In this document: piece after piece, positions 1 to 64,000 of the stretch
Position numbering within the stretch: position 1 is the stretch's first letter
Layout: every line of letters begins with the position of its first letter
Assembly: GCF_964048965.1 (NCBI RefSeq)
Contig: NZ_OZ040189.1
Span: 3,104,501 to 3,168,500 of the forward strand
From: Tenacibaculum sp. 190130A14a
Lineage (GTDB): Bacteria > Bacteroidota > Bacteroidia > Flavobacteriales > Flavobacteriaceae
Reading direction: 5' to 3'
Length of the DNA stretch: 64,000 nucleotides
Notes under the pieces: model-generated
Told to the model about the DNA's origin: nothing
Seen by the model: only the letters and a program-made list of their open reading frames with translations
The model's database searches: none
Position numbers and translations under genes: made by a program

Positions 1-3000
1 TACTCTTGTACTGCAGAAGGTCCTTTAATATTTAAGATATCAACTGGAGTAATTGCTCCATCAGATAAAGGCATACCTGCTTTGATAAAGTCATTCTCTT
101 GAACTAAAATCTGGTTAGATAATTTGATTAAGTACTTATTAACCTCTCCAGTTTTTGATTCTATAATAATCTCACGATTACCACGCTTTATCTTACCAAA
201 AGATACAACACCATCTGTCTTAGCAACTACTGCTGGGTTAGAAGGGTTACGTGCTTCAAACAATTCTGTTACACGAGGTAAACCTCCTGTGATATCCCCT
301 GCTTTACCAGATTTTCTAGGAATCTTAACTAATGTATGACCAGATTCTACTTTGTCTCCATCACTTACCATTAAATGAGCACCTACTGGTAAACTGTATG
401 AACGTAAAGCATTTCCATCTGCATCTTCAATAATTAAAGAAGGAATAATCTTCTTATTCTTAGAATCTGTAATTACTTTCTCTTGGAATCCAGTTTGTTC
501 ATCAATTTCAACAGAGAAGTTAATTCCTTGCTCTAAATTGTCAAACTTCACTTTTCCTGAGAACTCAGAAACGATAACTCCGTTAAATGGATCCCACTGA
601 CATACAGCTTCTCCTTTCTTAATTTCTTTACGTTCTTTATCGAAAATAATAGATCCGTAAGGAATATTGTTTGTACTTAACGTAATATCTGTTTTCTTAT
701 CTAAAATCTTAATTTCAGCTGTACGAGAAATAACGATTTCAACTTCTTCTCCGTTACTATCTTTTCCTTTTACAGTACGTAAATCATCAATAACAACTTT
801 ACCGTCAAACTTCGCTATTAATTTATTCTCTTCTGAAATGTTTCCTGCTACCCCTCCTACGTGGAATGTACGTAATGTTAACTGCGTACCTGGCTCTCCA
901 ATAGACTGTGCAGCAATCACACCAACAGCTTCTCCGATTTGAACTTTCTTAGCATTCGACATACTTTGTCCGTAACACTTCGCACAAATTCCGCGCTTAG
1001 CCTCACATGTTAATGCTGAACGAACTTCTACTCTATCTAATCCTGAAGCTTCAATTACATCTGCTAATTTTGGTGTAATTAACTCTCCTGCTCCTACTAA
1101 TAATTCATCCGTAGTTGGGTGATATACATCATATAATGCAGAACGTCCTGAAATTCTTTCGCTTAATGGCTCAACGATTTCATCGTTCTTCTTTAATGGT
1201 CTTACTTCTAAACCTCTTAATGTACCACAATCTTCTTCGTTTACGATAACATCTTGAGATACATCTACTAAACGACGAGTTAAGTAACCCGCATCCGCCG
1301 TTTTTAAAGCTGTATCGGCAAGTCCTTTACGAGCACCGTGCGTAGAGATAAAATATTCTAAAATTGATAACCCTTCTTTAAAGTTAGAAAGAATCGGGTT
1401 TTCAATAATTTCTCCACCTCCTGCAGTAGATTTTTTAGGTTTTGCCATTAATCCACGCATACCAGTTAACTGACGAATCTGTTCCTTAGATCCACGAGCC
1501 CCAGAATCTAACATCATAAATACCGAGTTAAATCCTTGCTGGTCTTCACGTAAACGTTTCATTGATAATTCAGTTAATCTATTGTTGGTAGATCCCCAAA
1601 CATCAATTACCTGGTTATAACGCTCTTTTTGCGTTAACATACCCATGTTATAGTTCATAACGATTCCATCCACTTCTTTGTTAGCTTCAGCAATCATTGT
1701 ATGCTTTTCTTCTGGAATAATGATATCTCCTAATGAGAATGATAATCCTCCTTGGAATGCAAACTTATACCCCATTCCTTTGATAGCATCTAAAAATCTA
1801 CCTACAGATGGAATGTCAGTTACTTTTAAGATACCTCCAATAATTCCTCTTAACGACTTCTTTGTTAATACCTCATTGATATACCCTGCTTCTTCCGGTA
1901 CTACTTCGTTGAATAATACTCTACCTACAGTAGTTGGTATAATCTTAGTTACTAACTCTTTATTTTCGTTTAAGTCTTGAGTTCTTACTTTAATTCCTGC
2001 ATTTAAGTCTACTCTCTCTTCATTGTAAGCAATTGTTACTTCTTCTGGTGAATAGAAAGTTAACCCTTCTCCTTTAATTGGCACTTCTGGTGTAGACTTA
2101 CGCTCTTTTGTCATATAGTATAAACCTAATACCATATCCTGAGATGGTACCGTAATAGGAGCACCGTTTGCAGGGTTTAAGATATTATGCGAAGCTAACA
2201 TTAATAACTGCGCTTCTAAGATAGCCTCTGGTCCTAATGGTAAGTGAACCGCCATTTGATCCCCATCGAAATCGGCGTTAAATGCCGTACATACTAATGG
2301 GTGTAAACGAATCGCTTTTCCTTCAATTAATTTAGGTTGGAATGCTTGAATACCTAAACGGTGTAAGGTAGGGGCACGGTTTAATAACACCGGGTGTCCT
2401 TTAATTACATTTTCTAAGATATCCCAAACAACAGGCTCTTTTCTATCTATAATTTTCTTTGCAGATTTTACTGTCTTAACAATACCTCTTTCGATTAACT
2501 TACGAATTACGAAAGGCTTGTATAATTCAGCTGCCATATCTTTTGGCAATCCACATTCATATAACTTTAATTCAGGTCCAACAACAATTACCGAACGTGC
2601 AGAATAATCAACACGCTTACCTAATAAGTTCTGACGGAAACGTCCTTGCTTACCTTTTAAACTATCAGATAAAGATTTTAATGGTCTGTTAGATTCCGTT
2701 TTTACTGCTGAAGCTTTACGTGTGTTATCGAATAATGAATCTACAGATTCTTGTAACATACGCTTCTCGTTACGTAAAATTACCTCAGGAGCTTTAATCT
2801 CCATTAAACGCTTTAAACGGTTGTTACGGATAATAACACGACGGTATAAATCATTTAAATCAGAAGTAGCAAAACGACCACCATCTAATGGTACTAATGG
2901 ACGTAATTCTGGTGGAATTACCGGAACTACTCTCATTATCATCCATTCAGGTTTGTTCTCTCTATTCTTTTGAGAATCTCTAAATGCTTCAACAACATTT

Positions 3001-3701
3001 AAACGCTTTAATGCTTCGTTTTTACGTTGTTTAGAAGTTTCAGTATTTGCTTTATGACGTAATTGATAAGATAATTCATCTAAATCAATACGAGCTAATA
3101 ACTCCTCTAAACACTCAGCTCCCATCTTAGCGATAAACTTATTTGGATCAGAATCGTCTAAATATTGGTTATCTTGTGGAAGTTCATCTGCAATGTCTAA
3201 GTATTCTTCTTCAGTTAAGAAATCCATTCTTTGTAATGGTTCTCCTTCTGCATTTTTAGCAATACCTGGTTGAATTACTACGTAACGCTCGTAGTAAATA
3301 ATCATATCTAACTTCTTAGATGGTAACCCTAATAAGTATCCCATCTTGTTTGGTAAAGATCTGAAATACCAAATATGAGCAACTGGTACTACTAAATTAA
3401 TATGACCTACTCTATCTCTACGTACCTTTTTCTCAGTAACTTCAACACCACATCGGTCACAAACGATCCCTTTATAACGGATACGCTTATATTTACCACA
3501 CGCACATTCATAATCCTTTACAGGACCAAAGATACGCTCACAGAATAATCCGTCACGTTCTGGTTTATGTGTACGATAGTTAATTGTTTCTGGTTTTAAA
3601 ACCTCTCCTTTTGAAGCTTCTAAAATTGCCTCTGGAGAAGATAAACCAATTGTAATTTTGTTAAACTTCTTAACAGTGTATTTTTCGTTTTTTCTTGCCA
3701 T
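1..3701 (-). CDS. rpoC: RNA polymerase beta' subunit, 3' end outside window
   Basis: Largest subunit of DNA-directed RNA polymerase, carrying the catalytic Mg site. Reading down from an ATG at 3701 gives about 1233 residues beginning [20 protein letters not shown] and running off the window start, so the C-terminus is missing. Visible landmarks are the N-terminal zinc finger (CACG...CDRCG near 2.3 hundred bases from the start), the bridge of conserved RNAP segments, the catalytic NADFDGDQ motif near residue 472, and the second zinc-binding cluster with [13 protein letters not shown]. It lies 99 bp downstream of rpoB on the same strand, the usual rpoBC operon. Nothing in the visible part looks damaged. 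Confidence 0.97.
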
Positions 3702-3766
3702 GATAATGGATTCGAATTATAATTGAAAATAGCCTTTAAAAGACTGCTATTGAAAAAATGATTTGC

Positions 3767-3786
3767 CTCAGAGTCTAAACTCTGAG
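3767..3786 (-). other. Hairpin in the rpoB-rpoC spacer
   Basis: A perfect 8-bp stem, CTCAGAGT with ACTCTGAG around a CTAA loop, sits in the short gap between rpoB and rpoC. No T-run follows it in the direction of transcription, so it is more likely an mRNA processing or stability structure than a terminator. Confidence 0.5.
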
Positions 3787-3800
3787 ACATTTCACTGTGC

Positions 3801-6800
3801 TTATTCTTCTAATCTAACGTCTAATCCTAAACCTTTCAGTTCGTGCATTAATACGTTAAATGATTCTGGTAAACCTGGTTCTGGCATTGCCTCTCCTTTA
3901 ACGATAGACTCGTAAGTTTTAGCTCTACCTAATACGTCATCGGACTTAACAGTTAAGATTTCTCTTAAGATACTTGATGCACCATATGCTTCAAGTGCCC
4001 ATACCTCCATTTCTCCGAAACGCTGACCTCCAAACTGTGCTTTACCTCCTAATGGCTGTTGTGTAATTAACGAGTAAGGACCAATAGAACGCGCGTGCAT
4101 CTTATCTTCAATCATGTGTCCTAACTTAATCATATAAATTACCCCTACAGTTGCAGGTTGATCAAAACGCTTACCAGTTCCTCCATCATATAAATATGTA
4201 TGACCATATCTTGGAATTCCAGCCTCATCTGTTAATGCATTAATCTCATCGATATTTGCACCATCAAAAATTGGAGTCGCATACTTCTGATCTAATTTTT
4301 GACCTGCCCATCCAAGAACAGTTTCATAAATCTGACCAATGTTCATACGAGAAGGTACCCCTAATGGATTTAATACAATATCTACTGGTGTACCATCTTC
4401 TAAGAATGGCATATCTTCTGCACGTACTATCTTGGCAACAATACCTTTGTTTCCGTGACGACCTGCCATCTTATCTCCTACTTTTAATTTACGCTTTTTA
4501 GCAATGTAAATCTTAGCAAGCTTTAAAATTCCAGCTGGTAATTCATCACCTACAGATATAGTAAATTTCTCACGACGTAACATACCTTGTAAGTCATTTA
4601 CTTTAATCTTATAGTTGTGAATTAATTCACCAACCATTTTATTTAATTCTTTATCTGTTGTCCAATTTCCACTTAAGTGTGTATAATCATCGACAGAATT
4701 TAACATCTTCTGAGTAAACTTCTTACCTTTTGGTAATACTTCTTCTCCTAAGTCGTTAAAAATTCCTTGAGAAGTTTTTCCGTTTACTAAGAAGAATAAC
4801 TTTTCGATTAAACGGTCTTTTAAACCTTCAAATCTAGAAGTGTAAGATGCTTCTAAAGTAGCAATAGCTTCTTTATCTCTAGCTCTCTTATTCTTATCCT
4901 TTACAGCACGTCTAAATAACTTCTTATCTATTACTACCCCTCTTAATGATGGTGAAGCTTTTAATGATGCATCTTTTACATCACCTGCTTTATCACCAAA
5001 GATAGCACGTAATAATTTTTCTTCTGGAGTTGGATCAGATTCTCCTTTTGGTGTAATCTTACCAATTAAGATATCACCAGGCTTCACCTCTGCTCCAATA
5101 CGAATCATTCCATTTTCATCTAAGTCTTTTGTAGCCTCTTCTGATACATTTGGAATATCATTCGTTAACTCTTCAGCACCTAATTTTGTATCACGAACAT
5201 CTAATGAATACTCGTCAATGTGAATAGATGTGAAAATATCTTCTCTTACAACTCTTTCAGAAATTACAATCGCATCCTCGAAGTTATACCCTTTCCAAGG
5301 CATAAAGGCTACTTTCATATTTCTTCCTAAAGCTAATTCTCCTTTTTGTGTAGCATATCCTTCACAAAGTACTTGTCCTTCTTCAACTCTATCACCAACT
5401 CTTACAATTGGTTTTAAGTTAATGTTAGTACCTTGGTTAGTCTTTCTAAACTTAATTAAGTCATACGATTTCTCATCAGTATCAAAGCTTACTAAACGCT
5501 CATCATCAGTTCTATCGTACTTAATTGTAATTTTATTAGCATCAACGTATTCTACTACTCCAGCTCCTTCTGCATTTATTAAAATACGAGAATCTTTAGC
5601 TACTCTACGCTCTAATCCAGTTCCAACAATCGGTGATTCAGGTCTTAATAATGGCACTGCCTGACGCATCATGTTAGATCCCATTAACGCACGGTTTGCA
5701 TCATCATGTTCTAAGAACGGAATTAATGATGCAGAAATAGAAGCGATTTGGTTAGGAGCAACGTCCATATAGTTAATTGCTTCAGGAGTTTCCACAGGGA
5801 AATCACCTTCTTCACGAGCAATTACTCTATCTGTTCCAAAACTTCCATCTTCGTTGATAGGTAAGTTAGATTGCGCAATCTTCATTCCTTCTTCCTCTTC
5901 AGCAGATAAATAGATAGGCTCTTCTGGTGCAACTACTCCGTTATCTACCTTCTTATATGGAGTTTCAATGAATCCCATATTATTTACCTTAGCGAAAACC
6001 GCTAAAGATGAGATAAGACCAATGTTCGGTCCTTCAGGTGTTTCAATAGGACATAAACGACCATAGTGTGTATAGTGAACGTCACGAACCTCGAAACCTG
6101 CTCTTTCTCTTGATAAACCTCCAGGTCCTAATGCCGATAAACGACGCTTATGAGTAATCTCTGCTAATGGGTTTGTTTGATCCATGAACTGAGATAACTG
6201 GTTGGTACCAAAGAATGAATTAATTACAGAAGATAAGGTCTTAGCGTTAATTAAGTCAATCGGTGTAAATACTTCGTTGTCACGAACATTCATTCTTTCA
6301 CGAATGGTACGTGCCATACGAGCTAAACCAACTCCAAACTGACCTGCTAATTGCTCACCTACAGTTCTAACACGACGGTTAGATAAGTGATCGATATCAT
6401 CTACTTCAGCCTTTGAATTGATTAACTCAATTAAGTACTTTATAATAGTAATGATATCGTTTTTAGTTAATACCTTTTGATCTAAATCTTCATTTAGATT
6501 CAATTTAGTATTCATTCTAAAACGTCCTACTTCTCCTAAACTATAACGTTGCTCTGAGAAGAATAACTTCTCGATGATACCACGTGCAGTTTCCTCATCT
6601 GGCGGTTCAGCATTACGTAATTGTCTATATACATGCTCTACTGCCTCCTTTTCAGAGTTTGTAGGATCTTTTTGTAATGTATTATGGATGATAGCATAAT
6701 CTGCTTGTAAGTTATCTTCTTTATGCAATAAGATAGTCTTAGCGCCAGCTTCGATTATTTCATCAATATGTTCTTTATCTAAAATAGTATCACGGTCGAA

Positions 6801-7610
6801 GATGATTTCGTTACGCTCAATAGAAACTACTTCTCCTGTATCCTCATCTACGAAATCTTCGTGCCACGTCTTTAATACTCTTGCAGCTAATTTTCGCCCT
6901 AATACCTTTTTTAATCCAGCTTTTGAAACTTTAATTTCTTCTGCTAAATCAAAAATTTCTAAAATATCTTTATCTCTTTCAAAACCTATGGCTCTGAATA
7001 ACGTTGTTACTGGTAATTTTTTCTTTCTATCAATATAGGCATACATTACCTGATTGATATCGGTAGCAAATTCAATCCATGAACCTTTAAAAGGAATTAC
7101 TCTTGCAGAGTATAACTTGGTTCCGTTAGCGTGGAATGATTGCCCGAAGAATACACCTGGTGAACGGTGTAATTGAGATACAACAACTCTTTCTGCTCCA
7201 TTAATAATGAAGGTACCAGAGTTTGTCATATATGGAATTGTACCTAAGTATACATCTTGAACAATTGTTTCGAAATCTTCGTGTTCAGGATCGGTACAGT
7301 ATAATTTTAAACGAGCTTTTAAAGGTACACTATACGTTAACCCACGCTCGATACATTCTTGGATGCTATATCTAGGTGGATCTACAAAATAGTCTAAAAA
7401 CTCTAATACAAATTGGTTACGTGTATCGGTAATTGGAAAGTTATCCATAAAGGTTTTATACAACCCTTCTTCACCTCGCTCTTCCGCTTTTGTTTGTAAC
7501 TGGAAAAAGTCTTGGAAAGATTTCACCTGAATATCTAAGAAATCAGGATAATCAGCTCCTAAACGAGAAGATGCAAAGTTAATTCTTTCAGTAGTGTTTA
7601 TCGTTGCCAA
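3801..7610 (-). CDS. rpoB: RNA polymerase beta subunit
   Basis: Second large subunit of RNA polymerase, 1269 residues, the normal length for Bacteroidota. The rifampicin pocket is readable ([25 protein letters not shown], then the conserved [16 protein letters not shown]); the aspartate, histidine and serine most often changed in resistant mutants are all wild type, so a rifampicin-sensitive enzyme is expected. The C-terminal part has the highly conserved [12 protein letters not shown] segment and ends with a typical [16 protein letters not shown] tail. It follows rplL after a 239-bp spacer holding RNA hairpins and precedes rpoC. Confidence 0.98.
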
Positions 7611-7770
7611 AAGAGATACTATTTTTAAATTAAAAATATTTTTTTTGAAACCTACAGGTTCAATATTGCAATTTTAATTGCTATTACTGATTAAAAATCA
7701 GTGCCTTATAATCGATTTACAGTTTCTTTGTAAGATACTATAAAATAACGAACGAATATATACACAAAAT

Positions 7771-7840
7771 GGTTTAGGCCTAGAAACCTAAGTTTCTAAT
7801 ACCTAAACCTTTATTGTTTTTTCCCGATGTTAAACTCGGG
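7771..7840 (-). other. Structured rplL-rpoB intergenic region
   Basis: Two hairpins lie between rplL and rpoB. At 7822–7840 CCCGA pairs with TCGGG just after the rplL stop. At 7771–7809 an outer stem (GGTTTAGG with CCTAAACC) encloses a second stem (TAGAAAC with GTTTCTA). Neither is followed by a T-run on the transcribed strand. In other bacteria the same junction carries an attenuator or RNase III processing site that lets ribosomal proteins outnumber polymerase; that role here is inference. Confidence 0.45.
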
Positions 7841-7849
7841 ATAGTGAGC

Positions 7850-8224
7850 TTACTTTAATTCTACTTCTGCTCCAGCCTCTTCTAAAGACTTCTTTAATCC
7901 TTCAGCTTCATCTTTAGACACAGCCTCTTTTACTGGTGCTGGTGCGCTATCAACGATTGCTTTAGCTTCTTTTAATCCTAATCCAGTTAATTCTTTAACT
8001 AACTTTACAACTGCTAATTTAGATCCTCCAGCTGCTTTTAAGATTACGTCGAATTCAGTCTTTTCTTCAGCTGCATCACCACCACCTGCTGCTGGTCCTG
8101 CTACTGCTACAGCTGCTGCTGCAGGCTCAATTCCATACTCATCTTTTAAAATATCTGCTAATTCATTAACTTCTTTTACTGTTAAGTTAACTAATTGTTC
8201 TGCGAAATCTTTTAAATCTGCCAT
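7850..8224 (-). CDS. rplL: 50S ribosomal protein bL12 (L7/L12)
   Basis: Stalk protein of the large subunit, 124 residues, which recruits and activates translational GTPases. The protein has an N-terminal dimerisation helix ([20 protein letters not shown]), an Ala/Gly-rich hinge around residues 35–52 ([16 protein letters not shown]) and the conserved C-terminal factor-binding domain ([12 protein letters not shown]...[12 protein letters not shown]...[17 protein letters not shown]). It is directly downstream of rplJ, whose product forms the base of the same stalk. Confidence 0.98.
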
Positions 8225-8274
8225 TTTGATTTGTTTTTAAAAATTTTTATTATTTAGTTTATTAGTGCGCTTAA

Positions 8275-8790
8275 TTATTTTTCCGATAAGGTCTTTAAGA
8301 TACCTGATAACTTACCTCCACCTGATTGAAGAGCTGAAACAACATTCTTCGCAGGAGATTGTAATAATGTAATGATATCTCCAATAAGTTCTTCACGAGA
8401 CTTGATGTTAACAAGAGCGTCTAATTGGTCATCCCCAACATAAACTGCCTCCTCTACATAAGCTCCTTTTAATAAAGGCTTATCAGACTTCTTACGGAAT
8501 TCTTTAATTACTTTAGCAGGAGCATTTCCAGCCTCAGCAATCATTAATGATGTGTTACCTTTTAATACTTCTGGTAACTCACCAAAATCTTTATCAGAAG
8601 CTTCCATTGCTTTCTCTAACAATGTATTCTTCACAACAGCCAATTGTACGTTTGCTTTAAAACAAGCTCTACGTAAGTTAGATGTAGTTGTAGCATCTAA
8701 CCCAGAAATATCTGCTAAATAGATAGTATTAGTATCTGCTAATTGTGCTGTTAAATCTTGAATTACTTGTGATTTTTCTTCTCTAGTCAT
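8275..8790 (-). CDS. rplJ: 50S ribosomal protein uL10
   Basis: Base of the ribosomal stalk, binding 23S rRNA and L12 dimers; 171 residues. The N-terminal domain is recognisable (MTREEKSQVIQDLTAQL, then the conserved GLDATTTSNLRRAC and VVKNTLLEKAM) and the C-terminal helix region (LLQSPAKNVVSALQSGGGKL) serves as the L12 docking part. It lies 21 bp after rplA and 50 bp before rplL. In other bacteria the L10-L12 complex represses its own mRNA; no such site is obvious here. Confidence 0.97.
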   Translation of the reverse strand: MTREEKSQVIQDLTAQLADTNTIYLADISGLDATTTSNLRRACFKANVQLAVVKNTLLEKAMEASDKDFGELPEVLKGNTSLMIAEAGNAPAKVIKEFRKKSDKPLLKGAYVEEAVYVGDDQLDALVNIKSREELIGDIITLLQSPAKNVVSALQSGGGKLSGILKTLSEK

Positions 8791-8811
8791 AATTGAAAAG
8801 TTTTAACTGCC

Positions 8812-9504
8812 TTACGATACAGATTTTACATCTACTGGTACAGAAGGACTCATAGTTGAAGACATGAAAATACTCTTAATATAAGTTCCTTTTGCAGCCG
8901 TTGGCTTTAATTTAATAAGTGTTTGAACTAACTCGTTTGCGTTTTCAGCAATCTTATCAGCGTCGAAAGATGCTTTACCAATAGCAGCGTGAACGATACC
9001 AGTTTTATCAACTTTAAAGTCAATCTTACCAGCTTTTACTTCAGTTACTGCCTTAGCAACGTCCATAGTTACCGTACCTGTCTTTGGGTTTGGCATTAAA
9101 CCACGAGGACCTAATACACGTCCTAAAGGACCTAATTTACCCATTACAGATGGCATAGTAATAATAACGTCTACATCTGTCCAACCTCCTTTAATTTTCT
9201 GAAGGTATTCATCTAATCCAACATAATCCGCACCAGCTTCTTTAGCTTCTGCTTCTTTATCTGGAGTAACTAATGCTAAAACTTTTACATCTTTACCAGT
9301 TCCGTGAGGTAATGTTACAACTCCACGTACCATTTGATTTGCTTTACGAGGATCTACTCCTAAACGTACTGCTAAATCTACAGATGCATCAAATTTTACA
9401 TTTGTAATTTCTTTTACTAAAGCTGATGCTTCACTTAAATCGTAAACCTTAGAGCTATCAATTTTAGCACGAGCTTCTTTTTGTTTTTTAGTCAATCTTG
9501 CCAT
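8812..9504 (-). CDS. rplA: 50S ribosomal protein uL1
   Basis: L1 stalk protein of the large subunit, 230 residues. It starts [21 protein letters not shown] and contains the family signature [20 protein letters not shown] (residues about 120–140), which is the RNA-binding region, then the [14 protein letters not shown] and C-terminal [14 protein letters not shown] segments. It is 20 bp downstream of rplK in the rplKAJL order. The protein also regulates the rplKA mRNA in enteric bacteria. Confidence 0.98.
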
Positions 9505-9524
9505 GTTCTAAATTGCTTTTAAGT

Positions 9525-9965
9525 TTACTCTGCAGGAGCATCACCTGTTACTGTTAATCCCATAGAGCGAGCTGTACCAGCGATCATTCTCATTGCAGAC
9601 TCCACTTTGAAGGCATTCATATCTACCATCTTGTCTTCTGCAATTCCACGAATTTGATCCCAAGTAACGCTTGCTACTTTCTTTCTGTTTGGTTCTCCAG
9701 AACCTTTCTTAATTTTGGCCGCTTCTAGTAATTGTACTGCAGCTGGTGGTGTTTTTACAACAAACTCGAAAGATTTGTCTGTATAAACGGTAATAACAAC
9801 TGGTAAAACTTTACCTTGTTTGTCCTGTGTACGAGCATTAAACTGCTTACAGAACTCCATGATGTTAACACCGGCAGCACCTAAAGCGGGTCCAACTGGT
9901 GGCGACGGATTCGCAGCACCTCCCCTAACTTGTAGTTTAACTAATTTACTTACTTCTTTTGCCAT
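9525..9965 (-). CDS. rplK: 50S ribosomal protein uL11
   Basis: GTPase-associated-centre protein that binds 23S rRNA domain II, 146 residues. The N-terminal proline-rich switch region ([20 protein letters not shown]) and the C-terminal rRNA-binding domain ([34 protein letters not shown]) are both intact. It is 63 bp downstream of nusG, first of the rplKAJL block. Confidence 0.98.
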
Positions 9966-10028
9966 TGTTTAAAATTTAATAACGTGTTTAAAATTGGAAG
10001 CTAAAAACACATTTCTATGGTGTAACAA

Positions 10029-10580
10029 TTAAATTTTCTCTACTTGCATGTAGTTTAACTCTAAAGGTGTCTTTCTTCCAAAAATCTTTACCATTACCTC
10101 TAGCTTACGTTTTTCTTCATTTACCTTCTCTATAATACCATCAAATCCATTGAATGGCCCGTCGATTACTTTAATAGTTTCTCCAACTGAGTAAGGTATT
10201 ACTACATTTTCATCTTTTACAGAAAGCTCATCTACTTTACCTAACATTCGATTTACTTCTGCTTTACGCATTGGTACAGGATCTCCTCCTTTTGTTTCAC
10301 CTAAAAAACCAATAACTCCTGTTACTGCTTTTATTACGTGAGGAACCTCTCCAGCTAAATTAGCTTCCACCATTACGTAACCTGGAAAATAAACACGTTC
10401 TCTGTTTATTTTTTTTCCGTTTCTAATTTGAATAACTTTTTCGGTTGGAACAATCACTTGATTCACAAAGTCCGACAAACCATGACGTGCAATTTCTGTC
10501 TCGATATAAGTCTTCACCTTATTCTCTTGACCTCCGATTGCTCTTACTACATACCACTTCATTACCGAATCAGCCATCAT
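10029..10580 (-). CDS. nusG: Transcription termination/antitermination factor NusG
   Basis: Elongation factor that binds the polymerase clamp and couples it to Rho or the ribosome; 183 residues. The NGN domain is seen at the start (MKWYVVRAIGGQENKVKTYI, FPGYVMVEANL, TGVIGFLG) and the KOW domain at the end (VGETIKVIDGPFNGFDGII). The first in-frame ATG gives an extra MMADSV; the start at MKWYVV six residues later is equally possible. Its start overlaps the secE stop by one base (TAATG), so the two are translationally coupled. Confidence 0.97.
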   Translation of the reverse strand: MMADSVMKWYVVRAIGGQENKVKTYIETEIARHGLSDFVNQVIVPTEKVIQIRNGKKINRERVYFPGYVMVEANLAGEVPHVIKAVTGVIGFLGETKGGDPVPMRKAEVNRMLGKVDELSVKDENVVIPYSVGETIKVIDGPFNGFDGIIEKVNEEKRKLEVMVKIFGRKTPLELNYMQVEKI

Positions 10581-10771
10581 TAAAACATTTTAAAGAAGTT
10601 ATCTAATCCAGTTTGAAAAACTTTATCTATAGCCGCAACTGCTAATGCAAAAATAATTGTAAATGCAGCTACCACTACTGTAGACTTTTGCGCCTCTTCA
10701 CGAGATATCCAAGTCATATTAGTGTTTAATTCTTCAAAAGAATCCTTGATATATTGTATAAAGTTATTCAT
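10580..10771 (-). CDS. secE: Preprotein translocase subunit SecE
   Basis: Small essential inner-membrane subunit of SecYEG, 63 residues with a single transmembrane helix (VVVAAFTIIFALAVAAIDKVF) preceded by the conserved amphipathic stretch with the E-E-L-x-x-x-T-W motif (SFEELNTNMTWISREEA). The short, single-span form is normal in Bacteroidota. It lies just downstream of tRNA-Trp and overlaps nusG by one base. Confidence 0.97.
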   Translation of the reverse strand: MNNFIQYIKDSFEELNTNMTWISREEAQKSTVVVAAFTIIFALAVAAIDKVFQTGLDNFFKMF

Positions 10772-10825
10772 GTTCTTATCCTTTTAACGAGTTGCAGTAA
10801 AAACAACTACAACTCGCTTTATTTG

Positions 10826-10898
10826 CACGGGTTGAGAGACTCGAACTCCCGACACCTGGTTTTGGAGACCAGTGCTCTACCAACTGAGCTAAACCCGT
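10826..10898 (-). tRNA. tRNA-Trp (CCA)
   Basis: 73-nt cloverleaf on the minus strand. The acceptor stem is ACGGGTT with AACCCGT, the T-arm contains GTTCGAGTC, and the anticodon loop CTCCAAA on a CTGGT/ACCAG stem gives anticodon CCA. No CCA tail is encoded. It sits between tuf and secE. Confidence 0.96.
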
Positions 10899-10909
10899 AT
10901 TTCATTTGA

Positions 10910-10938
10910 AAGGAGTCTCTCTTTTAAAGAGACTCCTT
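10910..10938 (-). terminator. Hairpin downstream of tuf
   Basis: An 11-bp perfect stem (AAGGAGTCTCT with AGAGACTCCTT, 7-nt loop) lies between the tuf stop and tRNA-Trp. The T-run after it is poor, so it may be a partial terminator or a processing site between the very highly expressed tuf and the downstream tRNA-secE-nusG unit. Confidence 0.55.
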
Positions 10939-10959
10939 ATAATTTATATTAAACTATAA

Positions 10960-12147
10960 TTAGTCTAAAATTTCAGTTACCTGACCAGCTCCTACTGTTC
11001 TACCTCCTTCACGGATAGCGAACTGTAAACCAACGTTTAATGCGATTGGTTGGATTAAGTCAACAGTGATTGTTAAGTTATCACCAGGCATTACCATTTC
11101 AACACCATCAGGTAAACCAATGTTACCAGTTACGTCAGTTGTACGTACGTAGAACTGTGGACGGTAGTTATTGTGGAATGGAGTGTGACGTCCACCTTCT
11201 TCTTTCTTTAAGATATATACCTCAGCTTTAAACTTAGCGTGTGGAGTAATAGAACCTGGCTTACAGATTACCATTCCTCTCTTGATATCAGTCTTGTCAA
11301 TACCTCTTAATAAGATACCAGCGTTATCTCCAGCTTCTCCTCTATCTAAGATTTGACGGAACATTTCAATACCAGTTACAGTAGAAGTTAACTTCTCCTC
11401 ACCCATACCGATGATCTCTACAGGATCTCCAGAGTTGATGATACCAGTTTCGATACGTCCAGTTGCTACAGTACCACGACCAGTAATAGAGAATACATCC
11501 TCGATTGGCATTAAGAAATCCTTTTCAGTATCTCTTGGTGGCTCTTCAATCCAAGTATCAACAGCTTCCATTAATTCTAAAACTGTATCTACCCACTTTT
11601 GCTCTCCGTTTAAAGCACCTAAAGCAGAACCCATTACTACAGGACCATTATCTCCATCATACTCATAGAAAGATAATAAATCTCTAACTTCCATTTCTAC
11701 TAACTCTAATAACTCCTCATCGTCAACCATATCAACTTTGTTTAAGAAAACAACGATACGTGGAATTCCAACCTGACGACCTAATAAGATGTGCTCACGA
11801 GTTTGAGGCATTGGACCATCTGTAGCAGCTACTACTAAGATAGCACCATCCATTTGCGCAGCTCCAGTTACCATGTTCTTTACGTAATCCGCGTGACCAG
11901 GACAGTCAACGTGTGCGTAGTGACGGTTAGCTGTTGCGTACTCTACGTGAGAAGAGTTAATTGTAATACCTCTCTCCTTTTCTTCAGGAGCGTTATCAAT
12001 TTGATCGAAATCTCTTTGCTCAGAATATCCTGCGTCAGCTAATACTTTAGTAATAGCAGCAGTTAATGTAGTCTTACCGTGATCTACGTGACCGATAGTA
12101 CCAACGTTTAAGTGTGGCTTCGAACGATCATAAGTTGCTTTTGCCAT
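10960..12147 (-). CDS. tuf: Elongation factor Tu
   Basis: GTPase that delivers aminoacyl-tRNA to the ribosome; 395 residues, full length. GTP-binding motifs are intact: [10 protein letters not shown] (P-loop), the switch region [29 protein letters not shown] and GSALGALNG. Domains 2 and 3 follow ([11 protein letters not shown], and [21 protein letters not shown]). It is flanked by tRNA genes: the four-tRNA cluster upstream and tRNA-Trp downstream, so one transcript probably carries both. Confidence 0.99.
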
Positions 12148-12224
12148 GATTATTAATTTTAATTCTTAGTTAAATATATTTAGTGTTACTTTAAAACTCG
12201 TTGTTTAACAAACTCTAAAAATAG

Positions 12225-12297
12225 AGCCAACAACGGGATTTGAACCCGTGACCTCATCCCTACCAAGGATGCGCTCTACCAACTGAGCTATGTCGGC
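12225..12297 (-). tRNA. tRNA-Thr (GGT)
   Basis: 73-nt cloverleaf. The acceptor stem is GCCGACA with TGTTGGC, and the anticodon loop TTGGTAG on a CATCC/GGATG stem gives anticodon GGT. The T-arm GGTTCAAATCC is standard. It is nearest to tuf in the four-tRNA cluster. Confidence 0.95.
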
Positions 12298-12308
12298 AAC
12301 AAATTTAG

Positions 12309-12381
12309 AGCGGGAGACCGGGTTCGAACCGGCGACATTCAGCTTGGAAGGCTGACGCTCTACCAACTGAGCTACTCCCGC
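12309..12381 (-). tRNA. tRNA-Gly (TCC)
   Basis: 73-nt cloverleaf. The acceptor stem is GCGGGAG with CTCCCGC, and the anticodon loop CTTCCAA on TCAGC/GCTGA gives anticodon TCC. It is separated from tRNA-Thr by only 11 bp. Confidence 0.95.
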
Positions 12382-12402
12382 AATAAAAAATTAAAGATTT
12401 TG

Positions 12403-12485
12403 TGGGGAGAGCAGGATTCGAACCTGCGAAGTCGAAAGACAACGGAGTTACAGTCCGTCCCATTTGGCCGCTCTGGAATCTCCCC
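12403..12485 (-). tRNA. tRNA-Tyr (GTA)
   Basis: 83-nt class II tRNA with the long variable arm expected for bacterial tRNA-Tyr. The acceptor stem is GGGGAGA with TCTCCCC, and the anticodon loop CTGTAAC on ACGGA/TCCGT gives anticodon GTA. Confidence 0.95.
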
Positions 12486-12525
12486 GATAAAATCTTAATA
12501 TTTTAATGAACTTTTGTTTTATTTG

Positions 12526-12599
12526 AGCCGATAGAGGGACTCGAACCCACGACCTGCTGATTACAAATCAGCTGCTCTAGCCAGCTGAGCTATATCGGC
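12526..12599 (-). tRNA. tRNA-Thr (TGT)
   Basis: 74-nt cloverleaf. The acceptor stem is GCCGATA with TATCGGC, and the anticodon loop TTTGTAA on GCTGA/TCAGC gives anticodon TGT. It is first in the tRNA cluster in the direction of transcription. Confidence 0.95.
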
Positions 12600-12697
12600 T
12601 TTTGCCATAAAAAAACAATCCGCTATTTCTAACGGACTGCAAATGTAAAAAGTTATTTCGAATTTCTAAAACTTTTTTTAAATATTTTTTCATGTTT

Positions 12698-13006
12698 TTA
12701 TGATACTAAAGAATCTTTCAATTTCTCTTTAGATTTTCTCAACTGTCTTTTTAATGATTCTACAGCTACGCTTACCCCTTCCTCAAAGGTTTTACACTGT
12801 TTCTTCACAATAAGTTCACTCCCTGGAATATTAATTTTAACTTCCGTTATTTTATTTTCTTTTTCACTCGTTTTTTGGACTTTTAAAAATACTTCTGCAT
12901 CTACAATCTTATCATGAAATTTTTCCAACCCGCCAATCTTCTTTTCAATGTAGTCTAATAATTTACGATCTGCGGTAAAGTTAATTGATTGTGTGAATAC
13001 CTTCAT
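12698..13006 (-). CDS. hpf: Ribosome hibernation/translation inhibitor, HPF/RaiA family
   Basis: Short-form ribosome-associated inhibitor, 102 residues, that binds the 30S decoding region in starved cells. The beta-alpha-beta-beta-beta-alpha family pattern is visible: MKVFTQSINFTADRKLLDYIEKKI, then DAEVFLKVQ, KITEVKINIPGSELIV and a C-terminal helix (FEEGVSVAVESLKRQLRKSKEK). It lacks the C-terminal dimerisation domain of long HPF. It follows the recombinase gene by 13 bp, so the two are probably cotranscribed. Confidence 0.9.
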   Translation of the reverse strand: MKVFTQSINFTADRKLLDYIEKKIGGLEKFHDKIVDAEVFLKVQKTSEKENKITEVKINIPGSELIVKKQCKTFEEGVSVAVESLKRQLRKSKEKLKDSLVS

Positions 13007-13019
13007 AATTTTACAATTT

Positions 13020-13904
13020 TTAGGTCGACTCTCTAGGATGAGCCTTGTTATACACTTCTTTTATTTGTTCCAAGCTACTATGTGTGTAAACTTGAGTTGA
13101 GGCTAAACTTGAATGCCCTAGTAATTCTTTAACCGTATTGAGAGATGCTCCACCGTTCAATAAATGAGTCGCGAAGGTATGTCGCAACATGTGCGGACTC
13201 TTTTTCACCTTCGTTGAAGCCCTACTAAAGTACGAATTTATTATTCGGTAAACAAGTGTTTCATATAGTTTATTTCCTCTTTCTGTAACTAACAATTCAT
13301 CTATATTCGTATCTATTTGTTTTTTAGACTTTAAATACCTTTTAAGAGTATCTAAAACCATATCTAACAACACCACATACCGTTCTTTATTCCTTTTCCC
13401 AACCACCTTAAGAGTCTTATCATTATAATTCACATCCAACTCTTTAATACGAATCAACTCGGCTCTACGTATACCTGTGGTGTACAACAATTCTACAATC
13501 AATTTATTCCGAATACCAACAAAATCATTTTCTTCTACCATTTCTTCAAACACTTTCAACACCTCTTCTTCAGAAAAAGGTAACTGAACCTTTGCTTGTA
13601 CCTTTAATGATTTATGACTTGACAATGGATTTACTTCTATTTCTCCAATTTTTTGCAAAAATTTATAAAACGATTTTAACGAACTCACTTTTCTGTTAAT
13701 AGACCTATTTGCAACATTAGCATTTACCAATGACACTATCCAATTTCGAATTTGATTATAATGTAACTCTTCAATATCCTCCTGATCAAACTCTTTTACA
13801 CAAAACCTCTTAAAAGCCATCAAATCTGCTTCATAAGCTTTTATCGTGTGCTTAGAGTATTTCTTCTCTAACGATAGGTAATCAATAAATGCATCTATTA
13901 ACAT
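13020..13904 (-). CDS. Tyrosine recombinase, XerC/XerD family
   Basis: Site-specific recombinase of 294 residues, most likely the chromosome-dimer-resolving Xer enzyme. The N-terminal SAM-like core-binding domain covers about residues 1–85 (FIDYLSLEKKYSKHTIKAYEADL). The catalytic domain shows the first Arg (TTGIRRAEL), the HxxR box (HMLRHTFATHLL), LGHSSLASTQ and the nucleophilic Tyr in QVYTHSSL. Context between rpsU and hpf is the conserved Flavobacteria arrangement and argues for a housekeeping Xer protein rather than a mobile-element integrase. XerC versus XerD cannot be decided from the sequence alone. Confidence 0.92.
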   Translation of the reverse strand: MLIDAFIDYLSLEKKYSKHTIKAYEADLMAFKRFCVKEFDQEDIEELHYNQIRNWIVSLVNANVANRSINRKVSSLKSFYKFLQKIGEIEVNPLSSHKSLKVQAKVQLPFSEEEVLKVFEEMVEENDFVGIRNKLIVELLYTTGIRRAELIRIKELDVNYNDKTLKVVGKRNKERYVVLLDMVLDTLKRYLKSKKQIDTNIDELLVTERGNKLYETLVYRIINSYFSRASTKVKKSPHMLRHTFATHLLNGGASLNTVKELLGHSSLASTQVYTHSSLEQIKEVYNKAHPREST

Positions 13905-13943
13905 TAATTCAAGTATTTTATCAAAAATAAAGTTTTAAAAATA

Positions 13944-13975
13944 AAAAAACCTGTATTGAAACAATACAGGTTTTA
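13944..13975 (-). terminator. Intrinsic terminator of rpsU
   Basis: A 13-bp perfect stem (AAAACCTGTATTG with CAATACAGGTTTT, 3-nt loop) is followed on the minus strand by a T-rich run. It lies just after the rpsU stop and separates rpsU from the recombinase-hpf pair. Confidence 0.85.
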
Positions 13976-13994
13976 ATCTTTATAAGGTTATTGA

Positions 13995-14192
13995 TTAACC
14001 TAATTCTTCTTGAGTTCTTAATCTTTGAACGTAAGATGCTTTAATTTTTTGAGCTCTTTTCGCTACAGAAGGCTTTGTAAACTGCTTTCTACCACGTAAT
14101 TCTCTCATGATCTTAACGTTAGAATATTTACGCTTATAACGCTTTAATGCTCTATCGATATTCTCTCCTTCTTTAACTGGAATGATTAACAT
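13995..14192 (-). CDS. rpsU: 30S ribosomal protein bS21
   Basis: Small basic 30S protein near the mRNA exit platform. The start at 14192 gives 65 residues beginning MLIIPVKEGENIDRALKRYK, the standard bS21 N-terminus. A longer frame back to 14285 exists but adds a non-conserved 31-residue extension. This start is fixed by a strong Shine-Dalgarno sequence 8 nt upstream. In Bacteroidota bS21 helps hide the 16S anti-SD, and rpsU is known to be controlled through its unusual SD in Flavobacterium; the same arrangement is visible here. Confidence 0.96.
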   Translation of the reverse strand: MLIIPVKEGENIDRALKRYKRKYSNVKIMRELRGRKQFTKPSVAKRAQKIKASYVQRLRTQEELG

Positions 14193-14200
14193 GTGTTTGC

Positions 14201-14210
14201 ACCTCCTTTC
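14201..14210 (-). promoter_or_regulatory. Strong Shine-Dalgarno of rpsU
   Basis: On the minus strand GAAAGGAGGT lies 8 nt before the rpsU ATG. It stands out because other genes in this window lack SD sequences, having AT-rich leaders instead. It decides the rpsU start and fits autogenous control: ribosomes lacking bS21 expose the anti-SD and translate this mRNA better. Confidence 0.9.
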
Positions 14211-14320
14211 ATTGTAGTCTTCTATATTTTTTAATGTAACATTTAAGTTACTAATTGTTTTTATTTTCGGACTGCAAAGATACATAGAGTTTTTAAATTA
14301 ACAACACTAAGTTCAAAAAA

Positions 14321-15706
14321 TTATTTTGGTGCCCAAACTGAATAACTCTTAGGTGGTACTTGAATCTTTACCCAGCGTCCTCCTTGGGTTACAGGCTCCC
14401 AGTTAGAATGTCCTGTATAATCCTTTATACGAGTATTAGACCAATTGGTTTCTACCCATCTTTCTTGCCAATGATTTGCATTATTAATGTATACAATTAA
14501 CCCAGCATTGTTATGCCCATTTCTCTTAGCTATATACTCGTCATTGTCAGTATATAATATATTCGTACCTCCTCCCGCAAGATTATTATGAATCCAAATC
14601 AAGTTATTCAATCGCTCTTTATTCAACCATTCTTCATAATCTCTATAAAAAATTGTAGGATATCCTTCATGCGTTAATATATAGGCATAGGCCAGCATTT
14701 TACCGTGATAAATCTCATTAGTGTCATGATTCGTTACGAAAGTAACCGCTCTCATTGAGTTTCTTTTCCATAACATATCATCATTTAGTTTATTTAAGTT
14801 ATTTCCATCAAAAGCATCTTTCATTCTATAATAACATGCAAAATCAAAAGCACTTGCTTCCGCTTGTCCAGACCACCAATCTAATGTAGCTGCATTCCCA
14901 TCCCAGTATTCTCCTACGGTAAACCCTCCAACTTCATTTTTCCAATCTTTTACTACCCAAGGTTCAAATCCTTTAACATAGTCGAAACGCCAACCATCAA
15001 AACCAATTACATTCTTATAATACTTTGCAACGGACTCTGGATTTTTCCATAGTTCATTTTGCACTCTAACTTGGTGATGAGACAAATCTGGAAATCCTCC
15101 AAACACTCCAGTATCACTTGTAAAGTTATGATTAGGATGAAAATCATTATAGTCTCTAATAAACCTTCCTGATGCTGGTGTAAATTTGGTCCAATAATTT
15201 TGATTACTTACTGGGTTAAACTCGCTATCTCCACCACTATTATGATTGATTACAATATCTGCTATAACACTTAATTGAGCATCATGCGCTTCTGTAATTA
15301 ACCCTTTCAATTCATCTTCTGAACCAAAACGAGTTTCCACACTCCCCATTTGATCATACTTTCCGAAATCGAAATAATCAAAAGGATCATACCCCATTGA
15401 CATTGCTCCATTTTGTGCCTTGGAAGCTGGTGGTAACCAAATGGCATCGATACCTGCATCACTCCAATCTTGCACCTTATCCTTTACCGTATTCCACCAA
15501 GTACCTCCAGCAGGAACATCCCAATAAAAGGCCTGCATCATTACTCCAGAACCTATTGGTTTTAATCCTGCTCTTTCCGATTGAACATAACTTTCTTTTA
15601 CTTTACTCTCTTTTAACTGTTCTCCTATTTGGTTTTCATTAGAACAACTCAAAAAAACGGTTACCATTGGTACTATATACCAACTCTTTTTTAGAAGGGA
15701 TCTCAT
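14321..15706 (-). CDS. Alpha-amylase, GH13 family, lipoprotein
   Basis: Starch-degrading glycoside hydrolase, 461 residues. The N-terminus is a lipoprotein signal (MRSLLKKSWYIVPMVTVFLSC), so the enzyme is probably anchored to a membrane. The four GH13 motifs are present: DIVINH, GWRFDYVKG (nucleophile Asp), GEYWDG (acid/base Glu) and FVTNHDTNE (transition-state Asp). The C-terminal all-beta domain C ends IQVPPKSYSVWAPK. No SusC/SusD genes are adjacent, so it is a stand-alone amylase. A LacI-type palindrome lies about 66–81 bp upstream of the start. Confidence 0.93.
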   Translation of the reverse strand: MRSLLKKSWYIVPMVTVFLSCSNENQIGEQLKESKVKESYVQSERAGLKPIGSGVMMQAFYWDVPAGGTWWNTVKDKVQDWSDAGIDAIWLPPASKAQNGAMSMGYDPFDYFDFGKYDQMGSVETRFGSEDELKGLITEAHDAQLSVIADIVINHNSGGDSEFNPVSNQNYWTKFTPASGRFIRDYNDFHPNHNFTSDTGVFGGFPDLSHHQVRVQNELWKNPESVAKYYKNVIGFDGWRFDYVKGFEPWVVKDWKNEVGGFTVGEYWDGNAATLDWWSGQAEASAFDFACYYRMKDAFDGNNLNKLNDDMLWKRNSMRAVTFVTNHDTNEIYHGKMLAYAYILTHEGYPTIFYRDYEEWLNKERLNNLIWIHNNLAGGGTNILYTDNDEYIAKRNGHNNAGLIVYINNANHWQERWVETNWSNTRIKDYTGHSNWEPVTQGGRWVKIQVPPKSYSVWAPK

Positions 15707-15771
15707 ACTTATTTATTTTAAAATTTCTTGAAATTAAAAATAGAAAATGAAACCACGAAATCGATATAGAG

Positions 15772-15787
15772 ACGAAATCGTTTTCGT
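15772..15787. promoter_or_regulatory. Possible LacI-family operator before the amylase gene
   Basis: ACGAAATCGTTTTCGT has arms ACGAAA and TTTCGT around a TCGT centre, the form of many LacI-type sugar-repressor operators. A second ACGAAATCG half-like copy lies at about 15755. It is upstream of the amylase gene. No such regulator is encoded in the window, so this is a guess from symmetry and position. Confidence 0.35.
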
Positions 15788-15841
15788 GTTGAAAACTTAT
15801 TAATATTTCAATATCAAATGTTTAAAAAATTGTAATTCATA

Positions 15842-15875
15842 AAAAAACCACTCAAAAATTGAGTGGTTTTTATTT
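15842..15875. terminator. Bidirectional intrinsic terminator
   Basis: ACCACTC pairs with GAGTGGT, flanked by an A-run on one side and a T-run on the other. It lies downstream of the acyl-CoA dehydrogenase repeats and upstream of the amylase promoter region, so it probably stops dehydrogenase transcription. Confidence 0.75.
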
Positions 15876-15894
15876 TATATAATTTCTTAAAGAA

Positions 15895-16152
15895 TTAAGC
15901 AACTAGCTTATACTCTTTTCTATCGATTACCATTTTTGCGATATGAAAACGTATTTTCGCAAAAAGCTAATCTAGAAAGCTTATGTAGCCGGTTTATACT
16001 CTTTTTTATTAATTACCATTTTTGCGATACGAAAACGTATTTTCGCAAAAAGCTAATCTAAAAAGCCTAGGTAGCTGCTTTATACTCTTTTTTATCAATT
16101 ACCATTTTTGCGATACGAAAACGTATTTTCGCAAAAAGCTAATCTAAAAAGC
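15895..16152 (-). repeat. Three tandem 86-bp repeats copied from the end of the acyl-CoA dehydrogenase gene
   Basis: The segment TATACTCTTT... recurs at 15909, 15995, 16081 and, as the real gene end, 16167: an exact 86-bp period. Each unit holds about 45 bp matching the last codons of the dehydrogenase and about 40 bp carrying an inverted repeat (TTTTTGCGA ... TCGCAAAAA with inner CGAAAA/TTTTCG arms) at 15933, 16019 and 16105. The unit farthest from the gene is the most diverged, so it is the oldest. Apart from this, the gap between the dehydrogenase and amylase holds only the terminator and the amylase upstream region. Confidence 0.9.
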
Positions 16153-17319
16153 CTAGGTAGCTGGTTTATACTCTTTTTTATCAATTACCATTTTTGCGAT
16201 AATCTCTTTCAGGATTTCAGAAGTTCCTCCTCCAATAGGACCCAATCTACTATCTCTTAGTAAACGAGCCATTGGATATTCTTCCATATAACCATATCCT
16301 CCTAATAATTGTAATGCATCATAAATAACTTCATCAGCCATTTTCGTAGAAAGTAACTTACTCATACTTGCCTCCTTTACTACATATTGACCGTCATTTA
16401 AACGTTTTGTAATAGAGTAATTATATTCCTTACACATATCTACTCTACTCGCCATCTCTGCAACTTTATGACGTAAAGCTTGAAACTTATCTAATGTCTT
16501 ACCAAAAGCTTCTCTTTCACTCATATACTGTAAAACATAGTCTACAGCATATTCAGCTCTTGCATGAGCATTAACCCCCATTACTAATCGTTCTAAAGCA
16601 AAATGCTGCATGATATACGGAAATCCTTTCCCTTCTTCTCCCATTAGATTTTCTGCTGGAATTACCACATTATCAAAAGCTATTTCAGCGGTGTCTGATG
16701 CTCTCCAACCTAGCTTATCTAATTTGGTTGAAGATATTCCTGGAGTATCTCTATCTACAATAAAAATACTCATTCCTTTATGTTTATCTTCTGGATTTGT
16801 TTTTGCCGCTACTACTAAATAATCGGAATACACTCCATTTGTAATAAACGTTTTAGACCCGTTGATTACATAAGTGTTATCTTTTTTTATTGCTGTAGTT
16901 CTCATACCTGCTACATCACTTCCTCCAAAAGGTTCTGTAATACATAAGCATCCTATTTTCTCTCCATCAATACTCGGTGTAAGGTACTCTGCTTTAATTC
17001 TATCGTCTCCTTCTTTATTAACATGTGTCATGGCTAAATAAGCATGTGCCCACATGTTGGCAGCAAATCCTCCTGAATTAATTTTTTGTAATTCTTCCAA
17101 GAAAATTACAGTGTAAAACAAATCAAGATTCAATCCTCCATATTCTTCAGGTTGATTCAATCCAAAATACCCCATTTCTCCAAACTTCTTCCAAATGAAA
17201 CGCTCTACAGTTCCATCTTTTTCCCATTTTTCTATATGAGGCACTACTTCTTTCTGTAAAAAATCTCTAAAACTATCACGAAAAGCTTCATGCTCTTCCG
17301 TAAAGTACATACTGTTCAT
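16153..17319 (-). CDS. Acyl-CoA dehydrogenase
   Basis: FAD-dependent enzyme of fatty-acid or amino-acid beta-oxidation, 388 residues. Family signature 1 is seen as CLCITEPFGGSDVAGM and signature 2 as QLLGGYGYMEEYPMARLLRD, followed by the GGGTSEI segment near the C-terminus. N-terminal helical domain, central beta domain and C-terminal helical domain are all of normal length. The substrate chain length cannot be read from motifs. The last 15 or so codons are duplicated three times just downstream, probably by slippage or unequal exchange, without changing the gene itself. Confidence 0.93.
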   Translation of the reverse strand: MNSMYFTEEHEAFRDSFRDFLQKEVVPHIEKWEKDGTVERFIWKKFGEMGYFGLNQPEEYGGLNLDLFYTVIFLEELQKINSGGFAANMWAHAYLAMTHVNKEGDDRIKAEYLTPSIDGEKIGCLCITEPFGGSDVAGMRTTAIKKDNTYVINGSKTFITNGVYSDYLVVAAKTNPEDKHKGMSIFIVDRDTPGISSTKLDKLGWRASDTAEIAFDNVVIPAENLMGEEGKGFPYIMQHFALERLVMGVNAHARAEYAVDYVLQYMSEREAFGKTLDKFQALRHKVAEMASRVDMCKEYNYSITKRLNDGQYVVKEASMSKLLSTKMADEVIYDALQLLGGYGYMEEYPMARLLRDSRLGPIGGGTSEILKEIIAKMVIDKKEYKPAT

Positions 17320-17348
17320 CGGTTTGTTGTGAATTTGTTGTTGTTTGT

Positions 17349-18071
17349 TTATTTGGCTTCCAAATATACTATTATTCTATCGTATTTCTCTAAAGGAAAA
17401 TCTTTAATATTTCTTAATTCTGATATATCTTGGAGCTCTGCTACTTCATCTCTATATTCAAAAATCTTTTTACAAAGATCGTAATTTATTCCTGGTATTT
17501 TTAACACTTCCTTAAATTGAGCCGTGTTAATATTTATTTTTTTAATTATTTGGAAAGATTCTAAATCACTAATCAAATTACTTTGTTCTACAATATCTTG
17601 TTGACGAATATTCTTTCCTAAATACTTTTCCTGTTTCTTTCTATTTTTTTCGAGTACCCAATCAGGAAATTTAAAATAAGGAGCAATACGTCTTAATAAG
17701 CTATCTGAAATCTTAGTAACTCTTTGAAAATCCCGAGCAGAATTAACATATCTTCCCTTTTTTCTAAACTCTAACAGCCGATCTATCTCTTCTGGTAACA
17801 TTCCTAGTTTATACCCCTTAAAATCAGAAATAAAATTTGGGTTAAAAGGATAGAGTTTGGGCTTTCTACGTTCAATTTCTAAGAGTTTAAAACTATCTAT
17901 TTTCTGTTGAAAAGCAATTAATTCTATCGATTCTATTACCTCTTTTTCTGTACCTTGATTAAAACCAATCATCCAGTACGTTACTTGAAGTACTAAGATT
18001 ATTAATAGCAAAAAGAAAATCCCATTTCTTTGGCGTTTGTTATACCAGAAATGGGATTTAAATATTTTCAT
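17349..18071 (-). CDS. Helix-hairpin-helix protein, ComEA-like
   Basis: 240-residue protein with one N-terminal transmembrane segment (IFFLLLIILVLQVTYWMIGF) and two helix-hairpin-helix regions: one around PNFISDFKGYKLGMLPEEIDRLLEFRKKGRYVNSARDF-type sequence (residues 80–125, split here for brevity) and one at the C-terminus (INTAQFKEVLKIPGI...FEYRDEV). HhH motifs usually bind DNA non-specifically, and ComEA proteins act in DNA uptake, but no competence genes are next to it. It lies 29 bp after the dehydrogenase start region and 11 bp before the symporter end, on the same strand. Function uncertain. Confidence 0.8.
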   Translation of the reverse strand: MKIFKSHFWYNKRQRNGIFFLLLIILVLQVTYWMIGFNQGTEKEVIESIELIAFQQKIDSFKLLEIERRKPKLYPFNPNFISDFKGYKLGMLPEEIDRLLEFRKKGRYVNSARDFQRVTKISDSLLRRIAPYFKFPDWVLEKNRKKQEKYLGKNIRQQDIVEQSNLISDLESFQIIKKININTAQFKEVLKIPGINYDLCKKIFEYRDEVAELQDISELRNIKDFPLEKYDRIIVYLEAK

Positions 18072-18082
18072 GTTATCTTTTC

Positions 18083-19669
18083 TTAGCTTTTTATAGCCTC
18101 AAGATAACGTTTTAATTGCTTTTTAACAACAGGCATTAAGAAATATAGTCCTATCATGTTAGGGAATACCATTGCAAAAATCATTGCATCTGAGAACGCC
18201 CAAATAGAATTCATACTTGCTGCTGCACCAATCACAACAAAAGTTAAAAATAATAACTTATAAGTTAAATCTGCTTTTTTACCTCTACCAAATAAGAATT
18301 TCCAAGATTGTAATCCATAATAAGACCAAGAAATCATTGTAGAAACTGCAAACAATACTACTGCAATTGTTAAGAACACATTTGAATAAGGAATGTACTG
18401 TGCAAATGCTTTTGATGTAATCCCCGCTCCTTCGTACGCTACACCATCAATAAATACAGATCCTGATCCATCTCCTCCATATTCAAATGCTCCTCCGAAG
18501 TTAAAAATGATTATTACTAAAGCTGTCATTGTACAAATTAATACTGTATCAATAAATGGTTCTAATAATGCCACCAAACCTTCAGAAGCAGAATACTTGG
18601 TTTTTACAGCAGAGTGTGCAATAGAAGCTGAACCTGCTCCTGCTTCGTTAGAAAACGCCGCTCTTTTAAATCCAACTAGTAATACTCCTATAATACCTCC
18701 AACTCCAATTGCTGTTGGATTAAATGCTTCACTAATAATTAATCCGATAGCATCATCAACTAAAGAGAAATTAGCTCCCAAAATATAAATACATGCTAAT
18801 AAGTACATCAATGCCATAAATGGAACGACCTTTTCAGTTACCGTAGCAATTCTTTTGATACCTCCAATGATAATAATACCTACTACAATTGCTAACACAA
18901 TACCAATCATTGCACCAGCTCCAGCACTCTCTAAACCTAACAATTCTTTAATTACAATAGTTGCTTGGTTAGACTGTGCAGCATTACCACCTCCAAAAGA
19001 TCCTCCAATACAGAAAATTGCAAAAAACACTGCTGCAATTTTTCCTAACATTTCAAATCCTCTTTCTTTTAAACCTTTAGATAAATAGTACATTGGTCCT
19101 CCGTACACAGTTCCATCTTCTCCCACATCTCTATACTGAACTCCTAAAGTACATTCAACAAATTTTGTTGACATCCCTAACAAACCACAAACGATCATCC
19201 AAAAAGTTGCTCCCGGCCCTCCTAAAGCAATTGCTAAAGCAACTCCTGCAATGTTCCCGTTTCCTACGGTTCCTGAAACTGCTGTTGCCAATGCTTGGAA
19301 GTGAGACACTTCTCCTTCTTGACTTTCATCTCTAATTGTTTCAATTGAATCTCCCCCAGGAGTAACATCTCCATAAGCTGGTTCAACTACTGCATGATCA
19401 ACATTGTCATACTTTCCTCTTACTACATTAATAGCTGTAAAAAAGTGACGTACATTAGGAAAACCGAAGTATATGGTAAAGAAAGCGGCACTCGCTACTA
19501 ATAAAATCAATACGAATGGAGTTCCGAAAACTTGAAAGAAAATTACATTACTAAAGAAATCTGAAATTGGTTTAAATCCTTCATCAATTTGTTGATCTAA
19601 ACCTTTTTCTTGTGCGAAGGTTAACATCGGTGCTATTAAAAATAACAACGTTAGAAGTCTTTTCTTCAT
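18083..19669 (-). CDS. Sodium:alanine/glycine symporter, AGCS family
   Basis: Inner-membrane amino-acid transporter of 528 residues with about ten hydrophobic spans. The AGCS core is recognisable: ALATAVSGTVGNGNIAGVA, GGPGATFWMIVCGLLGMSTKF, YGGPMYYLSKGLKERG, and FKRAAFSNEAGAGSASIAHS. It starts with a signal-peptide-like extension (MKKRLLTLLFLIAPMLTFAQ) before the first transport helix, as often seen in Flavobacteria members. Substrate is probably alanine or glycine with Na+. Confidence 0.93.
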   Translation of the reverse strand: MKKRLLTLLFLIAPMLTFAQEKGLDQQIDEGFKPISDFFSNVIFFQVFGTPFVLILLVASAAFFTIYFGFPNVRHFFTAINVVRGKYDNVDHAVVEPAYGDVTPGGDSIETIRDESQEGEVSHFQALATAVSGTVGNGNIAGVALAIALGGPGATFWMIVCGLLGMSTKFVECTLGVQYRDVGEDGTVYGGPMYYLSKGLKERGFEMLGKIAAVFFAIFCIGGSFGGGNAAQSNQATIVIKELLGLESAGAGAMIGIVLAIVVGIIIIGGIKRIATVTEKVVPFMALMYLLACIYILGANFSLVDDAIGLIISEAFNPTAIGVGGIIGVLLVGFKRAAFSNEAGAGSASIAHSAVKTKYSASEGLVALLEPFIDTVLICTMTALVIIIFNFGGAFEYGGDGSGSVFIDGVAYEGAGITSKAFAQYIPYSNVFLTIAVVLFAVSTMISWSYYGLQSWKFLFGRGKKADLTYKLLFLTFVVIGAAASMNSIWAFSDAMIFAMVFPNMIGLYFLMPVVKKQLKRYLEAIKS

Positions 19670-19756
19670 GATATATGTGTTGGTTTTTTGAATTAGTAGC
19701 CCGCAATATCTTAAAAAAATGCACTTTCGACAAGTTTTCGTTGTTAAATATAAATT

Positions 19757-20656
19757 TTAGCCCAACTTTTCTTTAAATCTTTGTAAATCTTGTTTAAATG
19801 TTTTGGGATACAAACCTAAAACCTTATTTGTTTTGGTTAAATCGAAACCTGTTTTTGCTGGTCTTTTAGCTCTTTGGCTTAGTACCTTAGAAGAAATTGG
19901 TTTGAGTAAATTTTTATCTAAACTAAAGGTTACTGCTATTTGTTCTGCAATCTCAAACACACTCAATAACTGGCTTGATGAGACATTAAAAACACCTATA
20001 GTCTTTTTATCCATAGCTAACTTACATGCCAATGCTAAATCCTCCACATAGGTTGGCATTCGAAATTGATCATCAACTATTGTTAATTCTTTTCCTTCTT
20101 CTAAAGATTTTTTCACCCATAGAACTATGTTATTTCTAGACATATCAAATACTTGCCCATAAACTAAAATAGTTCTTAGAATGGTATAGTCTATTTGTGT
20201 TTGCACTAAAATTTCTTCAGACTTCAGCTTTGACATACCATAATAACTTAACGGATTTGTCTTATCTGTTTCTTTATATGGTCCGTTTTCTCCATCAAAA
20301 ATAAAGTCGGTAGATAAATGAATTAAGTGTGTATTGTTTTTTTGAGAATATTCCTTTAAATATTCAACAACTTCTATATTGAGTTTATCACAAGCTTCCT
20401 TGTTATCTTCACAAGCATCTACATTAGTCATTGCCGCTGTATTCACAATCACATCAGGATTAACTTTATTTAATTCTGATAACAATTTTTCTTTATGGGT
20501 AATATCCATGGAAACATATTCAAAATCATCTCTTCCACTTCTATTCTCTCCTCTTGAGATTCCCATTACTCTATACCTATCTTTCTCTTGTAATAATAAA
20601 TTTACTAAGGTTTGTCCTAGTAAACCATTACTACCAGTAATAACCACTTTCCTCAT
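19757..20656 (-). CDS. SDR-family reductase, RmlD-like
   Basis: NAD(P)-dependent reductase of 299 residues resembling dTDP-4-dehydrorhamnose reductase. The Rossmann motif is GSNGLLGQTL at the N-terminus; NTAAMTNVDACE and the active-site STDFIFDG...YYGMSK (Tyr-x-x-x-Lys) are conserved. No other rhamnose genes are nearby, so the true substrate is unknown. Its start overlaps the stop of the K+ channel gene by one base (TAATG), making it the last gene of a three-gene operon. Confidence 0.85.
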   Translation of the reverse strand: MRKVVITGSNGLLGQTLVNLLLQEKDRYRVMGISRGENRSGRDDFEYVSMDITHKEKLLSELNKVNPDVIVNTAAMTNVDACEDNKEACDKLNIEVVEYLKEYSQKNNTHLIHLSTDFIFDGENGPYKETDKTNPLSYYGMSKLKSEEILVQTQIDYTILRTILVYGQVFDMSRNNIVLWVKKSLEEGKELTIVDDQFRMPTYVEDLALACKLAMDKKTIGVFNVSSSQLLSVFEIAEQIAVTFSLDKNLLKPISSKVLSQRAKRPAKTGFDLTKTNKVLGLYPKTFKQDLQRFKEKLG

Positions 20657-21657
20657 TAAAACAATTCTCTTAATTTAGTAATTTGTTCAGGACGTCCTAA
20701 CACAATTAAATTTGACCCTGCTTCTAGCTTAAGTGATGCTTCCGGATTTATGATATATTCTTTTTCTGGAGTTCTATACCCAATAACTGTGCATCCAGTC
20801 TTTTTACGTAAATCTAAATCTAAAATAGTTCTATCTACATATTTAGAAGGTAAATCATCAATCGCAACTTCTTCTAAATTTGCAGTAGTATCTCCTTCAA
20901 TAGTTAATCGATCTACAAACTCAATAACATCTGGGGTTATTACTAAAGTAGCCATATGTGCACCACCCAATTTATCAGGCATAATTACATTATCGGCCCC
21001 AGCAATTTTCAATTTACTATAAGATGTTTCTTTAGATGCTCTACTTATTATTTTACACTTCTTATTTAATTGATTTGCTGTTAATACTACAAATAAGTTA
21101 TCAGCATCTGACGGCAATGCAGTAATTAAATAATTTGCATTTAAAATCCCTGCTTTTATTAAAGTTTCATCGGTTGTAGCATCACCTTCAATATTTAATA
21201 TTCCTTCAGCATCAAGCCTTTTAATAAGCTCTTTATCTTTTTCAACAACCACAAAATCTTTCTTATAGCTTTTCAATTTTGCAATTGCCTGTCTACCATT
21301 TCTACCATAACCACAAACAATGGTATGTCCATTTAACTTGTCTATCATCCTTTGCACTTTTTTTATTTTTAATTGCTGAAAAAACTGACCACTTATTAAG
21401 TATTCTGAAAATGACGATACTGCATATCCGAAGATAAATAAACTAGATAATATCAAGCCTATTGTAAAAACCTTTTCTCCTGTTCCAAACGGATGTACTT
21501 CACCAAAACCAATTGTTGTAATGGTGATAACCGTCATATAAAGCGCATCAATAAATGAATAGTCAAATAACAATGCATATCCAGAAACCCCAATTAGTAA
21601 AACTAATGAAGAAAAGAAAATAGCTTTATATAATCTTGATTGAAAAACTTTATTCAT
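20656..21657 (-). CDS. Potassium channel with RCK (TrkA-N/TrkA-C) domains
   Basis: 333-residue inner-membrane channel. Two helices flank the pore with a selectivity filter TTIGFGEVHPFG. A cytoplasmic RCK domain begins at VCGYGRNGRQAI (NAD/ligand-binding Rossmann fold, about residue 115) and a TrkA-C domain ends the protein (GSNLIVLGRPEQITKL). This is the architecture of ligand-gated K+ channels such as MthK. It overlaps both neighbours by one base, so translation is coupled. Confidence 0.92.
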   Translation of the reverse strand: MNKVFQSRLYKAIFFSSLVLLIGVSGYALLFDYSFIDALYMTVITITTIGFGEVHPFGTGEKVFTIGLILSSLFIFGYAVSSFSEYLISGQFFQQLKIKKVQRMIDKLNGHTIVCGYGRNGRQAIAKLKSYKKDFVVVEKDKELIKRLDAEGILNIEGDATTDETLIKAGILNANYLITALPSDADNLFVVLTANQLNKKCKIISRASKETSYSKLKIAGADNVIMPDKLGGAHMATLVITPDVIEFVDRLTIEGDTTANLEEVAIDDLPSKYVDRTILDLDLRKKTGCTVIGYRTPEKEYIINPEASLKLEAGSNLIVLGRPEQITKLRELF

Positions 21658-21884
21658 TATAGATCAAAAACAGAAGTACGTTTGGTATAAATCATATCTT
21701 TTAATCGTAATAAGAAAGCCAATGTCAAATACAACCCAAACGACAAACCTACTGTTACGAAAGATATGTAAATAAAAAACAATCTTACATTCGTAGCTCT
21801 CATACCCAAACGATCAGCAAAACGAGAGGATACATTAAAACCGTGACGTTCAAAAAAATGGCGAACCGAGTTAATAAAATTCAT
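21657..21884 (-). CDS. PspC-like small membrane protein
   Basis: 75 residues. The N-terminal part (HGFNVSSRFADRLGMRATNVRLFFIY) has the order of a PspC domain (phage-shock/transcriptional-regulator-like membrane protein), followed by one hydrophobic span (SFVTVGLSFGLYLTLAFLL). First gene of the operon with the K+ channel and reductase. Its role here is not clear; PspC proteins sense envelope stress in some bacteria. Confidence 0.75.
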   Translation of the reverse strand: MNFINSVRHFFERHGFNVSSRFADRLGMRATNVRLFFIYISFVTVGLSFGLYLTLAFLLRLKDMIYTKRTSVFDL

Positions 21885-21963
21885 ATCAAACTTCCTTTTA
21901 AATGCAAGATACTATTTTTGATTGAGTTCTTTATATCTTCTATAAAAATACATTTGGTTTTGG

Positions 21964-21971
21964 TAACTTTG
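21964..21971 (+). promoter_or_regulatory. Candidate promoter -7 element of uvrA
   Basis: TAACTTTG fits the Bacteroidota TAnnTTTG element and lies 24 bp before the TTG start codon of uvrA. A clear upstream -33 TTG at the right distance is not seen. Confidence 0.5.
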
Positions 21972-21994
21972 CATCTTTCTGTAAAATACTGGCC

Positions 21995-24820
21995 TTGAAA
22001 GAACAAGAATATATTGAAGTTTACGGAGCACGTGCTCACAACTTAAAAAACATAGATATTAAAATTCCTCGAGAAAAACTAGTTGTAATTACTGGTTTAA
22101 GTGGAAGCGGTAAATCATCTTTAGCATTTGATACTATTTATGCTGAAGGACAGCGTCGTTACATTGAAACTTTTTCTGCTTACGCACGTCAATTTTTAGG
22201 TGGTTTGGAACGTCCAGATGTAGATAAAATAGACGGTTTATCTCCAGTGATTTCTATCGAACAGAAAACAACCAATAAGAGTCCTCGTTCAACGGTTGGA
22301 ACCATTACTGAAATCTATGATTTTTTACGCCTTTTGTTTGCAAGAGCTTCAGAGGCCTACTCTTACAATACAGGCGAAAAGATGGTTAGCTATTCAGATG
22401 AACAAATCAAAGATCTAATTTTAAAAGATTTTGATGGGAAACGTATTGCTGTTTTAGCGCCATTAATAAAATCGAGAAAAGGACATTATCGTGAACTTTT
22501 TGAACAAATTTCTAAGCAAGGTTTTCTACGTGTTCGTGTAGATGGTGAAATTCGTGAGATTGAAAAAGGAATGAAGCTAGATCGTTATAAAACCCACGAC
22601 ATTGAGGTTGTTATAGATCGATTAGTTGTAAATAACAGTGCAGAAAAAAGACTAGAAGAAACCATTAAAACTGCCTTGTATACAGGTGATAATATTTTAA
22701 TGGTAATTGATGTTGATAATGAAAAACCTCGTTACTTTAGTAGAGAACTAATGTGTCCTACTACTGGAATTGCATATCCCAATCCAGAGCCAAATACTTT
22801 TTCGTTTAATTCACCAAAAGGTGCTTGTAACACCTGTAATGGGTTAGGAACTACCAATGAAGTAAATTTTCAAAAGATTATTCCTGACGATAGTATTTCT
22901 ATCAAAAAAGGTGGAATTGTTCCTTTAGGTGAACAAAAGAACAGTTGGATTTTTAAGCAATTACAGACTATTGCAGACAGACATAATTTTAAACTTACAG
23001 ATCCTATTCGTAAGATTCCTAAAGAAGCTATGGAAGTTATTTTGCATGGTGGAAAAGAAAAGTTTTCTGTAGAGTCTAAAAACTTAGGAGTTACTCGTAA
23101 CTACGAAATAGATTTTGAAGGAATTATTGCTTTTATTGAAAATCAATATAAAAACTCTGATAGTTCTTCTATAAAAAGATGGGCTAAAGGTTTTATGGAC
23201 GAAGTCACATGCAGTGCTTGTGAAGGAAATCGATTGAAAAAAGAAGCACTCCATTTTAAGATAGTCGACAAAAACATTAGTGAGTTAGCTAAATTGGATG
23301 TTACTGAATTGGCTAGTTGGTTTGAAAACATTGAACAACATCTTTCTGAAAAACAACTTAAGATTGCTTCAGAAATCTTAAAAGAAATCAGAACACGTAT
23401 TCAATTTTTATTAGATGTTGGTTTAGATTATCTCACACTTGATAGAACTTCTAAATCACTATCTGGTGGTGAAGCGCAACGCATACGATTGGCTACTCAA
23501 ATTGGTTCACAGCTAGTAGGTGTTTTGTATATTTTAGATGAACCTAGTATTGGGTTGCATCAAAGAGATAATCAGAAATTGATTGACTCACTTATCAAAC
23601 TTCGTGATGTTGGAAATTCCGTTTTAGTAGTTGAACACGACGAAGATATGATTAAACATGCTGACTTTGTATTGGATATAGGGCCTGGAGCCGGTAGACA
23701 TGGAGGAGAGATTGTAAGCGAAGGTAATTTTGAAGAGTTAAAGAATCACGATACACTAACAGCTGATTACCTATCTAAGAGAAAAGAAATTGAAGTTCCT
23801 AAACAACGAAGAGAAGGAAATGGAAATGTGATTAAACTTTTTGGAGCTTCAGGAAACAATTTAAAAAATGTTTCTGTTGAATTCCCTTTAGGTAAAATGA
23901 TTTGTGTAACAGGAGTTTCTGGAAGTGGAAAATCTACTTTAATTAATGAAACCCTCTACCCAATTTTAAATGCACATATATATAGAGGTGTTAAAAAACC
24001 AATGCCTTATAAAAAAATTGAAGGTTTAGAACATATTGATAAGGTTATTGACATTGATCAATCACCTATTGGGCGTACTCCTCGATCAAATCCTGCAACT
24101 TATACTGGCGTGTTTAGTGAAATTAGAAGTTTGTTTGCTAAAACCCCTGAAGCCGCTATTCGAGGTTATAAACCCGGGAGGTTTAGTTTTAATGTAAAAG
24201 GCGGTCGTTGCGAAACTTGTCAAGGAGGTGGTGTTCGTGTAATTGAAATGAACTTTTTACCTGATGTTCATGTAGAATGTGAAACCTGTCAAGGAAAACG
24301 TTTTAATAGAGAAACTTTAGAAATTAGATATAAAGGAAAATCTATTTCTGATGTATTAAATATGACCATTAATGAAGCTACCGAGTTTTTTGAACATATT
24401 CCAAAAATTTATAGAAAACTAAAAACTATTAAAGATGTTGGTTTAGGATATATTACACTTGGACAACAATCTACCACGCTTTCTGGTGGAGAAGCGCAAC
24501 GTATTAAACTAGCTTCTGAATTATCTAAAAAAGATACCGGTAATACTTTTTATATTTTAGATGAACCTACTACTGGATTACATTTTGAAGATATTAGAGT
24601 ATTAATGGAGGTATTGAACAAGTTAGCTGACAAAGGAAATACAGTACTTATTATTGAGCATAACTTAGATGTAATTAAACTAGCCGATTATATTATTGAT
24701 GTTGGTATGGAAGGCGGTAAAGGTGGAGGGAAAATTTTAACCAAAGGTACTCCTGAACAAGTTGCCAAGCATAAAACAAGTTATACCGCAAAGTTTTTAA
24801 AACGAGAATTAACTAAATAG
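21995..24820 (+). CDS. uvrA: Excinuclease ABC subunit A
   Basis: DNA-damage recognition ATPase of nucleotide excision repair, 941 residues, full length. Two ABC ATPase halves are present: P-loops GLSGSGKSS (near residue 32) and GVSGSGKST, ABC signatures SLSGGEAQRIRLA and TLSGGEAQRIKLA, and Walker B segments LYILDEPSIGLH and FYILDEPTTGLH. The zinc-binding cysteines are intact (CNTCNG, CSACEG, CETCQGGG ... CETCQGKRF). The start is a TTG; no in-frame ATG gives the conserved N-terminus. A strong terminator follows. Confidence 0.97.
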   Translation: MKEQEYIEVYGARAHNLKNIDIKIPREKLVVITGLSGSGKSSLAFDTIYAEGQRRYIETFSAYARQFLGGLERPDVDKIDGLSPVISIEQKTTNKSPRSTVGTITEIYDFLRLLFARASEAYSYNTGEKMVSYSDEQIKDLILKDFDGKRIAVLAPLIKSRKGHYRELFEQISKQGFLRVRVDGEIREIEKGMKLDRYKTHDIEVVIDRLVVNNSAEKRLEETIKTALYTGDNILMVIDVDNEKPRYFSRELMCPTTGIAYPNPEPNTFSFNSPKGACNTCNGLGTTNEVNFQKIIPDDSISIKKGGIVPLGEQKNSWIFKQLQTIADRHNFKLTDPIRKIPKEAMEVILHGGKEKFSVESKNLGVTRNYEIDFEGIIAFIENQYKNSDSSSIKRWAKGFMDEVTCSACEGNRLKKEALHFKIVDKNISELAKLDVTELASWFENIEQHLSEKQLKIASEILKEIRTRIQFLLDVGLDYLTLDRTSKSLSGGEAQRIRLATQIGSQLVGVLYILDEPSIGLHQRDNQKLIDSLIKLRDVGNSVLVVEHDEDMIKHADFVLDIGPGAGRHGGEIVSEGNFEELKNHDTLTADYLSKRKEIEVPKQRREGNGNVIKLFGASGNNLKNVSVEFPLGKMICVTGVSGSGKSTLINETLYPILNAHIYRGVKKPMPYKKIEGLEHIDKVIDIDQSPIGRTPRSNPATYTGVFSEIRSLFAKTPEAAIRGYKPGRFSFNVKGGRCETCQGGGVRVIEMNFLPDVHVECETCQGKRFNRETLEIRYKGKSISDVLNMTINEATEFFEHIPKIYRKLKTIKDVGLGYITLGQQSTTLSGGEAQRIKLASELSKKDTGNTFYILDEPTTGLHFEDIRVLMEVLNKLADKGNTVLIIEHNLDVIKLADYIIDVGMEGGKGGGKILTKGTPEQVAKHKTSYTAKFLKRELTK

Positions 24821-24831
24821 ATATTATCAAC

Positions 24832-24868
24832 AAAAAAGAGCTTCTAAACATTTAGAAGCTCTTTTTAT
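24832..24868. terminator. Intrinsic terminator after uvrA
   Basis: GAGCTTCTAAA pairs with TTTAGAAGCTC, with an A-run before and TTTTT after. It lies between convergent uvrA and the TPR gene and can serve both. Confidence 0.88.
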
Positions 24869-24891
24869 ATCTTAAAACTAGACTAGTACCA

Positions 24892-25689
24892 CTACTCTAA
24901 CTTTTCTAATAATTCTCTTGCTTCTTTTTGTTTATAATTTGATTTAGAGACAAGTTCCTTTAAAACTTCTTTTGCCTTATCTAAGTGTTTTGATTTTATA
25001 TATAGTAAAGACTTGTACCAATATCCTTTAGGAGCGTCTATCAAATCACTGTTAATTAAAAGATCTAGTTCATTTTCTGCTTCATTATACTCTCCTATTT
25101 CTATTAATGAAACTGCCTTATACACGTGGTAGTTTCCATCTTTTAATTCTTCATTTGAAACCTTATTTAAACTTTCAACTACCTCTTTGTACTTTTTCTC
25201 TCTAAACAGTTTTTCTGCTAAAATTAAATTCTCCGTCTCAGATACTTCTCCTCTATTTGTAAAAGAAGGTAATTCATTTAACATGATATAGTCATTATAA
25301 TAATCTCCTGAATTATTTCCTCCACTAAAAAAGTTTAATGTAAGAATTACCAATACTGCGGCCGCTATACCTGCAATATAAAACAACTTACTTTTTACAC
25401 CTGCTCCTTCTTTTTTAAAGTCTTTATTTACCTCAGAAAGTGTTGCTTTTAAACTATTTGCTTCGTCTGATCTAAATAGTTCAATATACTCCTCTATCTC
25501 TTTAGTATTTGTATTCTCTATAAAACTCCATTCTTCTTCATTTAGAGATTCAAAAAGCTGCTTTTCTAAAAGAAACTGTTCCTTGAACATTTCATCAGTA
25601 TCTAACCTTTCAAGAAATTGATTACTCTCTTCATTAGAAAGTTCATTTCTTAAAAAACGTTCTATTAAAATATCATCTTCTAAACCCAT
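24892..25689 (-). CDS. Single-pass TPR membrane protein, partner of sigma factor
   Basis: 265 residues. The acidic N-terminal part (about 1–105) is predicted cytoplasmic. A transmembrane helix follows (LFYIAGIAAAVLVILTLNFF), and then about 135 residues of TPR-like helices (LAEKLFREKKYKEVVESLNKV, AVSLIEIGEYNEAENELDLL, SLLYIKSKHLDKAKEVLKEL). It overlaps the sigma gene by 10 bp and is cotranscribed with it, the place of an anti-sigma factor. No classical zinc or RskA motif is seen, so anti-sigma activity is inferred from position and topology only. Confidence 0.65.
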   Translation of the reverse strand: MGLEDDILIERFLRNELSNEESNQFLERLDTDEMFKEQFLLEKQLFESLNEEEWSFIENTNTKEIEEYIELFRSDEANSLKATLSEVNKDFKKEGAGVKSKLFYIAGIAAAVLVILTLNFFSGGNNSGDYYNDYIMLNELPSFTNRGEVSETENLILAEKLFREKKYKEVVESLNKVSNEELKDGNYHVYKAVSLIEIGEYNEAENELDLLINSDLIDAPKGYWYKSLLYIKSKHLDKAKEVLKELVSKSNYKQKEARELLEKLE

Positions 25690-26246
25690 GTTTCTCGTAA
25701 TGAATTATACCTTTTATCTGCTTTAATAATTTCAGTCAATTTTTTCTTGCATTTAAAAACTCGTTGTCTTACAACTGTTTCTGAATTATATTCGGTACTA
25801 GCCACAATCTCAGCATAAGATGTTTTTGCAAAAAACATAAACAAAATTTTCCTACAGTTTTCAGAAATTTCATTCATCTTTTCAATAAACAACTCTTGCC
25901 TTTTCTGTTCTACTAATGCCAAAGAACTATCTCGTTCTTCATTAGCTAGTTCAACAACCTCACTGTTTGTTACCTTGTTTTTATGTTTATTTAGTTCTCT
26001 GCGCCATAAATTTTTACAAACTGTAAATAAATAGGCATCAAAACTAGTAGTAATACAAAACTTTTCTTTTTTGTATCGCATAGCTATCTGTAACAAAGCT
26101 TTTTGAAAAACATCTTCTGCGTCTTCAATATTACCATTGTTATGCAATACAAACTTTTTAACCTTAGGAAGGTTATTTTTATAAATAGTAAGTATGGTTC
26201 TTTTATCTTCTTTTACTAGCGCTTTTAAAAAAAAATCTCCTCTCAT
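25680..26246 (-). CDS. RNA polymerase sigma-70 family (ECF-type) factor
   Basis: 188 residues with sigma region 2 (NIEDAEDVFQKALLQIAMRY, DAYLFTVCKNLWRREL) and region 4 (MNEISENCRKILFMFF...TSYAEIV, then a helix-turn-helix NSETVVRQRVFKCKKKL). The middle region 3 is absent, as in ECF factors. It is divergent from the small lipoprotein and CHAT genes, whose upstream regions share a GGGTAACA box that is the best candidate for its target site. Confidence 0.88.
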   Translation of the reverse strand: MRGDFFLKALVKEDKRTILTIYKNNLPKVKKFVLHNNGNIEDAEDVFQKALLQIAMRYKKEKFCITTSFDAYLFTVCKNLWRRELNKHKNKVTNSEVVELANEERDSSLALVEQKRQELFIEKMNEISENCRKILFMFFAKTSYAEIVASTEYNSETVVRQRVFKCKKKLTEIIKADKRYNSLRETWV

Positions 26247-26263
26247 TTTTTTAAGTTAACACA

Positions 26264-26271
26264 CAAAAATA
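26264..26271 (-). promoter_or_regulatory. Candidate promoter -7 element of the sigma gene
   Basis: On the minus strand TATTTTTG matches the Bacteroidota TAnnTTTG element, about 18 bp before the sigma-factor ATG, predicting a very short 5' leader. The GGGTAACA box on this spacer points the other way. Confidence 0.45.
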
Positions 26272-26280
26272 AAGTTTTTA

Positions 26281-26299
26281 TATTTTTGCGCGGGTAACA
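26281..26299 (+). promoter_or_regulatory. TATTTTTG and GGGTAACA box, first copy
   Basis: GGGTAACA at 26292–26299 is preceded directly by TATTTTTG and lies 51 bp before the start of the small lipoprotein gene. Thirteen bases further is TACACAA. The same arrangement recurs at 29688 and 32969. It may be an ECF -35/-10 pair or a site at the 5' end of the transcript. Confidence 0.55.
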
Positions 26300-26350
26300 T
26301 TTAAAAAATTCTTACACAAAGAAGAAGAAAACAATTTAAAACAAAACAAA

Positions 26351-26878
26351 ATGAAGAAAATATTTTTATTGGGATTACTAACCTTAATTGTTATTGTTAG
26401 TTGTCAAAACAATCAAGAAGTTATACCTGAGGAAAAACAAGAAACAGAAGCACTTAGAACTAGTCCTATAAAAATTGAAGATTCTCATTTAGATCCAACT
26501 ACACCTGAAGATTTAGGATTTGAATACGAAGAAGGCTCTAGTAGTAGTACGGCTAGTCACCCTTTTTTATACAAACTTATTAAAGTTCAATTTGCTAGTG
26601 GAACCACAGAAGAACAAAAAATTGCATTTCGTAGTAACTCAAGTCTTTATGGACTTAACGGTTGGGAATTTTTTTACTATGAAAAGTGTATAACAAAACC
26701 AAACATAGAGTTTTGGACAGTTAGAATTCAACAAAGTCAGTACGACCCTGCTGTCAATGATCCTGTAGAAGCTATAAAAGGAAATAAGGCTGGCCCAGGA
26801 AATGGAGGAACTGGAGGTGATGAACCTATTGAATGTACCGCACAAGAAATTGAAGATAAAGTAAAAGAATGTTTATAA
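26351..26878 (+). CDS. Small exported lipoprotein linked to CHAT protease
   Basis: 175 residues, no family recognised. It has a lipoprotein signal (MKKIFLLGLLTLIVIVSC). The middle carries the segment VQFASGTTEEQKIAFRS ... YEKC ... EFWTVRI, which is echoed in the small proteins at 29778 and 33025. The end is Gly-rich then acidic with two cysteines. The SGTTExQK segment followed by alternating hydrophobic strands recalls stand-alone subtilisin-propeptide (inhibitor I9-like) folds, a weak resemblance only. The gene overlaps the CHAT gene start by 10 bp, so the products are made together. Confidence 0.7.
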   Translation: MKKIFLLGLLTLIVIVSCQNNQEVIPEEKQETEALRTSPIKIEDSHLDPTTPEDLGFEYEEGSSSSTASHPFLYKLIKVQFASGTTEEQKIAFRSNSSLYGLNGWEFFYYEKCITKPNIEFWTVRIQQSQYDPAVNDPVEAIKGNKAGPGNGGTGGDEPIECTAQEIEDKVKECL

Positions 26879-29610
26879 AATCTATTAATCATCTTTTACT
26901 ATTCTTTTGGCTATTCATAGGGTTTATTACCTCTATGAATAGCCAAAACTGTTTTGATTCTTTTTTAAAAAAACATAAAAATAAGAGTTATATATCTCCT
27001 GTTAAAGTTGATTCTTTATTAGAAAACTGCCAAGACCCGATAAATATTAAAATCAAAATTGCTGATCATTTTTCAATTTATTACAGAAGAAAAAGGAAAC
27101 TTGACTTAGCCATTAGGTACGCTCAAAAGGAAATTGACTATTATAAAAACATAGAAGAAAAAGATTCCAAATATGAAAATGTTCTTTATAATAAAGGAAG
27201 ATTTCACTACTACAATAATGAATATGACAAAGCTATTTCTCTATTCGAGGAAATAGTAGATTTAAAAATAACTTCAAAAACATACTGTAGAGCCCTAACA
27301 CAGATTGGAAAGTGTTATGAAAAGAAAGGCGACTTCTTCAAAGCAAAAAACTACTACAACAAATCTATAAACTCTTTTAAACAAGAAGATTACGCAAGAC
27401 ACTTATTTAACACTTATCTCTACTCCATTAACAATAACAGACTTATAGGAGATAGAGAATCAACTGTTTCTAATATGTTTTTATTAAATCAAATAGAAGA
27501 GCTTTTAGAGATAAACAAAGACATACAGGCCCCTCATAGATATTTCATTCTTAATTTTTTAAATGGCAACGCCTATTCTTCATTGTTAAATTTAGATTAT
27601 TCTTCCGATTCATTAAGAAATAAACATTTTAAAAAGAGTAAGTTTTTTTTTACAAAAGCGCTATCTACAGCAAAAAAAATTAAAGATTCAACTCGAATAG
27701 CAGTAACCCATATTAACCTTGCCAGTATTCATATTACACAAGAAAAGGACAGTGCTTTGTATTACTTACAAGAAAGTCTGAGGTACAACAATAAAAATAG
27801 CTACAATAAAGCTTTAAGCTATAACAATCTTGCCTACTACTACTTATCTAAAAAGAAATTAAACCTTGCTATTGAAAACATTCAAAAAGCCATTAATGTT
27901 AATTTCTCTATAGATGAAAATTTAAAAAACTTTACCCCTTCAAATTTACAATTACATCTCACTGAAGATAAAGCAAACACTCTTTTATATTTAACAAATA
28001 AAGCAGAAATATTATTAGATTTTTTTAATTCAACAAAGGATAATTCTTTCTTAAAAAGAATTATTGAAACCACACAAATAAGCAATAAACTTGTTGATAT
28101 CATTCTTGAAAACAGTAACGAATTAGAAACTAAATTTTTATGGCGAAAAGAAATATCACAAGCGTATTTGTTAGGAACTGAAGCTGCTCGATTGCTTGGC
28201 GATTATAAAACTATGTTTTATTTCATGGAGCGTAATAAAGCTCTTTTATTAATTGAAAGTATTCAACAAAACTCAAATCTCTCTGATCTTCCAAAGAGAA
28301 CTTCAAATCGAATTAAATTTTTCAAAAGAAAAATTTTTGAATTAGAAGATTCAATCAAGGACAACTCTGCAGATTCTAATTCTCAAAAAGATTCTTTATT
28401 CTTTATAAAAAAAGAGTTTGATATTTTCAATGATTCTTTAAAAAAACATTTTCCTGAATATTATTCGAATTCTATTTACATAGAATCAATGGATAATATT
28501 ATTTCTAGCCTTTCAAAAAACTCAGTTATTGTTTCTTATATGTCTAACAAAATAAGTAATAAAACTGAATTTTTATTAGGTCTCATAATTTCAAAAAACA
28601 AGACTTTTAGTTTTAAAATAGAAAACTTAGAAGCTTTTAATAAAAACCTAATTCAATATAAAAAATTGATTTCGCAACCTTTAAAATCGAAAAACGATTT
28701 TAACACCTTCAAAAAGGTTTCTAATAATTTATATAACTTTTTCTTTCCTTCATATGAAATAAAGGAAATAATTAAGAATAAAGAGCTTACAATCATACCA
28801 GATATTAGTTTTGAAAACATCCCTTTTGAATCATTAAACACAGATAAAACTAATCTGAATTATTTAATTAATTCGAGTAATATCAACTATGCTTATTCCA
28901 TTTCATTTAACAAATTCAATAGTAAGGTTGAGAGAAAAGCTTCTAAAGATTTAGCATTATTTGCCCCAATAACTTTTCATAATGACGCTACTAATTTAGA
29001 ATATACAAAACATGAAGCTGAAGCTATAAATAAGATTATGGGAGGAGATCTTTCTATATATGAAGACGCCTCAAAGCATAACTTTTTAAACGAATCTTCT
29101 AATTATAAAATTATTCATTTAGCTACTCACGCTTCTGCTAGTAATAATCCAGAAATACGATTCTCACATTCTACTCTTCCTTTACGTGAAATATATGCTT
29201 ATAAAACCAATGCCGATTTAGTTGTTTTAAGTGCTTGTGAAACCAATTTAGGAGAAACCAAAAAAGGAGAAGGAACTTTAAGCTTAACAAGAGGTTTCTT
29301 TAATTCAGGGGCTAATTCAGTTGTTTCAACCTTATGGAAAATCAATGATGCCAGTTCTTCTGAAATTATGCAAAATTTTTATCAAAATTTAAAAGACGAG
29401 CAATCTAAAAGTGAAGCTTTAAGTAATGCAAAAAGAACTTACTTAAAAAATCATTCTTTAGGAGAGAAAGCACCTTATTATTGGGCTTCATTTGTATTAA
29501 TTGGTGATACACAACCTGTTTTTAGCAATAACTATATCGTATATGTACTAATTGGTTTAATAACTCTATTTTTTCTTGTTTTGTTTTTCTTTAGACGAAA
29601 GAAACAATAA
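26869..29610 (+). CDS. Exported TPR-CHAT caspase-like protease 1
   Basis: 913 residues. N-terminal signal sequence (LLLFFWLFIGFITSMNSQ), then about 400 residues of tetratricopeptide repeats (GRFHYYNNEYDKAISLFEEI, IGKCYEKKGDFFKAKNYYNK, AYYYLSKKKLNLAIENIQKA), then a CHAT protease domain with the catalytic His in HLATHA (about residue 754) and Cys in VVLSACETN (about 790). One C-terminal transmembrane helix is followed by RRKKQ. This topology puts the protease in the periplasm, anchored in the inner membrane. The substrate is unknown; the small cotranslated lipoprotein is the obvious candidate partner. Confidence 0.88.
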   Translation: MFIKSINHLLLFFWLFIGFITSMNSQNCFDSFLKKHKNKSYISPVKVDSLLENCQDPINIKIKIADHFSIYYRRKRKLDLAIRYAQKEIDYYKNIEEKDSKYENVLYNKGRFHYYNNEYDKAISLFEEIVDLKITSKTYCRALTQIGKCYEKKGDFFKAKNYYNKSINSFKQEDYARHLFNTYLYSINNNRLIGDRESTVSNMFLLNQIEELLEINKDIQAPHRYFILNFLNGNAYSSLLNLDYSSDSLRNKHFKKSKFFFTKALSTAKKIKDSTRIAVTHINLASIHITQEKDSALYYLQESLRYNNKNSYNKALSYNNLAYYYLSKKKLNLAIENIQKAINVNFSIDENLKNFTPSNLQLHLTEDKANTLLYLTNKAEILLDFFNSTKDNSFLKRIIETTQISNKLVDIILENSNELETKFLWRKEISQAYLLGTEAARLLGDYKTMFYFMERNKALLLIESIQQNSNLSDLPKRTSNRIKFFKRKIFELEDSIKDNSADSNSQKDSLFFIKKEFDIFNDSLKKHFPEYYSNSIYIESMDNIISSLSKNSVIVSYMSNKISNKTEFLLGLIISKNKTFSFKIENLEAFNKNLIQYKKLISQPLKSKNDFNTFKKVSNNLYNFFFPSYEIKEIIKNKELTIIPDISFENIPFESLNTDKTNLNYLINSSNINYAYSISFNKFNSKVERKASKDLALFAPITFHNDATNLEYTKHEAEAINKIMGGDLSIYEDASKHNFLNESSNYKIIHLATHASASNNPEIRFSHSTLPLREIYAYKTNADLVVLSACETNLGETKKGEGTLSLTRGFFNSGANSVVSTLWKINDASSSEIMQNFYQNLKDEQSKSEALSNAKRTYLKNHSLGEKAPYYWASFVLIGDTQPVFSNNYIVYVLIGLITLFFLVLFFFRRKKQ

Positions 29611-29676
29611 ATAAACTCCTTTGATGTTGTAAAAAAAGCTACTTTTTTTAATAAAAATGAACATTATAAATTTTCA

Positions 29677-29695
29677 TACTTTTGCGAGGGTAACA
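29677..29695 (+). promoter_or_regulatory. TACTTTTG and GGGTAACA box, second copy
   Basis: TACTTTTG is followed by GGGTAACA at 29688–29695, 52 bp before the ATG at 29748. TGCACAA follows 14 bases downstream. Layout matches the box at 26281. Confidence 0.55.
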
Positions 29696-29777
29696 AAATC
29701 AACTAAAATTGCACAACTAAGAAAACAACATTAAATTTTTAAATTTTATGAAAAAATTCAACCTACTACACTAGGCT

Positions 29778-30212
29778 TTGATTTTCTCTTTAACATTTTT
29801 AATCTTTAGTTTTAACTCTAAAGAAAACCCTGTAAATAAAAGTGTTATTACTAAAATTCAAAGTAACACAAATCAATTACCTAGCAACACCTTATTAATA
29901 ATTTTCTTAGAAGGAACTTCCGATAGTGAAAAACAAACTATAAGAAACTGTATTTCTTCAAGTTTTAATTATAGTCTAGTTGGATATTCTAAATGTAAAA
30001 GTGATGCCAATGCTGAGTTATTAGTATTTAACAATACGGTCGTTTTCCCTCCTACTAATGGAAAGAACAATGATGATGATGATGACGGACTTCCACCTAC
30101 TATGGATCTACCTACTTTAAATAGTGTTATTTTAAATTGTGGCGGACATCAAATAATTGCATACTCTACCGTATGGGGGTGCGGTGATTTAAGTCCTTTT
30201 AGTGGAATTTAA
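29778..30212 (+). CDS. Small exported acidic protein with in-frame TAG in its signal peptide
   Basis: Homologue of the protein at 33025. The natural ATG is at 29748 (MKKFNLLH), but codon 9 is TAG (29772–29774); after it the frame continues through the rest of the signal sequence and the whole protein. An alignment with the intact paralogue needs no gap, so a single base change made the stop. Translation could restart at TTG 29778, giving 144 residues with a signal lacking its positive charges. Conserved parts are LEGTSDSEKQTIRNC, a run of five Asp (NDDDDDG) and the C-terminal YSTxWxCxDLSPF. It may be a pseudogene, a poorly expressed gene or an error in the sequence. Confidence 0.6.
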   Translation: MIFSLTFLIFSFNSKENPVNKSVITKIQSNTNQLPSNTLLIIFLEGTSDSEKQTIRNCISSSFNYSLVGYSKCKSDANAELLVFNNTVVFPPTNGKNNDDDDDGLPPTMDLPTLNSVILNCGGHQIIAYSTVWGCGDLSPFSGI

Positions 30213-30224
30213 TTTTCAAAAAAC

Positions 30225-32942
30225 ATGTCTAATAGAAAGCTTAAAAATTTAATTACGTGTTTATTCGTTTTCTATTTACATATTTCTATAGCTATAGGTC
30301 AATTTTCTTATAAAGAGATTTCTTATAAATATAAAAATGAAAAACTTTCTTTAGAAAAAGTTGATAGTATCCTATCAACTTTTTTACCTAAAGATTCAAC
30401 CTATGCTCAAATTGCCCATAATTTTTCCTATTATTTCTACAAGAAAAAAAGGCTATATGATTTAGCTATACAATATGGAAAAATTGAGGTTGCCGTTTTA
30501 GATAGTTTAAATTTAAAAAATGATAATTACACCAATGCCCTCTACAATTTGGGTAAATTTCATTTCTATAAAAAAGAATTTGATACGGCTATTATGTATT
30601 ATCAACAAGCGATCAATTCGAATAAGTTTCCTAAAAAAATTGGGCAATCTTATTGTGAGCTTGGTAAAATATATCATTTTAAAGGGGACTTATACAAAGC
30701 CCTAAATTACTACAATTACGGAATCAATATACTAAAAACACATGGTAGTTTAAAAAGTAAAATTTCTCAATATATCAGTTTAGCTTATGCTTGTAAAGAC
30801 ATGAATACAAAGAATACAACTATCTTAGGGATTGCTTCGCTTCAAAAAGCTGATAGTATTATTAAAGAAAATAACAATTTAAATACTTCTCATAACTTTT
30901 ATACACTTAATACCAATTATGCCAATTTATACGCCTTAAAGCATCAGTATAACTTTAATAAAGCGAAAAAACACTATCAAAAAAACCTGAAAAGGGCCTT
31001 AAATGAGCATAATGAGGAGTATATCATCAATTCTTATTTAAACCTAGGAGAGTTATATTTGAATGAGCAAAAAGATAGTAGTTTATTCTTTTTACAAAAA
31101 AGTATTCAATTTGATATTGATGAAATCGAAGACAAAACCATGTTCTCGGAGGCTCATAGAATTTTATCAAATTATTATGTTTCTAAAAACAATCTTACTA
31201 CAGCTCTTGAACATATTAATACCTCTTTAAGCATTAGTTTTAATAGCGAACAACTTAAATTGCTATCACAGGATGTCCTAATCAATGCCTTGGATAAGCC
31301 TAATATTATAAGAGCTTTGAAAGGTAAAAATGAAATTCTAATTAAGTTACATGAATTAGAGAAACAACAGCATTACCTTGATGAAGCGATATTCAATACA
31401 AATTTTGCGAATCGGTTTATCCAAACAATTATTGAATTCAGTTCAGAAACCGACACTAAATTCTTATGGAGAGCTGGTATTTCGGATATCTTTGAGCTAG
31501 GTATAAAGAGTGCATATCTTCTAAGTAAACCTTCTTTAATGTTTGAGTTTTCAGAAAAAAACAAAGCTTTTTTACTTACACAAAGTATCCATAATAATGA
31601 ACAGAACTCAGGATTACCAGATAGAGTTAAAAATTTAGATATCTCTTTTCGAAAACAAATCTTACATCTTGAAGAACACAATAGTTCAACACTTAAAAAA
31701 GATTCTCTTTTCAATCTCAAGGAAAAATATATCAGTTTTAAAGATTCTATCAGTCAATTATACCCGTTGTTTACTAACTACAAAAAAAAGAGTTATTATA
31801 CTCCTTTAAGCCTTGTTCAAAAAAAGTTATCTCATAACCAAATTGTTTGTTCTTTTTCTAATATCTCTTCAAATGATAGTATTAACAACATTTACGGAAT
31901 AGTTATTTCAAAAAACAAAATATTTCCTTTTACCAGTATTCTTAGTAACCAAACCTACAACACTTATAAAGAATTAATTTCTAAACCTTTAAAAAACAAG
32001 TTTGAGTTAGATAATTTTAAGATAATATCTTTTAAATTATACAATCAACTATTCCCTTCGAATGAAATCAAGGAACTTCTTAAAAATAAAAACCTAATCA
32101 TAATTCCAGATGTTTCATTCGAAAACATTCCTTTTGAAAGTTTAATTACTGAAGAGAATAAAGTTAAATATCTCGTAGAGAGTTCTAACATTAGCTATGC
32201 TTATTCATATTCTTTTTTAGATTACAATAAACAGTTAAAGCGAAATACAAACATTGATTTTGTGAGCTTTGCTCCAGTAAATTTTAGTAATCCAAAATTA
32301 AATTCTTTAAATAATACATTAAAAGAAACCAATAACATTGGTAATTTGATAAACGGAACACAGTACTTATACAAACAGGCTTCTAAAGCCAACTTTTTTG
32401 ATTCTAGTTCACATTCTAAAATAATTCATTTAGCAACACATGCAAACTCATCTCAAACTCCAACTATCTATTTTACTAAAGACTCTTTAAAACTCCATGA
32501 ACTCTATACTTTTAAAAACAATGCAGATTTAGTAGTGTTAAGCGCTTGTGAGACTAATTTGGGAAAGATAAAAAAGGGAGAAGGGACTTTAAGTTTATCC
32601 AGAGGGTTCTTTCACTCCGGTACCAATTCGGTATTATCTTCTTTATGGAATGTAAATGATAAATCCACAAGTTTTATTATGAACCAATTTTACAAAAACT
32701 TATTAAATAAACAATCTAAGAGTGATGCTTTAAACAATGCAAAAAGAGTTTATTTAAAAAAGCATTCTCTAACGGAACAATCTCCATACTACTGGGCTTC
32801 GTTTGTTTTAATCGGTGATACACAGACTGTTTTTAATTCTAATCTATGGATATATATCTATTCTGCAATAAGTTTAATCATATTCTTAGTGATATTTATT
32901 TATTTCAAAAAAACAAGTCTTAAATCTTCTAGAGATAATTAA
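30225..32942 (+). CDS. Exported TPR-CHAT caspase-like protease 2
   Basis: 905-residue paralogue of the protein at 26869 with the same order: signal sequence, TPR array (LGKFHFYKKEFDTAIMYYQQ, LGKIYHFKGDLYKALNYYN), CHAT domain with His about 739 (HLATHA) and Cys about 775 (VVLSACETN), and a C-terminal transmembrane helix with a basic tail. His and Cys are 36 residues apart in both copies. It starts 12 bp after the small gene carrying the TAG. An early hairpin followed by six Ts lies inside its coding sequence at 30355. Confidence 0.88.
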   Translation: MSNRKLKNLITCLFVFYLHISIAIGQFSYKEISYKYKNEKLSLEKVDSILSTFLPKDSTYAQIAHNFSYYFYKKKRLYDLAIQYGKIEVAVLDSLNLKNDNYTNALYNLGKFHFYKKEFDTAIMYYQQAINSNKFPKKIGQSYCELGKIYHFKGDLYKALNYYNYGINILKTHGSLKSKISQYISLAYACKDMNTKNTTILGIASLQKADSIIKENNNLNTSHNFYTLNTNYANLYALKHQYNFNKAKKHYQKNLKRALNEHNEEYIINSYLNLGELYLNEQKDSSLFFLQKSIQFDIDEIEDKTMFSEAHRILSNYYVSKNNLTTALEHINTSLSISFNSEQLKLLSQDVLINALDKPNIIRALKGKNEILIKLHELEKQQHYLDEAIFNTNFANRFIQTIIEFSSETDTKFLWRAGISDIFELGIKSAYLLSKPSLMFEFSEKNKAFLLTQSIHNNEQNSGLPDRVKNLDISFRKQILHLEEHNSSTLKKDSLFNLKEKYISFKDSISQLYPLFTNYKKKSYYTPLSLVQKKLSHNQIVCSFSNISSNDSINNIYGIVISKNKIFPFTSILSNQTYNTYKELISKPLKNKFELDNFKIISFKLYNQLFPSNEIKELLKNKNLIIIPDVSFENIPFESLITEENKVKYLVESSNISYAYSYSFLDYNKQLKRNTNIDFVSFAPVNFSNPKLNSLNNTLKETNNIGNLINGTQYLYKQASKANFFDSSSHSKIIHLATHANSSQTPTIYFTKDSLKLHELYTFKNNADLVVLSACETNLGKIKKGEGTLSLSRGFFHSGTNSVLSSLWNVNDKSTSFIMNQFYKNLLNKQSKSDALNNAKRVYLKKHSLTEQSPYYWASFVLIGDTQTVFNSNLWIYIYSAISLIIFLVIFIYFKKTSLKSSRDN
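30355..30385 (+). other. Terminator-like hairpin inside the second CHAT gene
   Basis: A 13-bp perfect stem (AAAAAGTTGATAG with CTATCAACTTTTT, 4-nt loop) ends in six Ts, near codon 45. It closely resembles the terminator at 33574, and the first CHAT gene has no such structure. It could cause premature termination. Confidence 0.5.
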
Positions 32943-32968
32943 ACTATAAAATATTCAAGCTATATATT

Positions 32969-32976
32969 GGGTAACA
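32969..32976 (+). promoter_or_regulatory. GGGTAACA box, third copy
   Basis: GGGTAACA lies 48 bp before the ATG of the small protein at 33025, with TGAACAA 13 bases downstream. The position is the same as at 26292 and 29688, although a TAnnTTTG element is not clear here. Confidence 0.5.
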
Positions 32977-33024
32977 GAATCCTTTAAATTGAACAATTAA
33001 AAAGAATATTAAAACATAAATTTC

Positions 33025-33504
33025 ATGAAAAAACTCAATGTATTACGTAATTCCCTACTGTTAGCTGTAACTTTTATTATGCTTAGTTTTATTAATAAAG
33101 AACATTTATCAAATTTTGCTCTTAATACAGAAACTAAAGAAAGTACACCATACCAAGTTAATAACACCTTGTTAATTACTTATGTTTCTGGAACTACAGA
33201 AGCTCAAAAACAAGCTATTAGACTTTGTTTGGTCAACAGTTTTGAAGCTAGCATCATTAGTATAACTCCTTGCTCTGTGAATCAAAATGCAGAAGTATTA
33301 GAGTTTCATGAAACTATTTTTCCCATTGGATCAAACGGAAAAGCTAATGACGATGATGACGATAGTAAAGATTTTAACCAAATCACTTTTGCTACTTTAA
33401 ATAATGCTATTAATAGCTGCAGCAATTTTAACATCCTTTCTTATTCAACAATATGGGAGTGTAGTGATCTAAGTCCATTTGTTAATGGAGACAGTGGCTT
33501 TTAA
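33025..33504 (+). CDS. Small exported acidic protein, intact paralogue
   Basis: 159 residues, function unknown. It has a signal sequence (NSLLLAVTFIMLSFI), a conserved SGTTEAQKQAIRLCL segment, two Cys before a five-Asp acidic stretch (NDDDDDS), and a C-terminal IWECSDLSPF motif shared with the protein at 29778. It is followed by a terminator, which ends the CHAT locus. It has no CHAT gene directly after it. It could be a secreted substrate, inhibitor or ligand of the CHAT proteases; that is inference. Confidence 0.75.
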   Translation: MKKLNVLRNSLLLAVTFIMLSFINKEHLSNFALNTETKESTPYQVNNTLLITYVSGTTEAQKQAIRLCLVNSFEASIISITPCSVNQNAEVLEFHETIFPIGSNGKANDDDDDSKDFNQITFATLNNAINSCSNFNILSYSTIWECSDLSPFVNGDSGF

Positions 33505-33573
33505 AAATAATTCATGTTGCATTTTTGAGATTTATATTATACGAGTATCTGTTCAATACAAATTTCAAATTAG

Positions 33574-33607
33574 AAAAAAGTTGATAGAATACTATCAGCT
33601 TTTTTTA
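33574..33607. terminator. Intrinsic terminator ending the CHAT locus
   Basis: GTTGATAG pairs with CTATCAGC around AATA, with A-run before and T7 after. It separates the CHAT locus from the peptide-secretion module. Confidence 0.88.
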
Positions 33608-33752
33608 TTTCTAATTTCTAAAATCACTCTATAACTAACCTATTTTCTTTCTAGATTATTGATTTCACTCATCTAAACAACCATCATAAATACCAGTTTT
33701 TGAATAACTTTACTTACAGTCATCATGTTTTTTCATTTTTTTTCAAAAAAAA

Positions 33753-33760
33753 GGGTAACA
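33753..33760 (+). promoter_or_regulatory. GGGTAACA box, fourth copy, before peptide module 1
   Basis: GGGTAACA lies 39 bp before the TTG start of the first C39-like/VKOR gene. Downstream bases fit the -10-like part less well than in the other three. It hints that module 1 might share a regulator with the CHAT locus. Module 2 has no such box. Confidence 0.4.
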
Positions 33761-33799
33761 TAAAACTAAACACGTAACTGTTTAGTAAATACTCTTATT

Positions 33800-35392
33800 T
33801 TGAAAGACACATTATTTATTTTAGTTCAAAGATTATTAAAGAGCAATGCTATTTCATTTGATAAAGACGAATTAGCATTCCAAATACAAAGTCATCCATC
33901 ATATCCAAGTTTACATGCCATTACAGGTGTGCTAGATCATTTCAATATTGAAAATGTTGCTGCAGATGTTCCTGCTAATAAAGAAACTTTGGTACAATTA
34001 CCTGATTCTTTTCTTGCTCAAATATCCACAGATAAGGGAAAAGACCTTGTCATTGTACAAAGGAAAGGTTTAGACTATTTTATTTACAATTCAGAGAACA
34101 AAAAAGAAAAACATACTGAAGAAGAGTTTCTTCAAAAGTTTACAGGAATTATTGTTGCTGTAGAAAAAACAGGTGAGAGTGTTCAGCCAGAAAAGAAATC
34201 TAATCTTATCAAATTTATAGCTCTTGGTTTATTAATTGGTTTAACAGGTTTCTCTTTATATCAAAGCTCAGTTAATTTATTTACACTTGGCTATTTCGTA
34301 TTATCTGTTGTTGGAATTGTTACAAGTATTGCTATTGTTAAACAAGAATTAGGATTAAAAACATCTATCGGAAATGCCTTTTGTTCAGGAGCAGATGATA
34401 AGAAAGATTGTGATGCTGTATTAACCTCTAAAGGAGCAGAAATTATAAAAGGATATAAACTTAGTGATTTAAGTGTGTTATATTTTTCTGGACTTACTCT
34501 ATTAACGTTAGCACAAATTTCTAATCCTGCCATTGCCTATACCATTAGTTTATTAGCAATTCCAGTTACTTTATATTCTATCTATTATCAATATGCTGTT
34601 GTAAAAAAATGGTGTATGTTATGTTTGAGTATTGTAGGGGTTTTATGGTTACAAGCAGCAGTTCCTTTAATTACCAATACGTATATCACTGAATTTGTAC
34701 CAACCAGCTTTGTTACTTTTGGTATCGTTGCTTCAATAACCTGGTTAGCTTGGTATTATATAAAACCATTAGTAGCAGAAGTAACTGAATTAAGAAAAGA
34801 AAAAATAGAACATGTTAAGTTTAAAAGAAACTTTACGTTGTTTGATAATTTATTACAAAAATCACCGCAATTACATACCCAAATAACAAACAGTCAAGAG
34901 ATTGTTTTTGGAAATCCTAACTCAACTTTAGAGTTAACCATTGTAACCAATCCATTTTGTGGACATTGTAAGCCTGTGCATGAGCATATTGATGAGATTT
35001 TACATCGCTATGCAAATAATGTAAAGATCAAGATCAGGTTTAATATCAACATTCAAGACAAAGAAGGTGATGCTGTAAAAATTACTAGTCGACTCATAGA
35101 AATATACCATACCCAAGGAAGTGAGGCTTGTTTAAAAGCTATGGATGCCATTTATGGAGGAGAAAAGCCAGAAAAGTGGTTGCAAGCTTATGGTAATTGC
35201 ACTCAAAAAGAATTGTATATCGAAGAATTAGAAAGAGAAAACACTTGGTGTCAAGACAACTCGATTAATTTCACTCCAGAAATATTAGTAAACGGAAGAT
35301 CATTCCCTAAAGAATACAGTAGAACAGACCTAATCTTCTTTATAGAAGAACTAGAAGAAAAATATCAGGAATTTGTTTCAGTACCTCAATAA
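33800..35392 (+). CDS. Degenerate C39-like / VKOR / thioredoxin fusion, copy 1
   Basis: 530-residue disulfide-forming membrane protein. Residues 1–130 resemble a C39 peptidase fold (SHPSYPSLHAITGVLDHFNIE, then LAQISTDKGKDLVIVQ) but lack the catalytic Cys, so this part may bind leaders rather than cut. The VKOR domain of several membrane spans follows, with loop cysteines (FCSGADDKKDCDAV, about 195–204) and the redox CMLC (about 271–274). A C-terminal DsbA/thioredoxin-like domain carries CGHC (about 387–390). With cysteine-rich peptides next to it, the likely job is oxidising exported peptides. Start is TTG; the copy at 44441 starts with ATG. Confidence 0.88.
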   Translation: MKDTLFILVQRLLKSNAISFDKDELAFQIQSHPSYPSLHAITGVLDHFNIENVAADVPANKETLVQLPDSFLAQISTDKGKDLVIVQRKGLDYFIYNSENKKEKHTEEEFLQKFTGIIVAVEKTGESVQPEKKSNLIKFIALGLLIGLTGFSLYQSSVNLFTLGYFVLSVVGIVTSIAIVKQELGLKTSIGNAFCSGADDKKDCDAVLTSKGAEIIKGYKLSDLSVLYFSGLTLLTLAQISNPAIAYTISLLAIPVTLYSIYYQYAVVKKWCMLCLSIVGVLWLQAAVPLITNTYITEFVPTSFVTFGIVASITWLAWYYIKPLVAEVTELRKEKIEHVKFKRNFTLFDNLLQKSPQLHTQITNSQEIVFGNPNSTLELTIVTNPFCGHCKPVHEHIDEILHRYANNVKIKIRFNINIQDKEGDAVKITSRLIEIYHTQGSEACLKAMDAIYGGEKPEKWLQAYGNCTQKELYIEELERENTWCQDNSINFTPEILVNGRSFPKEYSRTDLIFFIEELEEKYQEFVSVPQ

Positions 35393-35505
35393 AATTGCTA
35401 TTACTAAAAAAAGAAATGCCGTTTAGGGAAAATTGCTCAAATACTATGAAAACAATCAAAGCATAAGCTTTAAATATTCTCTCGCACTTAACATAGATTT
35501 TAATA

Positions 35506-35540
35506 AGACTCATCCCTTGAGGGTCTCTAAATGTTCGAGG
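35506..35540 (+). ncRNA. Pseudoknot leader, copy 1
   Basis: H-type pseudoknot in the RNA upstream of the first peptide. Stem 1 is AGACTC with GGGTCT, loop 1 is ATC, stem 2 is CCTTGA with TCGAGG, and the crossing loop 3 is 8 nt. Both stems use G-U pairs where the primary sequence differs from the other copies. 28 nt separate it from the ATG. Confidence 0.75.
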
Positions 35541-35568
35541 ATTAATTTAATTTAATTATTATTTAATC

Positions 35569-35742
35569 ATGAAAAACCAAATTTTAAACTTCGGAAAAGC
35601 TTTAAACAACGCTGAGCAAAAAAAAGTAAATGGAGGTAAGTTCGAAATGTCTTGCGCAGAAGCAAACTGGACTCCTTACACTTGTGAGTTAGCTCAACAA
35701 AATCCACCAATGTATGATACTATGTATCGTAAATGCTGTTAA
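35569..35742 (+). CDS. GG-leader cysteine-rich peptide P1
   Basis: 57 residues. The leader of 23 residues (MKNQILNFG ... EQKKVNGG) ends in the double glycine cut by C39 peptidases, with Val at -4. The core has 34 residues and four cysteines (MSC, YTC and a final CC), so two disulfides are possible. It lies between the VKOR fusion and the PCAT gene, preceded by a pseudoknot and followed by a terminator. Function not known; secreted toxin, bacteriocin or signal are the options. Confidence 0.88.
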   Translation: MKNQILNFGKALNNAEQKKVNGGKFEMSCAEANWTPYTCELAQQNPPMYDTMYRKCC

Positions 35743-35750
35743 GCTAATTA

Positions 35751-35785
35751 CCTACCAAATGAGCTTAGCCATTTGGTAGGTTTTT
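35751..35785 (+). terminator. Terminator after P1
   Basis: CCTACCAAATG pairs with CATTTGGTAGG, followed by five Ts. It insulates P1 from the transporter gene, so PCAT1 depends on read-through or its own promoter. Confidence 0.88.
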
Positions 35786-35863
35786 ATATCGAAGATTTTA
35801 AAATAGCCCCTCAGCGTTTCTTATTACTTCGATTGTTTTATACATCTTAAACCTACTATATAG

Positions 35864-38050
35864 TTGAAAAAATTTCCATCATATCGACAAACTGAAGCAA
35901 AAGATTGTGGACCAACATGTATCAAGATCATTGCAAAGCATTATGGTAAAACAATTAACACACAACAACTACGTAAATTAAGTGAAACCACTAGAGAAGG
36001 TAGTAGTTTATTAGGATTAAGTGAGGCTGTTGAATCAATCGGATTCAAATCCTTAGGGATAAAACTAGCGTTTAATAAACTTAAAGAAGCTCCTTTTCCT
36101 TGTATTATCCATTGGAATAAAAATCACTATGTAGTTTTATATAAAATCAAAAAGGATACAGTATACATTTCTGATCCTGCTCATGGGCTCATCACCTTTA
36201 CCAAAGAAGAATTCATTCAACATTGGATAGGTAACAATGCCGATGAAAACACAGAAGAAGGTATTGCGTTACTTGTTGAACCTACTCCTAAGTTTTACAG
36301 CGAGGAGTTTGAAGAAGATGAAAAGTTTGGCTTTGGATTTATTTTCAGATATCTCTTTAAATACAAAAAGTTTGTTGTTCAGTTAATCATTGGGCTATTA
36401 GCAGGAAGTTTATTACAATTAATTCTTCCTTTTTTAACCCAAAGTGTGGTAGATGTTGGTATTAAGAATCAAGACATCAACTTTGTGTACTTAATCTTAT
36501 TTGCACAGTTGTTCTTGTTTATTGGAAAAGCTTCTTTAGAGATTATTAGAAGTTGGATTCTATTACATCTTAGTACAAGAATCAATATTTCTTTGATTTC
36601 CGATTTTTTCATCAAGTTAATGAAATTACCTATTTCTTATTTTGATGTGAGAATGACAGGAGATTTATTACAAAGAATCAATGATCATAAACGTATTGAG
36701 AGAATCTTAACGACATCCTCTTTAACAGTATTGTTCTCCTTTTTCAATTTAATCATATTCAGTTTTGTACTGGCATACTATAGCTTACAAATATTTGGTG
36801 TTTTTGTACTGGGAAGTGTCTTGTATTTCGGTTGGGTACTTTTCTTCTTTAAGAAACGAAAAGAGCTTGATTACAAACGATTCTCTCAAGTAAGTCAAGA
36901 ACAAAGTAAAGTGATTGAGCTGATCAATGGAATGCAGGAAATAAAACTCCATAATGCCGAAAGACGTATGCGATGGAATTGGGAATATGTACAAGCCAGG
37001 TTGTTTAAAGTAGCGACCAAAAGTTTAGCCTTAGAACAAACACAAAGTGTAGGATCTAACTTTATCAACGAACTTAAAAACATGTTCATTACCATACTCT
37101 CTGCCAAACTAGTAATTGATGGAAACATCACACTAGGTATGATGATGGCTATTAGTTATATCGTAGGACAATTAAATGGTCCTATTACACAGCTAATCAA
37201 TTTTATGAGAGATGTACAAGATGCACAAATATCGGTAGACAGGTTAGGAGAAATACACAACATGGAAGATGAGGAAAAACCAGAAGATGAAAAAGTAACA
37301 CAAATTCCTCCAAATGCAGCCATCAAACTCAACAATATCTCTTTTAGATATACTGGAGGATTAGAACCTGTGTTAAAAGATTTATCTCTTGAAATACCGG
37401 CTAATAAGACTACCGCTATTGTAGGAGTTAGTGGTAGTGGAAAGTCTACACTTATGAAACTATTGTTAGGCTTTTACCAAGTAGACAAAGGAGATATTAT
37501 GATTAACAATTTCAATTTAAAGAATATCTCACAAAAGGAATGGAGAAGAAACTGTGGAGTGGTGATGCAAGAAGGATACATCTTTAATGATTCTATTGCT
37601 AAGAACATTGCAGTAGGAGAAGATTATGTAGATAAAGAGAAACTAGCACATGCTATCGATGTAGCAAACATCTCTGATTATATAGAGAGCTTGCCTTTAG
37701 GATACAATACCAAGATAGGAAGTGAAGGTAACGGATTAAGTACAGGACAAAAGCAACGTTTACTCATTGCTAGGTCTGTATATAAAAATCCGAAGTTCTT
37801 ATTCTTTGATGAAGCTACTAGTGCTTTAGATGCCAATAATGAAAAGGTAATTATGGGAAAACTGAATACCTTTTTTGCAGATAAAACTGCAGTGGTGATT
37901 GCCCATAGATTGAGTACGGTAAAAAATGCACATCAAATTGTGGTGTTAGACAAAGGAAAGATCATTGAAAAAGGAACTCATCAAGAGTTAATTAAAATAA
38001 AAGGAAGCTATTATCACCTAGTAAAAAATCAATTAGACCTAGGTAAGTAA
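35864..38050 (+). CDS. C39-peptidase ABC exporter (PCAT), copy 1
   Basis: 728-residue half-transporter that cuts double-glycine leaders and exports the cores. Residues 1–135 are an intact C39 peptidase: oxyanion Gln 9 and catalytic Cys 15 (QTEAKDCGPTC), His in NHYVVLY and Asp in ISDPA. Six-helix transmembrane domain follows (about 160–440). The ATPase domain has Walker A GVSGSGKST, signature LSTGQKQR and Walker B FLFFDEATSALD. The start is TTG, as in copy 2. It differs from the copy at 46661 at only two residues that I can find (Arg/Gln 8 and Ile/Leu near the end). Confidence 0.95.
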   Translation: MKKFPSYRQTEAKDCGPTCIKIIAKHYGKTINTQQLRKLSETTREGSSLLGLSEAVESIGFKSLGIKLAFNKLKEAPFPCIIHWNKNHYVVLYKIKKDTVYISDPAHGLITFTKEEFIQHWIGNNADENTEEGIALLVEPTPKFYSEEFEEDEKFGFGFIFRYLFKYKKFVVQLIIGLLAGSLLQLILPFLTQSVVDVGIKNQDINFVYLILFAQLFLFIGKASLEIIRSWILLHLSTRINISLISDFFIKLMKLPISYFDVRMTGDLLQRINDHKRIERILTTSSLTVLFSFFNLIIFSFVLAYYSLQIFGVFVLGSVLYFGWVLFFFKKRKELDYKRFSQVSQEQSKVIELINGMQEIKLHNAERRMRWNWEYVQARLFKVATKSLALEQTQSVGSNFINELKNMFITILSAKLVIDGNITLGMMMAISYIVGQLNGPITQLINFMRDVQDAQISVDRLGEIHNMEDEEKPEDEKVTQIPPNAAIKLNNISFRYTGGLEPVLKDLSLEIPANKTTAIVGVSGSGKSTLMKLLLGFYQVDKGDIMINNFNLKNISQKEWRRNCGVVMQEGYIFNDSIAKNIAVGEDYVDKEKLAHAIDVANISDYIESLPLGYNTKIGSEGNGLSTGQKQRLLIARSVYKNPKFLFFDEATSALDANNEKVIMGKLNTFFADKTAVVIAHRLSTVKNAHQIVVLDKGKIIEKGTHQELIKIKGSYYHLVKNQLDLGK
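35864..38050 (+). repeat. Near-identical PCAT segment, copy 1 of tandem duplication
   Basis: This whole gene is repeated at 46661–48847, about 10.8 kb away in the same orientation, with only scattered silent changes. The neighbouring VKOR gene (34200–35160) is similarly repeated at 44841–45800. Flanking peptides and HlyD genes are much more diverged, pointing to local gene conversion. Confidence 0.9.
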
Positions 38051-38071
38051 ACATATTTTTTCGCGAAAAAT

Positions 38072-38107
38072 AGACACAAACCTTGAGTGTCTTTAAATAG
38101 TTCAAGG
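38072..38107 (+). ncRNA. Pseudoknot leader, copy 2
   Basis: Stem 1 AGACAC with GTGTCT, loop 1 AAA, stem 2 CCTTGA with TCAAGG, no spacer between stem 2 and the second strand of stem 1, loop 3 TTAAATAGT. TTCGCGAA lies 4 nt upstream, only 9 bp after the PCAT1 stop, so any promoter would have to be inside that gene. 29 nt to the P2 ATG. Confidence 0.85.
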
Positions 38108-38136
38108 ATTTTATCAAATTTTTAAATTATTAAAAA

Positions 38137-38349
38137 ATGAAAAAATCAATTTTAAATTTAGGAAAAGCTATCGCTAAAGCAGATCAAAAAACTATTAATG
38201 GAGGTTTCTTTGATAAAGATCCATGTCCATGTTCTTCTAACTATGTAGTACATTCAGATGGAGCTTGTTCATATGTTTCTAGCTTCCCTGGATCTCCTTT
38301 TAGATGTTTCGCTCAACATGGGCCAGTTAACGGTCTTTGTTGCGAATAA
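38137..38349 (+). CDS. GG-leader cysteine-rich peptide P2
   Basis: 70 residues. The 23-residue leader (MKKSILNLGKA ... KTINGG) is cut after GG with Ile at -4. The 47-residue core begins FFDKDPCPC and has six cysteines, ending in a CC pair. First peptide after PCAT1, behind pseudoknot 2. Its leader DNA is nearly identical to that of P3 and P9 while the core is unrelated. Confidence 0.9.
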   Translation: MKKSILNLGKAIAKADQKTINGGFFDKDPCPCSSNYVVHSDGACSYVSSFPGSPFRCFAQHGPVNGLCCE

Positions 38350-38376
38350 TTAAACTAAACCTATAAATTTATTATT

Positions 38377-38607
38377 ATGAAAAAATCAATTTTAACTTTA
38401 GGAAAAGCTATCACTAAAGCTGATCAAAAAACTATTAACGGAGGTATTGCTCCTTGTGACTACTACCACCAATATAACTTATGTTTCGGACCAGTTCCTG
38501 GATGTCAACCTTGTGGTAGAATAGATGACTACGTTGGAGCAAGAAGTTGTGGGTTATTTATCCATTTTAGTTGTGAAGGTAGCGGTGGTTTCATTCCTAA
38601 ATTCTAA
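38377..38607 (+). CDS. GG-leader cysteine-rich peptide P3
   Basis: 76 residues. Standard 23-residue leader ending TINGG. The 53-residue core starts IAPCDYYHQ and has six cysteines spaced 4, 13, 20, 23, 35 and 43, with aromatic residues between them. It lies 27 bp after P2, has no pseudoknot of its own and is presumably translated from the same RNA. Confidence 0.9.
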   Translation: MKKSILTLGKAITKADQKTINGGIAPCDYYHQYNLCFGPVPGCQPCGRIDDYVGARSCGLFIHFSCEGSGGFIPKF

Positions 38608-38613
38608 TATCTG

Positions 38614-38766
38614 ATGAAAAAGTCAATTTTAAACTTAGGTACAGTTCTTAATAAAAAGGAACAAAAAGAAGTTAACGGAGGACTATACTGGTGTGCTGGT
38701 GGTAATGCCCACACTACAAATAGATGGTGTCCAGTACGTTGCTTCAAAGGGAACTGCTTGCTATAA
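38614..38766 (+). CDS. GG-leader cysteine-rich peptide P4
   Basis: 50 residues, one of the smallest. Leader MKKSILNLG ... KEVNGG, then a 27-residue core with four cysteines (YWC, RWC, VRC, GNC) and a basic, Trp-containing character. The start is 6 bp after the P3 stop. A terminator follows before the HlyD gene. Confidence 0.88.
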   Translation: MKKSILNLGTVLNKKEQKEVNGGLYWCAGGNAHTTNRWCPVRCFKGNCLL

Positions 38767-38788
38767 TTATAGCTGCATCAATTAGCTT

Positions 38789-38814
38789 AGGAGGGGGTAA
38801 CTCCTCCTTTTTTT
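38789..38814 (+). terminator. Terminator after P2-P4
   Basis: AGGAGG pairs with CCTCCT around an 8-nt loop, followed by seven Ts. It separates the peptide group from the HlyD gene. Confidence 0.82.
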
Positions 38815-38826
38815 AAAACAATACTT

Positions 38827-40116
38827 ATGCCTCAGAATAATTCAGACATAGAAATTCGCAGTGAAGAAGTACAAGAAATTTTATCGCATGTGCCCAATTG
38901 GATGATTCGTTGGGGAAATACCTTATTTCTTCTATTGATTCTCTTATTACTATTTATTTCATGGTTTATCAAATACCCCGATGTCATATCTACACAAGTT
39001 ATGGTAACAACTTCTTTTCCTCCAGAAAAAATATACGCAAATACGCGAGGAAAATTCGAAGTTTTTTTAACAAACGAAAACAACCCAATACAAAGAGGAG
39101 ATGTACTCGCAGTTATTGAAAATAGTGCATCTTATAAAGATGTTTTACTTTTAAAAAGCATCATCGATACAATTCACACAAATGTCAATAACTTCAAATT
39201 TCCAATAGATGAAATCCCTCCAATGATTCTTGGAGATATTACTACTAGCTACTCTCAATTTGAAAACGATTATTCTGAATATATCTTAAACAAAAAGCTA
39301 ACTCCTTTTAAATCAGAAAACATTGCTAATCAAATGTCTGTGATAGAGTCCAAAAGCAGACTACAAATCCTATTATCTCAAAAAGAAATGAGTAGTAAGG
39401 AACTCAGTATAAAAGAAAATGATTTAGAAAGAAGTCTTAAAATGTATGAAAAAGGAGTTATTTCAGCAAAAGAAAAAGGACTTAGAGAAGTATCTTTTCT
39501 ACAAGCTCAAAGAACACATCAAGGTTTAGAAACTTCTATTTCACAAATACGAGAACTTATTAGTAGTTCTAATAGAAATTTAAAAGGTTCTTCTATCAAA
39601 AAAATTCAAAATGACACCCGCCTTCAAAAGAAAGCGATTCAATCATTTTTATATTTAAAAAAAGCTATTAAAGATTGGGAAAGGCAATATGCCTTAACAA
39701 GTTCAATAAATGGCAAAGTATCTTTTTTGTCATATTGGAATGAAAATCAAACCGTTCAACAAGGTGATCTAATCTTTACAATTTTACCAGATAAAAACAC
39801 AACTTTTATAGGTAAAATAAAAGCTCCTGCTACCAATTCAGGAAAAATTAAAAAAGGACAAAAAGTTCAAATAAAGCTACTGAACTATCCTTCTGATGAA
39901 TTCGGAGAACTCAATGGAGAAGTACAGTCAATTTCACTTTTACCGGATGAAAAAGGCAACTACCTAATAGATGTTAAATTACCTCAGGATTTAAAAACAA
40001 CTTATGAAAAAGAAATTGTATTTCGACAAGAAATGCAGGGGACTGCAGCTATTATAACTGAAGATTTACGATTGATAGAACGATTTTTCTATCAACTTAA
40101 AAATATAATTAAATAA
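38827..40116 (+). CDS. HlyD-family secretion adaptor, copy 1
   Basis: 429-residue periplasmic adaptor linking the PCAT exporter to an outer-membrane channel. One N-terminal transmembrane helix (TLFLLLILLLLFISWFI), then lipoyl/barrel-sandwich halves separated by a coiled coil (about 130–270, with KSRLQILLSQKEMSSKELS), and a C-terminal beta-barrel (KIKKGQKVQIKLLNYPSDEFG). No TolC-type gene is in the window. It is clearly diverged from the copy at 50244, unlike the PCAT genes. Confidence 0.92.
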   Translation: MPQNNSDIEIRSEEVQEILSHVPNWMIRWGNTLFLLLILLLLFISWFIKYPDVISTQVMVTTSFPPEKIYANTRGKFEVFLTNENNPIQRGDVLAVIENSASYKDVLLLKSIIDTIHTNVNNFKFPIDEIPPMILGDITTSYSQFENDYSEYILNKKLTPFKSENIANQMSVIESKSRLQILLSQKEMSSKELSIKENDLERSLKMYEKGVISAKEKGLREVSFLQAQRTHQGLETSISQIRELISSSNRNLKGSSIKKIQNDTRLQKKAIQSFLYLKKAIKDWERQYALTSSINGKVSFLSYWNENQTVQQGDLIFTILPDKNTTFIGKIKAPATNSGKIKKGQKVQIKLLNYPSDEFGELNGEVQSISLLPDEKGNYLIDVKLPQDLKTTYEKEIVFRQEMQGTAAIITEDLRLIERFFYQLKNIIK

Positions 40117-40135
40117 AACATCATTCGCGAAGGAT

Positions 40136-40171
40136 AGACACAAGCCTTGAGTGTCTTTAAAGTGTTCAAGG
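40136..40171 (+). ncRNA. Pseudoknot leader, copy 3
   Basis: Stem 1 AGACAC with GTGTCT, loop 1 AAG, stem 2 CCTTGA with TCAAGG, loop 3 TTAAAGTGT (9 nt). TTCGCGAA lies 4 nt upstream, 7 bp after the HlyD stop. 25 nt to the P5 ATG. Confidence 0.85.
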
Positions 40172-40196
40172 GTTTAATCAAATTAATCTTATTAAT

Positions 40197-40373
40197 ATGA
40201 AAAATTCAATTTCAAATTTAGGTTCAATACTAAGTAGTAAAGAACAAAAAAGCATTAACGGAGGGAAACATGAATCTTGTTTTACTCACAAAGATTGCCC
40301 TGCTGGTCAAGGTTGTTGTCCAATGCTCGGTTTGTGTTTTAGAGATGACTACCCTAGTTGTCATTTAATCTAA
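40197..40373 (+). CDS. GG-leader peptide P5 with inhibitor-cystine-knot spacing
   Basis: 58 residues. Leader MKNSISNLG ... KSINGG, then a 35-residue core with cysteines in the order C-X5-C-X5-CC-X5-C-X7-C. That is the six-cysteine CC-centred pattern of inhibitor cystine knots, found in many animal toxins. P7 and P13 have the same order. Fold is a prediction from spacing; the core starts KHESC and ends SCHLI. Confidence 0.88.
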   Translation: MKNSISNLGSILSSKEQKSINGGKHESCFTHKDCPAGQGCCPMLGLCFRDDYPSCHLI

Positions 40374-40484
40374 AATATCAACTTACGTAACCAAACTAAC
40401 AAACTATTATAAATAAGATTTGAACTCTTTTTACATGTATAATTTATAACCCTTAAATTTTAAGGAAACAATCAAATTTTAATT

Positions 40485-40697
40485 ATGAAAAAAAACATTT
40501 TAAACTTAGGAACACAGTTAAACAGAATTGAACAACAAACTATTAAAGGTAGTGATTTTGACAATGCTCCACTAGGGGAGTGCTTAGAGCCAGGAACATT
40601 TCCTCCAGTAGTTATTGCTAGAGTTCCTTGTAATCAAAAATGTCCAAATGGGTTAACTCCTTTTTGTTTTGCTACAGAAGGAGGAGAGTTATTTTAA
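40485..40697 (+). CDS. Variant-leader cysteine-rich peptide P6
   Basis: 70 residues. The leader (MKKNILNLG ... QQTIKGS) ends in Gly-Ser instead of Gly-Gly. The core of 47 residues is acidic at its N-terminus and has four cysteines (GEC, VPC, QKC, PFC). It lacks the pseudoknot; instead a perfect-looking CCTTAAA/TTTTAAGG dyad lies in the upstream spacer. C39 peptidases can accept GS, but cutting may be slower. It may be a decaying or specialised member. Confidence 0.82.
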   Translation: MKKNILNLGTQLNRIEQQTIKGSDFDNAPLGECLEPGTFPPVVIARVPCNQKCPNGLTPFCFATEGGELF

Positions 40698-40727
40698 TAT
40701 ACTTATCTCGTTTAACTAAGAAAATCA

Positions 40728-40752
40728 AAGGAGAAGCCTAGGCTTCTCCTTA
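40728..40752. terminator. Bidirectional terminator between P6 and the lipoprotein gene
   Basis: AAGGAGAAGCC pairs with GGCTTCTCCTT with only TA between, so the real loop is a little larger. It lies between convergent genes. Confidence 0.8.
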
Positions 40753-40781
40753 TTTACATTATGTTACATATTAAGTCCAAA

Positions 40782-41501
40782 TTAATCCAATTTATCTCTC
40801 AATATAAAAATTAAAGAATTCGCATTTTCAGGATCAAAATTTTCAGGCAAATAATGTCCGCTACCATCTGTTTTTAGAATCAGACCATCGCTATAAAAAG
40901 TAAACTTATCTAAACTCCACAAACAAGTCAATACATCATGATTATTTAGGTAATAAATTAAATCTTGTAAATCATTTATATACAATTCTTTATTTGGAAA
41001 GTAAATTTCTAATTTTCTATTCTCAATTATTTCGATTAAATATTGATAATAAGACATTTGAGAATCTAAGATACCTCCCCAACGAAAAGGGTCTGGTATT
41101 GCGGCTGATTTTGGAGGTGTTCCACCACTAGCAGTTGGGCTAGTATGCCAATTATAATTATTAAATTGTTCATGAAAAGCAATTTCAAATGGATTTTCAT
41201 CTAACAAGTCTGAATCTAATAGTGACGCCAACTCTATTTTTTTTGTTCTCTTATTTGTTATAAACCTATTAAAATAATGTCTAGCATCTTTATTTTCTAT
41301 TATTGCCTTTCCAATTAAAAAAGAAGCCATATACATGATACGTTCATTTTCATCTTTAACATTATCTTTTACAGGTTCTGTTAAAAATAAATTCCTCTCC
41401 TCCCCTTTTTGTAACTTTTGAACAATTTCAACTTCGTCGTTATTTTGTGTGCAAGACGCACAAAAAATAAGAGCCATACTAATTAATCTTAAAAACTTCA
41501 T
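40782..41501 (-). CDS. Lipoprotein of unknown function
   Basis: 239 residues with a lipoprotein signal (MKFLRLISMALIFCASC). No family recognised. The mature part is polar with aromatic clusters (FHEQFNNYNWHTS, DSQMSYYQYLIEI) and a patch GGTPPKSAAIPDPFRWGG. It lies downstream of the LytTR system on the same strand, and direct repeats like LytTR sites occur before it. It may be the regulator's target, possibly a sensor, immunity or uptake factor; none of these can be shown. Confidence 0.7.
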   Translation of the reverse strand: MKFLRLISMALIFCASCTQNNDEVEIVQKLQKGEERNLFLTEPVKDNVKDENERIMYMASFLIGKAIIENKDARHYFNRFITNKRTKKIELASLLDSDLLDENPFEIAFHEQFNNYNWHTSPTASGGTPPKSAAIPDPFRWGGILDSQMSYYQYLIEIIENRKLEIYFPNKELYINDLQDLIYYLNNHDVLTCLWSLDKFTFYSDGLILKTDGSGHYLPENFDPENANSLIFILRDKLD

Positions 41502-41526
41502 AAATTACTTTTAAATATTCATACTA

Positions 41527-41595
41527 AGTTCAAAAGTACAAAGGAACTTAGGGGCAACTTTATCCAGTTCAAATTCGTTCATGCTGAGTTCAAAT
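41527..41595. promoter_or_regulatory. Possible LytTR-binding direct repeats
   Basis: AGTTCAAA occurs at 41527, 41566 and 41587. The last two (CCAGTTCAAATTCG and TGAGTTCAAATACG) are 21 bp apart, the two-helical-turn spacing of AgrA-type LytTR sites, whose half-site contains AGTT. They lie upstream of the lipoprotein gene, and on its strand TACTTTTG near 41530–41540 could be the -7 element. Confidence 0.5.
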
Positions 41596-41609
41596 ACGTT
41601 ATAAAAGAA

Positions 41610-42344
41610 TTAAAACAAATCTTTTAAAACCATCTCTTTTCTCCTAGTAGCTACTGGGATTTGAGCTCCTGTTTTGGTAATTAAAAAGCCTTCATTTGTG
41701 TACTTAGTTATGTAGGCTTTATTTATGATATAAGATTGATGACACTTTATAAACCTTTTTTTATCTAGCAATTCTTCCACTTTCTTCATAGGCTTAGAAA
41801 TGACAATATTCTCCTCAAAAAGATAAAAAGTTGTATAATTTCCTTCTGATTTACAATACAGTATATCGTCAAATGAAACTAAATGCTGAGTATCTAATGT
41901 TTTCAGTACTATTCTACGATGTTCTCCTTCTCTATAATAATGATTTGCAATATTAACAGAGCTTCCTGTAGTGTTTTCTTTTTCAATTGTATTAATTGCC
42001 TTGTTTACAGCCTCCTTAAATTCATCATCATCTATGGGCTTTAATAAATAATCTAATGCTCCCAAACGAATTGCTTTTATGGCATGAGAGTCAAAACCAG
42101 TTATAAAAATAATCTTGAAATCAATCTCGTTTAACTCTGATAAAATGTCAAAACTAGTACCATCTCCTAAATCAACATCCATAAAAACTAACTGAGGTTG
42201 GTACCTTATAATTTTTTCAATCCCTTCTTTAACAGAAATTGCTTCATCTATTATGGTTAACTCATTGCGAAAATCTTGAAAGACTCTCTTTTTTATGTTT
42301 TCCCTTACATGTCTTTCATCTTCAACTATCAATGTTTTTAGCAT
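41610..42344 (-). CDS. LytTR-family response regulator
   Basis: 244 residues. Receiver domain 1–120 with phosphoacceptor Asp 56 (FMDVDLG), acidic pocket (VEDE) and conserved Lys (LLKPID). C-terminal LytTR DNA-binding domain (ILYCKSEGNYTTFYL, FIKCHQSYIINKAYI, IPVATRRKEMV). It follows the sensor kinase with 2 bp between them. Targets may include the lipoprotein gene at 41501 and perhaps the peptide modules that flank it on both sides. Confidence 0.93.
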   Translation of the reverse strand: MLKTLIVEDERHVRENIKKRVFQDFRNELTIIDEAISVKEGIEKIIRYQPQLVFMDVDLGDGTSFDILSELNEIDFKIIFITGFDSHAIKAIRLGALDYLLKPIDDDEFKEAVNKAINTIEKENTTGSSVNIANHYYREGEHRRIVLKTLDTQHLVSFDDILYCKSEGNYTTFYLFEENIVISKPMKKVEELLDKKRFIKCHQSYIINKAYITKYTNEGFLITKTGAQIPVATRRKEMVLKDLF

Positions 42345-42346
42345 TT

Positions 42347-44185
42347 CTAATATAATTTATAAGGTATTTTTAATAACACCTTTGTTCCCCTATCTTGTTT
42401 GTTTAATTCCTTTTTATTAACAATAATTATTCCTTTTCCTGTCATTTTTTTTAAAAACTCATCAATTAACTTTACTGAAGATTTCTTATTCAAACCATTT
42501 TCATCAATTCCAACTCCATCATCGTCAATAATACAACTAAGAAACTTATTTTCTAACTCTAATTGAATTTTTATATTTCCTGTAACCTCCTCTTTTTTAA
42601 AGGCATGAAGTATTGCATTTTCAACAAAAGGCTGCAACAGCATGGGCGGTATTAGTACTTCATCTTCTTCATTTATGGTGTTCTCTATACTATAGTTAAA
42701 CCTTCCTTGAAATCTAAATTGTTGCAGTTCTATATAGTTTTGTAAAGACTCTAACTCATCTTCTATGGGCACATAATTTTTTGTAGAATTTTCAAAAATA
42801 GCCCTTAACAACTTAGAAAATTTTTGAATATACTTTAATGACTTTTCTTTATCATCTTCAATATTATTCTTTATCAAACTTAAGCTATTAAATGTAAAGT
42901 GAGGATTCATTTGAGAACGTAACAAACGCTGATGTAATAAAAAGTTATCCTGTTCTATTTTAAACTTACGTTGTCTGTAAAAATTCAACACAAGTATTCC
43001 TATTACTATGGCTAATAACAATAATACTGCTAAAATGTATTGATTTCTTTCAAAAATAAAACTCTCTATCTCTGCTTCTCTCTTTTCTTTTTCTAAGGTA
43101 ATCTCTTTTTCAAAAGCCACTTTAGAAGCTTTTAGCTCGCTATCAATCCTTTCTGAATAATTCTTATCCTGATACTTAAATATTGAATCTAACTTAGCCA
43201 TCACTGAAGTCAAATTTTCTTTTCGGTAATGTGATACTTCCAAACTCTTTTTTAGAGCTGCTCGTTGATCATCATACTCAATATCACTGATTCCTAAATT
43301 GTATACAGAATCTAAATATTGTTCAGCGATGTTGTACTTTTTTAAACCGATATATGAATTTGACAGGTTAATATAATTATTAACCAACCTTTGTTTAATT
43401 AAATTCTTTTGTTTTAACTGTTTTGTAAAAAATAAAGCTTTATCAAATTCAACAATGGCCTTATTATAAAAACCATTCTTGTTATAGTAATAGCCTTTAG
43501 AAGCATAAAGTTGATATTTCCCAAGTGAATCTAGTTTATGTTCAAACTTAAAATTATCTAATATATCACCTGCCTTTTCTTGATTTTTTAAAGTACTATA
43601 TAAAACAGCATTACTAATTTTTGACATACCATGATTAGCAGTATCTCCTGCTTTTAAAAAGTAATCTGCAGCCAATTTACTTGCTGCTAAAGCTCCTTCA
43701 TATTCTTCTAAAGCTAACTTTACGTTGTGCTTAAATTGATAAACAAATGCTTTATTTTTATAGTCATCATCCTTTAACAAGGCTAACAACTTCTCATTTA
43801 TTTTTTCTGCACTCAGATAATCATTCTTTTTACGATAATACACTAGAGACAACGCCCGGAAAAACAACACTTCTCTATCTGATTTTATTCTATCTGTTGT
43901 AAATGACGTTACATAGTTTAATATATTGATTGCTTCATCATATTTACCCAAACTATAATTAAACCTTGATTTAGCAAAACTATACTCTGCTTTTAATGAA
44001 TCCGATAAGTGTTCTTTTGGTATATTTTCTAATTCTTCTAAGTAGTAGTTTAATGAATCTGTTTCTAAATAAACTTTCGTATTGTAGTAATGTGGTAAGT
44101 TCGGTTCTTCTAAATTGCTCAGTCTTTTTTGACATCCGAAAAACACAATAAAGCTAAACAATAGTTGTAGTAGTATTCTTTTCAT
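42347..44185 (-). CDS. TPR sensor histidine kinase, LytS/YehU type
   Basis: 612 residues. Lipoprotein-like signal (LLFSFIVFFGC), a periplasmic TPR domain to about residue 360, one transmembrane helix (YILAVLLLLAIVIGILVLNF), then a His_kinase domain with phosphoacceptor His in MNPHFTFNSLSLIKN and an ATP-binding domain (PPMLLQPFVENAILHAF, DDDGVGID). This is the common Bacteroidota architecture. The signal is unknown. It pairs with the LytTR regulator directly downstream. Confidence 0.92.
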   Translation of the reverse strand: MKRILLQLLFSFIVFFGCQKRLSNLEEPNLPHYYNTKVYLETDSLNYYLEELENIPKEHLSDSLKAEYSFAKSRFNYSLGKYDEAINILNYVTSFTTDRIKSDREVLFFRALSLVYYRKKNDYLSAEKINEKLLALLKDDDYKNKAFVYQFKHNVKLALEEYEGALAASKLAADYFLKAGDTANHGMSKISNAVLYSTLKNQEKAGDILDNFKFEHKLDSLGKYQLYASKGYYYNKNGFYNKAIVEFDKALFFTKQLKQKNLIKQRLVNNYINLSNSYIGLKKYNIAEQYLDSVYNLGISDIEYDDQRAALKKSLEVSHYRKENLTSVMAKLDSIFKYQDKNYSERIDSELKASKVAFEKEITLEKEKREAEIESFIFERNQYILAVLLLLAIVIGILVLNFYRQRKFKIEQDNFLLHQRLLRSQMNPHFTFNSLSLIKNNIEDDKEKSLKYIQKFSKLLRAIFENSTKNYVPIEDELESLQNYIELQQFRFQGRFNYSIENTINEEDEVLIPPMLLQPFVENAILHAFKKEEVTGNIKIQLELENKFLSCIIDDDGVGIDENGLNKKSSVKLIDEFLKKMTGKGIIIVNKKELNKQDRGTKVLLKIPYKLY

Positions 44186-44440
44186 ACAAACTTATAAATA
44201 AATTTAACAAAGCTAATTATTTTCTATTTATGTTTTCTCTATATAAAGAACGTTCAGCTTCTGATTTTCTTTTATTTACTTAATTTTATAATGAAAACAG
44301 AAAAAATATAGAATGAAAAACAAATAATCACTAAATCTTAACAGTTTTGAATTCATTCTGCACAGATATGAATTTGTCTAAAAATGCTGTTCTTCTACTT
44401 CTATATTCGTCTTCACAATTAATAACCTACTACTTATTTT

Positions 44441-46027
44441 ATGGAACACTCATTAACAAATCTTGTACAAAGATTATTAAAGAGCAATACAATCTCTTTT
44501 GATAAAGACGAATTGATTTTTCAAATACAAAGTCATCCGTCATATCCAAGTTTACATGCTATCACTGGTGTATTAGATCATTTCAATATTGAAAATGTTG
44601 CTGCAGATGTTCCTGCTAATAAAGAAACTTTGGTACAATTACCTGACTGTTTCTTAGCTCAAATATCCACAGATAACAGAAAAGATCTTGTTATTGTACA
44701 AAGGAAAGGTTTAGACTATTTTATTTACAATTCAGAGAACAAAAAAGAAAAATATACTGAAGAAGAGTTTCTTCAAAAGTTTACAGGAATTATTGTTGCT
44801 GTAGAAAAAACAGGTGAGAGTGTTCAACCAGAGAAGAAATCTAATCTTATCAAATTTATAGCTCTTGGTTTGTTAATTAGTTTAACAGGTTTCTCTTTGT
44901 ATCAAAGTTCAGTTAATTTATTTACACTTGGCTATTTCGTATTATCTGTTGTCGGAATTGTTACAAGTATTGCTATTGTTAAACAAGAATTAGGATTAAA
45001 AACATCTATCGGAAATGCCTTTTGTTCAGGAGCAGATGATAAGAAAGATTGTGATGCTGTATTAACCTCTAAAGGAGCAGAAATTATAAAAGGATATAAA
45101 CTTAGTGATTTAAGTGTGTTATATTTTTCTGGACTTACTCTATTAACGTTAGCACAAATTTCTAATCCTGCCATTGCCTATACCATTAGTTTATTAGCAA
45201 TTCCAGTTACTTTATATTCTATCTATTATCAATATGCTGTTGTAAAAAAATGGTGTATGTTATGTTTGAGTATTGTAGGGGTTTTATGGTTACAAGCAGC
45301 AGTTCCTTTAATTACCAATACGTATATCACTGAATTTGTACCAACCAGCTTTGTTACTTTTGGTATCGTTGCTTCAATAACCTGGTTAGCTTGGTATTAT
45401 ATAAAACCATTAGTAGCAGAAGTAACTGAATTAAGAAAAGAAAAAATAGAACATGTTAAGTTTAAAAGAAACTTTACGTTGTTTGATAATTTATTACAAA
45501 AATCACCGCAATTACATACCCAAATAACAAACAGTCAAGAGATTGTTTTTGGAAATCCTAACTCAACTTTAGAGTTAACCATTGTAACCAATCCATTTTG
45601 TGGACATTGTAAGCCTGTGCATGAGCATATTGATGAGATTTTACATCGCTATGCAAATAATGTAAAGATCAAAATCAGGTTCAATATCAACATTCAAGAC
45701 AAAGAAGGTGATGCTGTAAAAATTACTAGTCGTCTTATAGAAATATACCATACCCAAGGAAGTGAGGCTTGTTTAAAAGCTATGGATGCTATTTACGGAG
45801 GAGAAAAGCCAGAGAAGTGGTTGCAAACTTATGATAATTGCAATCAAAAAGAATTGTATATCGAAGAATTAGAAAGAGAAAACACTTGGTGTCAAGATAA
45901 CTCGATTAATTTCACTCCAGAAATATTAGTAAACGGAAGATCATTCCCTAAAGAATACAATAGAACAGACCTAATCTTCTTTATAGAAGAACTAGAAGAA
46001 AAACATCAGGAATTAGTTACTGTTTGA
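44441..46027 (+). CDS. Degenerate C39-like / VKOR / thioredoxin fusion, copy 2
   Basis: 528 residues, same architecture as the protein at 33800: C39-like domain without catalytic Cys, VKOR with CMLC, thioredoxin-like domain with CGHC. Residues from about 165 to 440 are identical between copies; differences cluster in the first 165 and the last 85 residues (for example QLPDCF against QLPDSF). The extra Cys in this copy's C39-like part (about residue 70) is not at the catalytic position. Starts with ATG. First gene of module 2. Confidence 0.88.
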   Translation: MEHSLTNLVQRLLKSNTISFDKDELIFQIQSHPSYPSLHAITGVLDHFNIENVAADVPANKETLVQLPDCFLAQISTDNRKDLVIVQRKGLDYFIYNSENKKEKYTEEEFLQKFTGIIVAVEKTGESVQPEKKSNLIKFIALGLLISLTGFSLYQSSVNLFTLGYFVLSVVGIVTSIAIVKQELGLKTSIGNAFCSGADDKKDCDAVLTSKGAEIIKGYKLSDLSVLYFSGLTLLTLAQISNPAIAYTISLLAIPVTLYSIYYQYAVVKKWCMLCLSIVGVLWLQAAVPLITNTYITEFVPTSFVTFGIVASITWLAWYYIKPLVAEVTELRKEKIEHVKFKRNFTLFDNLLQKSPQLHTQITNSQEIVFGNPNSTLELTIVTNPFCGHCKPVHEHIDEILHRYANNVKIKIRFNINIQDKEGDAVKITSRLIEIYHTQGSEACLKAMDAIYGGEKPEKWLQTYDNCNQKELYIEELERENTWCQDNSINFTPEILVNGRSFPKEYNRTDLIFFIEELEEKHQELVTV

Positions 46028-46106
46028 TCGGTCAATTGCTATTCTTAAAAGAAAACGTTTTTGGGAAAATTGCTCCTTTAAAATAAAATATTCTCTCGCG
46101 AAGAAT

Positions 46107-46140
46107 AGACACAAATGGTGAGTGTCTTTAAATGTTCACC
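46107..46140 (+). ncRNA. Pseudoknot leader, copy 4, with covarying stem 2
   Basis: Stem 1 AGACAC with GTGTCT, loop 1 AAA. Stem 2 is GGTGA with TCACC instead of CCTTGA with TCAAGG: both strands changed together, which is direct covariation support. Loop 3 is TTAAATGT. TCGCGAA lies 4 nt upstream. 28 nt to the P7 ATG. Confidence 0.87.
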
Positions 46141-46168
46141 TAACAAATAACTTTAACTATTTTCTATT

Positions 46169-46360
46169 ATGAAAAATTCAATTTTAAACTTAGGAACAGC
46201 ATTAAAAAGAGCTGAACAAAAACAAATTAACGGTGGACGAAAATATTGCGAATCACATGAAGATTGTGGAACAGGATGCTGTAATACCTCGCGTTTCTGC
46301 CAAGTTTTTGGAGCTCCAAACACAGGAGGGCTTTTATGTGATGGGAGTTTATCTCTATAA
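46169..46360 (+). CDS. GG-leader peptide P7 with inhibitor-cystine-knot spacing
   Basis: 63 residues. Leader MKNSILNLG ... KQINGG. The 40-residue core has C-X5-C-X3-CC-X5-C-X12-C, another CC-centred six-cysteine order. The start RKYCESHEDCGTGCC closely recalls the DC..G.CC segment of many animal cystine-rich peptides; that resemblance may be convergent. First peptide of module 2, behind pseudoknot 4. Confidence 0.88.
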   Translation: MKNSILNLGTALKRAEQKQINGGRKYCESHEDCGTGCCNTSRFCQVFGAPNTGGLLCDGSLSL

Positions 46361-46411
46361 AAAATCTCATTCATAAAAACTGCAAGACTAGTATTAATAT
46401 AATTAAAAAAC

Positions 46412-46570
46412 ATGAAAAATTCAATTTTAAACTTAGGAACAGCTTTAAAAAGAACTGAGCAAAAACAAATTAATGGAGGTAGAAAACAATGTGATGCCAA
46501 CGATGATGGAAACTGTGAAGATTTCGGAAGACATTGTGCTGAATTTTATTGTCGTTTTATTCTTCAATAA
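46412..46570 (+). CDS. GG-leader cysteine-rich peptide P8
   Basis: 52 residues. Leader nearly identical to P7. The 29-residue core has four cysteines spaced C-X7-C-X6-C-X4-C, an acidic N-terminal half (DANDDGNCED) and a hydrophobic C-terminus. It is 51 bp after P7 with no pseudoknot of its own. Confidence 0.87.
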   Translation: MKNSILNLGTALKRTEQKQINGGRKQCDANDDGNCEDFGRHCAEFYCRFILQ

Positions 46571-46613
46571 AACAACCTAAAAACAGTGTTATGCAGAATA
46601 CTGTTTCTAATTT

Positions 46614-46642
46614 AAAAAGGAGAATTAAATGGTTCTCCTTTT
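46614..46642 (+). terminator. Terminator after P7-P8
   Basis: AAAAGGAGAA pairs with TTCTCCTTTT around an 8-nt loop. The T-run is short (four). It lies just before the PCAT2 TTG start. Confidence 0.65.
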
Positions 46643-46660
46643 ATCTAAAACTATATATAG

Positions 46661-48847
46661 TTGAAAAAATTTCCATCATATCAACAAACTGAAGCAAAAG
46701 ATTGTGGTCCAACATGTATCAAGATCATTGCAAAACATTATGGTAAAACAATTAACACACAACAACTACGTAAATTAAGTGAGACCACTAGAGAAGGTAG
46801 TAGTTTATTAGGATTAAGTGAGGCTGTTGAATCAATCGGATTCAAATCCTTAGGGATAAAACTAGCGTTTAATAAGCTTAAAGAAGCTCCTTTTCCTTGT
46901 ATTATCCATTGGAATAAAAATCACTATGTAGTTTTATATAAAATAAAAAAGGATACAGTATACATTTCTGATCCTGCTCATGGGCTCATCACCTTTACCA
47001 AAGAAGAATTCATTCAACATTGGATAGGTAACAATGCCGATGAAAACACAGAAGAAGGTATTGCGTTACTTGTTGAACCTACTCCTAAGTTTTACAGCGA
47101 GGAGTTTGAAGAAGATGAAAAGTTTGGCTTTGGATTTATTTTCAGATATCTCTTTAAATACAAAAAGTTTGTTGTTCAGTTAATCATTGGGCTATTAGCA
47201 GGAAGTTTATTACAATTAATTCTTCCTTTTTTAACCCAAAGTGTGGTAGATGTTGGTATTAAGAATCAAGACATCAACTTTGTGTACTTAATCTTATTTG
47301 CACAGTTGTTCTTGTTTATTGGAAAAGCTTCTTTAGAGATTATTAGAAGTTGGATTCTATTACATCTTAGTACAAGAATCAATATTTCTTTGATTTCCGA
47401 TTTTTTCATCAAGTTAATGAAATTACCTATTTCTTATTTTGATGTGAGAATGACAGGAGATTTATTACAAAGAATCAATGATCATAAACGTATTGAGAGA
47501 ATCTTAACGACATCCTCTTTAACAGTATTGTTCTCCTTTTTCAATTTAATCATATTCAGTTTTGTACTGGCATACTATAGCTTACAAATATTTGGTGTTT
47601 TTGTACTGGGAAGTGTCTTGTATTTCGGTTGGGTACTTTTCTTCTTTAAGAAACGAAAAGAGCTTGATTACAAACGATTCTCTCAAGTAAGTCAAGAACA
47701 AAGTAAAGTGATTGAGCTGATCAATGGAATGCAGGAAATAAAACTCCATAATGCCGAAAGACGTATGCGATGGAATTGGGAATATGTACAAGCCAGGTTG
47801 TTTAAAGTAGCGACCAAAAGTTTAGCCTTAGAACAAACACAAAGTGTAGGATCTAACTTTATCAACGAACTTAAAAACATGTTCATTACCATACTCTCTG
47901 CCAAACTAGTAATTGATGGAAACATCACACTAGGTATGATGATGGCTATTAGTTATATCGTAGGACAATTAAATGGTCCTATTACACAGCTAATCAATTT
48001 TATGAGAGATGTACAAGATGCACAAATATCGGTAGACAGGTTAGGAGAAATACACAACATGGAAGATGAGGAAAAACCAGAAGATGAAAAAGTAACACAA
48101 ATTCCTCCAAATGCAGCCATCAAACTCAACAATATCTCTTTTAGATATACTGGAGGATTAGAACCTGTGTTAAAAGATTTATCTCTTGAAATACCGGCTA
48201 ATAAGACTACCGCTATTGTAGGAGTTAGTGGTAGTGGAAAGTCTACACTTATGAAACTATTGTTAGGCTTTTACCAAGTAGACAAAGGAGATATTATGAT
48301 TAACAATTTCAATTTAAAGAATATCTCACAAAAGGAATGGAGAAGAAACTGTGGAGTGGTGATGCAAGAAGGATACATCTTTAATGATTCTATTGCTAAG
48401 AACATTGCTGTAGGAGAAGATTATGTAGATAAAGAGAAGCTAGCACATGCTATCGATGTAGCAAACATATCTGATTATATAGAGAGCTTGCCTTTAGGAT
48501 ACAATACCAAGATAGGAAGTGAAGGTAATGGACTAAGTACAGGACAAAAGCAACGTTTACTAATTGCTAGGTCTGTATATAAAAATCCGAAGTTCTTATT
48601 CTTTGATGAAGCTACCAGTGCTTTAGATGCCAATAATGAAAAGGTAATTATGGGAAAACTGAATACCTTTTTTGCAGATAAAACTGCAGTGGTGATTGCC
48701 CATAGGTTGAGTACGGTAAAAAATGCACATCAAATTGTGGTATTGGACAAAGGAAAGATCATTGAAAAAGGAACTCATCAAGAGTTAATCAAATTAAAAG
48801 GAAGTTATTATCACCTAGTAAAAAACCAATTAGACCTAGGTAAATAA
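46661..48847 (+). CDS. C39-peptidase ABC exporter (PCAT), copy 2
   Basis: 728 residues, intact C39 peptidase (Cys 15), transmembrane domain and ATPase (GVSGSGKST, LSTGQKQR, FDEATSALD), nearly identical to the protein at 35864. Also starts with TTG. Such identity between genes in modules whose HlyD proteins are clearly diverged points to recent gene conversion. Both copies should accept the same leaders, so peptides from either module can probably use either exporter. Confidence 0.95.
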   Translation: MKKFPSYQQTEAKDCGPTCIKIIAKHYGKTINTQQLRKLSETTREGSSLLGLSEAVESIGFKSLGIKLAFNKLKEAPFPCIIHWNKNHYVVLYKIKKDTVYISDPAHGLITFTKEEFIQHWIGNNADENTEEGIALLVEPTPKFYSEEFEEDEKFGFGFIFRYLFKYKKFVVQLIIGLLAGSLLQLILPFLTQSVVDVGIKNQDINFVYLILFAQLFLFIGKASLEIIRSWILLHLSTRINISLISDFFIKLMKLPISYFDVRMTGDLLQRINDHKRIERILTTSSLTVLFSFFNLIIFSFVLAYYSLQIFGVFVLGSVLYFGWVLFFFKKRKELDYKRFSQVSQEQSKVIELINGMQEIKLHNAERRMRWNWEYVQARLFKVATKSLALEQTQSVGSNFINELKNMFITILSAKLVIDGNITLGMMMAISYIVGQLNGPITQLINFMRDVQDAQISVDRLGEIHNMEDEEKPEDEKVTQIPPNAAIKLNNISFRYTGGLEPVLKDLSLEIPANKTTAIVGVSGSGKSTLMKLLLGFYQVDKGDIMINNFNLKNISQKEWRRNCGVVMQEGYIFNDSIAKNIAVGEDYVDKEKLAHAIDVANISDYIESLPLGYNTKIGSEGNGLSTGQKQRLLIARSVYKNPKFLFFDEATSALDANNEKVIMGKLNTFFADKTAVVIAHRLSTVKNAHQIVVLDKGKIIEKGTHQELIKLKGSYYHLVKNQLDLGK
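46661..48847 (+). repeat. Near-identical PCAT segment, copy 2 of tandem duplication
   Basis: Direct repeat of 35864–38050. Most visible base differences are near the two ends (for example Gln codon at residue 8, and several silent changes in the last 450 bp), with long unchanged stretches in the middle. Confidence 0.9.
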
Positions 48848-48850
48848 AAC

Positions 48851-48886
48851 AGACATACACCTTGAATGTCTTTAAATAGCTCAAGG
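48851..48886 (+). ncRNA. Pseudoknot leader, copy 5, with covarying stem 1
   Basis: Stem 1 is AGACAT with ATGTCT (last pair C-G replaced by T-A: both strands changed). Loop 1 ACA, stem 2 CCTTGA with TCAAGG, loop 3 TTAAATAGC. It starts 3 bp after the PCAT2 stop and has no TTCGCGAA in front. 31 nt to the P9 ATG. Confidence 0.85.
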
Positions 48887-48917
48887 AACAATTAATCAAA
48901 CTTAAAATTTTTTAATT

Positions 48918-49142
48918 ATGAAAAAATCAATTTTAAATTTAGGAAAAGCTATCACGAAAGCTGATCAAAAAACTATTAACGGAGGTAGAATGTTAGCTCA
49001 TGGTGGTTACCAATGTTGTAATGCTTGGGGATGTGGTGCATGTGTTACTGGTTCAAATGAAGACTGTAGCGTATACGGAGAAGATGTATATGGGCAACAT
49101 TGTACCGTAGGAGGAGCTTCTTTAACGGCAGCTATACAATAA
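48918..49142 (+). CDS. GG-leader cysteine-rich peptide P9
   Basis: 74 residues. Leader almost the same as P2 and P3. The 51-residue core (RMLAHGGYQCCNAWGCGAC...) has six cysteines with the CC pair first and then GC.AC, plus a long Gly/Ala tail. Own pseudoknot and own terminator, so it is a complete single-peptide cassette. Confidence 0.9.
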   Translation: MKKSILNLGKAITKADQKTINGGRMLAHGGYQCCNAWGCGACVTGSNEDCSVYGEDVYGQHCTVGGASLTAAIQ

Positions 49143-49151
49143 AATGCTTCC

Positions 49152-49179
49152 AAAAGCCCACGTAATCGTGGGCTTTTTT
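49152..49179 (+). terminator. Terminator after P9
   Basis: AAAAGCCCACG pairs with CGTGGGCTTTT around TAAT, with six Ts. A strong intrinsic terminator in the middle of the peptide cluster. Confidence 0.92.
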
Positions 49180-49258
49180 AAATTAAACTTACTTAAAAAT
49201 TGTAACAATATCATTGTTATAATGATTACACAAAACATATAAAACTTTCGCGAAGAAT

Positions 49259-49294
49259 AGACACAAACCTTGGGTGTCTTTAAATAGTTCAAGG
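49259..49294 (+). ncRNA. Pseudoknot leader, copy 6
   Basis: Stem 1 AGACAC with GTGTCT, loop 1 AAA, stem 2 CCTTGG with TCAAGG (final pair G-U), loop 3 TTAAATAGT. TTCGCGAA lies 4 nt upstream. It follows the P9 terminator by 79 bp, so here a promoter could fit between them. 27 nt to the P10 ATG. Confidence 0.85.
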
Positions 49295-49321
49295 ATTTTA
49301 TCAAATTTTAAATTATATAAA

Positions 49322-49516
49322 ATGAAAAAATCAATTTTAAACTTAGGAAAAACATTAGACAAAACTGAACAGCAAAACATTAACGGAGGTATGAGACGTT
49401 GTTCTTCATTATTCTTTTGCGCATTTGATTGTGGTGAAGGAGATGCATGTGCCGTTCCAAACGGATTAGGTGGAGCGAATAGAGGTACAATTGTTAACGG
49501 ACAATGTTGTTTATAA
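49322..49516 (+). CDS. GG-leader cysteine-rich peptide P10
   Basis: 64 residues from the ATG at 49322; a longer frame from 49274 would run through the pseudoknot and is rejected. Leader MKKSILNLG ... QNINGG. The 41-residue core has six cysteines (RRC, FFC, FDC, DAC and a final CC) and a Gly/Asn-rich linker before the CC. Confidence 0.88.
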   Translation: MKKSILNLGKTLDKTEQQNINGGMRRCSSLFFCAFDCGEGDACAVPNGLGGANRGTIVNGQCCL

Positions 49517-49520
49517 TATT

Positions 49521-49718
49521 ATGAAAAAGTCAATTTTAAACTTAGGACAAGCTTTAAACAAAGCTGAGCAAAAACAAGTTAACGGAGGAAATAGTTGCCC
49601 AGGCCCAATTTGTTATGGAATTAGTGCAATGGGATGTGGTACTTGTGAGCAATATCATACACTTCCTGACAACTGTAAAATGAGAGTTTTAGTAAGCGTT
49701 AACTGTTTCGGAATTTAA
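49521..49718 (+). CDS. GG-leader cysteine-rich peptide P11
   Basis: 65 residues, starting 4 bp after the P10 stop, so translation is probably coupled. Leader MKKSILNLG ... KQVNGG. The 42-residue core has six cysteines (NSC, PIC, MGC, GTC, DNC, VNC). An upstream in-frame ATG at 49470 lies inside P10 and is not needed. Confidence 0.88.
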   Translation: MKKSILNLGQALNKAEQKQVNGGNSCPGPICYGISAMGCGTCEQYHTLPDNCKMRVLVSVNCFGI

Positions 49719-49725
49719 TTATAGA

Positions 49726-49911
49726 ATGAAAAAGTCAATATTAACTTTAGGAAAAGCCTTAAATAAGGAGGCACAGCAAAAAGTGAACGGAGGTATGTTT
49801 ACCAACAACTGTTTTAACATTACAGATAGCTCTAGCTGCACTGCTAAAAGAGGTTGTCAATGGTTTGGATGTTATTGTGGACCAAATACTCCACATTTTG
49901 CTCCTTGCTAG
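49726..49911 (+). CDS. GG-leader cysteine-rich peptide P12
   Basis: 61 residues, 7 bp after P11. Leader MKKSILTLG ... QKVNGG. The 38-residue core has six cysteines (NNC, SSC, RGC, FGC, YC and the C-terminal APC) and is aromatic. Last of the P10–P12 group; the next pseudoknot starts 26 bp after it. Confidence 0.88.
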   Translation: MKKSILTLGKALNKEAQQKVNGGMFTNNCFNITDSSSCTAKRGCQWFGCYCGPNTPHFAPC

Positions 49912-49937
49912 TATATAATCAAATCTTTCGCGAATAA

Positions 49938-49973
49938 CGACACATTCCTTGAGTGTCTTTAAATGGTTCAGGG
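49938..49973 (+). ncRNA. Pseudoknot leader, copy 7
   Basis: Stem 1 is GACAC with GTGTC (5 bp), loop 1 ATT, stem 2 CCTTGA with TCAGGG (one T-G pair), loop 3 about 9–10 nt. TTCGCGAA lies 3–4 nt upstream. 28 nt to the P13 ATG. Confidence 0.82.
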
Positions 49974-50001
49974 GTAAGATTCAATTATAAAAATCATAGA
50001 A

Positions 50002-50172
50002 ATGAAGAAATCTATATTAAATTTAGGAAAAAGTTTAAATAAAAATGAGCAAAAGCAAATTGCTGGTGGTAAAAGACGTTGCGAAACTGTAAGCGACTGT
50101 CCACCTAATAATTGCTGCATGCATAATGCCTGTTTACCGGAAACACATTTTCTTTGTTTTTGGATTGGGTAA
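50002..50172 (+). CDS. GG-leader peptide P13 with inhibitor-cystine-knot spacing
   Basis: 56 residues. Leader MKKSILNLG ... KQIAGG (Ala at -3 instead of Asn). The 33-residue core has C-X5-C-X4-CC-X4-C-X7-C, the third peptide with the CC-centred six-cysteine order. Followed by a terminator and then the second HlyD gene. Confidence 0.88.
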   Translation: MKKSILNLGKSLNKNEQKQIAGGKRRCETVSDCPPNNCCMHNACLPETHFLCFWIG

Positions 50173-50203
50173 ATTATTTGCTTTATTTGACAAATCAAAT
50201 TAC

Positions 50204-50232
50204 GATGCTCGTATCATATACGAGCATCTTTT
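50204..50232 (+). terminator. Terminator after P13
   Basis: GATGCTCGTA pairs with TACGAGCATC, 5-nt loop, followed by TTTT. It separates the last peptide from HlyD copy 2. Confidence 0.8.
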
Positions 50233-50243
50233 AACAAAAAAAT

Positions 50244-51533
50244 ATGCCAGAAAATAATTCAGACATAGAAATTCGAAGTGAAGAAGTACAAGAAATTTTA
50301 AGCCATGTTCCTAATTGGATGATTCGATGGGGAAATACTTTGTTTCTTTTATTAATTATAATGCTATTATTTATCTCATGGTTCATTAGATATCCTGATG
50401 TAATTTCTACCCAAGTCATGGTAACCACCTCATTTCCTCCAGAGAAAATCTACGCGAACTCAAAAGGTAGATTTGAAGTTTTTTTAACCAGTGATGATCG
50501 TAAAGTACACTCGGGTGAAGTATTAGCCGTTATAGAAAATAGTGCCTCTTATAAAGATGTTTTATTATTAAAAAGTATTGTTGATAATATTAAAACCGAC
50601 ACTGACGATTTCAAATTTCCCTTAGATGATATTCCTCCTATGATTTTAGGAGACATCACTACCAGCTATGCACAATTCGAAAATGATTATTCTGAATACA
50701 CTTTAAATAAAAAGCTCACTCCTTATAAATCTGAAAGCCTTGCCAATCACATGTCTGTCTTAGAAGCTAAAGGCAGATTGCAAATTTTACTATCTCAAAG
50801 AGAGTTGAGTAAAAAAGAACTTGAAATCAAACAAAATGACTTAGAACGAAGTCGCAAAATGTTCGAAAAGGGAGTAATTTCTGCTAAAGAAAAAGGGCAA
50901 AGAGAAGTAGAACATTTACAAGCAGAAAGAGGTCATAAATCACTAGAAACCTCAATTTCTCAAATTCGTGAACTAATCAGTAATTCCAATAGAAATTTAA
51001 AAGGCACATCGATTAAAAAGACACAAAACGATATTCGCTTACAAAAGAGGGCCATTCAGTCTCTCTTCCATTTGAGAAAAGCTATTAAAGATTGGGAAAG
51101 ACAATATGCCTTAACCAGTTCTATTGATGGAAAGGTTTCCTTTTTATCATATTGGAATGAAAATCAAAACGTACAACAAGGGGATTTAATCTTTACCATT
51201 ATTCCAACTAAAAGTACTTCTTATATCGGAAAAATAACTGCTCCTGCGGCCAATTCAGGAAAAATTAAAAAAGGACAAAAAGTACAAATAAAACTATTGA
51301 ATTATCCTTCTGATGAATTTGGAGAACTCAATGGAAAAGTGAAGTTTATTTCGTTGCTCCCAAATGAAAAAGGAAACTATTTAATAGATGTTGATTTACC
51401 ACAAGATTTAAAAACTACCTACGGAAAAGAAATTGCTTTCAGACAAGAAATGCAAGGAACAGCTGACATTGTTACTGAGGATTTAAGATTGATAGAACGT
51501 TTTTTCTATCAGCTTAAAAATATTATCAAATAA
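50244..51533 (+). CDS. HlyD-family secretion adaptor, copy 2
   Basis: 429 residues, same length and architecture as the protein at 38827: one transmembrane helix (TLFLLLIIMLLFISWFI), barrel-sandwich halves, coiled coil (KGRLQILLSQRELSKKELE) and a C-terminal barrel (KIKKGQKVQIKLLNYPSDEFG). Many substitutions separate the copies, mostly in the first half (for example SDDRKVHSGEV against NENNPIQRGDV). Last gene of module 2. Confidence 0.92.
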   Translation: MPENNSDIEIRSEEVQEILSHVPNWMIRWGNTLFLLLIIMLLFISWFIRYPDVISTQVMVTTSFPPEKIYANSKGRFEVFLTSDDRKVHSGEVLAVIENSASYKDVLLLKSIVDNIKTDTDDFKFPLDDIPPMILGDITTSYAQFENDYSEYTLNKKLTPYKSESLANHMSVLEAKGRLQILLSQRELSKKELEIKQNDLERSRKMFEKGVISAKEKGQREVEHLQAERGHKSLETSISQIRELISNSNRNLKGTSIKKTQNDIRLQKRAIQSLFHLRKAIKDWERQYALTSSIDGKVSFLSYWNENQNVQQGDLIFTIIPTKSTSYIGKITAPAANSGKIKKGQKVQIKLLNYPSDEFGELNGKVKFISLLPNEKGNYLIDVDLPQDLKTTYGKEIAFRQEMQGTADIVTEDLRLIERFFYQLKNIIK

Positions 51534-51626
51534 TATTGAATCTCATATCATAAAAAACACTAAATTAGCAGGCTTGCTAAAAATGTAAGTTTAGCAAACC
51601 AAATTGTTAATTAATTTAAAAGATAT

Positions 51627-52343
51627 ATGAGTATGAGTCCGAATGATGACAGAAAAATAAAAGAAAAATTACAATCAAAAACTTGGAACGAAATAAAAAC
51701 TAACGATAGCTGGGCTATTTTTAAAATCATGTCTGAATTTGTTGAAGGATATGAGAAATTAAGTAAAATTGGACCATGTGTATCAATCTTTGGTTCTGCT
51801 AGGACAAAAACAGACCACCCTTATTATAAATTAGCAGAAGAAGTTGCTTTTCAATTAACTCAAAACGGATTTGGAGTAATTACTGGTGGAGGTCCTGGTA
51901 TCATGGAAGCCGGTAATAAAGGTGCTCATAGAGGAAAAGGTACTTCTGTAGGTTTAAACATTGAATTACCATTTGAACAACATGACAATCCATGGATTGA
52001 CCATGATAAAAACTTAGAATTTGATTATTTCTTTGTTCGTAAAGTAATGTTTGTAAAATACTCTCAAGGTTTTGTAGTAATGCCAGGTGGTTTTGGAACT
52101 TTAGATGAACTTTTTGAGGCAATTACTTTAATTCAAACTAATAAAATTGGACGATTCCCTATTGTTTTAGTTGGAAAGAAATTTTGGAGTGGCCTATTAG
52201 ATTGGATTAAAAACACCCTTTTAGAAGAAGGAAATATCAGTGAAAAAGATTTAAATTTGTTTAGAGTGGTGGATACGGCAGAAGAAGCGGTAGAGCATTT
52301 TAATAAATTCTATGCTAAATATCAATTGAAACCAAACTTCTAA
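51627..52343 (+). CDS. LOG-family protein (TIGR00730 type)
   Basis: 238-residue Rossmann-fold protein. Both signatures of the lysine-decarboxylase-like/LOG family are present: GGGPGIMEAGNKGAH and MPGGFGTLDELFEAI (PGGxGTxxE). Proven members are cytokinin riboside 5'-monophosphate phosphoribohydrolases that hydrolyse nucleoside monophosphates. Two ATGs six bases apart (51627, 51633) could serve as start. A terminator follows. Unrelated to the peptide module. Confidence 0.9.
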   Translation: MSMSPNDDRKIKEKLQSKTWNEIKTNDSWAIFKIMSEFVEGYEKLSKIGPCVSIFGSARTKTDHPYYKLAEEVAFQLTQNGFGVITGGGPGIMEAGNKGAHRGKGTSVGLNIELPFEQHDNPWIDHDKNLEFDYFFVRKVMFVKYSQGFVVMPGGFGTLDELFEAITLIQTNKIGRFPIVLVGKKFWSGLLDWIKNTLLEEGNISEKDLNLFRVVDTAEEAVEHFNKFYAKYQLKPNF

Positions 52344-52355
52344 ATCATTATATTT

Positions 52356-52384
52356 AAAGCTCGTTAACGTTAACGAGCTTTTTT
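52356..52384 (+). terminator. Terminator after the LOG-family gene
   Basis: AAAGCTCGTTAAC pairs with GTTAACGAGCTTT (perfect dyad; the loop forms from the centre), followed by T-rich sequence. Confidence 0.85.
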
Positions 52385-52394
52385 ATTTTATACT

Positions 52395-55220
52395 TTGAAG
52401 TTAAACAAACCTCTTTTAATACTCTACTTATCTTGCTTGTGCTGTTTACAATTAATAGCACAAACGAATGTTATTGAAATAAAGGCCCGATTGAATGATG
52501 ACCAACAAACGCTTTTTATTCAACAAAACACTTTATTTTACAACAACTCAAAAGATACACTTACCAGTGTTTTTCTACATAACTGGGCAAATAGTTTTAA
52601 AAATAATGACACCCCACTTGGTAAAAGATTTATGGAAGACTATAAGAAAAACTTCTATTTTTCTAAAGATAAAGACAAGGGGTACACAAAAATTAACAAC
52701 CTAAGCGTTAATTTCGAACCAACAGCTTTTAAGAATGTTAGAAACAAACCGGACATTTTAGAAGTTCTTTTAAACCAAAAATTACTACCAAAAGATAGTA
52801 TTAACATTACAACTACCTATAAAGTTAAAATTCCAAATGCAAGGTTTACTAGTTATGGTAAAACCAAAAATGGATATCATTTACGATTTTGGCATTTGAT
52901 TCCTGCAGTATATGACGGCCAATGGAATATCATGAGTAATCTTAATATGGATGATTTGTTTCAAGAACCAACAAATTATAAAATCAAAATAGACTTACCC
53001 AAAAAGTTTGAACTTGAAAGTAATTTATACCAGTACAAAACTCCAAAAGACACTATTAATGAATATTATTTAATTGGGAATAAAAAGAAAGATATAATCC
53101 TTAATATCAATACACCTTCTAAATTCTATTCATTCAAAGCACATCAAAAAGAGATTAAAACAGATGCATTTAACGGTAAACTAACTAAAAATGAAATCTC
53201 TGATATAATTGACCGACAGCTAAAGTTTATTGAAAACTATCTGGGAAAAAATCCTCATAATGAATTTTTTTTAGACTCCAGAACTGTTAATAAAAACTCT
53301 TTAAGAGAAATTTATGGTTTACCTAGTTGGCTTAAACCTTTCCCAAAAACTTTTCGATGGGAAGTACGCTTTTTTAAAGCGCTCACAAAGAAATATATCG
53401 ATGACGCTTTAAACTTTAATAGAAGGAAAGACTATTGGTTTGCAGATGGACTCGAAACTTTTTTAATGATGGAGTATATGAAAACCTATTATCCAGATAT
53501 TACAATACTGGGTAAATACTCCAAATACTGGCCCATAAGCACCTATAACTTAGCCAAACTAAAACAAAACGATAAATACCCTTTTATTTACCAATTTAGT
53601 GCAAGAAAATTCTTTGATCAGGCATTAACAACAAGGGCCGATTCTTTGTCCAATTTTAATAGAAAAGTAGTAAGTAAATACAAAGCTGGTCTAGGATTTA
53701 AATACTTACAAGGTTTTATTGGTGATAGTATTTTAAAATCCTCTCTTCAGGAGTTTTATAAAAAACAAAGTTTTCGTACAACCTATAGTCAGGTATTCAA
53801 TGAAATACTACAAAAAAACACTTCTGAAAACTTAGATTGGTTCTTTAATGATTACCTGAAAACAAGTAAAAAAATTGATTACACCATTAAAAAGGTAAAG
53901 TTTACAAAAAATAGAGATTCTATATTAGTAACAATTAAAAATAAAAGAAATGTAACTGCACCAGTAGCTTTATACGGAATCCAAGATAAAAAAATTGCTA
54001 CTAAAACATGGATTTCAGGAATTGATTCTACAAAGACTGTAAAGCTTAAACTTGGTAATTATAACAAGTTGGCCTTAAACTATGAACAAATATATCCTGA
54101 ACATAATTTTTTAGACAACTTTAGAAACGTTAATAATAGTCTTATTAACAAACCTTTACAGCTGCGTTTTTTTAAAGATGTGGAGAACCCGTACTATAAC
54201 CAAATTTTCTATTTCCCAGATTTTAAATACAACCTATACGACGGAGTTATTTTGGGTATTAACTTTAACAACCAACATATTATAGAACGTAATTTTGAAT
54301 TCAGATTAACTCCAACTTATAGTACCAGAAGTCAAAACTTTACAGGTTCCTATCTTTTTGCATACAATCACTTTCTCGAAGACTCTAAAATTTATAAAAT
54401 ACGATATGGAGTTAGTGGTAGTAATTTTCATTATGCTCCAGAACTAGGTTATAATACCTTCTACCCATTTTTTACACTTCAATTTAGAAGAAATACTTTA
54501 AGAGATGTAGGTTCTCAATTCATTTTAGGTAGATTGATTTATGTTAATAAAGATGTTGCTATCAATACCCCAAAAACAGATAGAGACAATTACAAAGTTT
54601 TAAACTTAAGATACATTTATAGTAAACCAAATGTTATTCACAGGCTTCAATATGCAATCAATGCAGAATATTCAGAAAACTTCTCAAAAATCTCTACAGA
54701 TATTCGTTATAGAAAATTCTTTGATGTAAATAAAAGTTTTGACATTCGTTTCTTCGGAGGTGTATTTACCCACAATAATACAGAAGGAAACTACTTTAGC
54801 TTTGGTTTAAATCGAGGTACGGATTATTTGTTTGAACAAAACTTATTTGGAAGATCAGAAAACTCAGGTTTTTTTAGTCAGCAATTTGTTATTGCCGATG
54901 GTGGATTCAAATCCAACTTCGATCAACCCTATTTTGCCAATCAATTTATTGGTTCTGTAAATACTAGTGTAAGTATATGGCGATGGGCTGAGGTATATAA
55001 CGATTTTGCTGTTTTAAAAAATAGAGGAGCCAACCCAAAGTTCTTTTATGAAAACGGAATTCGTTTAAATTTTATTCCAAATATTTTTGAATTTTACTTC
55101 CCAATATATACAAATCAAGGTTTTGAGGTTACTAAAGAAGCTTATCCTACAAAAATCAAATTTATAATTACCACAAACTTAGACCAGATTTATAATTTTT
55201 TCAGAAGAGGAATATTATAA
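52395..55220 (+). CDS. M1-peptidase-like protein joined to a C-terminal outer-membrane barrel-like domain
   Basis: 941 residues, TTG start, signal peptide (LLILYLSCLCCLQLIAQ). Residues about 25–520 look like an M1 aminopeptidase fold: beta-rich N-terminal part, then YWFADGLETFLMMEYM where active enzymes have W..EGxAxY. No HExxH zinc motif is visible; RWEVRFFKAL lies in its place, so it is probably not an active zinc peptidase. The last 330 residues are rich in alternating aromatic strands (FRLTPTYSTRSQNFTGSYLF, FDIRFFGGVFTHNNTEG), like a barrel. Known relatives in Flavobacteria are annotated as metalloproteases. Confidence 0.7.
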   Translation: MKLNKPLLILYLSCLCCLQLIAQTNVIEIKARLNDDQQTLFIQQNTLFYNNSKDTLTSVFLHNWANSFKNNDTPLGKRFMEDYKKNFYFSKDKDKGYTKINNLSVNFEPTAFKNVRNKPDILEVLLNQKLLPKDSINITTTYKVKIPNARFTSYGKTKNGYHLRFWHLIPAVYDGQWNIMSNLNMDDLFQEPTNYKIKIDLPKKFELESNLYQYKTPKDTINEYYLIGNKKKDIILNINTPSKFYSFKAHQKEIKTDAFNGKLTKNEISDIIDRQLKFIENYLGKNPHNEFFLDSRTVNKNSLREIYGLPSWLKPFPKTFRWEVRFFKALTKKYIDDALNFNRRKDYWFADGLETFLMMEYMKTYYPDITILGKYSKYWPISTYNLAKLKQNDKYPFIYQFSARKFFDQALTTRADSLSNFNRKVVSKYKAGLGFKYLQGFIGDSILKSSLQEFYKKQSFRTTYSQVFNEILQKNTSENLDWFFNDYLKTSKKIDYTIKKVKFTKNRDSILVTIKNKRNVTAPVALYGIQDKKIATKTWISGIDSTKTVKLKLGNYNKLALNYEQIYPEHNFLDNFRNVNNSLINKPLQLRFFKDVENPYYNQIFYFPDFKYNLYDGVILGINFNNQHIIERNFEFRLTPTYSTRSQNFTGSYLFAYNHFLEDSKIYKIRYGVSGSNFHYAPELGYNTFYPFFTLQFRRNTLRDVGSQFILGRLIYVNKDVAINTPKTDRDNYKVLNLRYIYSKPNVIHRLQYAINAEYSENFSKISTDIRYRKFFDVNKSFDIRFFGGVFTHNNTEGNYFSFGLNRGTDYLFEQNLFGRSENSGFFSQQFVIADGGFKSNFDQPYFANQFIGSVNTSVSIWRWAEVYNDFAVLKNRGANPKFFYENGIRLNFIPNIFEFYFPIYTNQGFEVTKEAYPTKIKFIITTNLDQIYNFFRRGIL

Positions 55221-55305
55221 AACATTCAATAAAAAGTCTTTTTTTTCTTTTTTTTTGAATTATTCTCAGTAAAAATTAAAATTTTTAAATATCAATTAAA
55301 AAAAC

Positions 55306-55313
55306 TATCTTTG
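55306..55313 (+). promoter_or_regulatory. Candidate promoter -7 element of the dehydrogenase gene
   Basis: TATCTTTG, 24 bp before the ATG, fits TAnnTTTG. The upstream region is AT-rich with no clear -33 TTG. Confidence 0.5.
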
Positions 55314-55337
55314 TAAGCGTATCAAAATTAGAAGATT

Positions 55338-57791
55338 ATGACGCAGAATACCGAACTAGCTAACACTCAACAACTTTCTTTCGAAGATTTTAAAAATGAA
55401 GTTTTAAATGATTACAGAATTGCACGTATAAGTCGTGAATGTAGTTTATTAGGACGTAGAGAAGTATTAACAGGAAAAGCGAAATTCGGAATTTTTGGTG
55501 ATGGTAAAGAAGTACCTCAACTTGCCATGGCCAAAGCATTTCAAAATGGAGATTTCAGATCAGGTTACTACCGTGACCAAACATTTATGATGGCTATTGG
55601 AGAATTAAATCCTCAACAGTTTTTTGCTGGATTATATGCTCATACCGATATTGCCATAGAGCCTATGTCTGCAGGACGTCAAATGGGAGGTCATTTTGCT
55701 ACACATTCTTTAGATGAAAATGGAGAATGGAAAAATTTAACTGCTCAAAAAAATTCATCGGCTGATATTTCACCTACTGCTGGGCAAATGCCACGTTTAT
55801 TAGGATTAGCTCAAGCTTCGAAGATATATAGAAACGTAGAAGGGTTAGAAAACCACACTAATTTTTCTAACAAAGGAAATGAAGTTGCTTGGGGAACAAT
55901 TGGTAATGCCAGTACCAGTGAAGGGTTGTTTTTTGAAACAATTAATGCAGCAGGAGTTTTACAAGTACCAATGGTAATGAGTGTTTGGGATGACGAATAT
56001 GGTATTTCAGTTCACGCTCGTCATCAAACAACCAAAGAAAACATTTCAGAAATATTAAAAGGATTCCAAAGAGATAATGAAAATAACGGATACGAAATTT
56101 TTGTTGTAAACGGATGGAATTATGTAGAGTTAATTGACACGTACAATAAAGCAGCTAAAATTGCTCGAGAAGAGCACGTACCTGTTTTAATTCATGTAAA
56201 AGAGTTAACGCAACCACAAGGACACTCAACTTCTGGTTCTCATGAACGTTATAAGTCTAAAGAACGTTTAGAATGGGAACAGGATTTTGATTGTATTGCT
56301 CAAATGAGAAAATGGATTTTAGAGTTTGAATTAGAAGATGAAAATGGAGCAACTTTAAAATTTATTGATACTGAAGAAGATTTAATTGCTATTGAAAAAG
56401 AAGCAAAAAAAGAAGTAAGTAAAGCAAAACGTGCTGCTTGGAGTTCTTTTACAAACGAGATAAAATCGGAAGTAGCTACAGCTCTTGATTTACTGGACAG
56501 GGTAGCTCAAAAAAGTAGTAATCGTACTTTTATAAGTAAATATAAAAGCGATTTAGCAGCTATTGACGAACCTATTAGAAAAGACATTTTAGTAGCTGCT
56601 AGAAAAAGTTTACGTCATTTAAAAGACGAAAGTTTTGCTGAAAAAATAGAATTACAAAATTTCATAAAAAATGCCATCGATGCTGCTGCAGTAAAATACT
56701 CTGCTCATTTACTAAGTGAATCTGAAAAGGCTGCTCAAAATATAGCATCGAATGTACCAACATATGCTTCAGAAAAAAATATGGTAGATGCTCGTGTTAT
56801 TATGCGAGATAATTTTGAAGCTATCTTTAAAAAACATCCAGATGTACTTGTTTTTGGTGAAGATGCAGGACATATTGGAGACGTAAATCAAGGTCTAGAA
56901 GGTTTACAAGAAAAATTTGGTGAATTACGTGTATCGGATACTGGAATACGTGAAGCAACTATATTAGGACAAGGTATTGGTATGGCAATGCGTGGTTTAA
57001 GACCAATTGCCGAAATTCAATATTTAGATTATTTATTGTATGCTTTACAAATTATGAGTGATGACCTAGCTACACTTCGTTACCGTACTTTTGGAAAACA
57101 AAAAGCACCGCTAATCATACGTACTCGTGGACATCGCTTAGAAGGTATTTGGCACTCAGGATCTCCAATGGGCGGAATCATCAACAACATTCGAGGTATT
57201 CATGTATTAGTACCTAGAAATATGACAAAAGCAGCTGGTTTCTATAACACTATGTTAGAAAGTGATGATCCTGCTTTAATTGTAGAATGTTTAAACGGAT
57301 ACCGCTTAAAAGAGGAATTACCAACCAATTTAGGTGAGTTTAAAACTCCTATTGGTGTTGTTGAAACAATTAAAGAAGGAACAGATATTACCATTGTTTC
57401 TTACGGATCTACATTAAGAATCGTTGAAGAAGCTGCTAGAGATTTAGCTCAAGTAGGCATTGATATTGAAATCGTTGATGCACAAAGTTTATTACCTTTT
57501 GATATCAATCATGACACTGTAAAATCGGTAGCTAAAACAAATCGTTTATTAGTGGTTGATGAAGATGTACCTGGGGGAGCTTCAGCATACTTATTACAAG
57601 AAATTGTTGAAAACCAAAATGGATATCGTCACCTAGATAGTAAACCACAAACATTAAGTGCGAAAGCACATAGACCTGCTTATGGTACTGATGGTGATTA
57701 TTTCTCTAAACCGTCTGCCGAAGATATTTTTGAAAAAGTTTATGAGATAATGCATGAAGCAAATCCTCAAAAATTCAAAAGTTTATATTAA
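55338..57791 (+). CDS. 2-oxo-acid dehydrogenase E1, fused alpha and beta subunits
   Basis: 817-residue thiamine-diphosphate enzyme. The alpha part (about 1–330) has the ThDP/Mg site in GTIGNASTSEGLFFETINAA and the HARHQTT phosphorylation-loop region. The beta part (about 480–817) has VFGEDAGHIGDVNQGL, the catalytic-site EATILGQGIGMAMRG and PVLIVECLNGYR-like segment. Fused alpha-beta E1 proteins are typical of Bacteroidota and are usually branched-chain 2-oxo-acid dehydrogenases, with pyruvate also possible. E2 and E3 genes are not in the window. Confidence 0.92.
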   Translation: MTQNTELANTQQLSFEDFKNEVLNDYRIARISRECSLLGRREVLTGKAKFGIFGDGKEVPQLAMAKAFQNGDFRSGYYRDQTFMMAIGELNPQQFFAGLYAHTDIAIEPMSAGRQMGGHFATHSLDENGEWKNLTAQKNSSADISPTAGQMPRLLGLAQASKIYRNVEGLENHTNFSNKGNEVAWGTIGNASTSEGLFFETINAAGVLQVPMVMSVWDDEYGISVHARHQTTKENISEILKGFQRDNENNGYEIFVVNGWNYVELIDTYNKAAKIAREEHVPVLIHVKELTQPQGHSTSGSHERYKSKERLEWEQDFDCIAQMRKWILEFELEDENGATLKFIDTEEDLIAIEKEAKKEVSKAKRAAWSSFTNEIKSEVATALDLLDRVAQKSSNRTFISKYKSDLAAIDEPIRKDILVAARKSLRHLKDESFAEKIELQNFIKNAIDAAAVKYSAHLLSESEKAAQNIASNVPTYASEKNMVDARVIMRDNFEAIFKKHPDVLVFGEDAGHIGDVNQGLEGLQEKFGELRVSDTGIREATILGQGIGMAMRGLRPIAEIQYLDYLLYALQIMSDDLATLRYRTFGKQKAPLIIRTRGHRLEGIWHSGSPMGGIINNIRGIHVLVPRNMTKAAGFYNTMLESDDPALIVECLNGYRLKEELPTNLGEFKTPIGVVETIKEGTDITIVSYGSTLRIVEEAARDLAQVGIDIEIVDAQSLLPFDINHDTVKSVAKTNRLLVVDEDVPGGASAYLLQEIVENQNGYRHLDSKPQTLSAKAHRPAYGTDGDYFSKPSAEDIFEKVYEIMHEANPQKFKSLY

Positions 57792-57797
57792 CAAAAT

Positions 57798-57831
57798 AAA
57801 AAAAGCGACTTTGTTTAAAGTCGCTTTTTTT
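57798..57831. terminator. Bidirectional terminator
   Basis: A 15-bp stem (AAAAAAAGCGACTTT with AAAGTCGCTTTTTTT) lies between the convergent dehydrogenase and SH3-lipoprotein genes. Confidence 0.92.
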
Positions 57832-57852
57832 ATTCTTTAGGTTAGTTTAAGT

Positions 57853-58617
57853 CTATTTAGAATCTTCATTCTCTGCCTTAGCTTCCTGAAGATCTACAAG
57901 AGTATTCTTAGATTTATAATCCTCTATTTTTGATTTTATCTTTTCGATAAATACAGAAGAAGATAAGTCTGAATTATCTATAATTTCTTGTAATGCCTCT
58001 ATTCTTTCTGTAATTGTAGGTGCTTGATTTGCTAAAAAGGCATATTTAGCAGTAGCAATATCGACTGTGTTATTTGAAATATTGGAAGATTTTATCCATC
58101 CTTCTTCAATATATTCTCCATCAGTTCTTTTTCCTTTTACTTTAATCCACTCTCCTTGATTTTCTAGTGTTCCAATAATATCCATAACACTATATTTTTT
58201 GTCGGTCTTGGTAAGTAAATCAGGTCTCTTGTAAACGGTAGCATCTTCTAGGAAAGTCCCTACTTCACCATTAACAGCTAAAAAGCTAGCTCTCGTCCAT
58301 CCTTCTTTACCATCTGTCAACTTTACTTTATAGTAAAGTTTTTTAGTTTTATCATCTGTAGTTTCTTCCCCTAATAAAGTAATTTTCTCTCCTAAACTCA
58401 TAGAAGTTACCCATTTTCCTTTCGCATCAGGAGTTTCTCTAATAGATAATTTTTCTAACAAACAAATAGCAGAATTAGTTTCTTTGGTTTCTTTTTCTTG
58501 CAATTCAACTTTACTCTCGTTCGCAATGTTTTCTTTAATTTCATTTGATTTTCCGTTTTCTTTACAACTTGTCAAGAAAACTGACACTAACATAATAGCA
58601 ATAAATATTCTTTTCAT
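57853..58617 (-). CDS. SH3-domain lipoprotein
   Basis: 254 residues from the ATG at 58617, which gives a clear lipoprotein signal (MKRIFIAIMLVSVFLTSC); a frame back to 58665 adds 16 non-signal residues. Two bacterial SH3-like domains follow: one at about 50–115 (LSIRETPDAKGKWVTSMSLG ... WTRASFL) and one at about 120–180 (ATVYKRPDLLTKTDKKYSVM ... EGWIKSSN). Such domains usually bind peptidoglycan or peptides. It lies downstream of PCAT3 but has its own TATATTTG promoter, so a link to the peptide system is not shown. Confidence 0.8.
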   Translation of the reverse strand: MKRIFIAIMLVSVFLTSCKENGKSNEIKENIANESKVELQEKETKETNSAICLLEKLSIRETPDAKGKWVTSMSLGEKITLLGEETTDDKTKKLYYKVKLTDGKEGWTRASFLAVNGEVGTFLEDATVYKRPDLLTKTDKKYSVMDIIGTLENQGEWIKVKGKRTDGEYIEEGWIKSSNISNNTVDIATAKYAFLANQAPTITERIEALQEIIDNSDLSSSVFIEKIKSKIEDYKSKNTLVDLQEAKAENEDSK

Positions 58618-58634
58618 TTTAATTAAATTTTCAA

Positions 58635-58642
58635 CAAATATA
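58635..58642 (-). promoter_or_regulatory. Candidate promoter -7 element of the SH3 gene
   Basis: On the minus strand TATATTTG lies 17 bp before the ATG at 58617 and fits TAnnTTTG. Confidence 0.5.
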
Positions 58643-58712
58643 ATTTTTTGAAAGAAGAATAACATGTTTATTTGAATTCTTAGCTAAAAACTCTTTATAA
58701 ATATTCAAGCTA

Positions 58713-60959
58713 TTAATTTCCTAATTCCAGTTGATTTTTTACTAGGTGATAATATTCTCCTTTACGATCTGTCAATTCCTTATGATTTCCAGACTCTACA
58801 ATCTTTCCTCTTTTCAATACAATAATATTATCTGCATTTTTCACGGTTGAAAGTCGATGTGCTATGATAACTACAGTTTTACCCACAAAAAATTCTTGAA
58901 GATTATTGTGAATCAGTTTTTCATTTTCTGCATCCAATGCACTGGTAGCTTCATCTAAGAATATAAAATCAGGGTTTTTATAAATAGCTCTGGCAATCAA
59001 TATTCGTTGCTTTTGTCCTCCACTTAGTTGCAGTCCAGAGTTACCTATTTTAGTATTGAATCTCATTGGTAAATGATTAATAAAATCGTTTGCACATGCA
59101 ATATCACATACTTTCACCAATCTTTCATAGTCAATATTTGCATCAGAGAACGTTATATTTTCTGCAATGGTTCCGCTAAAAATATTTCCATCTTGCAGTA
59201 CAATTCCACATTGCGATCTCCAGCTTGACGGTAATACATTATTCATATCTATGCCATCTACCGTAATTGCTTTAGGTTTGGTACTGTAAAAAGACAATAA
59301 CAATTTTAACAACGTAGTTTTTCCACTACCACTCGCTCCTACAATTGCCGTTACTGTATTTTTCTTAATATTAAAACTAATATCATCAAGAATAGTAGGG
59401 CTAAATTTACCTGGATATTTAAACGATAAATTATCAACTACTATATCTGAAACTTCTCTCTTAGAAAAATCAATGTTTTTATTTTCATTCTCTTCCTTAG
59501 TTGCATAAATATCATTAACCCTATCATTAGATAATTTTGCGTCTTGTGTATCCTTAATAAAGGTGACTAAATTATTCATTGGACCAGTTAATTGACCAAT
59601 TACATATGAAATACTTATCAAAGCACCCAATGTAATTTCACCCTCAATGATAAAATAAGCACAAATTCCTATGGCAATAATCTCCTTAATTTTGGTCAAA
59701 ATATTTACTCCTACAAATTGATATGTATTGAGATACAACGAACGTAACTCTATATCATTCAATTTTTTTTGGATACCCGATATTTTATTAACAATATTGT
59801 CTTGAGCATTATTAACTTTAATCTCCGGCATATTCATAATAAATTCATAAATATGATTACTATTCTCTGAACTTTTCAAGAACATTGCATATTCTAAGAT
59901 TGCCCTTCTTTTTAAAAATAGGAAAACCCATATAAAAGAAATGATACTCAAAGTAAAATAAGATATGAAAACCGTTGTATTATAATACAAAAGAATACTT
60001 CCAAAAATCAAAATATTTAAAATACTAATAACCAATTCTGGTCCTTTCCATGTCATATACGTTTGTATCTTATTCTGATCGTTAATTCTTTGAAGAGTTT
60101 CCGTATTTAATCGCGTATCAAAATATCTGACAGGTAGTTTGATTAATTTAAAGAGTAGATTTTCCTTTAAGTTAACACTCAAAGAAAAATTAAATTTCGT
60201 TAAGATGAGCCTGCTAAAAAATTCAGAAATAAAATAGGATAAAAACAATACTGCCTGAGACATAAGGAAAAAGTATACCATATTCATGCTCTTCGACATT
60301 ACTCCTTCATCTATAATTTTTTGAAATAGAAATGGGATGGTCCAATTTGCTACCAAACTTATGACTAATAAGGTGAAGGCCAAGAGATACTTTACCTTAT
60401 TTTTAATCAAAAACTTTTTGATATAATTGACAATAGGACTTGACAGTGGCTTTATAACCCCTTCATTATTTTTGAATTGAACTTTTTCAAAATCTTCATT
60501 GGGCTGTAATACAATTGCAATACCTTTTTCGTTGATACCTTTCCATTCATTTTCGAAAGTCTCTTTATCTAATTTCACTTTTCCATATGCTGGATCAGCT
60601 AAGTGAAACGTCAAATTTTCCCCTTTCTTATTTGCTTTATCATACACTAAAAAATGTTCTTGTTTCCAGTATAAAATAGTAGGATATGGAATGGTAATCA
60701 ATTCCTCAGAACTCACTTTTATTACCGTAGGAGATAATCCAATCTTTTTTGCAGCATCTACAATATCATTAATAGAAACACCATTTCTTGTAAATTCAAA
60801 GTGTTTCTTTAACCCATTCAATGTTGCCTTTTTACCAAAATAGTTCACAATCATACATAAACATGCGGCTGCACAATCTGTACTAGTTAATTGGTAAACA
60901 AAAGGAAGTTTTTTACTCCTATTATACGGCAGCTTCAAGTATGTCTCTAACCTTAGCAT
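58713..60959 (-). CDS. C39-peptidase ABC exporter (PCAT), third and divergent
   Basis: 748 residues with intact C39 residues (QLTSTDCAAAC with catalytic Cys, EHFLVYDK with His, LADPAYG with Asp), a transmembrane domain, and an ATPase (GASGSGKTT, LSGGQKQR, FIFLDEATSALD). It is only distantly similar to the exporters at 35864 and 46661, so it belongs to a separate system. Its start overlaps the radical SAM gene by 38 bp. No HlyD gene is next to it. It should cut the LKGG leader of the peptide at 62474. Confidence 0.93.
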   Translation of the reverse strand: MLRLETYLKLPYNRSKKLPFVYQLTSTDCAAACLCMIVNYFGKKATLNGLKKHFEFTRNGVSINDIVDAAKKIGLSPTVIKVSSEELITIPYPTILYWKQEHFLVYDKANKKGENLTFHLADPAYGKVKLDKETFENEWKGINEKGIAIVLQPNEDFEKVQFKNNEGVIKPLSSPIVNYIKKFLIKNKVKYLLAFTLLVISLVANWTIPFLFQKIIDEGVMSKSMNMVYFFLMSQAVLFLSYFISEFFSRLILTKFNFSLSVNLKENLLFKLIKLPVRYFDTRLNTETLQRINDQNKIQTYMTWKGPELVISILNILIFGSILLYYNTTVFISYFTLSIISFIWVFLFLKRRAILEYAMFLKSSENSNHIYEFIMNMPEIKVNNAQDNIVNKISGIQKKLNDIELRSLYLNTYQFVGVNILTKIKEIIAIGICAYFIIEGEITLGALISISYVIGQLTGPMNNLVTFIKDTQDAKLSNDRVNDIYATKEENENKNIDFSKREVSDIVVDNLSFKYPGKFSPTILDDISFNIKKNTVTAIVGASGSGKTTLLKLLLSFYSTKPKAITVDGIDMNNVLPSSWRSQCGIVLQDGNIFSGTIAENITFSDANIDYERLVKVCDIACANDFINHLPMRFNTKIGNSGLQLSGGQKQRILIARAIYKNPDFIFLDEATSALDAENEKLIHNNLQEFFVGKTVVIIAHRLSTVKNADNIIVLKRGKIVESGNHKELTDRKGEYYHLVKNQLELGN

Positions 60960-62235
60960 AAATTACTTTATCTTTTTGAACATCATCAAATGAATACACA
61001 CAATACCCTTCGTCATTCTCAAGGTTTTCTATTGCATGCTGCGTACAACCACCATTACAAACTGGCATTAACCTACAAGACAAACAAGGCTTGTTATTGA
61101 ACTTAGAATTCATTCGTTTCTCTTCATATCCATCATCCCAAATTAAGTTTCCTTCTACATCAATATATCCGTTTCTGCTTTCCTTCTTGAAATCTCTTGC
61201 CGTGCATTTATACAAGTCTCCATTGTAATTAATAACGGCACTATTTCTCTTATCTGCATAACAAGAATCTAACACATTGTTTGCAGAGAACGAACCAGTA
61301 ACTTTAAATCCTTTACTTGTAATTATTTCCATGTTTCTGTTCAATACAAGATCCAAATCATCTACTTGATCATTTTGCCATACTCTGTGGTAATCAATCA
61401 ACAAGTTGTTTTCGATATTCTTCATATCAACATCTGCAAAATCATCAATTATCTTAAAGGTATTTTCTAAGTTTTCGTTGGTATAATTGATACGAAGTCT
61501 TACAAAAAATTCATTTTTTATAAGTAGTTTAATATTATCTACAATCTCAAAATAAGATCCTTTAGTTTTAGATACATATCTAATTTTATCATGCTCTTCT
61601 CTATATCCATCCAATGTGATTTGTAGGTTACAACTTAGGTCATTATCGTGGAAAAAGTCAACAAATTCTTGGTTTATCAAATAACCATTAGTGGTAAAAC
61701 TAATATTATAGGTTTTGTCATACACCTCGCTTTCCTTTTTCAAATGCTCAATAATAGGAATGACATTTCGCTTAAAATACAGCAATGGTTCACCTCCAAA
61801 AAACGCCAATGTAAAATGTTTTAAGTTTTCATCTTGCAATTTTTTTGTAATGAATTTATTTACCCTTTCTACCATTTGATTTTTTAACCTAGAAGCTTTG
61901 ATATGATCTTCATAACAATACCAACACTTAAAATTACAGTTCATGGTAGGGTTAATAGTCAAATGAAAAAACGAGTTGTTTTCATCAACTTTTTTTGAGA
62001 CTTTTCTTACTTTTTCAACCTCATCAATTTCATTTTTAACTAAAAAATTATTTTCTGAAAGGTATTTGTAAAAAGCTGGATGAATTTGTTCTAATTCATC
62101 AATGTTTTCATTTTTCCCAGCTAAAAGCAATTCCTTTAAATCGTGTTCTAAAAAAATAACTTTATTGTCGAAAGAATTGTACAATGCATACTTATCTTGA
62201 TATGGTATGACTGAGTTAAATTGACTGTATTTCAT
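60922..62235 (-). CDS. Radical SAM/SPASM peptide maturase
   Basis: 437 residues from the ATG at 62235 (MKYSQFNSVIPYQ); a frame back to 62271 adds 12 residues. The N-terminal 90 residues form the RRE-like/leader-binding part of such maturases. The radical SAM cluster is CNFKCWYC (C-x3-C-x2-C) and FFGGEPLLYF follows. The C-terminal SPASM region holds further cysteines (SCYAD, YKCTARD, PCLSCRLMPVCNGGC, GYCVYS) for auxiliary Fe-S clusters. It probably installs thioether or similar cross-links in the adjacent precursor; the exact product cannot be read. Confidence 0.92.
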   Translation of the reverse strand: MKYSQFNSVIPYQDKYALYNSFDNKVIFLEHDLKELLLAGKNENIDELEQIHPAFYKYLSENNFLVKNEIDEVEKVRKVSKKVDENNSFFHLTINPTMNCNFKCWYCYEDHIKASRLKNQMVERVNKFITKKLQDENLKHFTLAFFGGEPLLYFKRNVIPIIEHLKKESEVYDKTYNISFTTNGYLINQEFVDFFHDNDLSCNLQITLDGYREEHDKIRYVSKTKGSYFEIVDNIKLLIKNEFFVRLRINYTNENLENTFKIIDDFADVDMKNIENNLLIDYHRVWQNDQVDDLDLVLNRNMEIITSKGFKVTGSFSANNVLDSCYADKRNSAVINYNGDLYKCTARDFKKESRNGYIDVEGNLIWDDGYEEKRMNSKFNNKPCLSCRLMPVCNGGCTQHAIENLENDEGYCVYSFDDVQKDKVIYAKVRDILEAAV

Positions 62236-62431
62236 AATGATTTTATTTTTATTTAGAGTATAGAAATCCAACAGCTACCATGAAACTAAATATTCATGAA
62301 TGCCTATAAGTTTTCTAAATAAATTTCTGATTAAATAAAATTGAAAGTTTTATTGAAGTAAGAGCACTTCTTTTAAACTTTTATTTAAACGAATATTCGT
62401 TTTTGGAAATAAACCAAAATGGTTTTCTTTG

Positions 62432-62466
62432 ATACAAAGGAATATGTAAAACATATTCCTTTGTAT
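62432..62466 (-). other. Long hairpin between precursor peptide and maturase genes
   Basis: A perfect 15-bp stem (ATACAAAGGAATATG with CATATTCCTTTGTAT, 5-nt loop) starts 7 bp after the precursor stop. No T-run follows in the transcribed direction. It may act as partial terminator or RNA stabiliser that makes precursor RNA more abundant than enzyme RNA. A 16-bp palindrome, AAACGAATATTCGTTT, lies further on at 62387. Confidence 0.6.
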
Positions 62467-62473
62467 AGTATCC

Positions 62474-62698
62474 TTATGCTTGGATTGAAGATGCTCCACC
62501 ACCACATCCTGAAACGCAGTTACCTCCGTTACAGTTGTTTGTAGTTGCTCCACAGTTCTTAGCTAAGTTTAATGCTCCAATAATGTTAGTATCTAATCCA
62601 GCTCCAGTTGATAAAGCTTGAGAAAATCCTCCTTTTAAGATATCATTTGACGTTTCTAAAGATTCAAATTTCGTTAAGTCTAATTCTTGTTTTTTCAT
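62474..62698 (-). CDS. GG-leader precursor peptide of the radical SAM system
   Basis: 74 residues. Leader of 24 residues (MKKQELDLTKFESL ... ILKGG) with Leu at -4. The core starts FSQALSTGAGL and its last third has four cysteines, each two to five residues apart in Asn/Gly-rich sequence (KNC, NNC, GNC, SGC, then GGG). This is a RiPP precursor, cut by the neighbouring PCAT and modified by the radical SAM/SPASM enzyme. The leader is unlike the MKKSILNLG leaders of the large cluster. Confidence 0.88.
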   Translation of the reverse strand: MKKQELDLTKFESLETSNDILKGGFSQALSTGAGLDTNIIGALNLAKNCGATTNNCNGGNCVSGCGGGASSIQA

Positions 62699-62826
62699 AA
62701 TTAAATAGTTATAAGTTAATAATTAATTTTTTGAAGTTTTACACTTCTTCTTGTTGCAACTTTAGCTTACTTAGCAATTTATACTGCGCATTATAAAACA
62801 CTTAGTAAACCTTTTTCTTTTATATT

Positions 62827-64000
62827 TTAATTTGTTCTATTCTTTTCATCTACATTACTCATTTTCCTATTCGTCTTTCTCACTTTTCTATTTCCAAAAT
62901 TGTAATTGATTGAAAACTTTAGGTATTGAGTATCGTAATAACCATTGTAAATGGCATCTGTTTGATTTCTTGTACTTCGATTATTAAAATTAAATTCTCG
63001 TAAAATATTATTGACCGTTAAAGAAACCTCTAAATTATTAGTAGCGTTATATTTAATAAAAGCATTGAGTAAATACTGTTCAAAATTATATACGATATCT
63101 TTTGAGGTATTTGGAAAACGATAGGTAAAATCAAACCCAACTAATGTTTTTTGTTTTTTATCTAAAACAAAATGATTTGTAGTTTTTATGATTCCTCCGA
63201 TACCAGTTACCGATGCAGGAGTAATCGGTGCAATTTTTGAATCTGATGTACTATGGTAAATTTGAAATGTAGCTAAACTTTGCCACCAAGTTTTCTTAGC
63301 ATATAAGTAGTTCAACATAAGTCCTACATCAAAACTATCAAAGTAGTTTAATCTTGTAATTGACTGGGTTAAATTATCGTTGTCTAGAATTGCTACTTGT
63401 CCTGAGTTATTTTCCGTTTGAGAAGTATAAATTTCTGCACTAAAAAAGTTCTTGTATAGATATCCAAAAGTAACATTAGAGGATAACACAGGCCTTAAAT
63501 TAGGGTTTCCTTCTGCATATGAAAACGGACTTGTATAGATTCTAAATGGATTAAGTGCACTAAAGCCTGGTCTATTTATTCTTTTCGAATAATCAAGAGA
63601 AAAATTATGATGTTGACCTGGCCTATACGTTACATACACTGTAGGAAAAAAGTTCACATAGTCATTTCTTACTTCAGTATCCAAAACATGTTCTTTAGAC
63701 AATGTTTCGGTTCTTTCCATTCGTAAACCAGATTTAAAACTCCATTGTGTCAAACCAAAAGAACTGCTCAATGAAGCATATAAAGCTTGAATATCCTCTT
63801 TATATGTAAACATGGTTTCTTGATCAAACCCAACTCCTCCTGTTATAAATACATTATTATCTGTTTCTGAAAATGAAACCTTACCACCAAAGTTTAAGGC
63901 TACGTTTTTAATTGGATATTCGACATCAACCTGCGAAGAAAAATTAGAGATTTTTTGTAATGAATTATTGGTTATCCTAGTTACATCTGAAAGACTATTA
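62827..64000 (-). CDS. Outer-membrane beta-barrel protein, TonB-receptor-like, 5' end outside window
   Basis: At least 390 residues; the frame is open up to the window edge, and an internal ATG at 63813 is not the real start. Strands typical of a TonB-dependent-receptor-type barrel are visible (LRMERTETLSKEHV, FFPTVYVTYRPGQHHNFSLD, RINRPGFSALNPF, AEGNPNLRPVLSSNVTFGY). It resembles the outer-membrane beta-barrel family (PF14905-like) common in Flavobacteria. The plug domain would be outside the window. Same strand as the radical SAM system, 128 bp before the precursor gene. Confidence 0.85.
   Translation of the reverse strand, partial: NSLSDVTRITNNSLQKISNFSSQVDVEYPIKNVALNFGGKVSFSETDNNVFITGGVGFDQETMFTYKEDIQALYASLSSSFGLTQWSFKSGLRMERTETLSKEHVLDTEVRNDYVNFFPTVYVTYRPGQHHNFSLDYSKRINRPGFSALNPFRIYTSPFSYAEGNPNLRPVLSSNVTFGYLYKNFFSAEIYTSQTENNSGQVAILDNDNLTQSITRLNYFDSFDVGLMLNYLYAKKTWWQSLATFQIYHSTSDSKIAPITPASVTGIGGIIKTTNHFVLDKKQKTLVGFDFTYRFPNTSKDIVYNFEQYLLNAFIKYNATNNLEVSLTVNNILREFNFNNRSTRNQTDAIYNGYYDTQYLKFSINYNFGNRKVRKTNRKMSNVDEKNRTN

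Follow-up and report, generated by a model that had tools for sequence, protein, structure and literature searches.

The window analysed here, a 64,000-nucleotide stretch of DNA from Tenacibaculum sp. 190130A14a, contains seven copies of a short element which, as judged from sequence comparison, is an H-type pseudoknot maintained at the RNA level by compensatory change. The element appears to represent a strongly covarying RNA family that occurs in many marine flavobacteria, is undescribed in the open-licence literature searched and probably controls translation. In our estimate, the chances are evenly balanced that this new 5′-UTR pseudoknot family governs how translation of exported peptides is initiated, acting by way of a common partner, which would be either a protein or the 30S subunit.

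All seven copies were found, by sequence reading, where the first-pass annotation had placed them. Each copy lies on the + strand and precedes a + strand gene for a GG-leader peptide, taken from the list of open reading frames (ORFs); the first coordinate of each gene below is that of its ATG. Copy 1 (35506..35540; stem 1 AGACTC/GGGTCT, stem 2 CCTTGA/TCGAGG) is followed by the gene at 35569..35742, the product of which had no match in NCBIfam or Pfam with an E-value of 0.01 or less. Copies 2 (38072..38107) and 3 (40136..40171), which share the strands AGACAC/GTGTCT and CCTTGA/TCAAGG, lead the genes at 38137..38349 and 40197..40373, respectively, and copy 4 (46107..46140), with GGTGA/TCACC as a compensated stem 2, leads that at 46169..46360. 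Copy 5 (48851..48886; AGACAT/ATGTCT, CCTTGA/TCAAGG) stands before 48918..49142, copy 6 (49259..49294; AGACAC/GTGTCT, CCTTGG/TCAAGG) before 49322..49516, for which the list gives an upstream GTG start, and copy 7 (49938..49973; GACAC/GTGTC, CCTTGA/TCAGGG) before 50002..50172. Additional GG genes without a pseudoknot copy of their own come after the genes led by copy 2 (at 38377 and 38614), copy 4 (at 46412) and copy 6 (at 49521 and 49726). The window also encodes a peptidase-containing ABC exporter (C39 plus ABC; 35864..38050, + strand; Pfam C39 3.2e-38) and an HlyD-type adaptor (38827..40116, + strand; Pfam HlyD_3 4.7e-15), and reading of the ORF list revealed a near-identical second C39 plus ABC exporter (46661-48847) and a similar second HlyD-type adaptor gene (50244-51533).

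In the consensus fold, the element is a compact H-type pseudoknot with two stems of about 6 bp and no linker; loop 1 is rich in A and 3 nt long, and loop 3 is conserved as UUAAAUGU/A. The dimensions proposed earlier were borne out in the window: stem 1 had 6 pairs in six of the seven copies and 5 in copy 7 (where the outer position is C opposite T), loop 1 had 3 nt (4 nt in copy 4 when 5 bp are assigned to its stem 2), no linker base separated stem 1 from stem 2 in any copy, loop 3 measured 8–9 nt and began with TTAAA in six copies and with CTAAA in copy 1, and the distance from stem 2 to the ATG was 28, 29, 25, 27, 31, 27 and 28 nt for copies 1 to 7. The covariation that the first-pass annotation had reported among these copies stood for stem 2 of copy 4 and for the innermost pair in stem 1 of copy 5, to which full compensation within the window is limited, but the changes in copy 1 proved to be wobbles only. 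A loose scan for pseudoknot geometry gave 18 G+C-rich matches for the + strand and 23 for the opposite one, compared with 4, 1 and 4 when the + strand was resampled three times under an order-1 Markov model, and was rejected as a discriminator since by itself it does not set the copies apart; a chance origin of the copies is excluded by their common sequence, their position and their conservation in relatives. For four copies, nested minimum-energy folding gave z values from −1.9 to +0.1 and was uninformative for a pseudoknot.

Covariation was present in both stems in a wide alignment as well (one covariation alignment comprised 148 of 266 sequences, thinned for similarity), and such crossing stems kept by compensatory change speak for a real pseudoknot, as had been claimed. 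In stem 2, 139 cells were changed on both sides against 37 after shuffling, in which relatedness is ignored, and 97.4% of the cells were paired, with at most 53.5% in slid controls. A further set was fetched with a pattern that leaves the 3′ strand of the outer part of stem 2 free; here all four outer pairs were formed in 65 of 89 copies, compared with 12.7% for swapped partners, and in 33 of the 42 held-out copies. The conservation of stem 1 is partly a matter of ascertainment and is overstated, because the R1 and R2 models score this stem as sequence and the contig search pattern fixes stem 1 together with part of stem 2. An RNA-blind sample, chosen by peptide codons only, was drawn to avoid this, and in it stem 1 was seen to drift with compensation, for example to TGGCAT/ATGCCA.

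The R1 model was built from six of the window copies, with copy 4 left out; the training sequences (copies 1, 2, 3, 5, 6 and 7) scored 57.9, 76.4, 68.2, 62.3, 72.6 and 62.8 bits, and copy 4, outside the training set, 44.3 bits. The set of seven was incomplete for the genome, which is 3.94 Mb in size and has six further copies at a distance of 0.54 Mb, each of them ahead of a GG-leader peptide gene. R1 matched 43 of 146 congeneric (Tenacibaculum) genomes and 40 of 397 genomes of the family (32 of 237 genera), and about four of these 40, by expectation and among the weakest, may be chance since E-values were taken per genome at 0.01; stricter match filters may have lost weak genomes. The number of copies per genome ranged from 2 to 23. 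A single match in a viral collection, which had no complementary stem 2 and no GG ORF, was taken as chance, as was a match in Lysinibacillus; a viral or mobile origin of the element was accordingly rejected.

The proposed link to GG-peptide genes was upheld, and matches scattered without peptide genes were not what the searches returned: GG occurred at residues 13–45 of the ORF following 261 of 301 distinct copies, compared with 86 of 497 random ATG ORFs. Among the remaining 40 copies were ones with a variant leader (GS, GA, GK), ones with a peptide ORF that is interrupted or displaced, and ones at the end of a contig; some stand before lipoproteins or other proteins, and a few are weak or doubtful matches. 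From 111 fetched stretches, 80 were analysed (79 in one analysis, with the Lysinibacillus locus L173 out) and the 31 left over were used for a held-out check, in which a GG ORF followed 42 of 42 copies. A C39 peptidase was encoded in 41 of the 43 element genomes and in 26 of the 103 others (Fisher 4e-16). Approached from the peptide side, 6 of 28 GG genes in the RNA-blind sample were without the element, the positive count being made up of 14 found by script, 7 with a drifted stem 1 and 1 weak copy, the latter two groups by reading of the rows.

Upstream of the element, a feature absent from the first-pass annotation was observed. A TCGCGA dyad is centred 7–8 nt 5′ of stem 1 in copies 2, 3, 4, 6 and 7; copy 5 has none, and that of copy 1 is not intact. 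On the + strand, the dyad reads TTCGCGAA at 38060..38067 (copy 2, starting 10 nt past the transporter stop codon at 38048-38050), 40124..40131 (copy 3), 49247..49254 (copy 6) and 49927..49934 (copy 7), and copy 4 has the inverted repeat ATTCT-CTCGCGA-AGAAT (46090..46106), with its arms paired in the computed fold. The dyad was found upstream of 107 of 178 copies, a frequency and symmetry that would suit a dimeric regulator and a DNA-level reading, in which dyad and following sequence form a promoter or operator and the pseudoknot is incidental. We consider this reading extremely improbable, in view of the crossing topology, the compensatory change in both stems and the lack of a sigma-A signal at a fixed place (below). 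Moreover, in the 10 copies that have a stop codon no more than 14 nt away, the dyad was always missing and the pseudoknot persisted. The arms showed some covariation in two registers, with a 1-nt bulge and without, so that an RNA hairpin and a DNA dyad are inseparable for this repeat.

The sigma-A promoter carries a −33 TTG element, which was searched for in combination with TAnnTTTG. The spaced motif TTG-N17-23-TAnnTTTG occurred 4 times in 77 far copies (0.6 in shuffles) and not at all in 71 near copies (0.5), and TAnnTTTG alone 11 times in far copies (9.8) and 5 times in near copies (5.4). No column conservation was detected upstream of −23 in 142 of 175 sequences, thinned for similarity. 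A sigma-A promoter at a fixed place was thus rejected, there being no fixed-distance signal upstream, and the earlier argument against a simple promoter role is strengthened.

The relation to upstream genes was analysed for 210 of the 301 copies, those with enough upstream sequence, a score of at least 20 and an ORF. In 63 of them a stop codon, often that of an exporter gene, lay within 30 nt of the element start, and 10 copies started 2–13 nt past a stop codon; in the window, copy 5 starts 3 nt after that of the transporter. The count of 63 is taken in favour of the translational reading; such positions would also suit an mRNA stabiliser or processing mark. In that case peptide mRNAs, short and abundant, would be cut from exporter operons or start inside them, and a rigid stack of dyad and pseudoknot would protect or define their 5′ ends, with a higher mRNA level and not more translation per mRNA as the effect. 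This explanation also gains from the inverted repeat, which lies directly against stem 1 and has arms that covary to some extent, and from the placement of the element at the head of runs of peptide genes: no copy was found for 42 GG genes that begin within 60 nt after another GG gene, and 67 of the 88 GG genes without a GG gene within 120 nt upstream had one. However, the element does not fit into a gap of 60 nt or less, which makes the first-gene pattern trivial in part; dyad-less copies are common, and the narrow spacing to the ATG would be unexpected of a pure stabiliser. A search of the genome itself for RNase J gave no match over the family cut-off and one weak match of 21.7 bits, which makes a block to this 5′-3′ exonuclease less likely. 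We regard a stabiliser as possible but unlikely. Against the translational reading, on the other hand, it counts that a terminating ribosome would cover stem 1 in the 10 stop-adjacent copies.

The sequence between element and start codon is distinctive. In 269 of 284 copies with an ORF, the ATG came 24–31 nt after stem 2, and four lipoprotein-like genes had similar spacings (21, 24, 28 and 28 nt). The spacer was poor in G (2.2% versus 10.2%), with A at −3 in 90% versus 46% and at −12 in 88% versus 48%; judging from this composition, it may be little structured. The excerpt of a study of F. johnsoniae lists A at −3 as a positive determinant, names −6, −12 and −13 as well, and describes the region from −20 to +20 as weakly structured and SD pairing as rarely used in these hosts (PMC6847099); unlike that trend, position −6 was T-rich here (64%). 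Good initiation contexts were likewise seen at GG genes that lack their own copy, tandem ones among them (A at −3 in 84% of 64), so the element is not needed for strong initiation.

For the translational reading, the element would be a cis-acting RNA in the 5′ UTR of secreted-peptide genes, or between two genes that share an mRNA, with the pseudoknot mostly placed just outside the ribosome initiation region and followed by the G-poor spacer with its Kozak-like adenines. One common partner, either a protein that binds RNA or the 30S subunit, would recognise the fold and its conserved loops, and this contact would set the initiation of the exported peptides jointly in bacteria rarely using Shine-Dalgarno pairing. 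We infer here an action on translation and not on mRNA stability, a partner, and a direction of effect. A more specific version, which we hold to be distinctly unlikely, is a ribosome-recruiting module whose conserved loop 3 would dock on the platform of the 30S subunit close to bS1 and which would bring the Kozak-like start region into position; if true, bacteria would here be reusing an IRES-like 5′ element for secreted peptides as well as for a few lipoproteins. The element suggests a common RNA-level regulon for peptide export and offers a testable entry to how SD-poor Bacteroidota tune initiation. It also provides a handle for annotation, as an ATG 24–31 nt past the fold predicts a peptide gene where NCBIfam matched none of the nine window peptides tested (six first-gene and three second- or third-gene products); for TIGR04149 (GG-leader RiPP precursor) no member was found among these nine, and in the relative L091 the score was 17.2, below the cut-off of 25.

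The claim that the element belongs to no known family agreed with the searches: none of 4227 Rfam 15 families matched over the window copies at the gathering threshold, the whole window gave five tRNAs only, and nine sub-threshold matches at E up to 10 between 33 and 52 kb all lay elsewhere. Among the matches listed from the open-licence literature, no description of the element or its peptides was found. Small H-type pseudoknot riboswitches include preQ1-I, SAM-II, SAM-V and others, and they resemble the element as compact two-stem pseudoknots with conserved loops in 5′ UTRs. A small aptamer whose ligand binding alters 30S access would fit the conserved loops on drifting stems, and 2–23 copies per genome would be possible for a messenger-sensing regulon. 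Yet the element differs in having no Rfam match, target genes that suggest no common metabolite or single pathway, and no terminator or sequestered SD before the ATG in the seven window copies examined by eye, and a nearly G-free spacer in hosts that, in the same excerpt, rarely use SD (PMC6847099) likewise argues against a ligand riboswitch, which we judge quite improbable. Bacteroid-trp, Flavo-1 and Bacteroidales-1 are structured RNAs of the same phylum and, unlike the element, have Rfam accessions, as far as the excerpt of PMC2864571 goes; these families were unmatched at the element.

In the gene 32 operator of T4 and RB69, as described in an excerpt of PMC535899, a pseudoknot of about 28 nt (T4) is followed by a less structured leader, more than 40 nt long in T4, with UUAAA repeats to the start codon. 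By this precedent, a cooperative single-strand-binding protein would nucleate on the pseudoknot, spread over the AU-rich spacer and block initiation, and TTAAA was present between −26 and −7 in 64% of 242 spacers versus 21% of 349 controls. However, 36% of 64 GG genes without the element also have TTAAA, and the binder is purely hypothetical; we find such repression very unlikely. The phage operator, which includes the SD, serves one autoregulated SSB gene, whereas the element reaches 23 copies per genome in SD-poor hosts, has a shorter spacer and stands mostly before GG-leader peptides for export rather than the gene of an SSB binding it. The STAXI motif (Weinberg 2010; excerpt of PMC2864571) also consists of repeated pseudoknots near related genes, but there they are repeated in tandem, close to genes for proteins that bind or manipulate DNA, in Enterobacteriales, whereas the flavobacterial element occurs as single units, each before one ATG.

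The seven pseudoknots located by the first-pass annotation were confirmed at their sites by direct reading and parsing of the sequence, where they span 35506-35540, 38072-38107, 40136-40171, 46107-46140, 48851-48886, 49259-49294 and 49938-49973 (copies 1-7). The layout was also found as described there, with a stem 1 of the AGACAC/GTGTCT type, a 3-nt loop, a stem 2 of the CCTTGA/TCAAGG type, no linker and a loop 3 of 8-9 nt, and the distance from stem 2 to the ATG was 25-31 nt in 7/7 copies, as claimed. A loose geometry scan of the window yielded 18 G+C-rich shapes on the plus strand and 23 on the minus strand, and 4, 1 and 4 in three resampled plus strands; since so many such shapes arise, shape alone is no proof of the element, and it is the common sequence and position that prove the window copies. 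In the whole genome, 13 sites were found within three mismatches of the core pattern, against 0 for the reversed control. These were the seven in the window and six at 3.692-3.706 Mb, and GG-leader ORFs were present downstream of all six as well.

Pairing in stem 2 was evaluated on 129 distinct rows, in which 97.4% of cells were paired. Two-sided changes amounted to 139 cells against 37.1 (sd 5.3) in shuffles ignoring relatedness, and the covariation score was 0.318 against 0.140 in shuffles that likewise ignore relatedness; slid registers were at most 53.5% paired, and each of the six pairs showed a two-sided change somewhere. Because this set had been fetched by a pattern fixing stem 1, stem 1 was judged on other samples. 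An RNA-blind sample was obtained by searching for EQKxINGG codons in 299 family genomes, which gave 28 genes from 12 genomes. The usual stem 1 was detected by script in 14/28, and reading of the rows added seven genes with a drifted stem 1 (TGGCA/TGCCA type, GACT/AGTC and AGATAC/GTGTTT) and one weak case; the element was absent from 6/28. A strict sequence-blind scan recovered 15/28 of this sample, compared with 0/560 resampled sequences and 1/303 large ORFs. The covariation originally read from the window copies was thus borne out, by compensatory changes in stem 2 and by drift with retained complementarity in stem 1. All four outer stem-2 pairs were formed in 65/89 pattern-fetched copies, against 12.7% with swapped partners, and in 33/42 held-out copies; protection against relatedness comes mainly from the many pair types across genera and from the comparison with swapped partners. 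Loop 1 was mostly AAA, and loop 3 was most often TTAAATGT or TTAAATGA. The pseudoknot is real and is under selection at the RNA level.

The proposed link to GG peptides was confirmed: a downstream ORF with GG at residues 13-45 (the GG test) was found for 261/301 distinct copies, against 86/497 random ATG ORFs of 25-130 aa, the rate being 170/192 in the first set of copies and 42/42 in held-out pattern matches. The ATG lay 24-31 nt past stem 2 in 269 of the 284 copies having an ORF. Within the genus, 41/43 genomes with the element had a match to C39 peptidase at E up to 1e-15, as did 26/103 others (p = 4e-16). Copies fell short of the GG test for several reasons, among them GS/GA/GK leaders, peptide ORFs that were interrupted or displaced, contig ends and weak matches, and some stood before other genes. 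At five loci (L052, L155, L225, L065 and L037) the element stands ahead of a peptide ORF that is interrupted or has no ATG in place, and these are apparent pseudogenes retaining the leader. Among the other genes were an ORF whose start resembles a signal peptide (L094), a long unclassified ORF (L079), a lipoprotein-like ORF (L095) and Aquimarina lipoprotein-like ORFs preceded by the element (L178:202-254 and 1126-1178; L192:289-341); no GG-leader ORF of at least 60 aa was listed in the 8 kb of L178 examined. Judged from these gene contexts, the regulon may extend beyond peptides.

A CHAT-domain protein is encoded upstream of the peptide cluster in the window (30225-32942; Pfam CHAT, 1.4e-48). 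In L095 the gene for another (32-1432; 9.8e-58) has the element and then the lipoprotein-like ORF directly behind it, which hints at a functional link. Reading of the neighbouring genes also revealed very similar copies of the VKOR-thioredoxin, C39 exporter and HlyD genes twice in the window (33800-40116 and 44441-51533) and at the second locus of the same genome (L014:4491-11717), which suggests recent duplication or gene conversion.

Not every GG gene carries its own copy. None was found for the 42 leader-pattern GG genes lying at most 60 nt after another GG gene, but gaps of this size leave no room for the element; 12/21 GG genes at gaps of 61-120 nt had one, as did 67/88 without a GG gene in the 120 nt upstream, some of the other 21 being unconvincing as GG genes. 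The element is also missing from three GG genes scattered over the own genome (L270, L275 and L278, at about 86 kb, 1412 kb and 1607 kb); these have in common TTACGGT/CCTTACTT blocks about 65-90 nt upstream of the ATG, with TACGGT-type repeats spaced 22 bp in two of them. This arrangement occurred in 0/240 of the 300-nt stretches upstream of elements. We take the blocks to resemble a LytTR-type direct-repeat site, and by that analogy they could possibly provide a second mode, a transcriptional one, for peptides of this kind. A LytTR response regulator gene beside a sensor-kinase gene was observed near each peptide cluster (window 41610-44185, minus strand; L014:12759-15697, minus strand), LytTR being assigned by Pfam at both loci and the kinase by Pfam in the window and by reading in L014.

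The upstream flank bears on whether the element is simply part of a promoter. Column conservation in 142 thinned sequences started 23 nt before stem 1, and none was detected from there up to -80, so there is no fixed promoter upstream of the element, and the argument of the first-pass annotation against a simple promoter role is upheld. Among copies with enough flank, 63/210 have a stop codon within the 30 nt before their start, in many cases the stop codon of an exporter gene. TTG forms part of the promoter motif TTG-N17-23-TAnnTTTG, which occurred four times (0.6 in shuffles) in the 77 copies that lie 90 nt or more from an ORF and so have room for a promoter; in the 71 near copies it did not occur. 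The TAnnTTTG part is the -7 box of PMC9723704. A terminator-like hairpin (GCCCACG/CGTGGGC followed by a T run) was read at 49156-49179, between the copy-5 gene and copy 6, and copy 6 should therefore depend on a separate promoter lying no more than about 80 nt away. Just upstream of stem 1, TCGCGA was the centre of an inverted repeat in 107/178 copies, and perfect dyads of half-length at least 3 were found in 132/178 copies against 23/177 control stretches further upstream. The dyad was present in 0/10 copies within 14 nt of a stop codon, 11/15 at 14-20 nt and 30/38 at 20-30 nt. The arms of the dyad show weak covariation in two registers, and it may therefore be a hairpin of the RNA or a dyad of the DNA.

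The search was extended beyond the window, as the first-pass annotation had proposed. Model R1, built from six copies with stem 2 treated as paired, matched 43/146 congeneric genomes (2-23 copies per genome) and 40/397 family genomes in 32/237 genera; about 4 of the weakest of these 40 are possibly chance by expectation. Model R2, built from 96 sequences, matched 15/346 genomes (7/104 genera) in an order-level draw, among them one strong match in a different family (G608) plus weak ones in G785 and G817, and 8/395 genomes (2/170 genera) in a phylum-level draw, all eight within the own family. A pattern scan over one genome per species (84,980 species) matched at least 111 stretches, and the 80 that were listed come from, among others, Tenacibaculum, Aquimarina, Winogradskyella, Dokdonia, Bizionia, Kordia, Olleya, Lacinutrix, Ulvibacterium, Leptobacterium, Mangrovimonas and several MAGs. 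On one contig labelled as an Oligoflexales MAG (L223) the element is accompanied by a peptide gene of the usual type; this is probably a mis-binned flavobacterial contig.

The spacer between fold and start codon was poor in G (2.2% in 242 element-led GG genes against 10.2% in 349 control ORFs), and in the same sets A was found at -3 in 90% against 46%, A at -12 in 88% against 48%, and TTAAA within -26 to -7 in 64% against 21%. Values were intermediate in the 64 GG genes that have no copy (A at -3, 84%; TTAAA, 36%), and this initiation context is thus not specific to the element. According to a study on F. johnsoniae (PMC6847099), mRNAs there are without SD, an A at -3 acts as a positive determinant, further positions named are -6, -12 and -13, and structure is weak over -20 to +20; element-led genes differ from the trend given there in being T-rich at -6. 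With its end at about -25 to -32, the fold stops just short of the initiation window, and it keeps a similar distance to the ATG (21-28 nt) even ahead of the few lipoprotein-like genes. For these two reasons we favour an effect on initiation through one shared partner, which would contact the fold and thereby influence translation; selection on the RNA, the tie to GG genes and the spacing are demonstrated, and the partner, the direction of the effect and an action on translation rather than stability are what we infer. An mRNA stabiliser or processing mark, a riboswitch, and an operator like that of gp32 (PMC535899) are live alternatives.

The initial impression that the element belongs to no known family agrees with Rfam 15, which at gathering score returned five tRNAs only from the whole window and, at E up to 10 within 33-52 kb, nine sub-threshold matches with none overlapping an element. 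No description of the element or its peptides was found among the matches listed in open-licence literature. The element is a genuine RNA family, undescribed as far as searched, and in kind a 5'-UTR pseudoknot regulator; its target set and the biology of its hosts are unusual.
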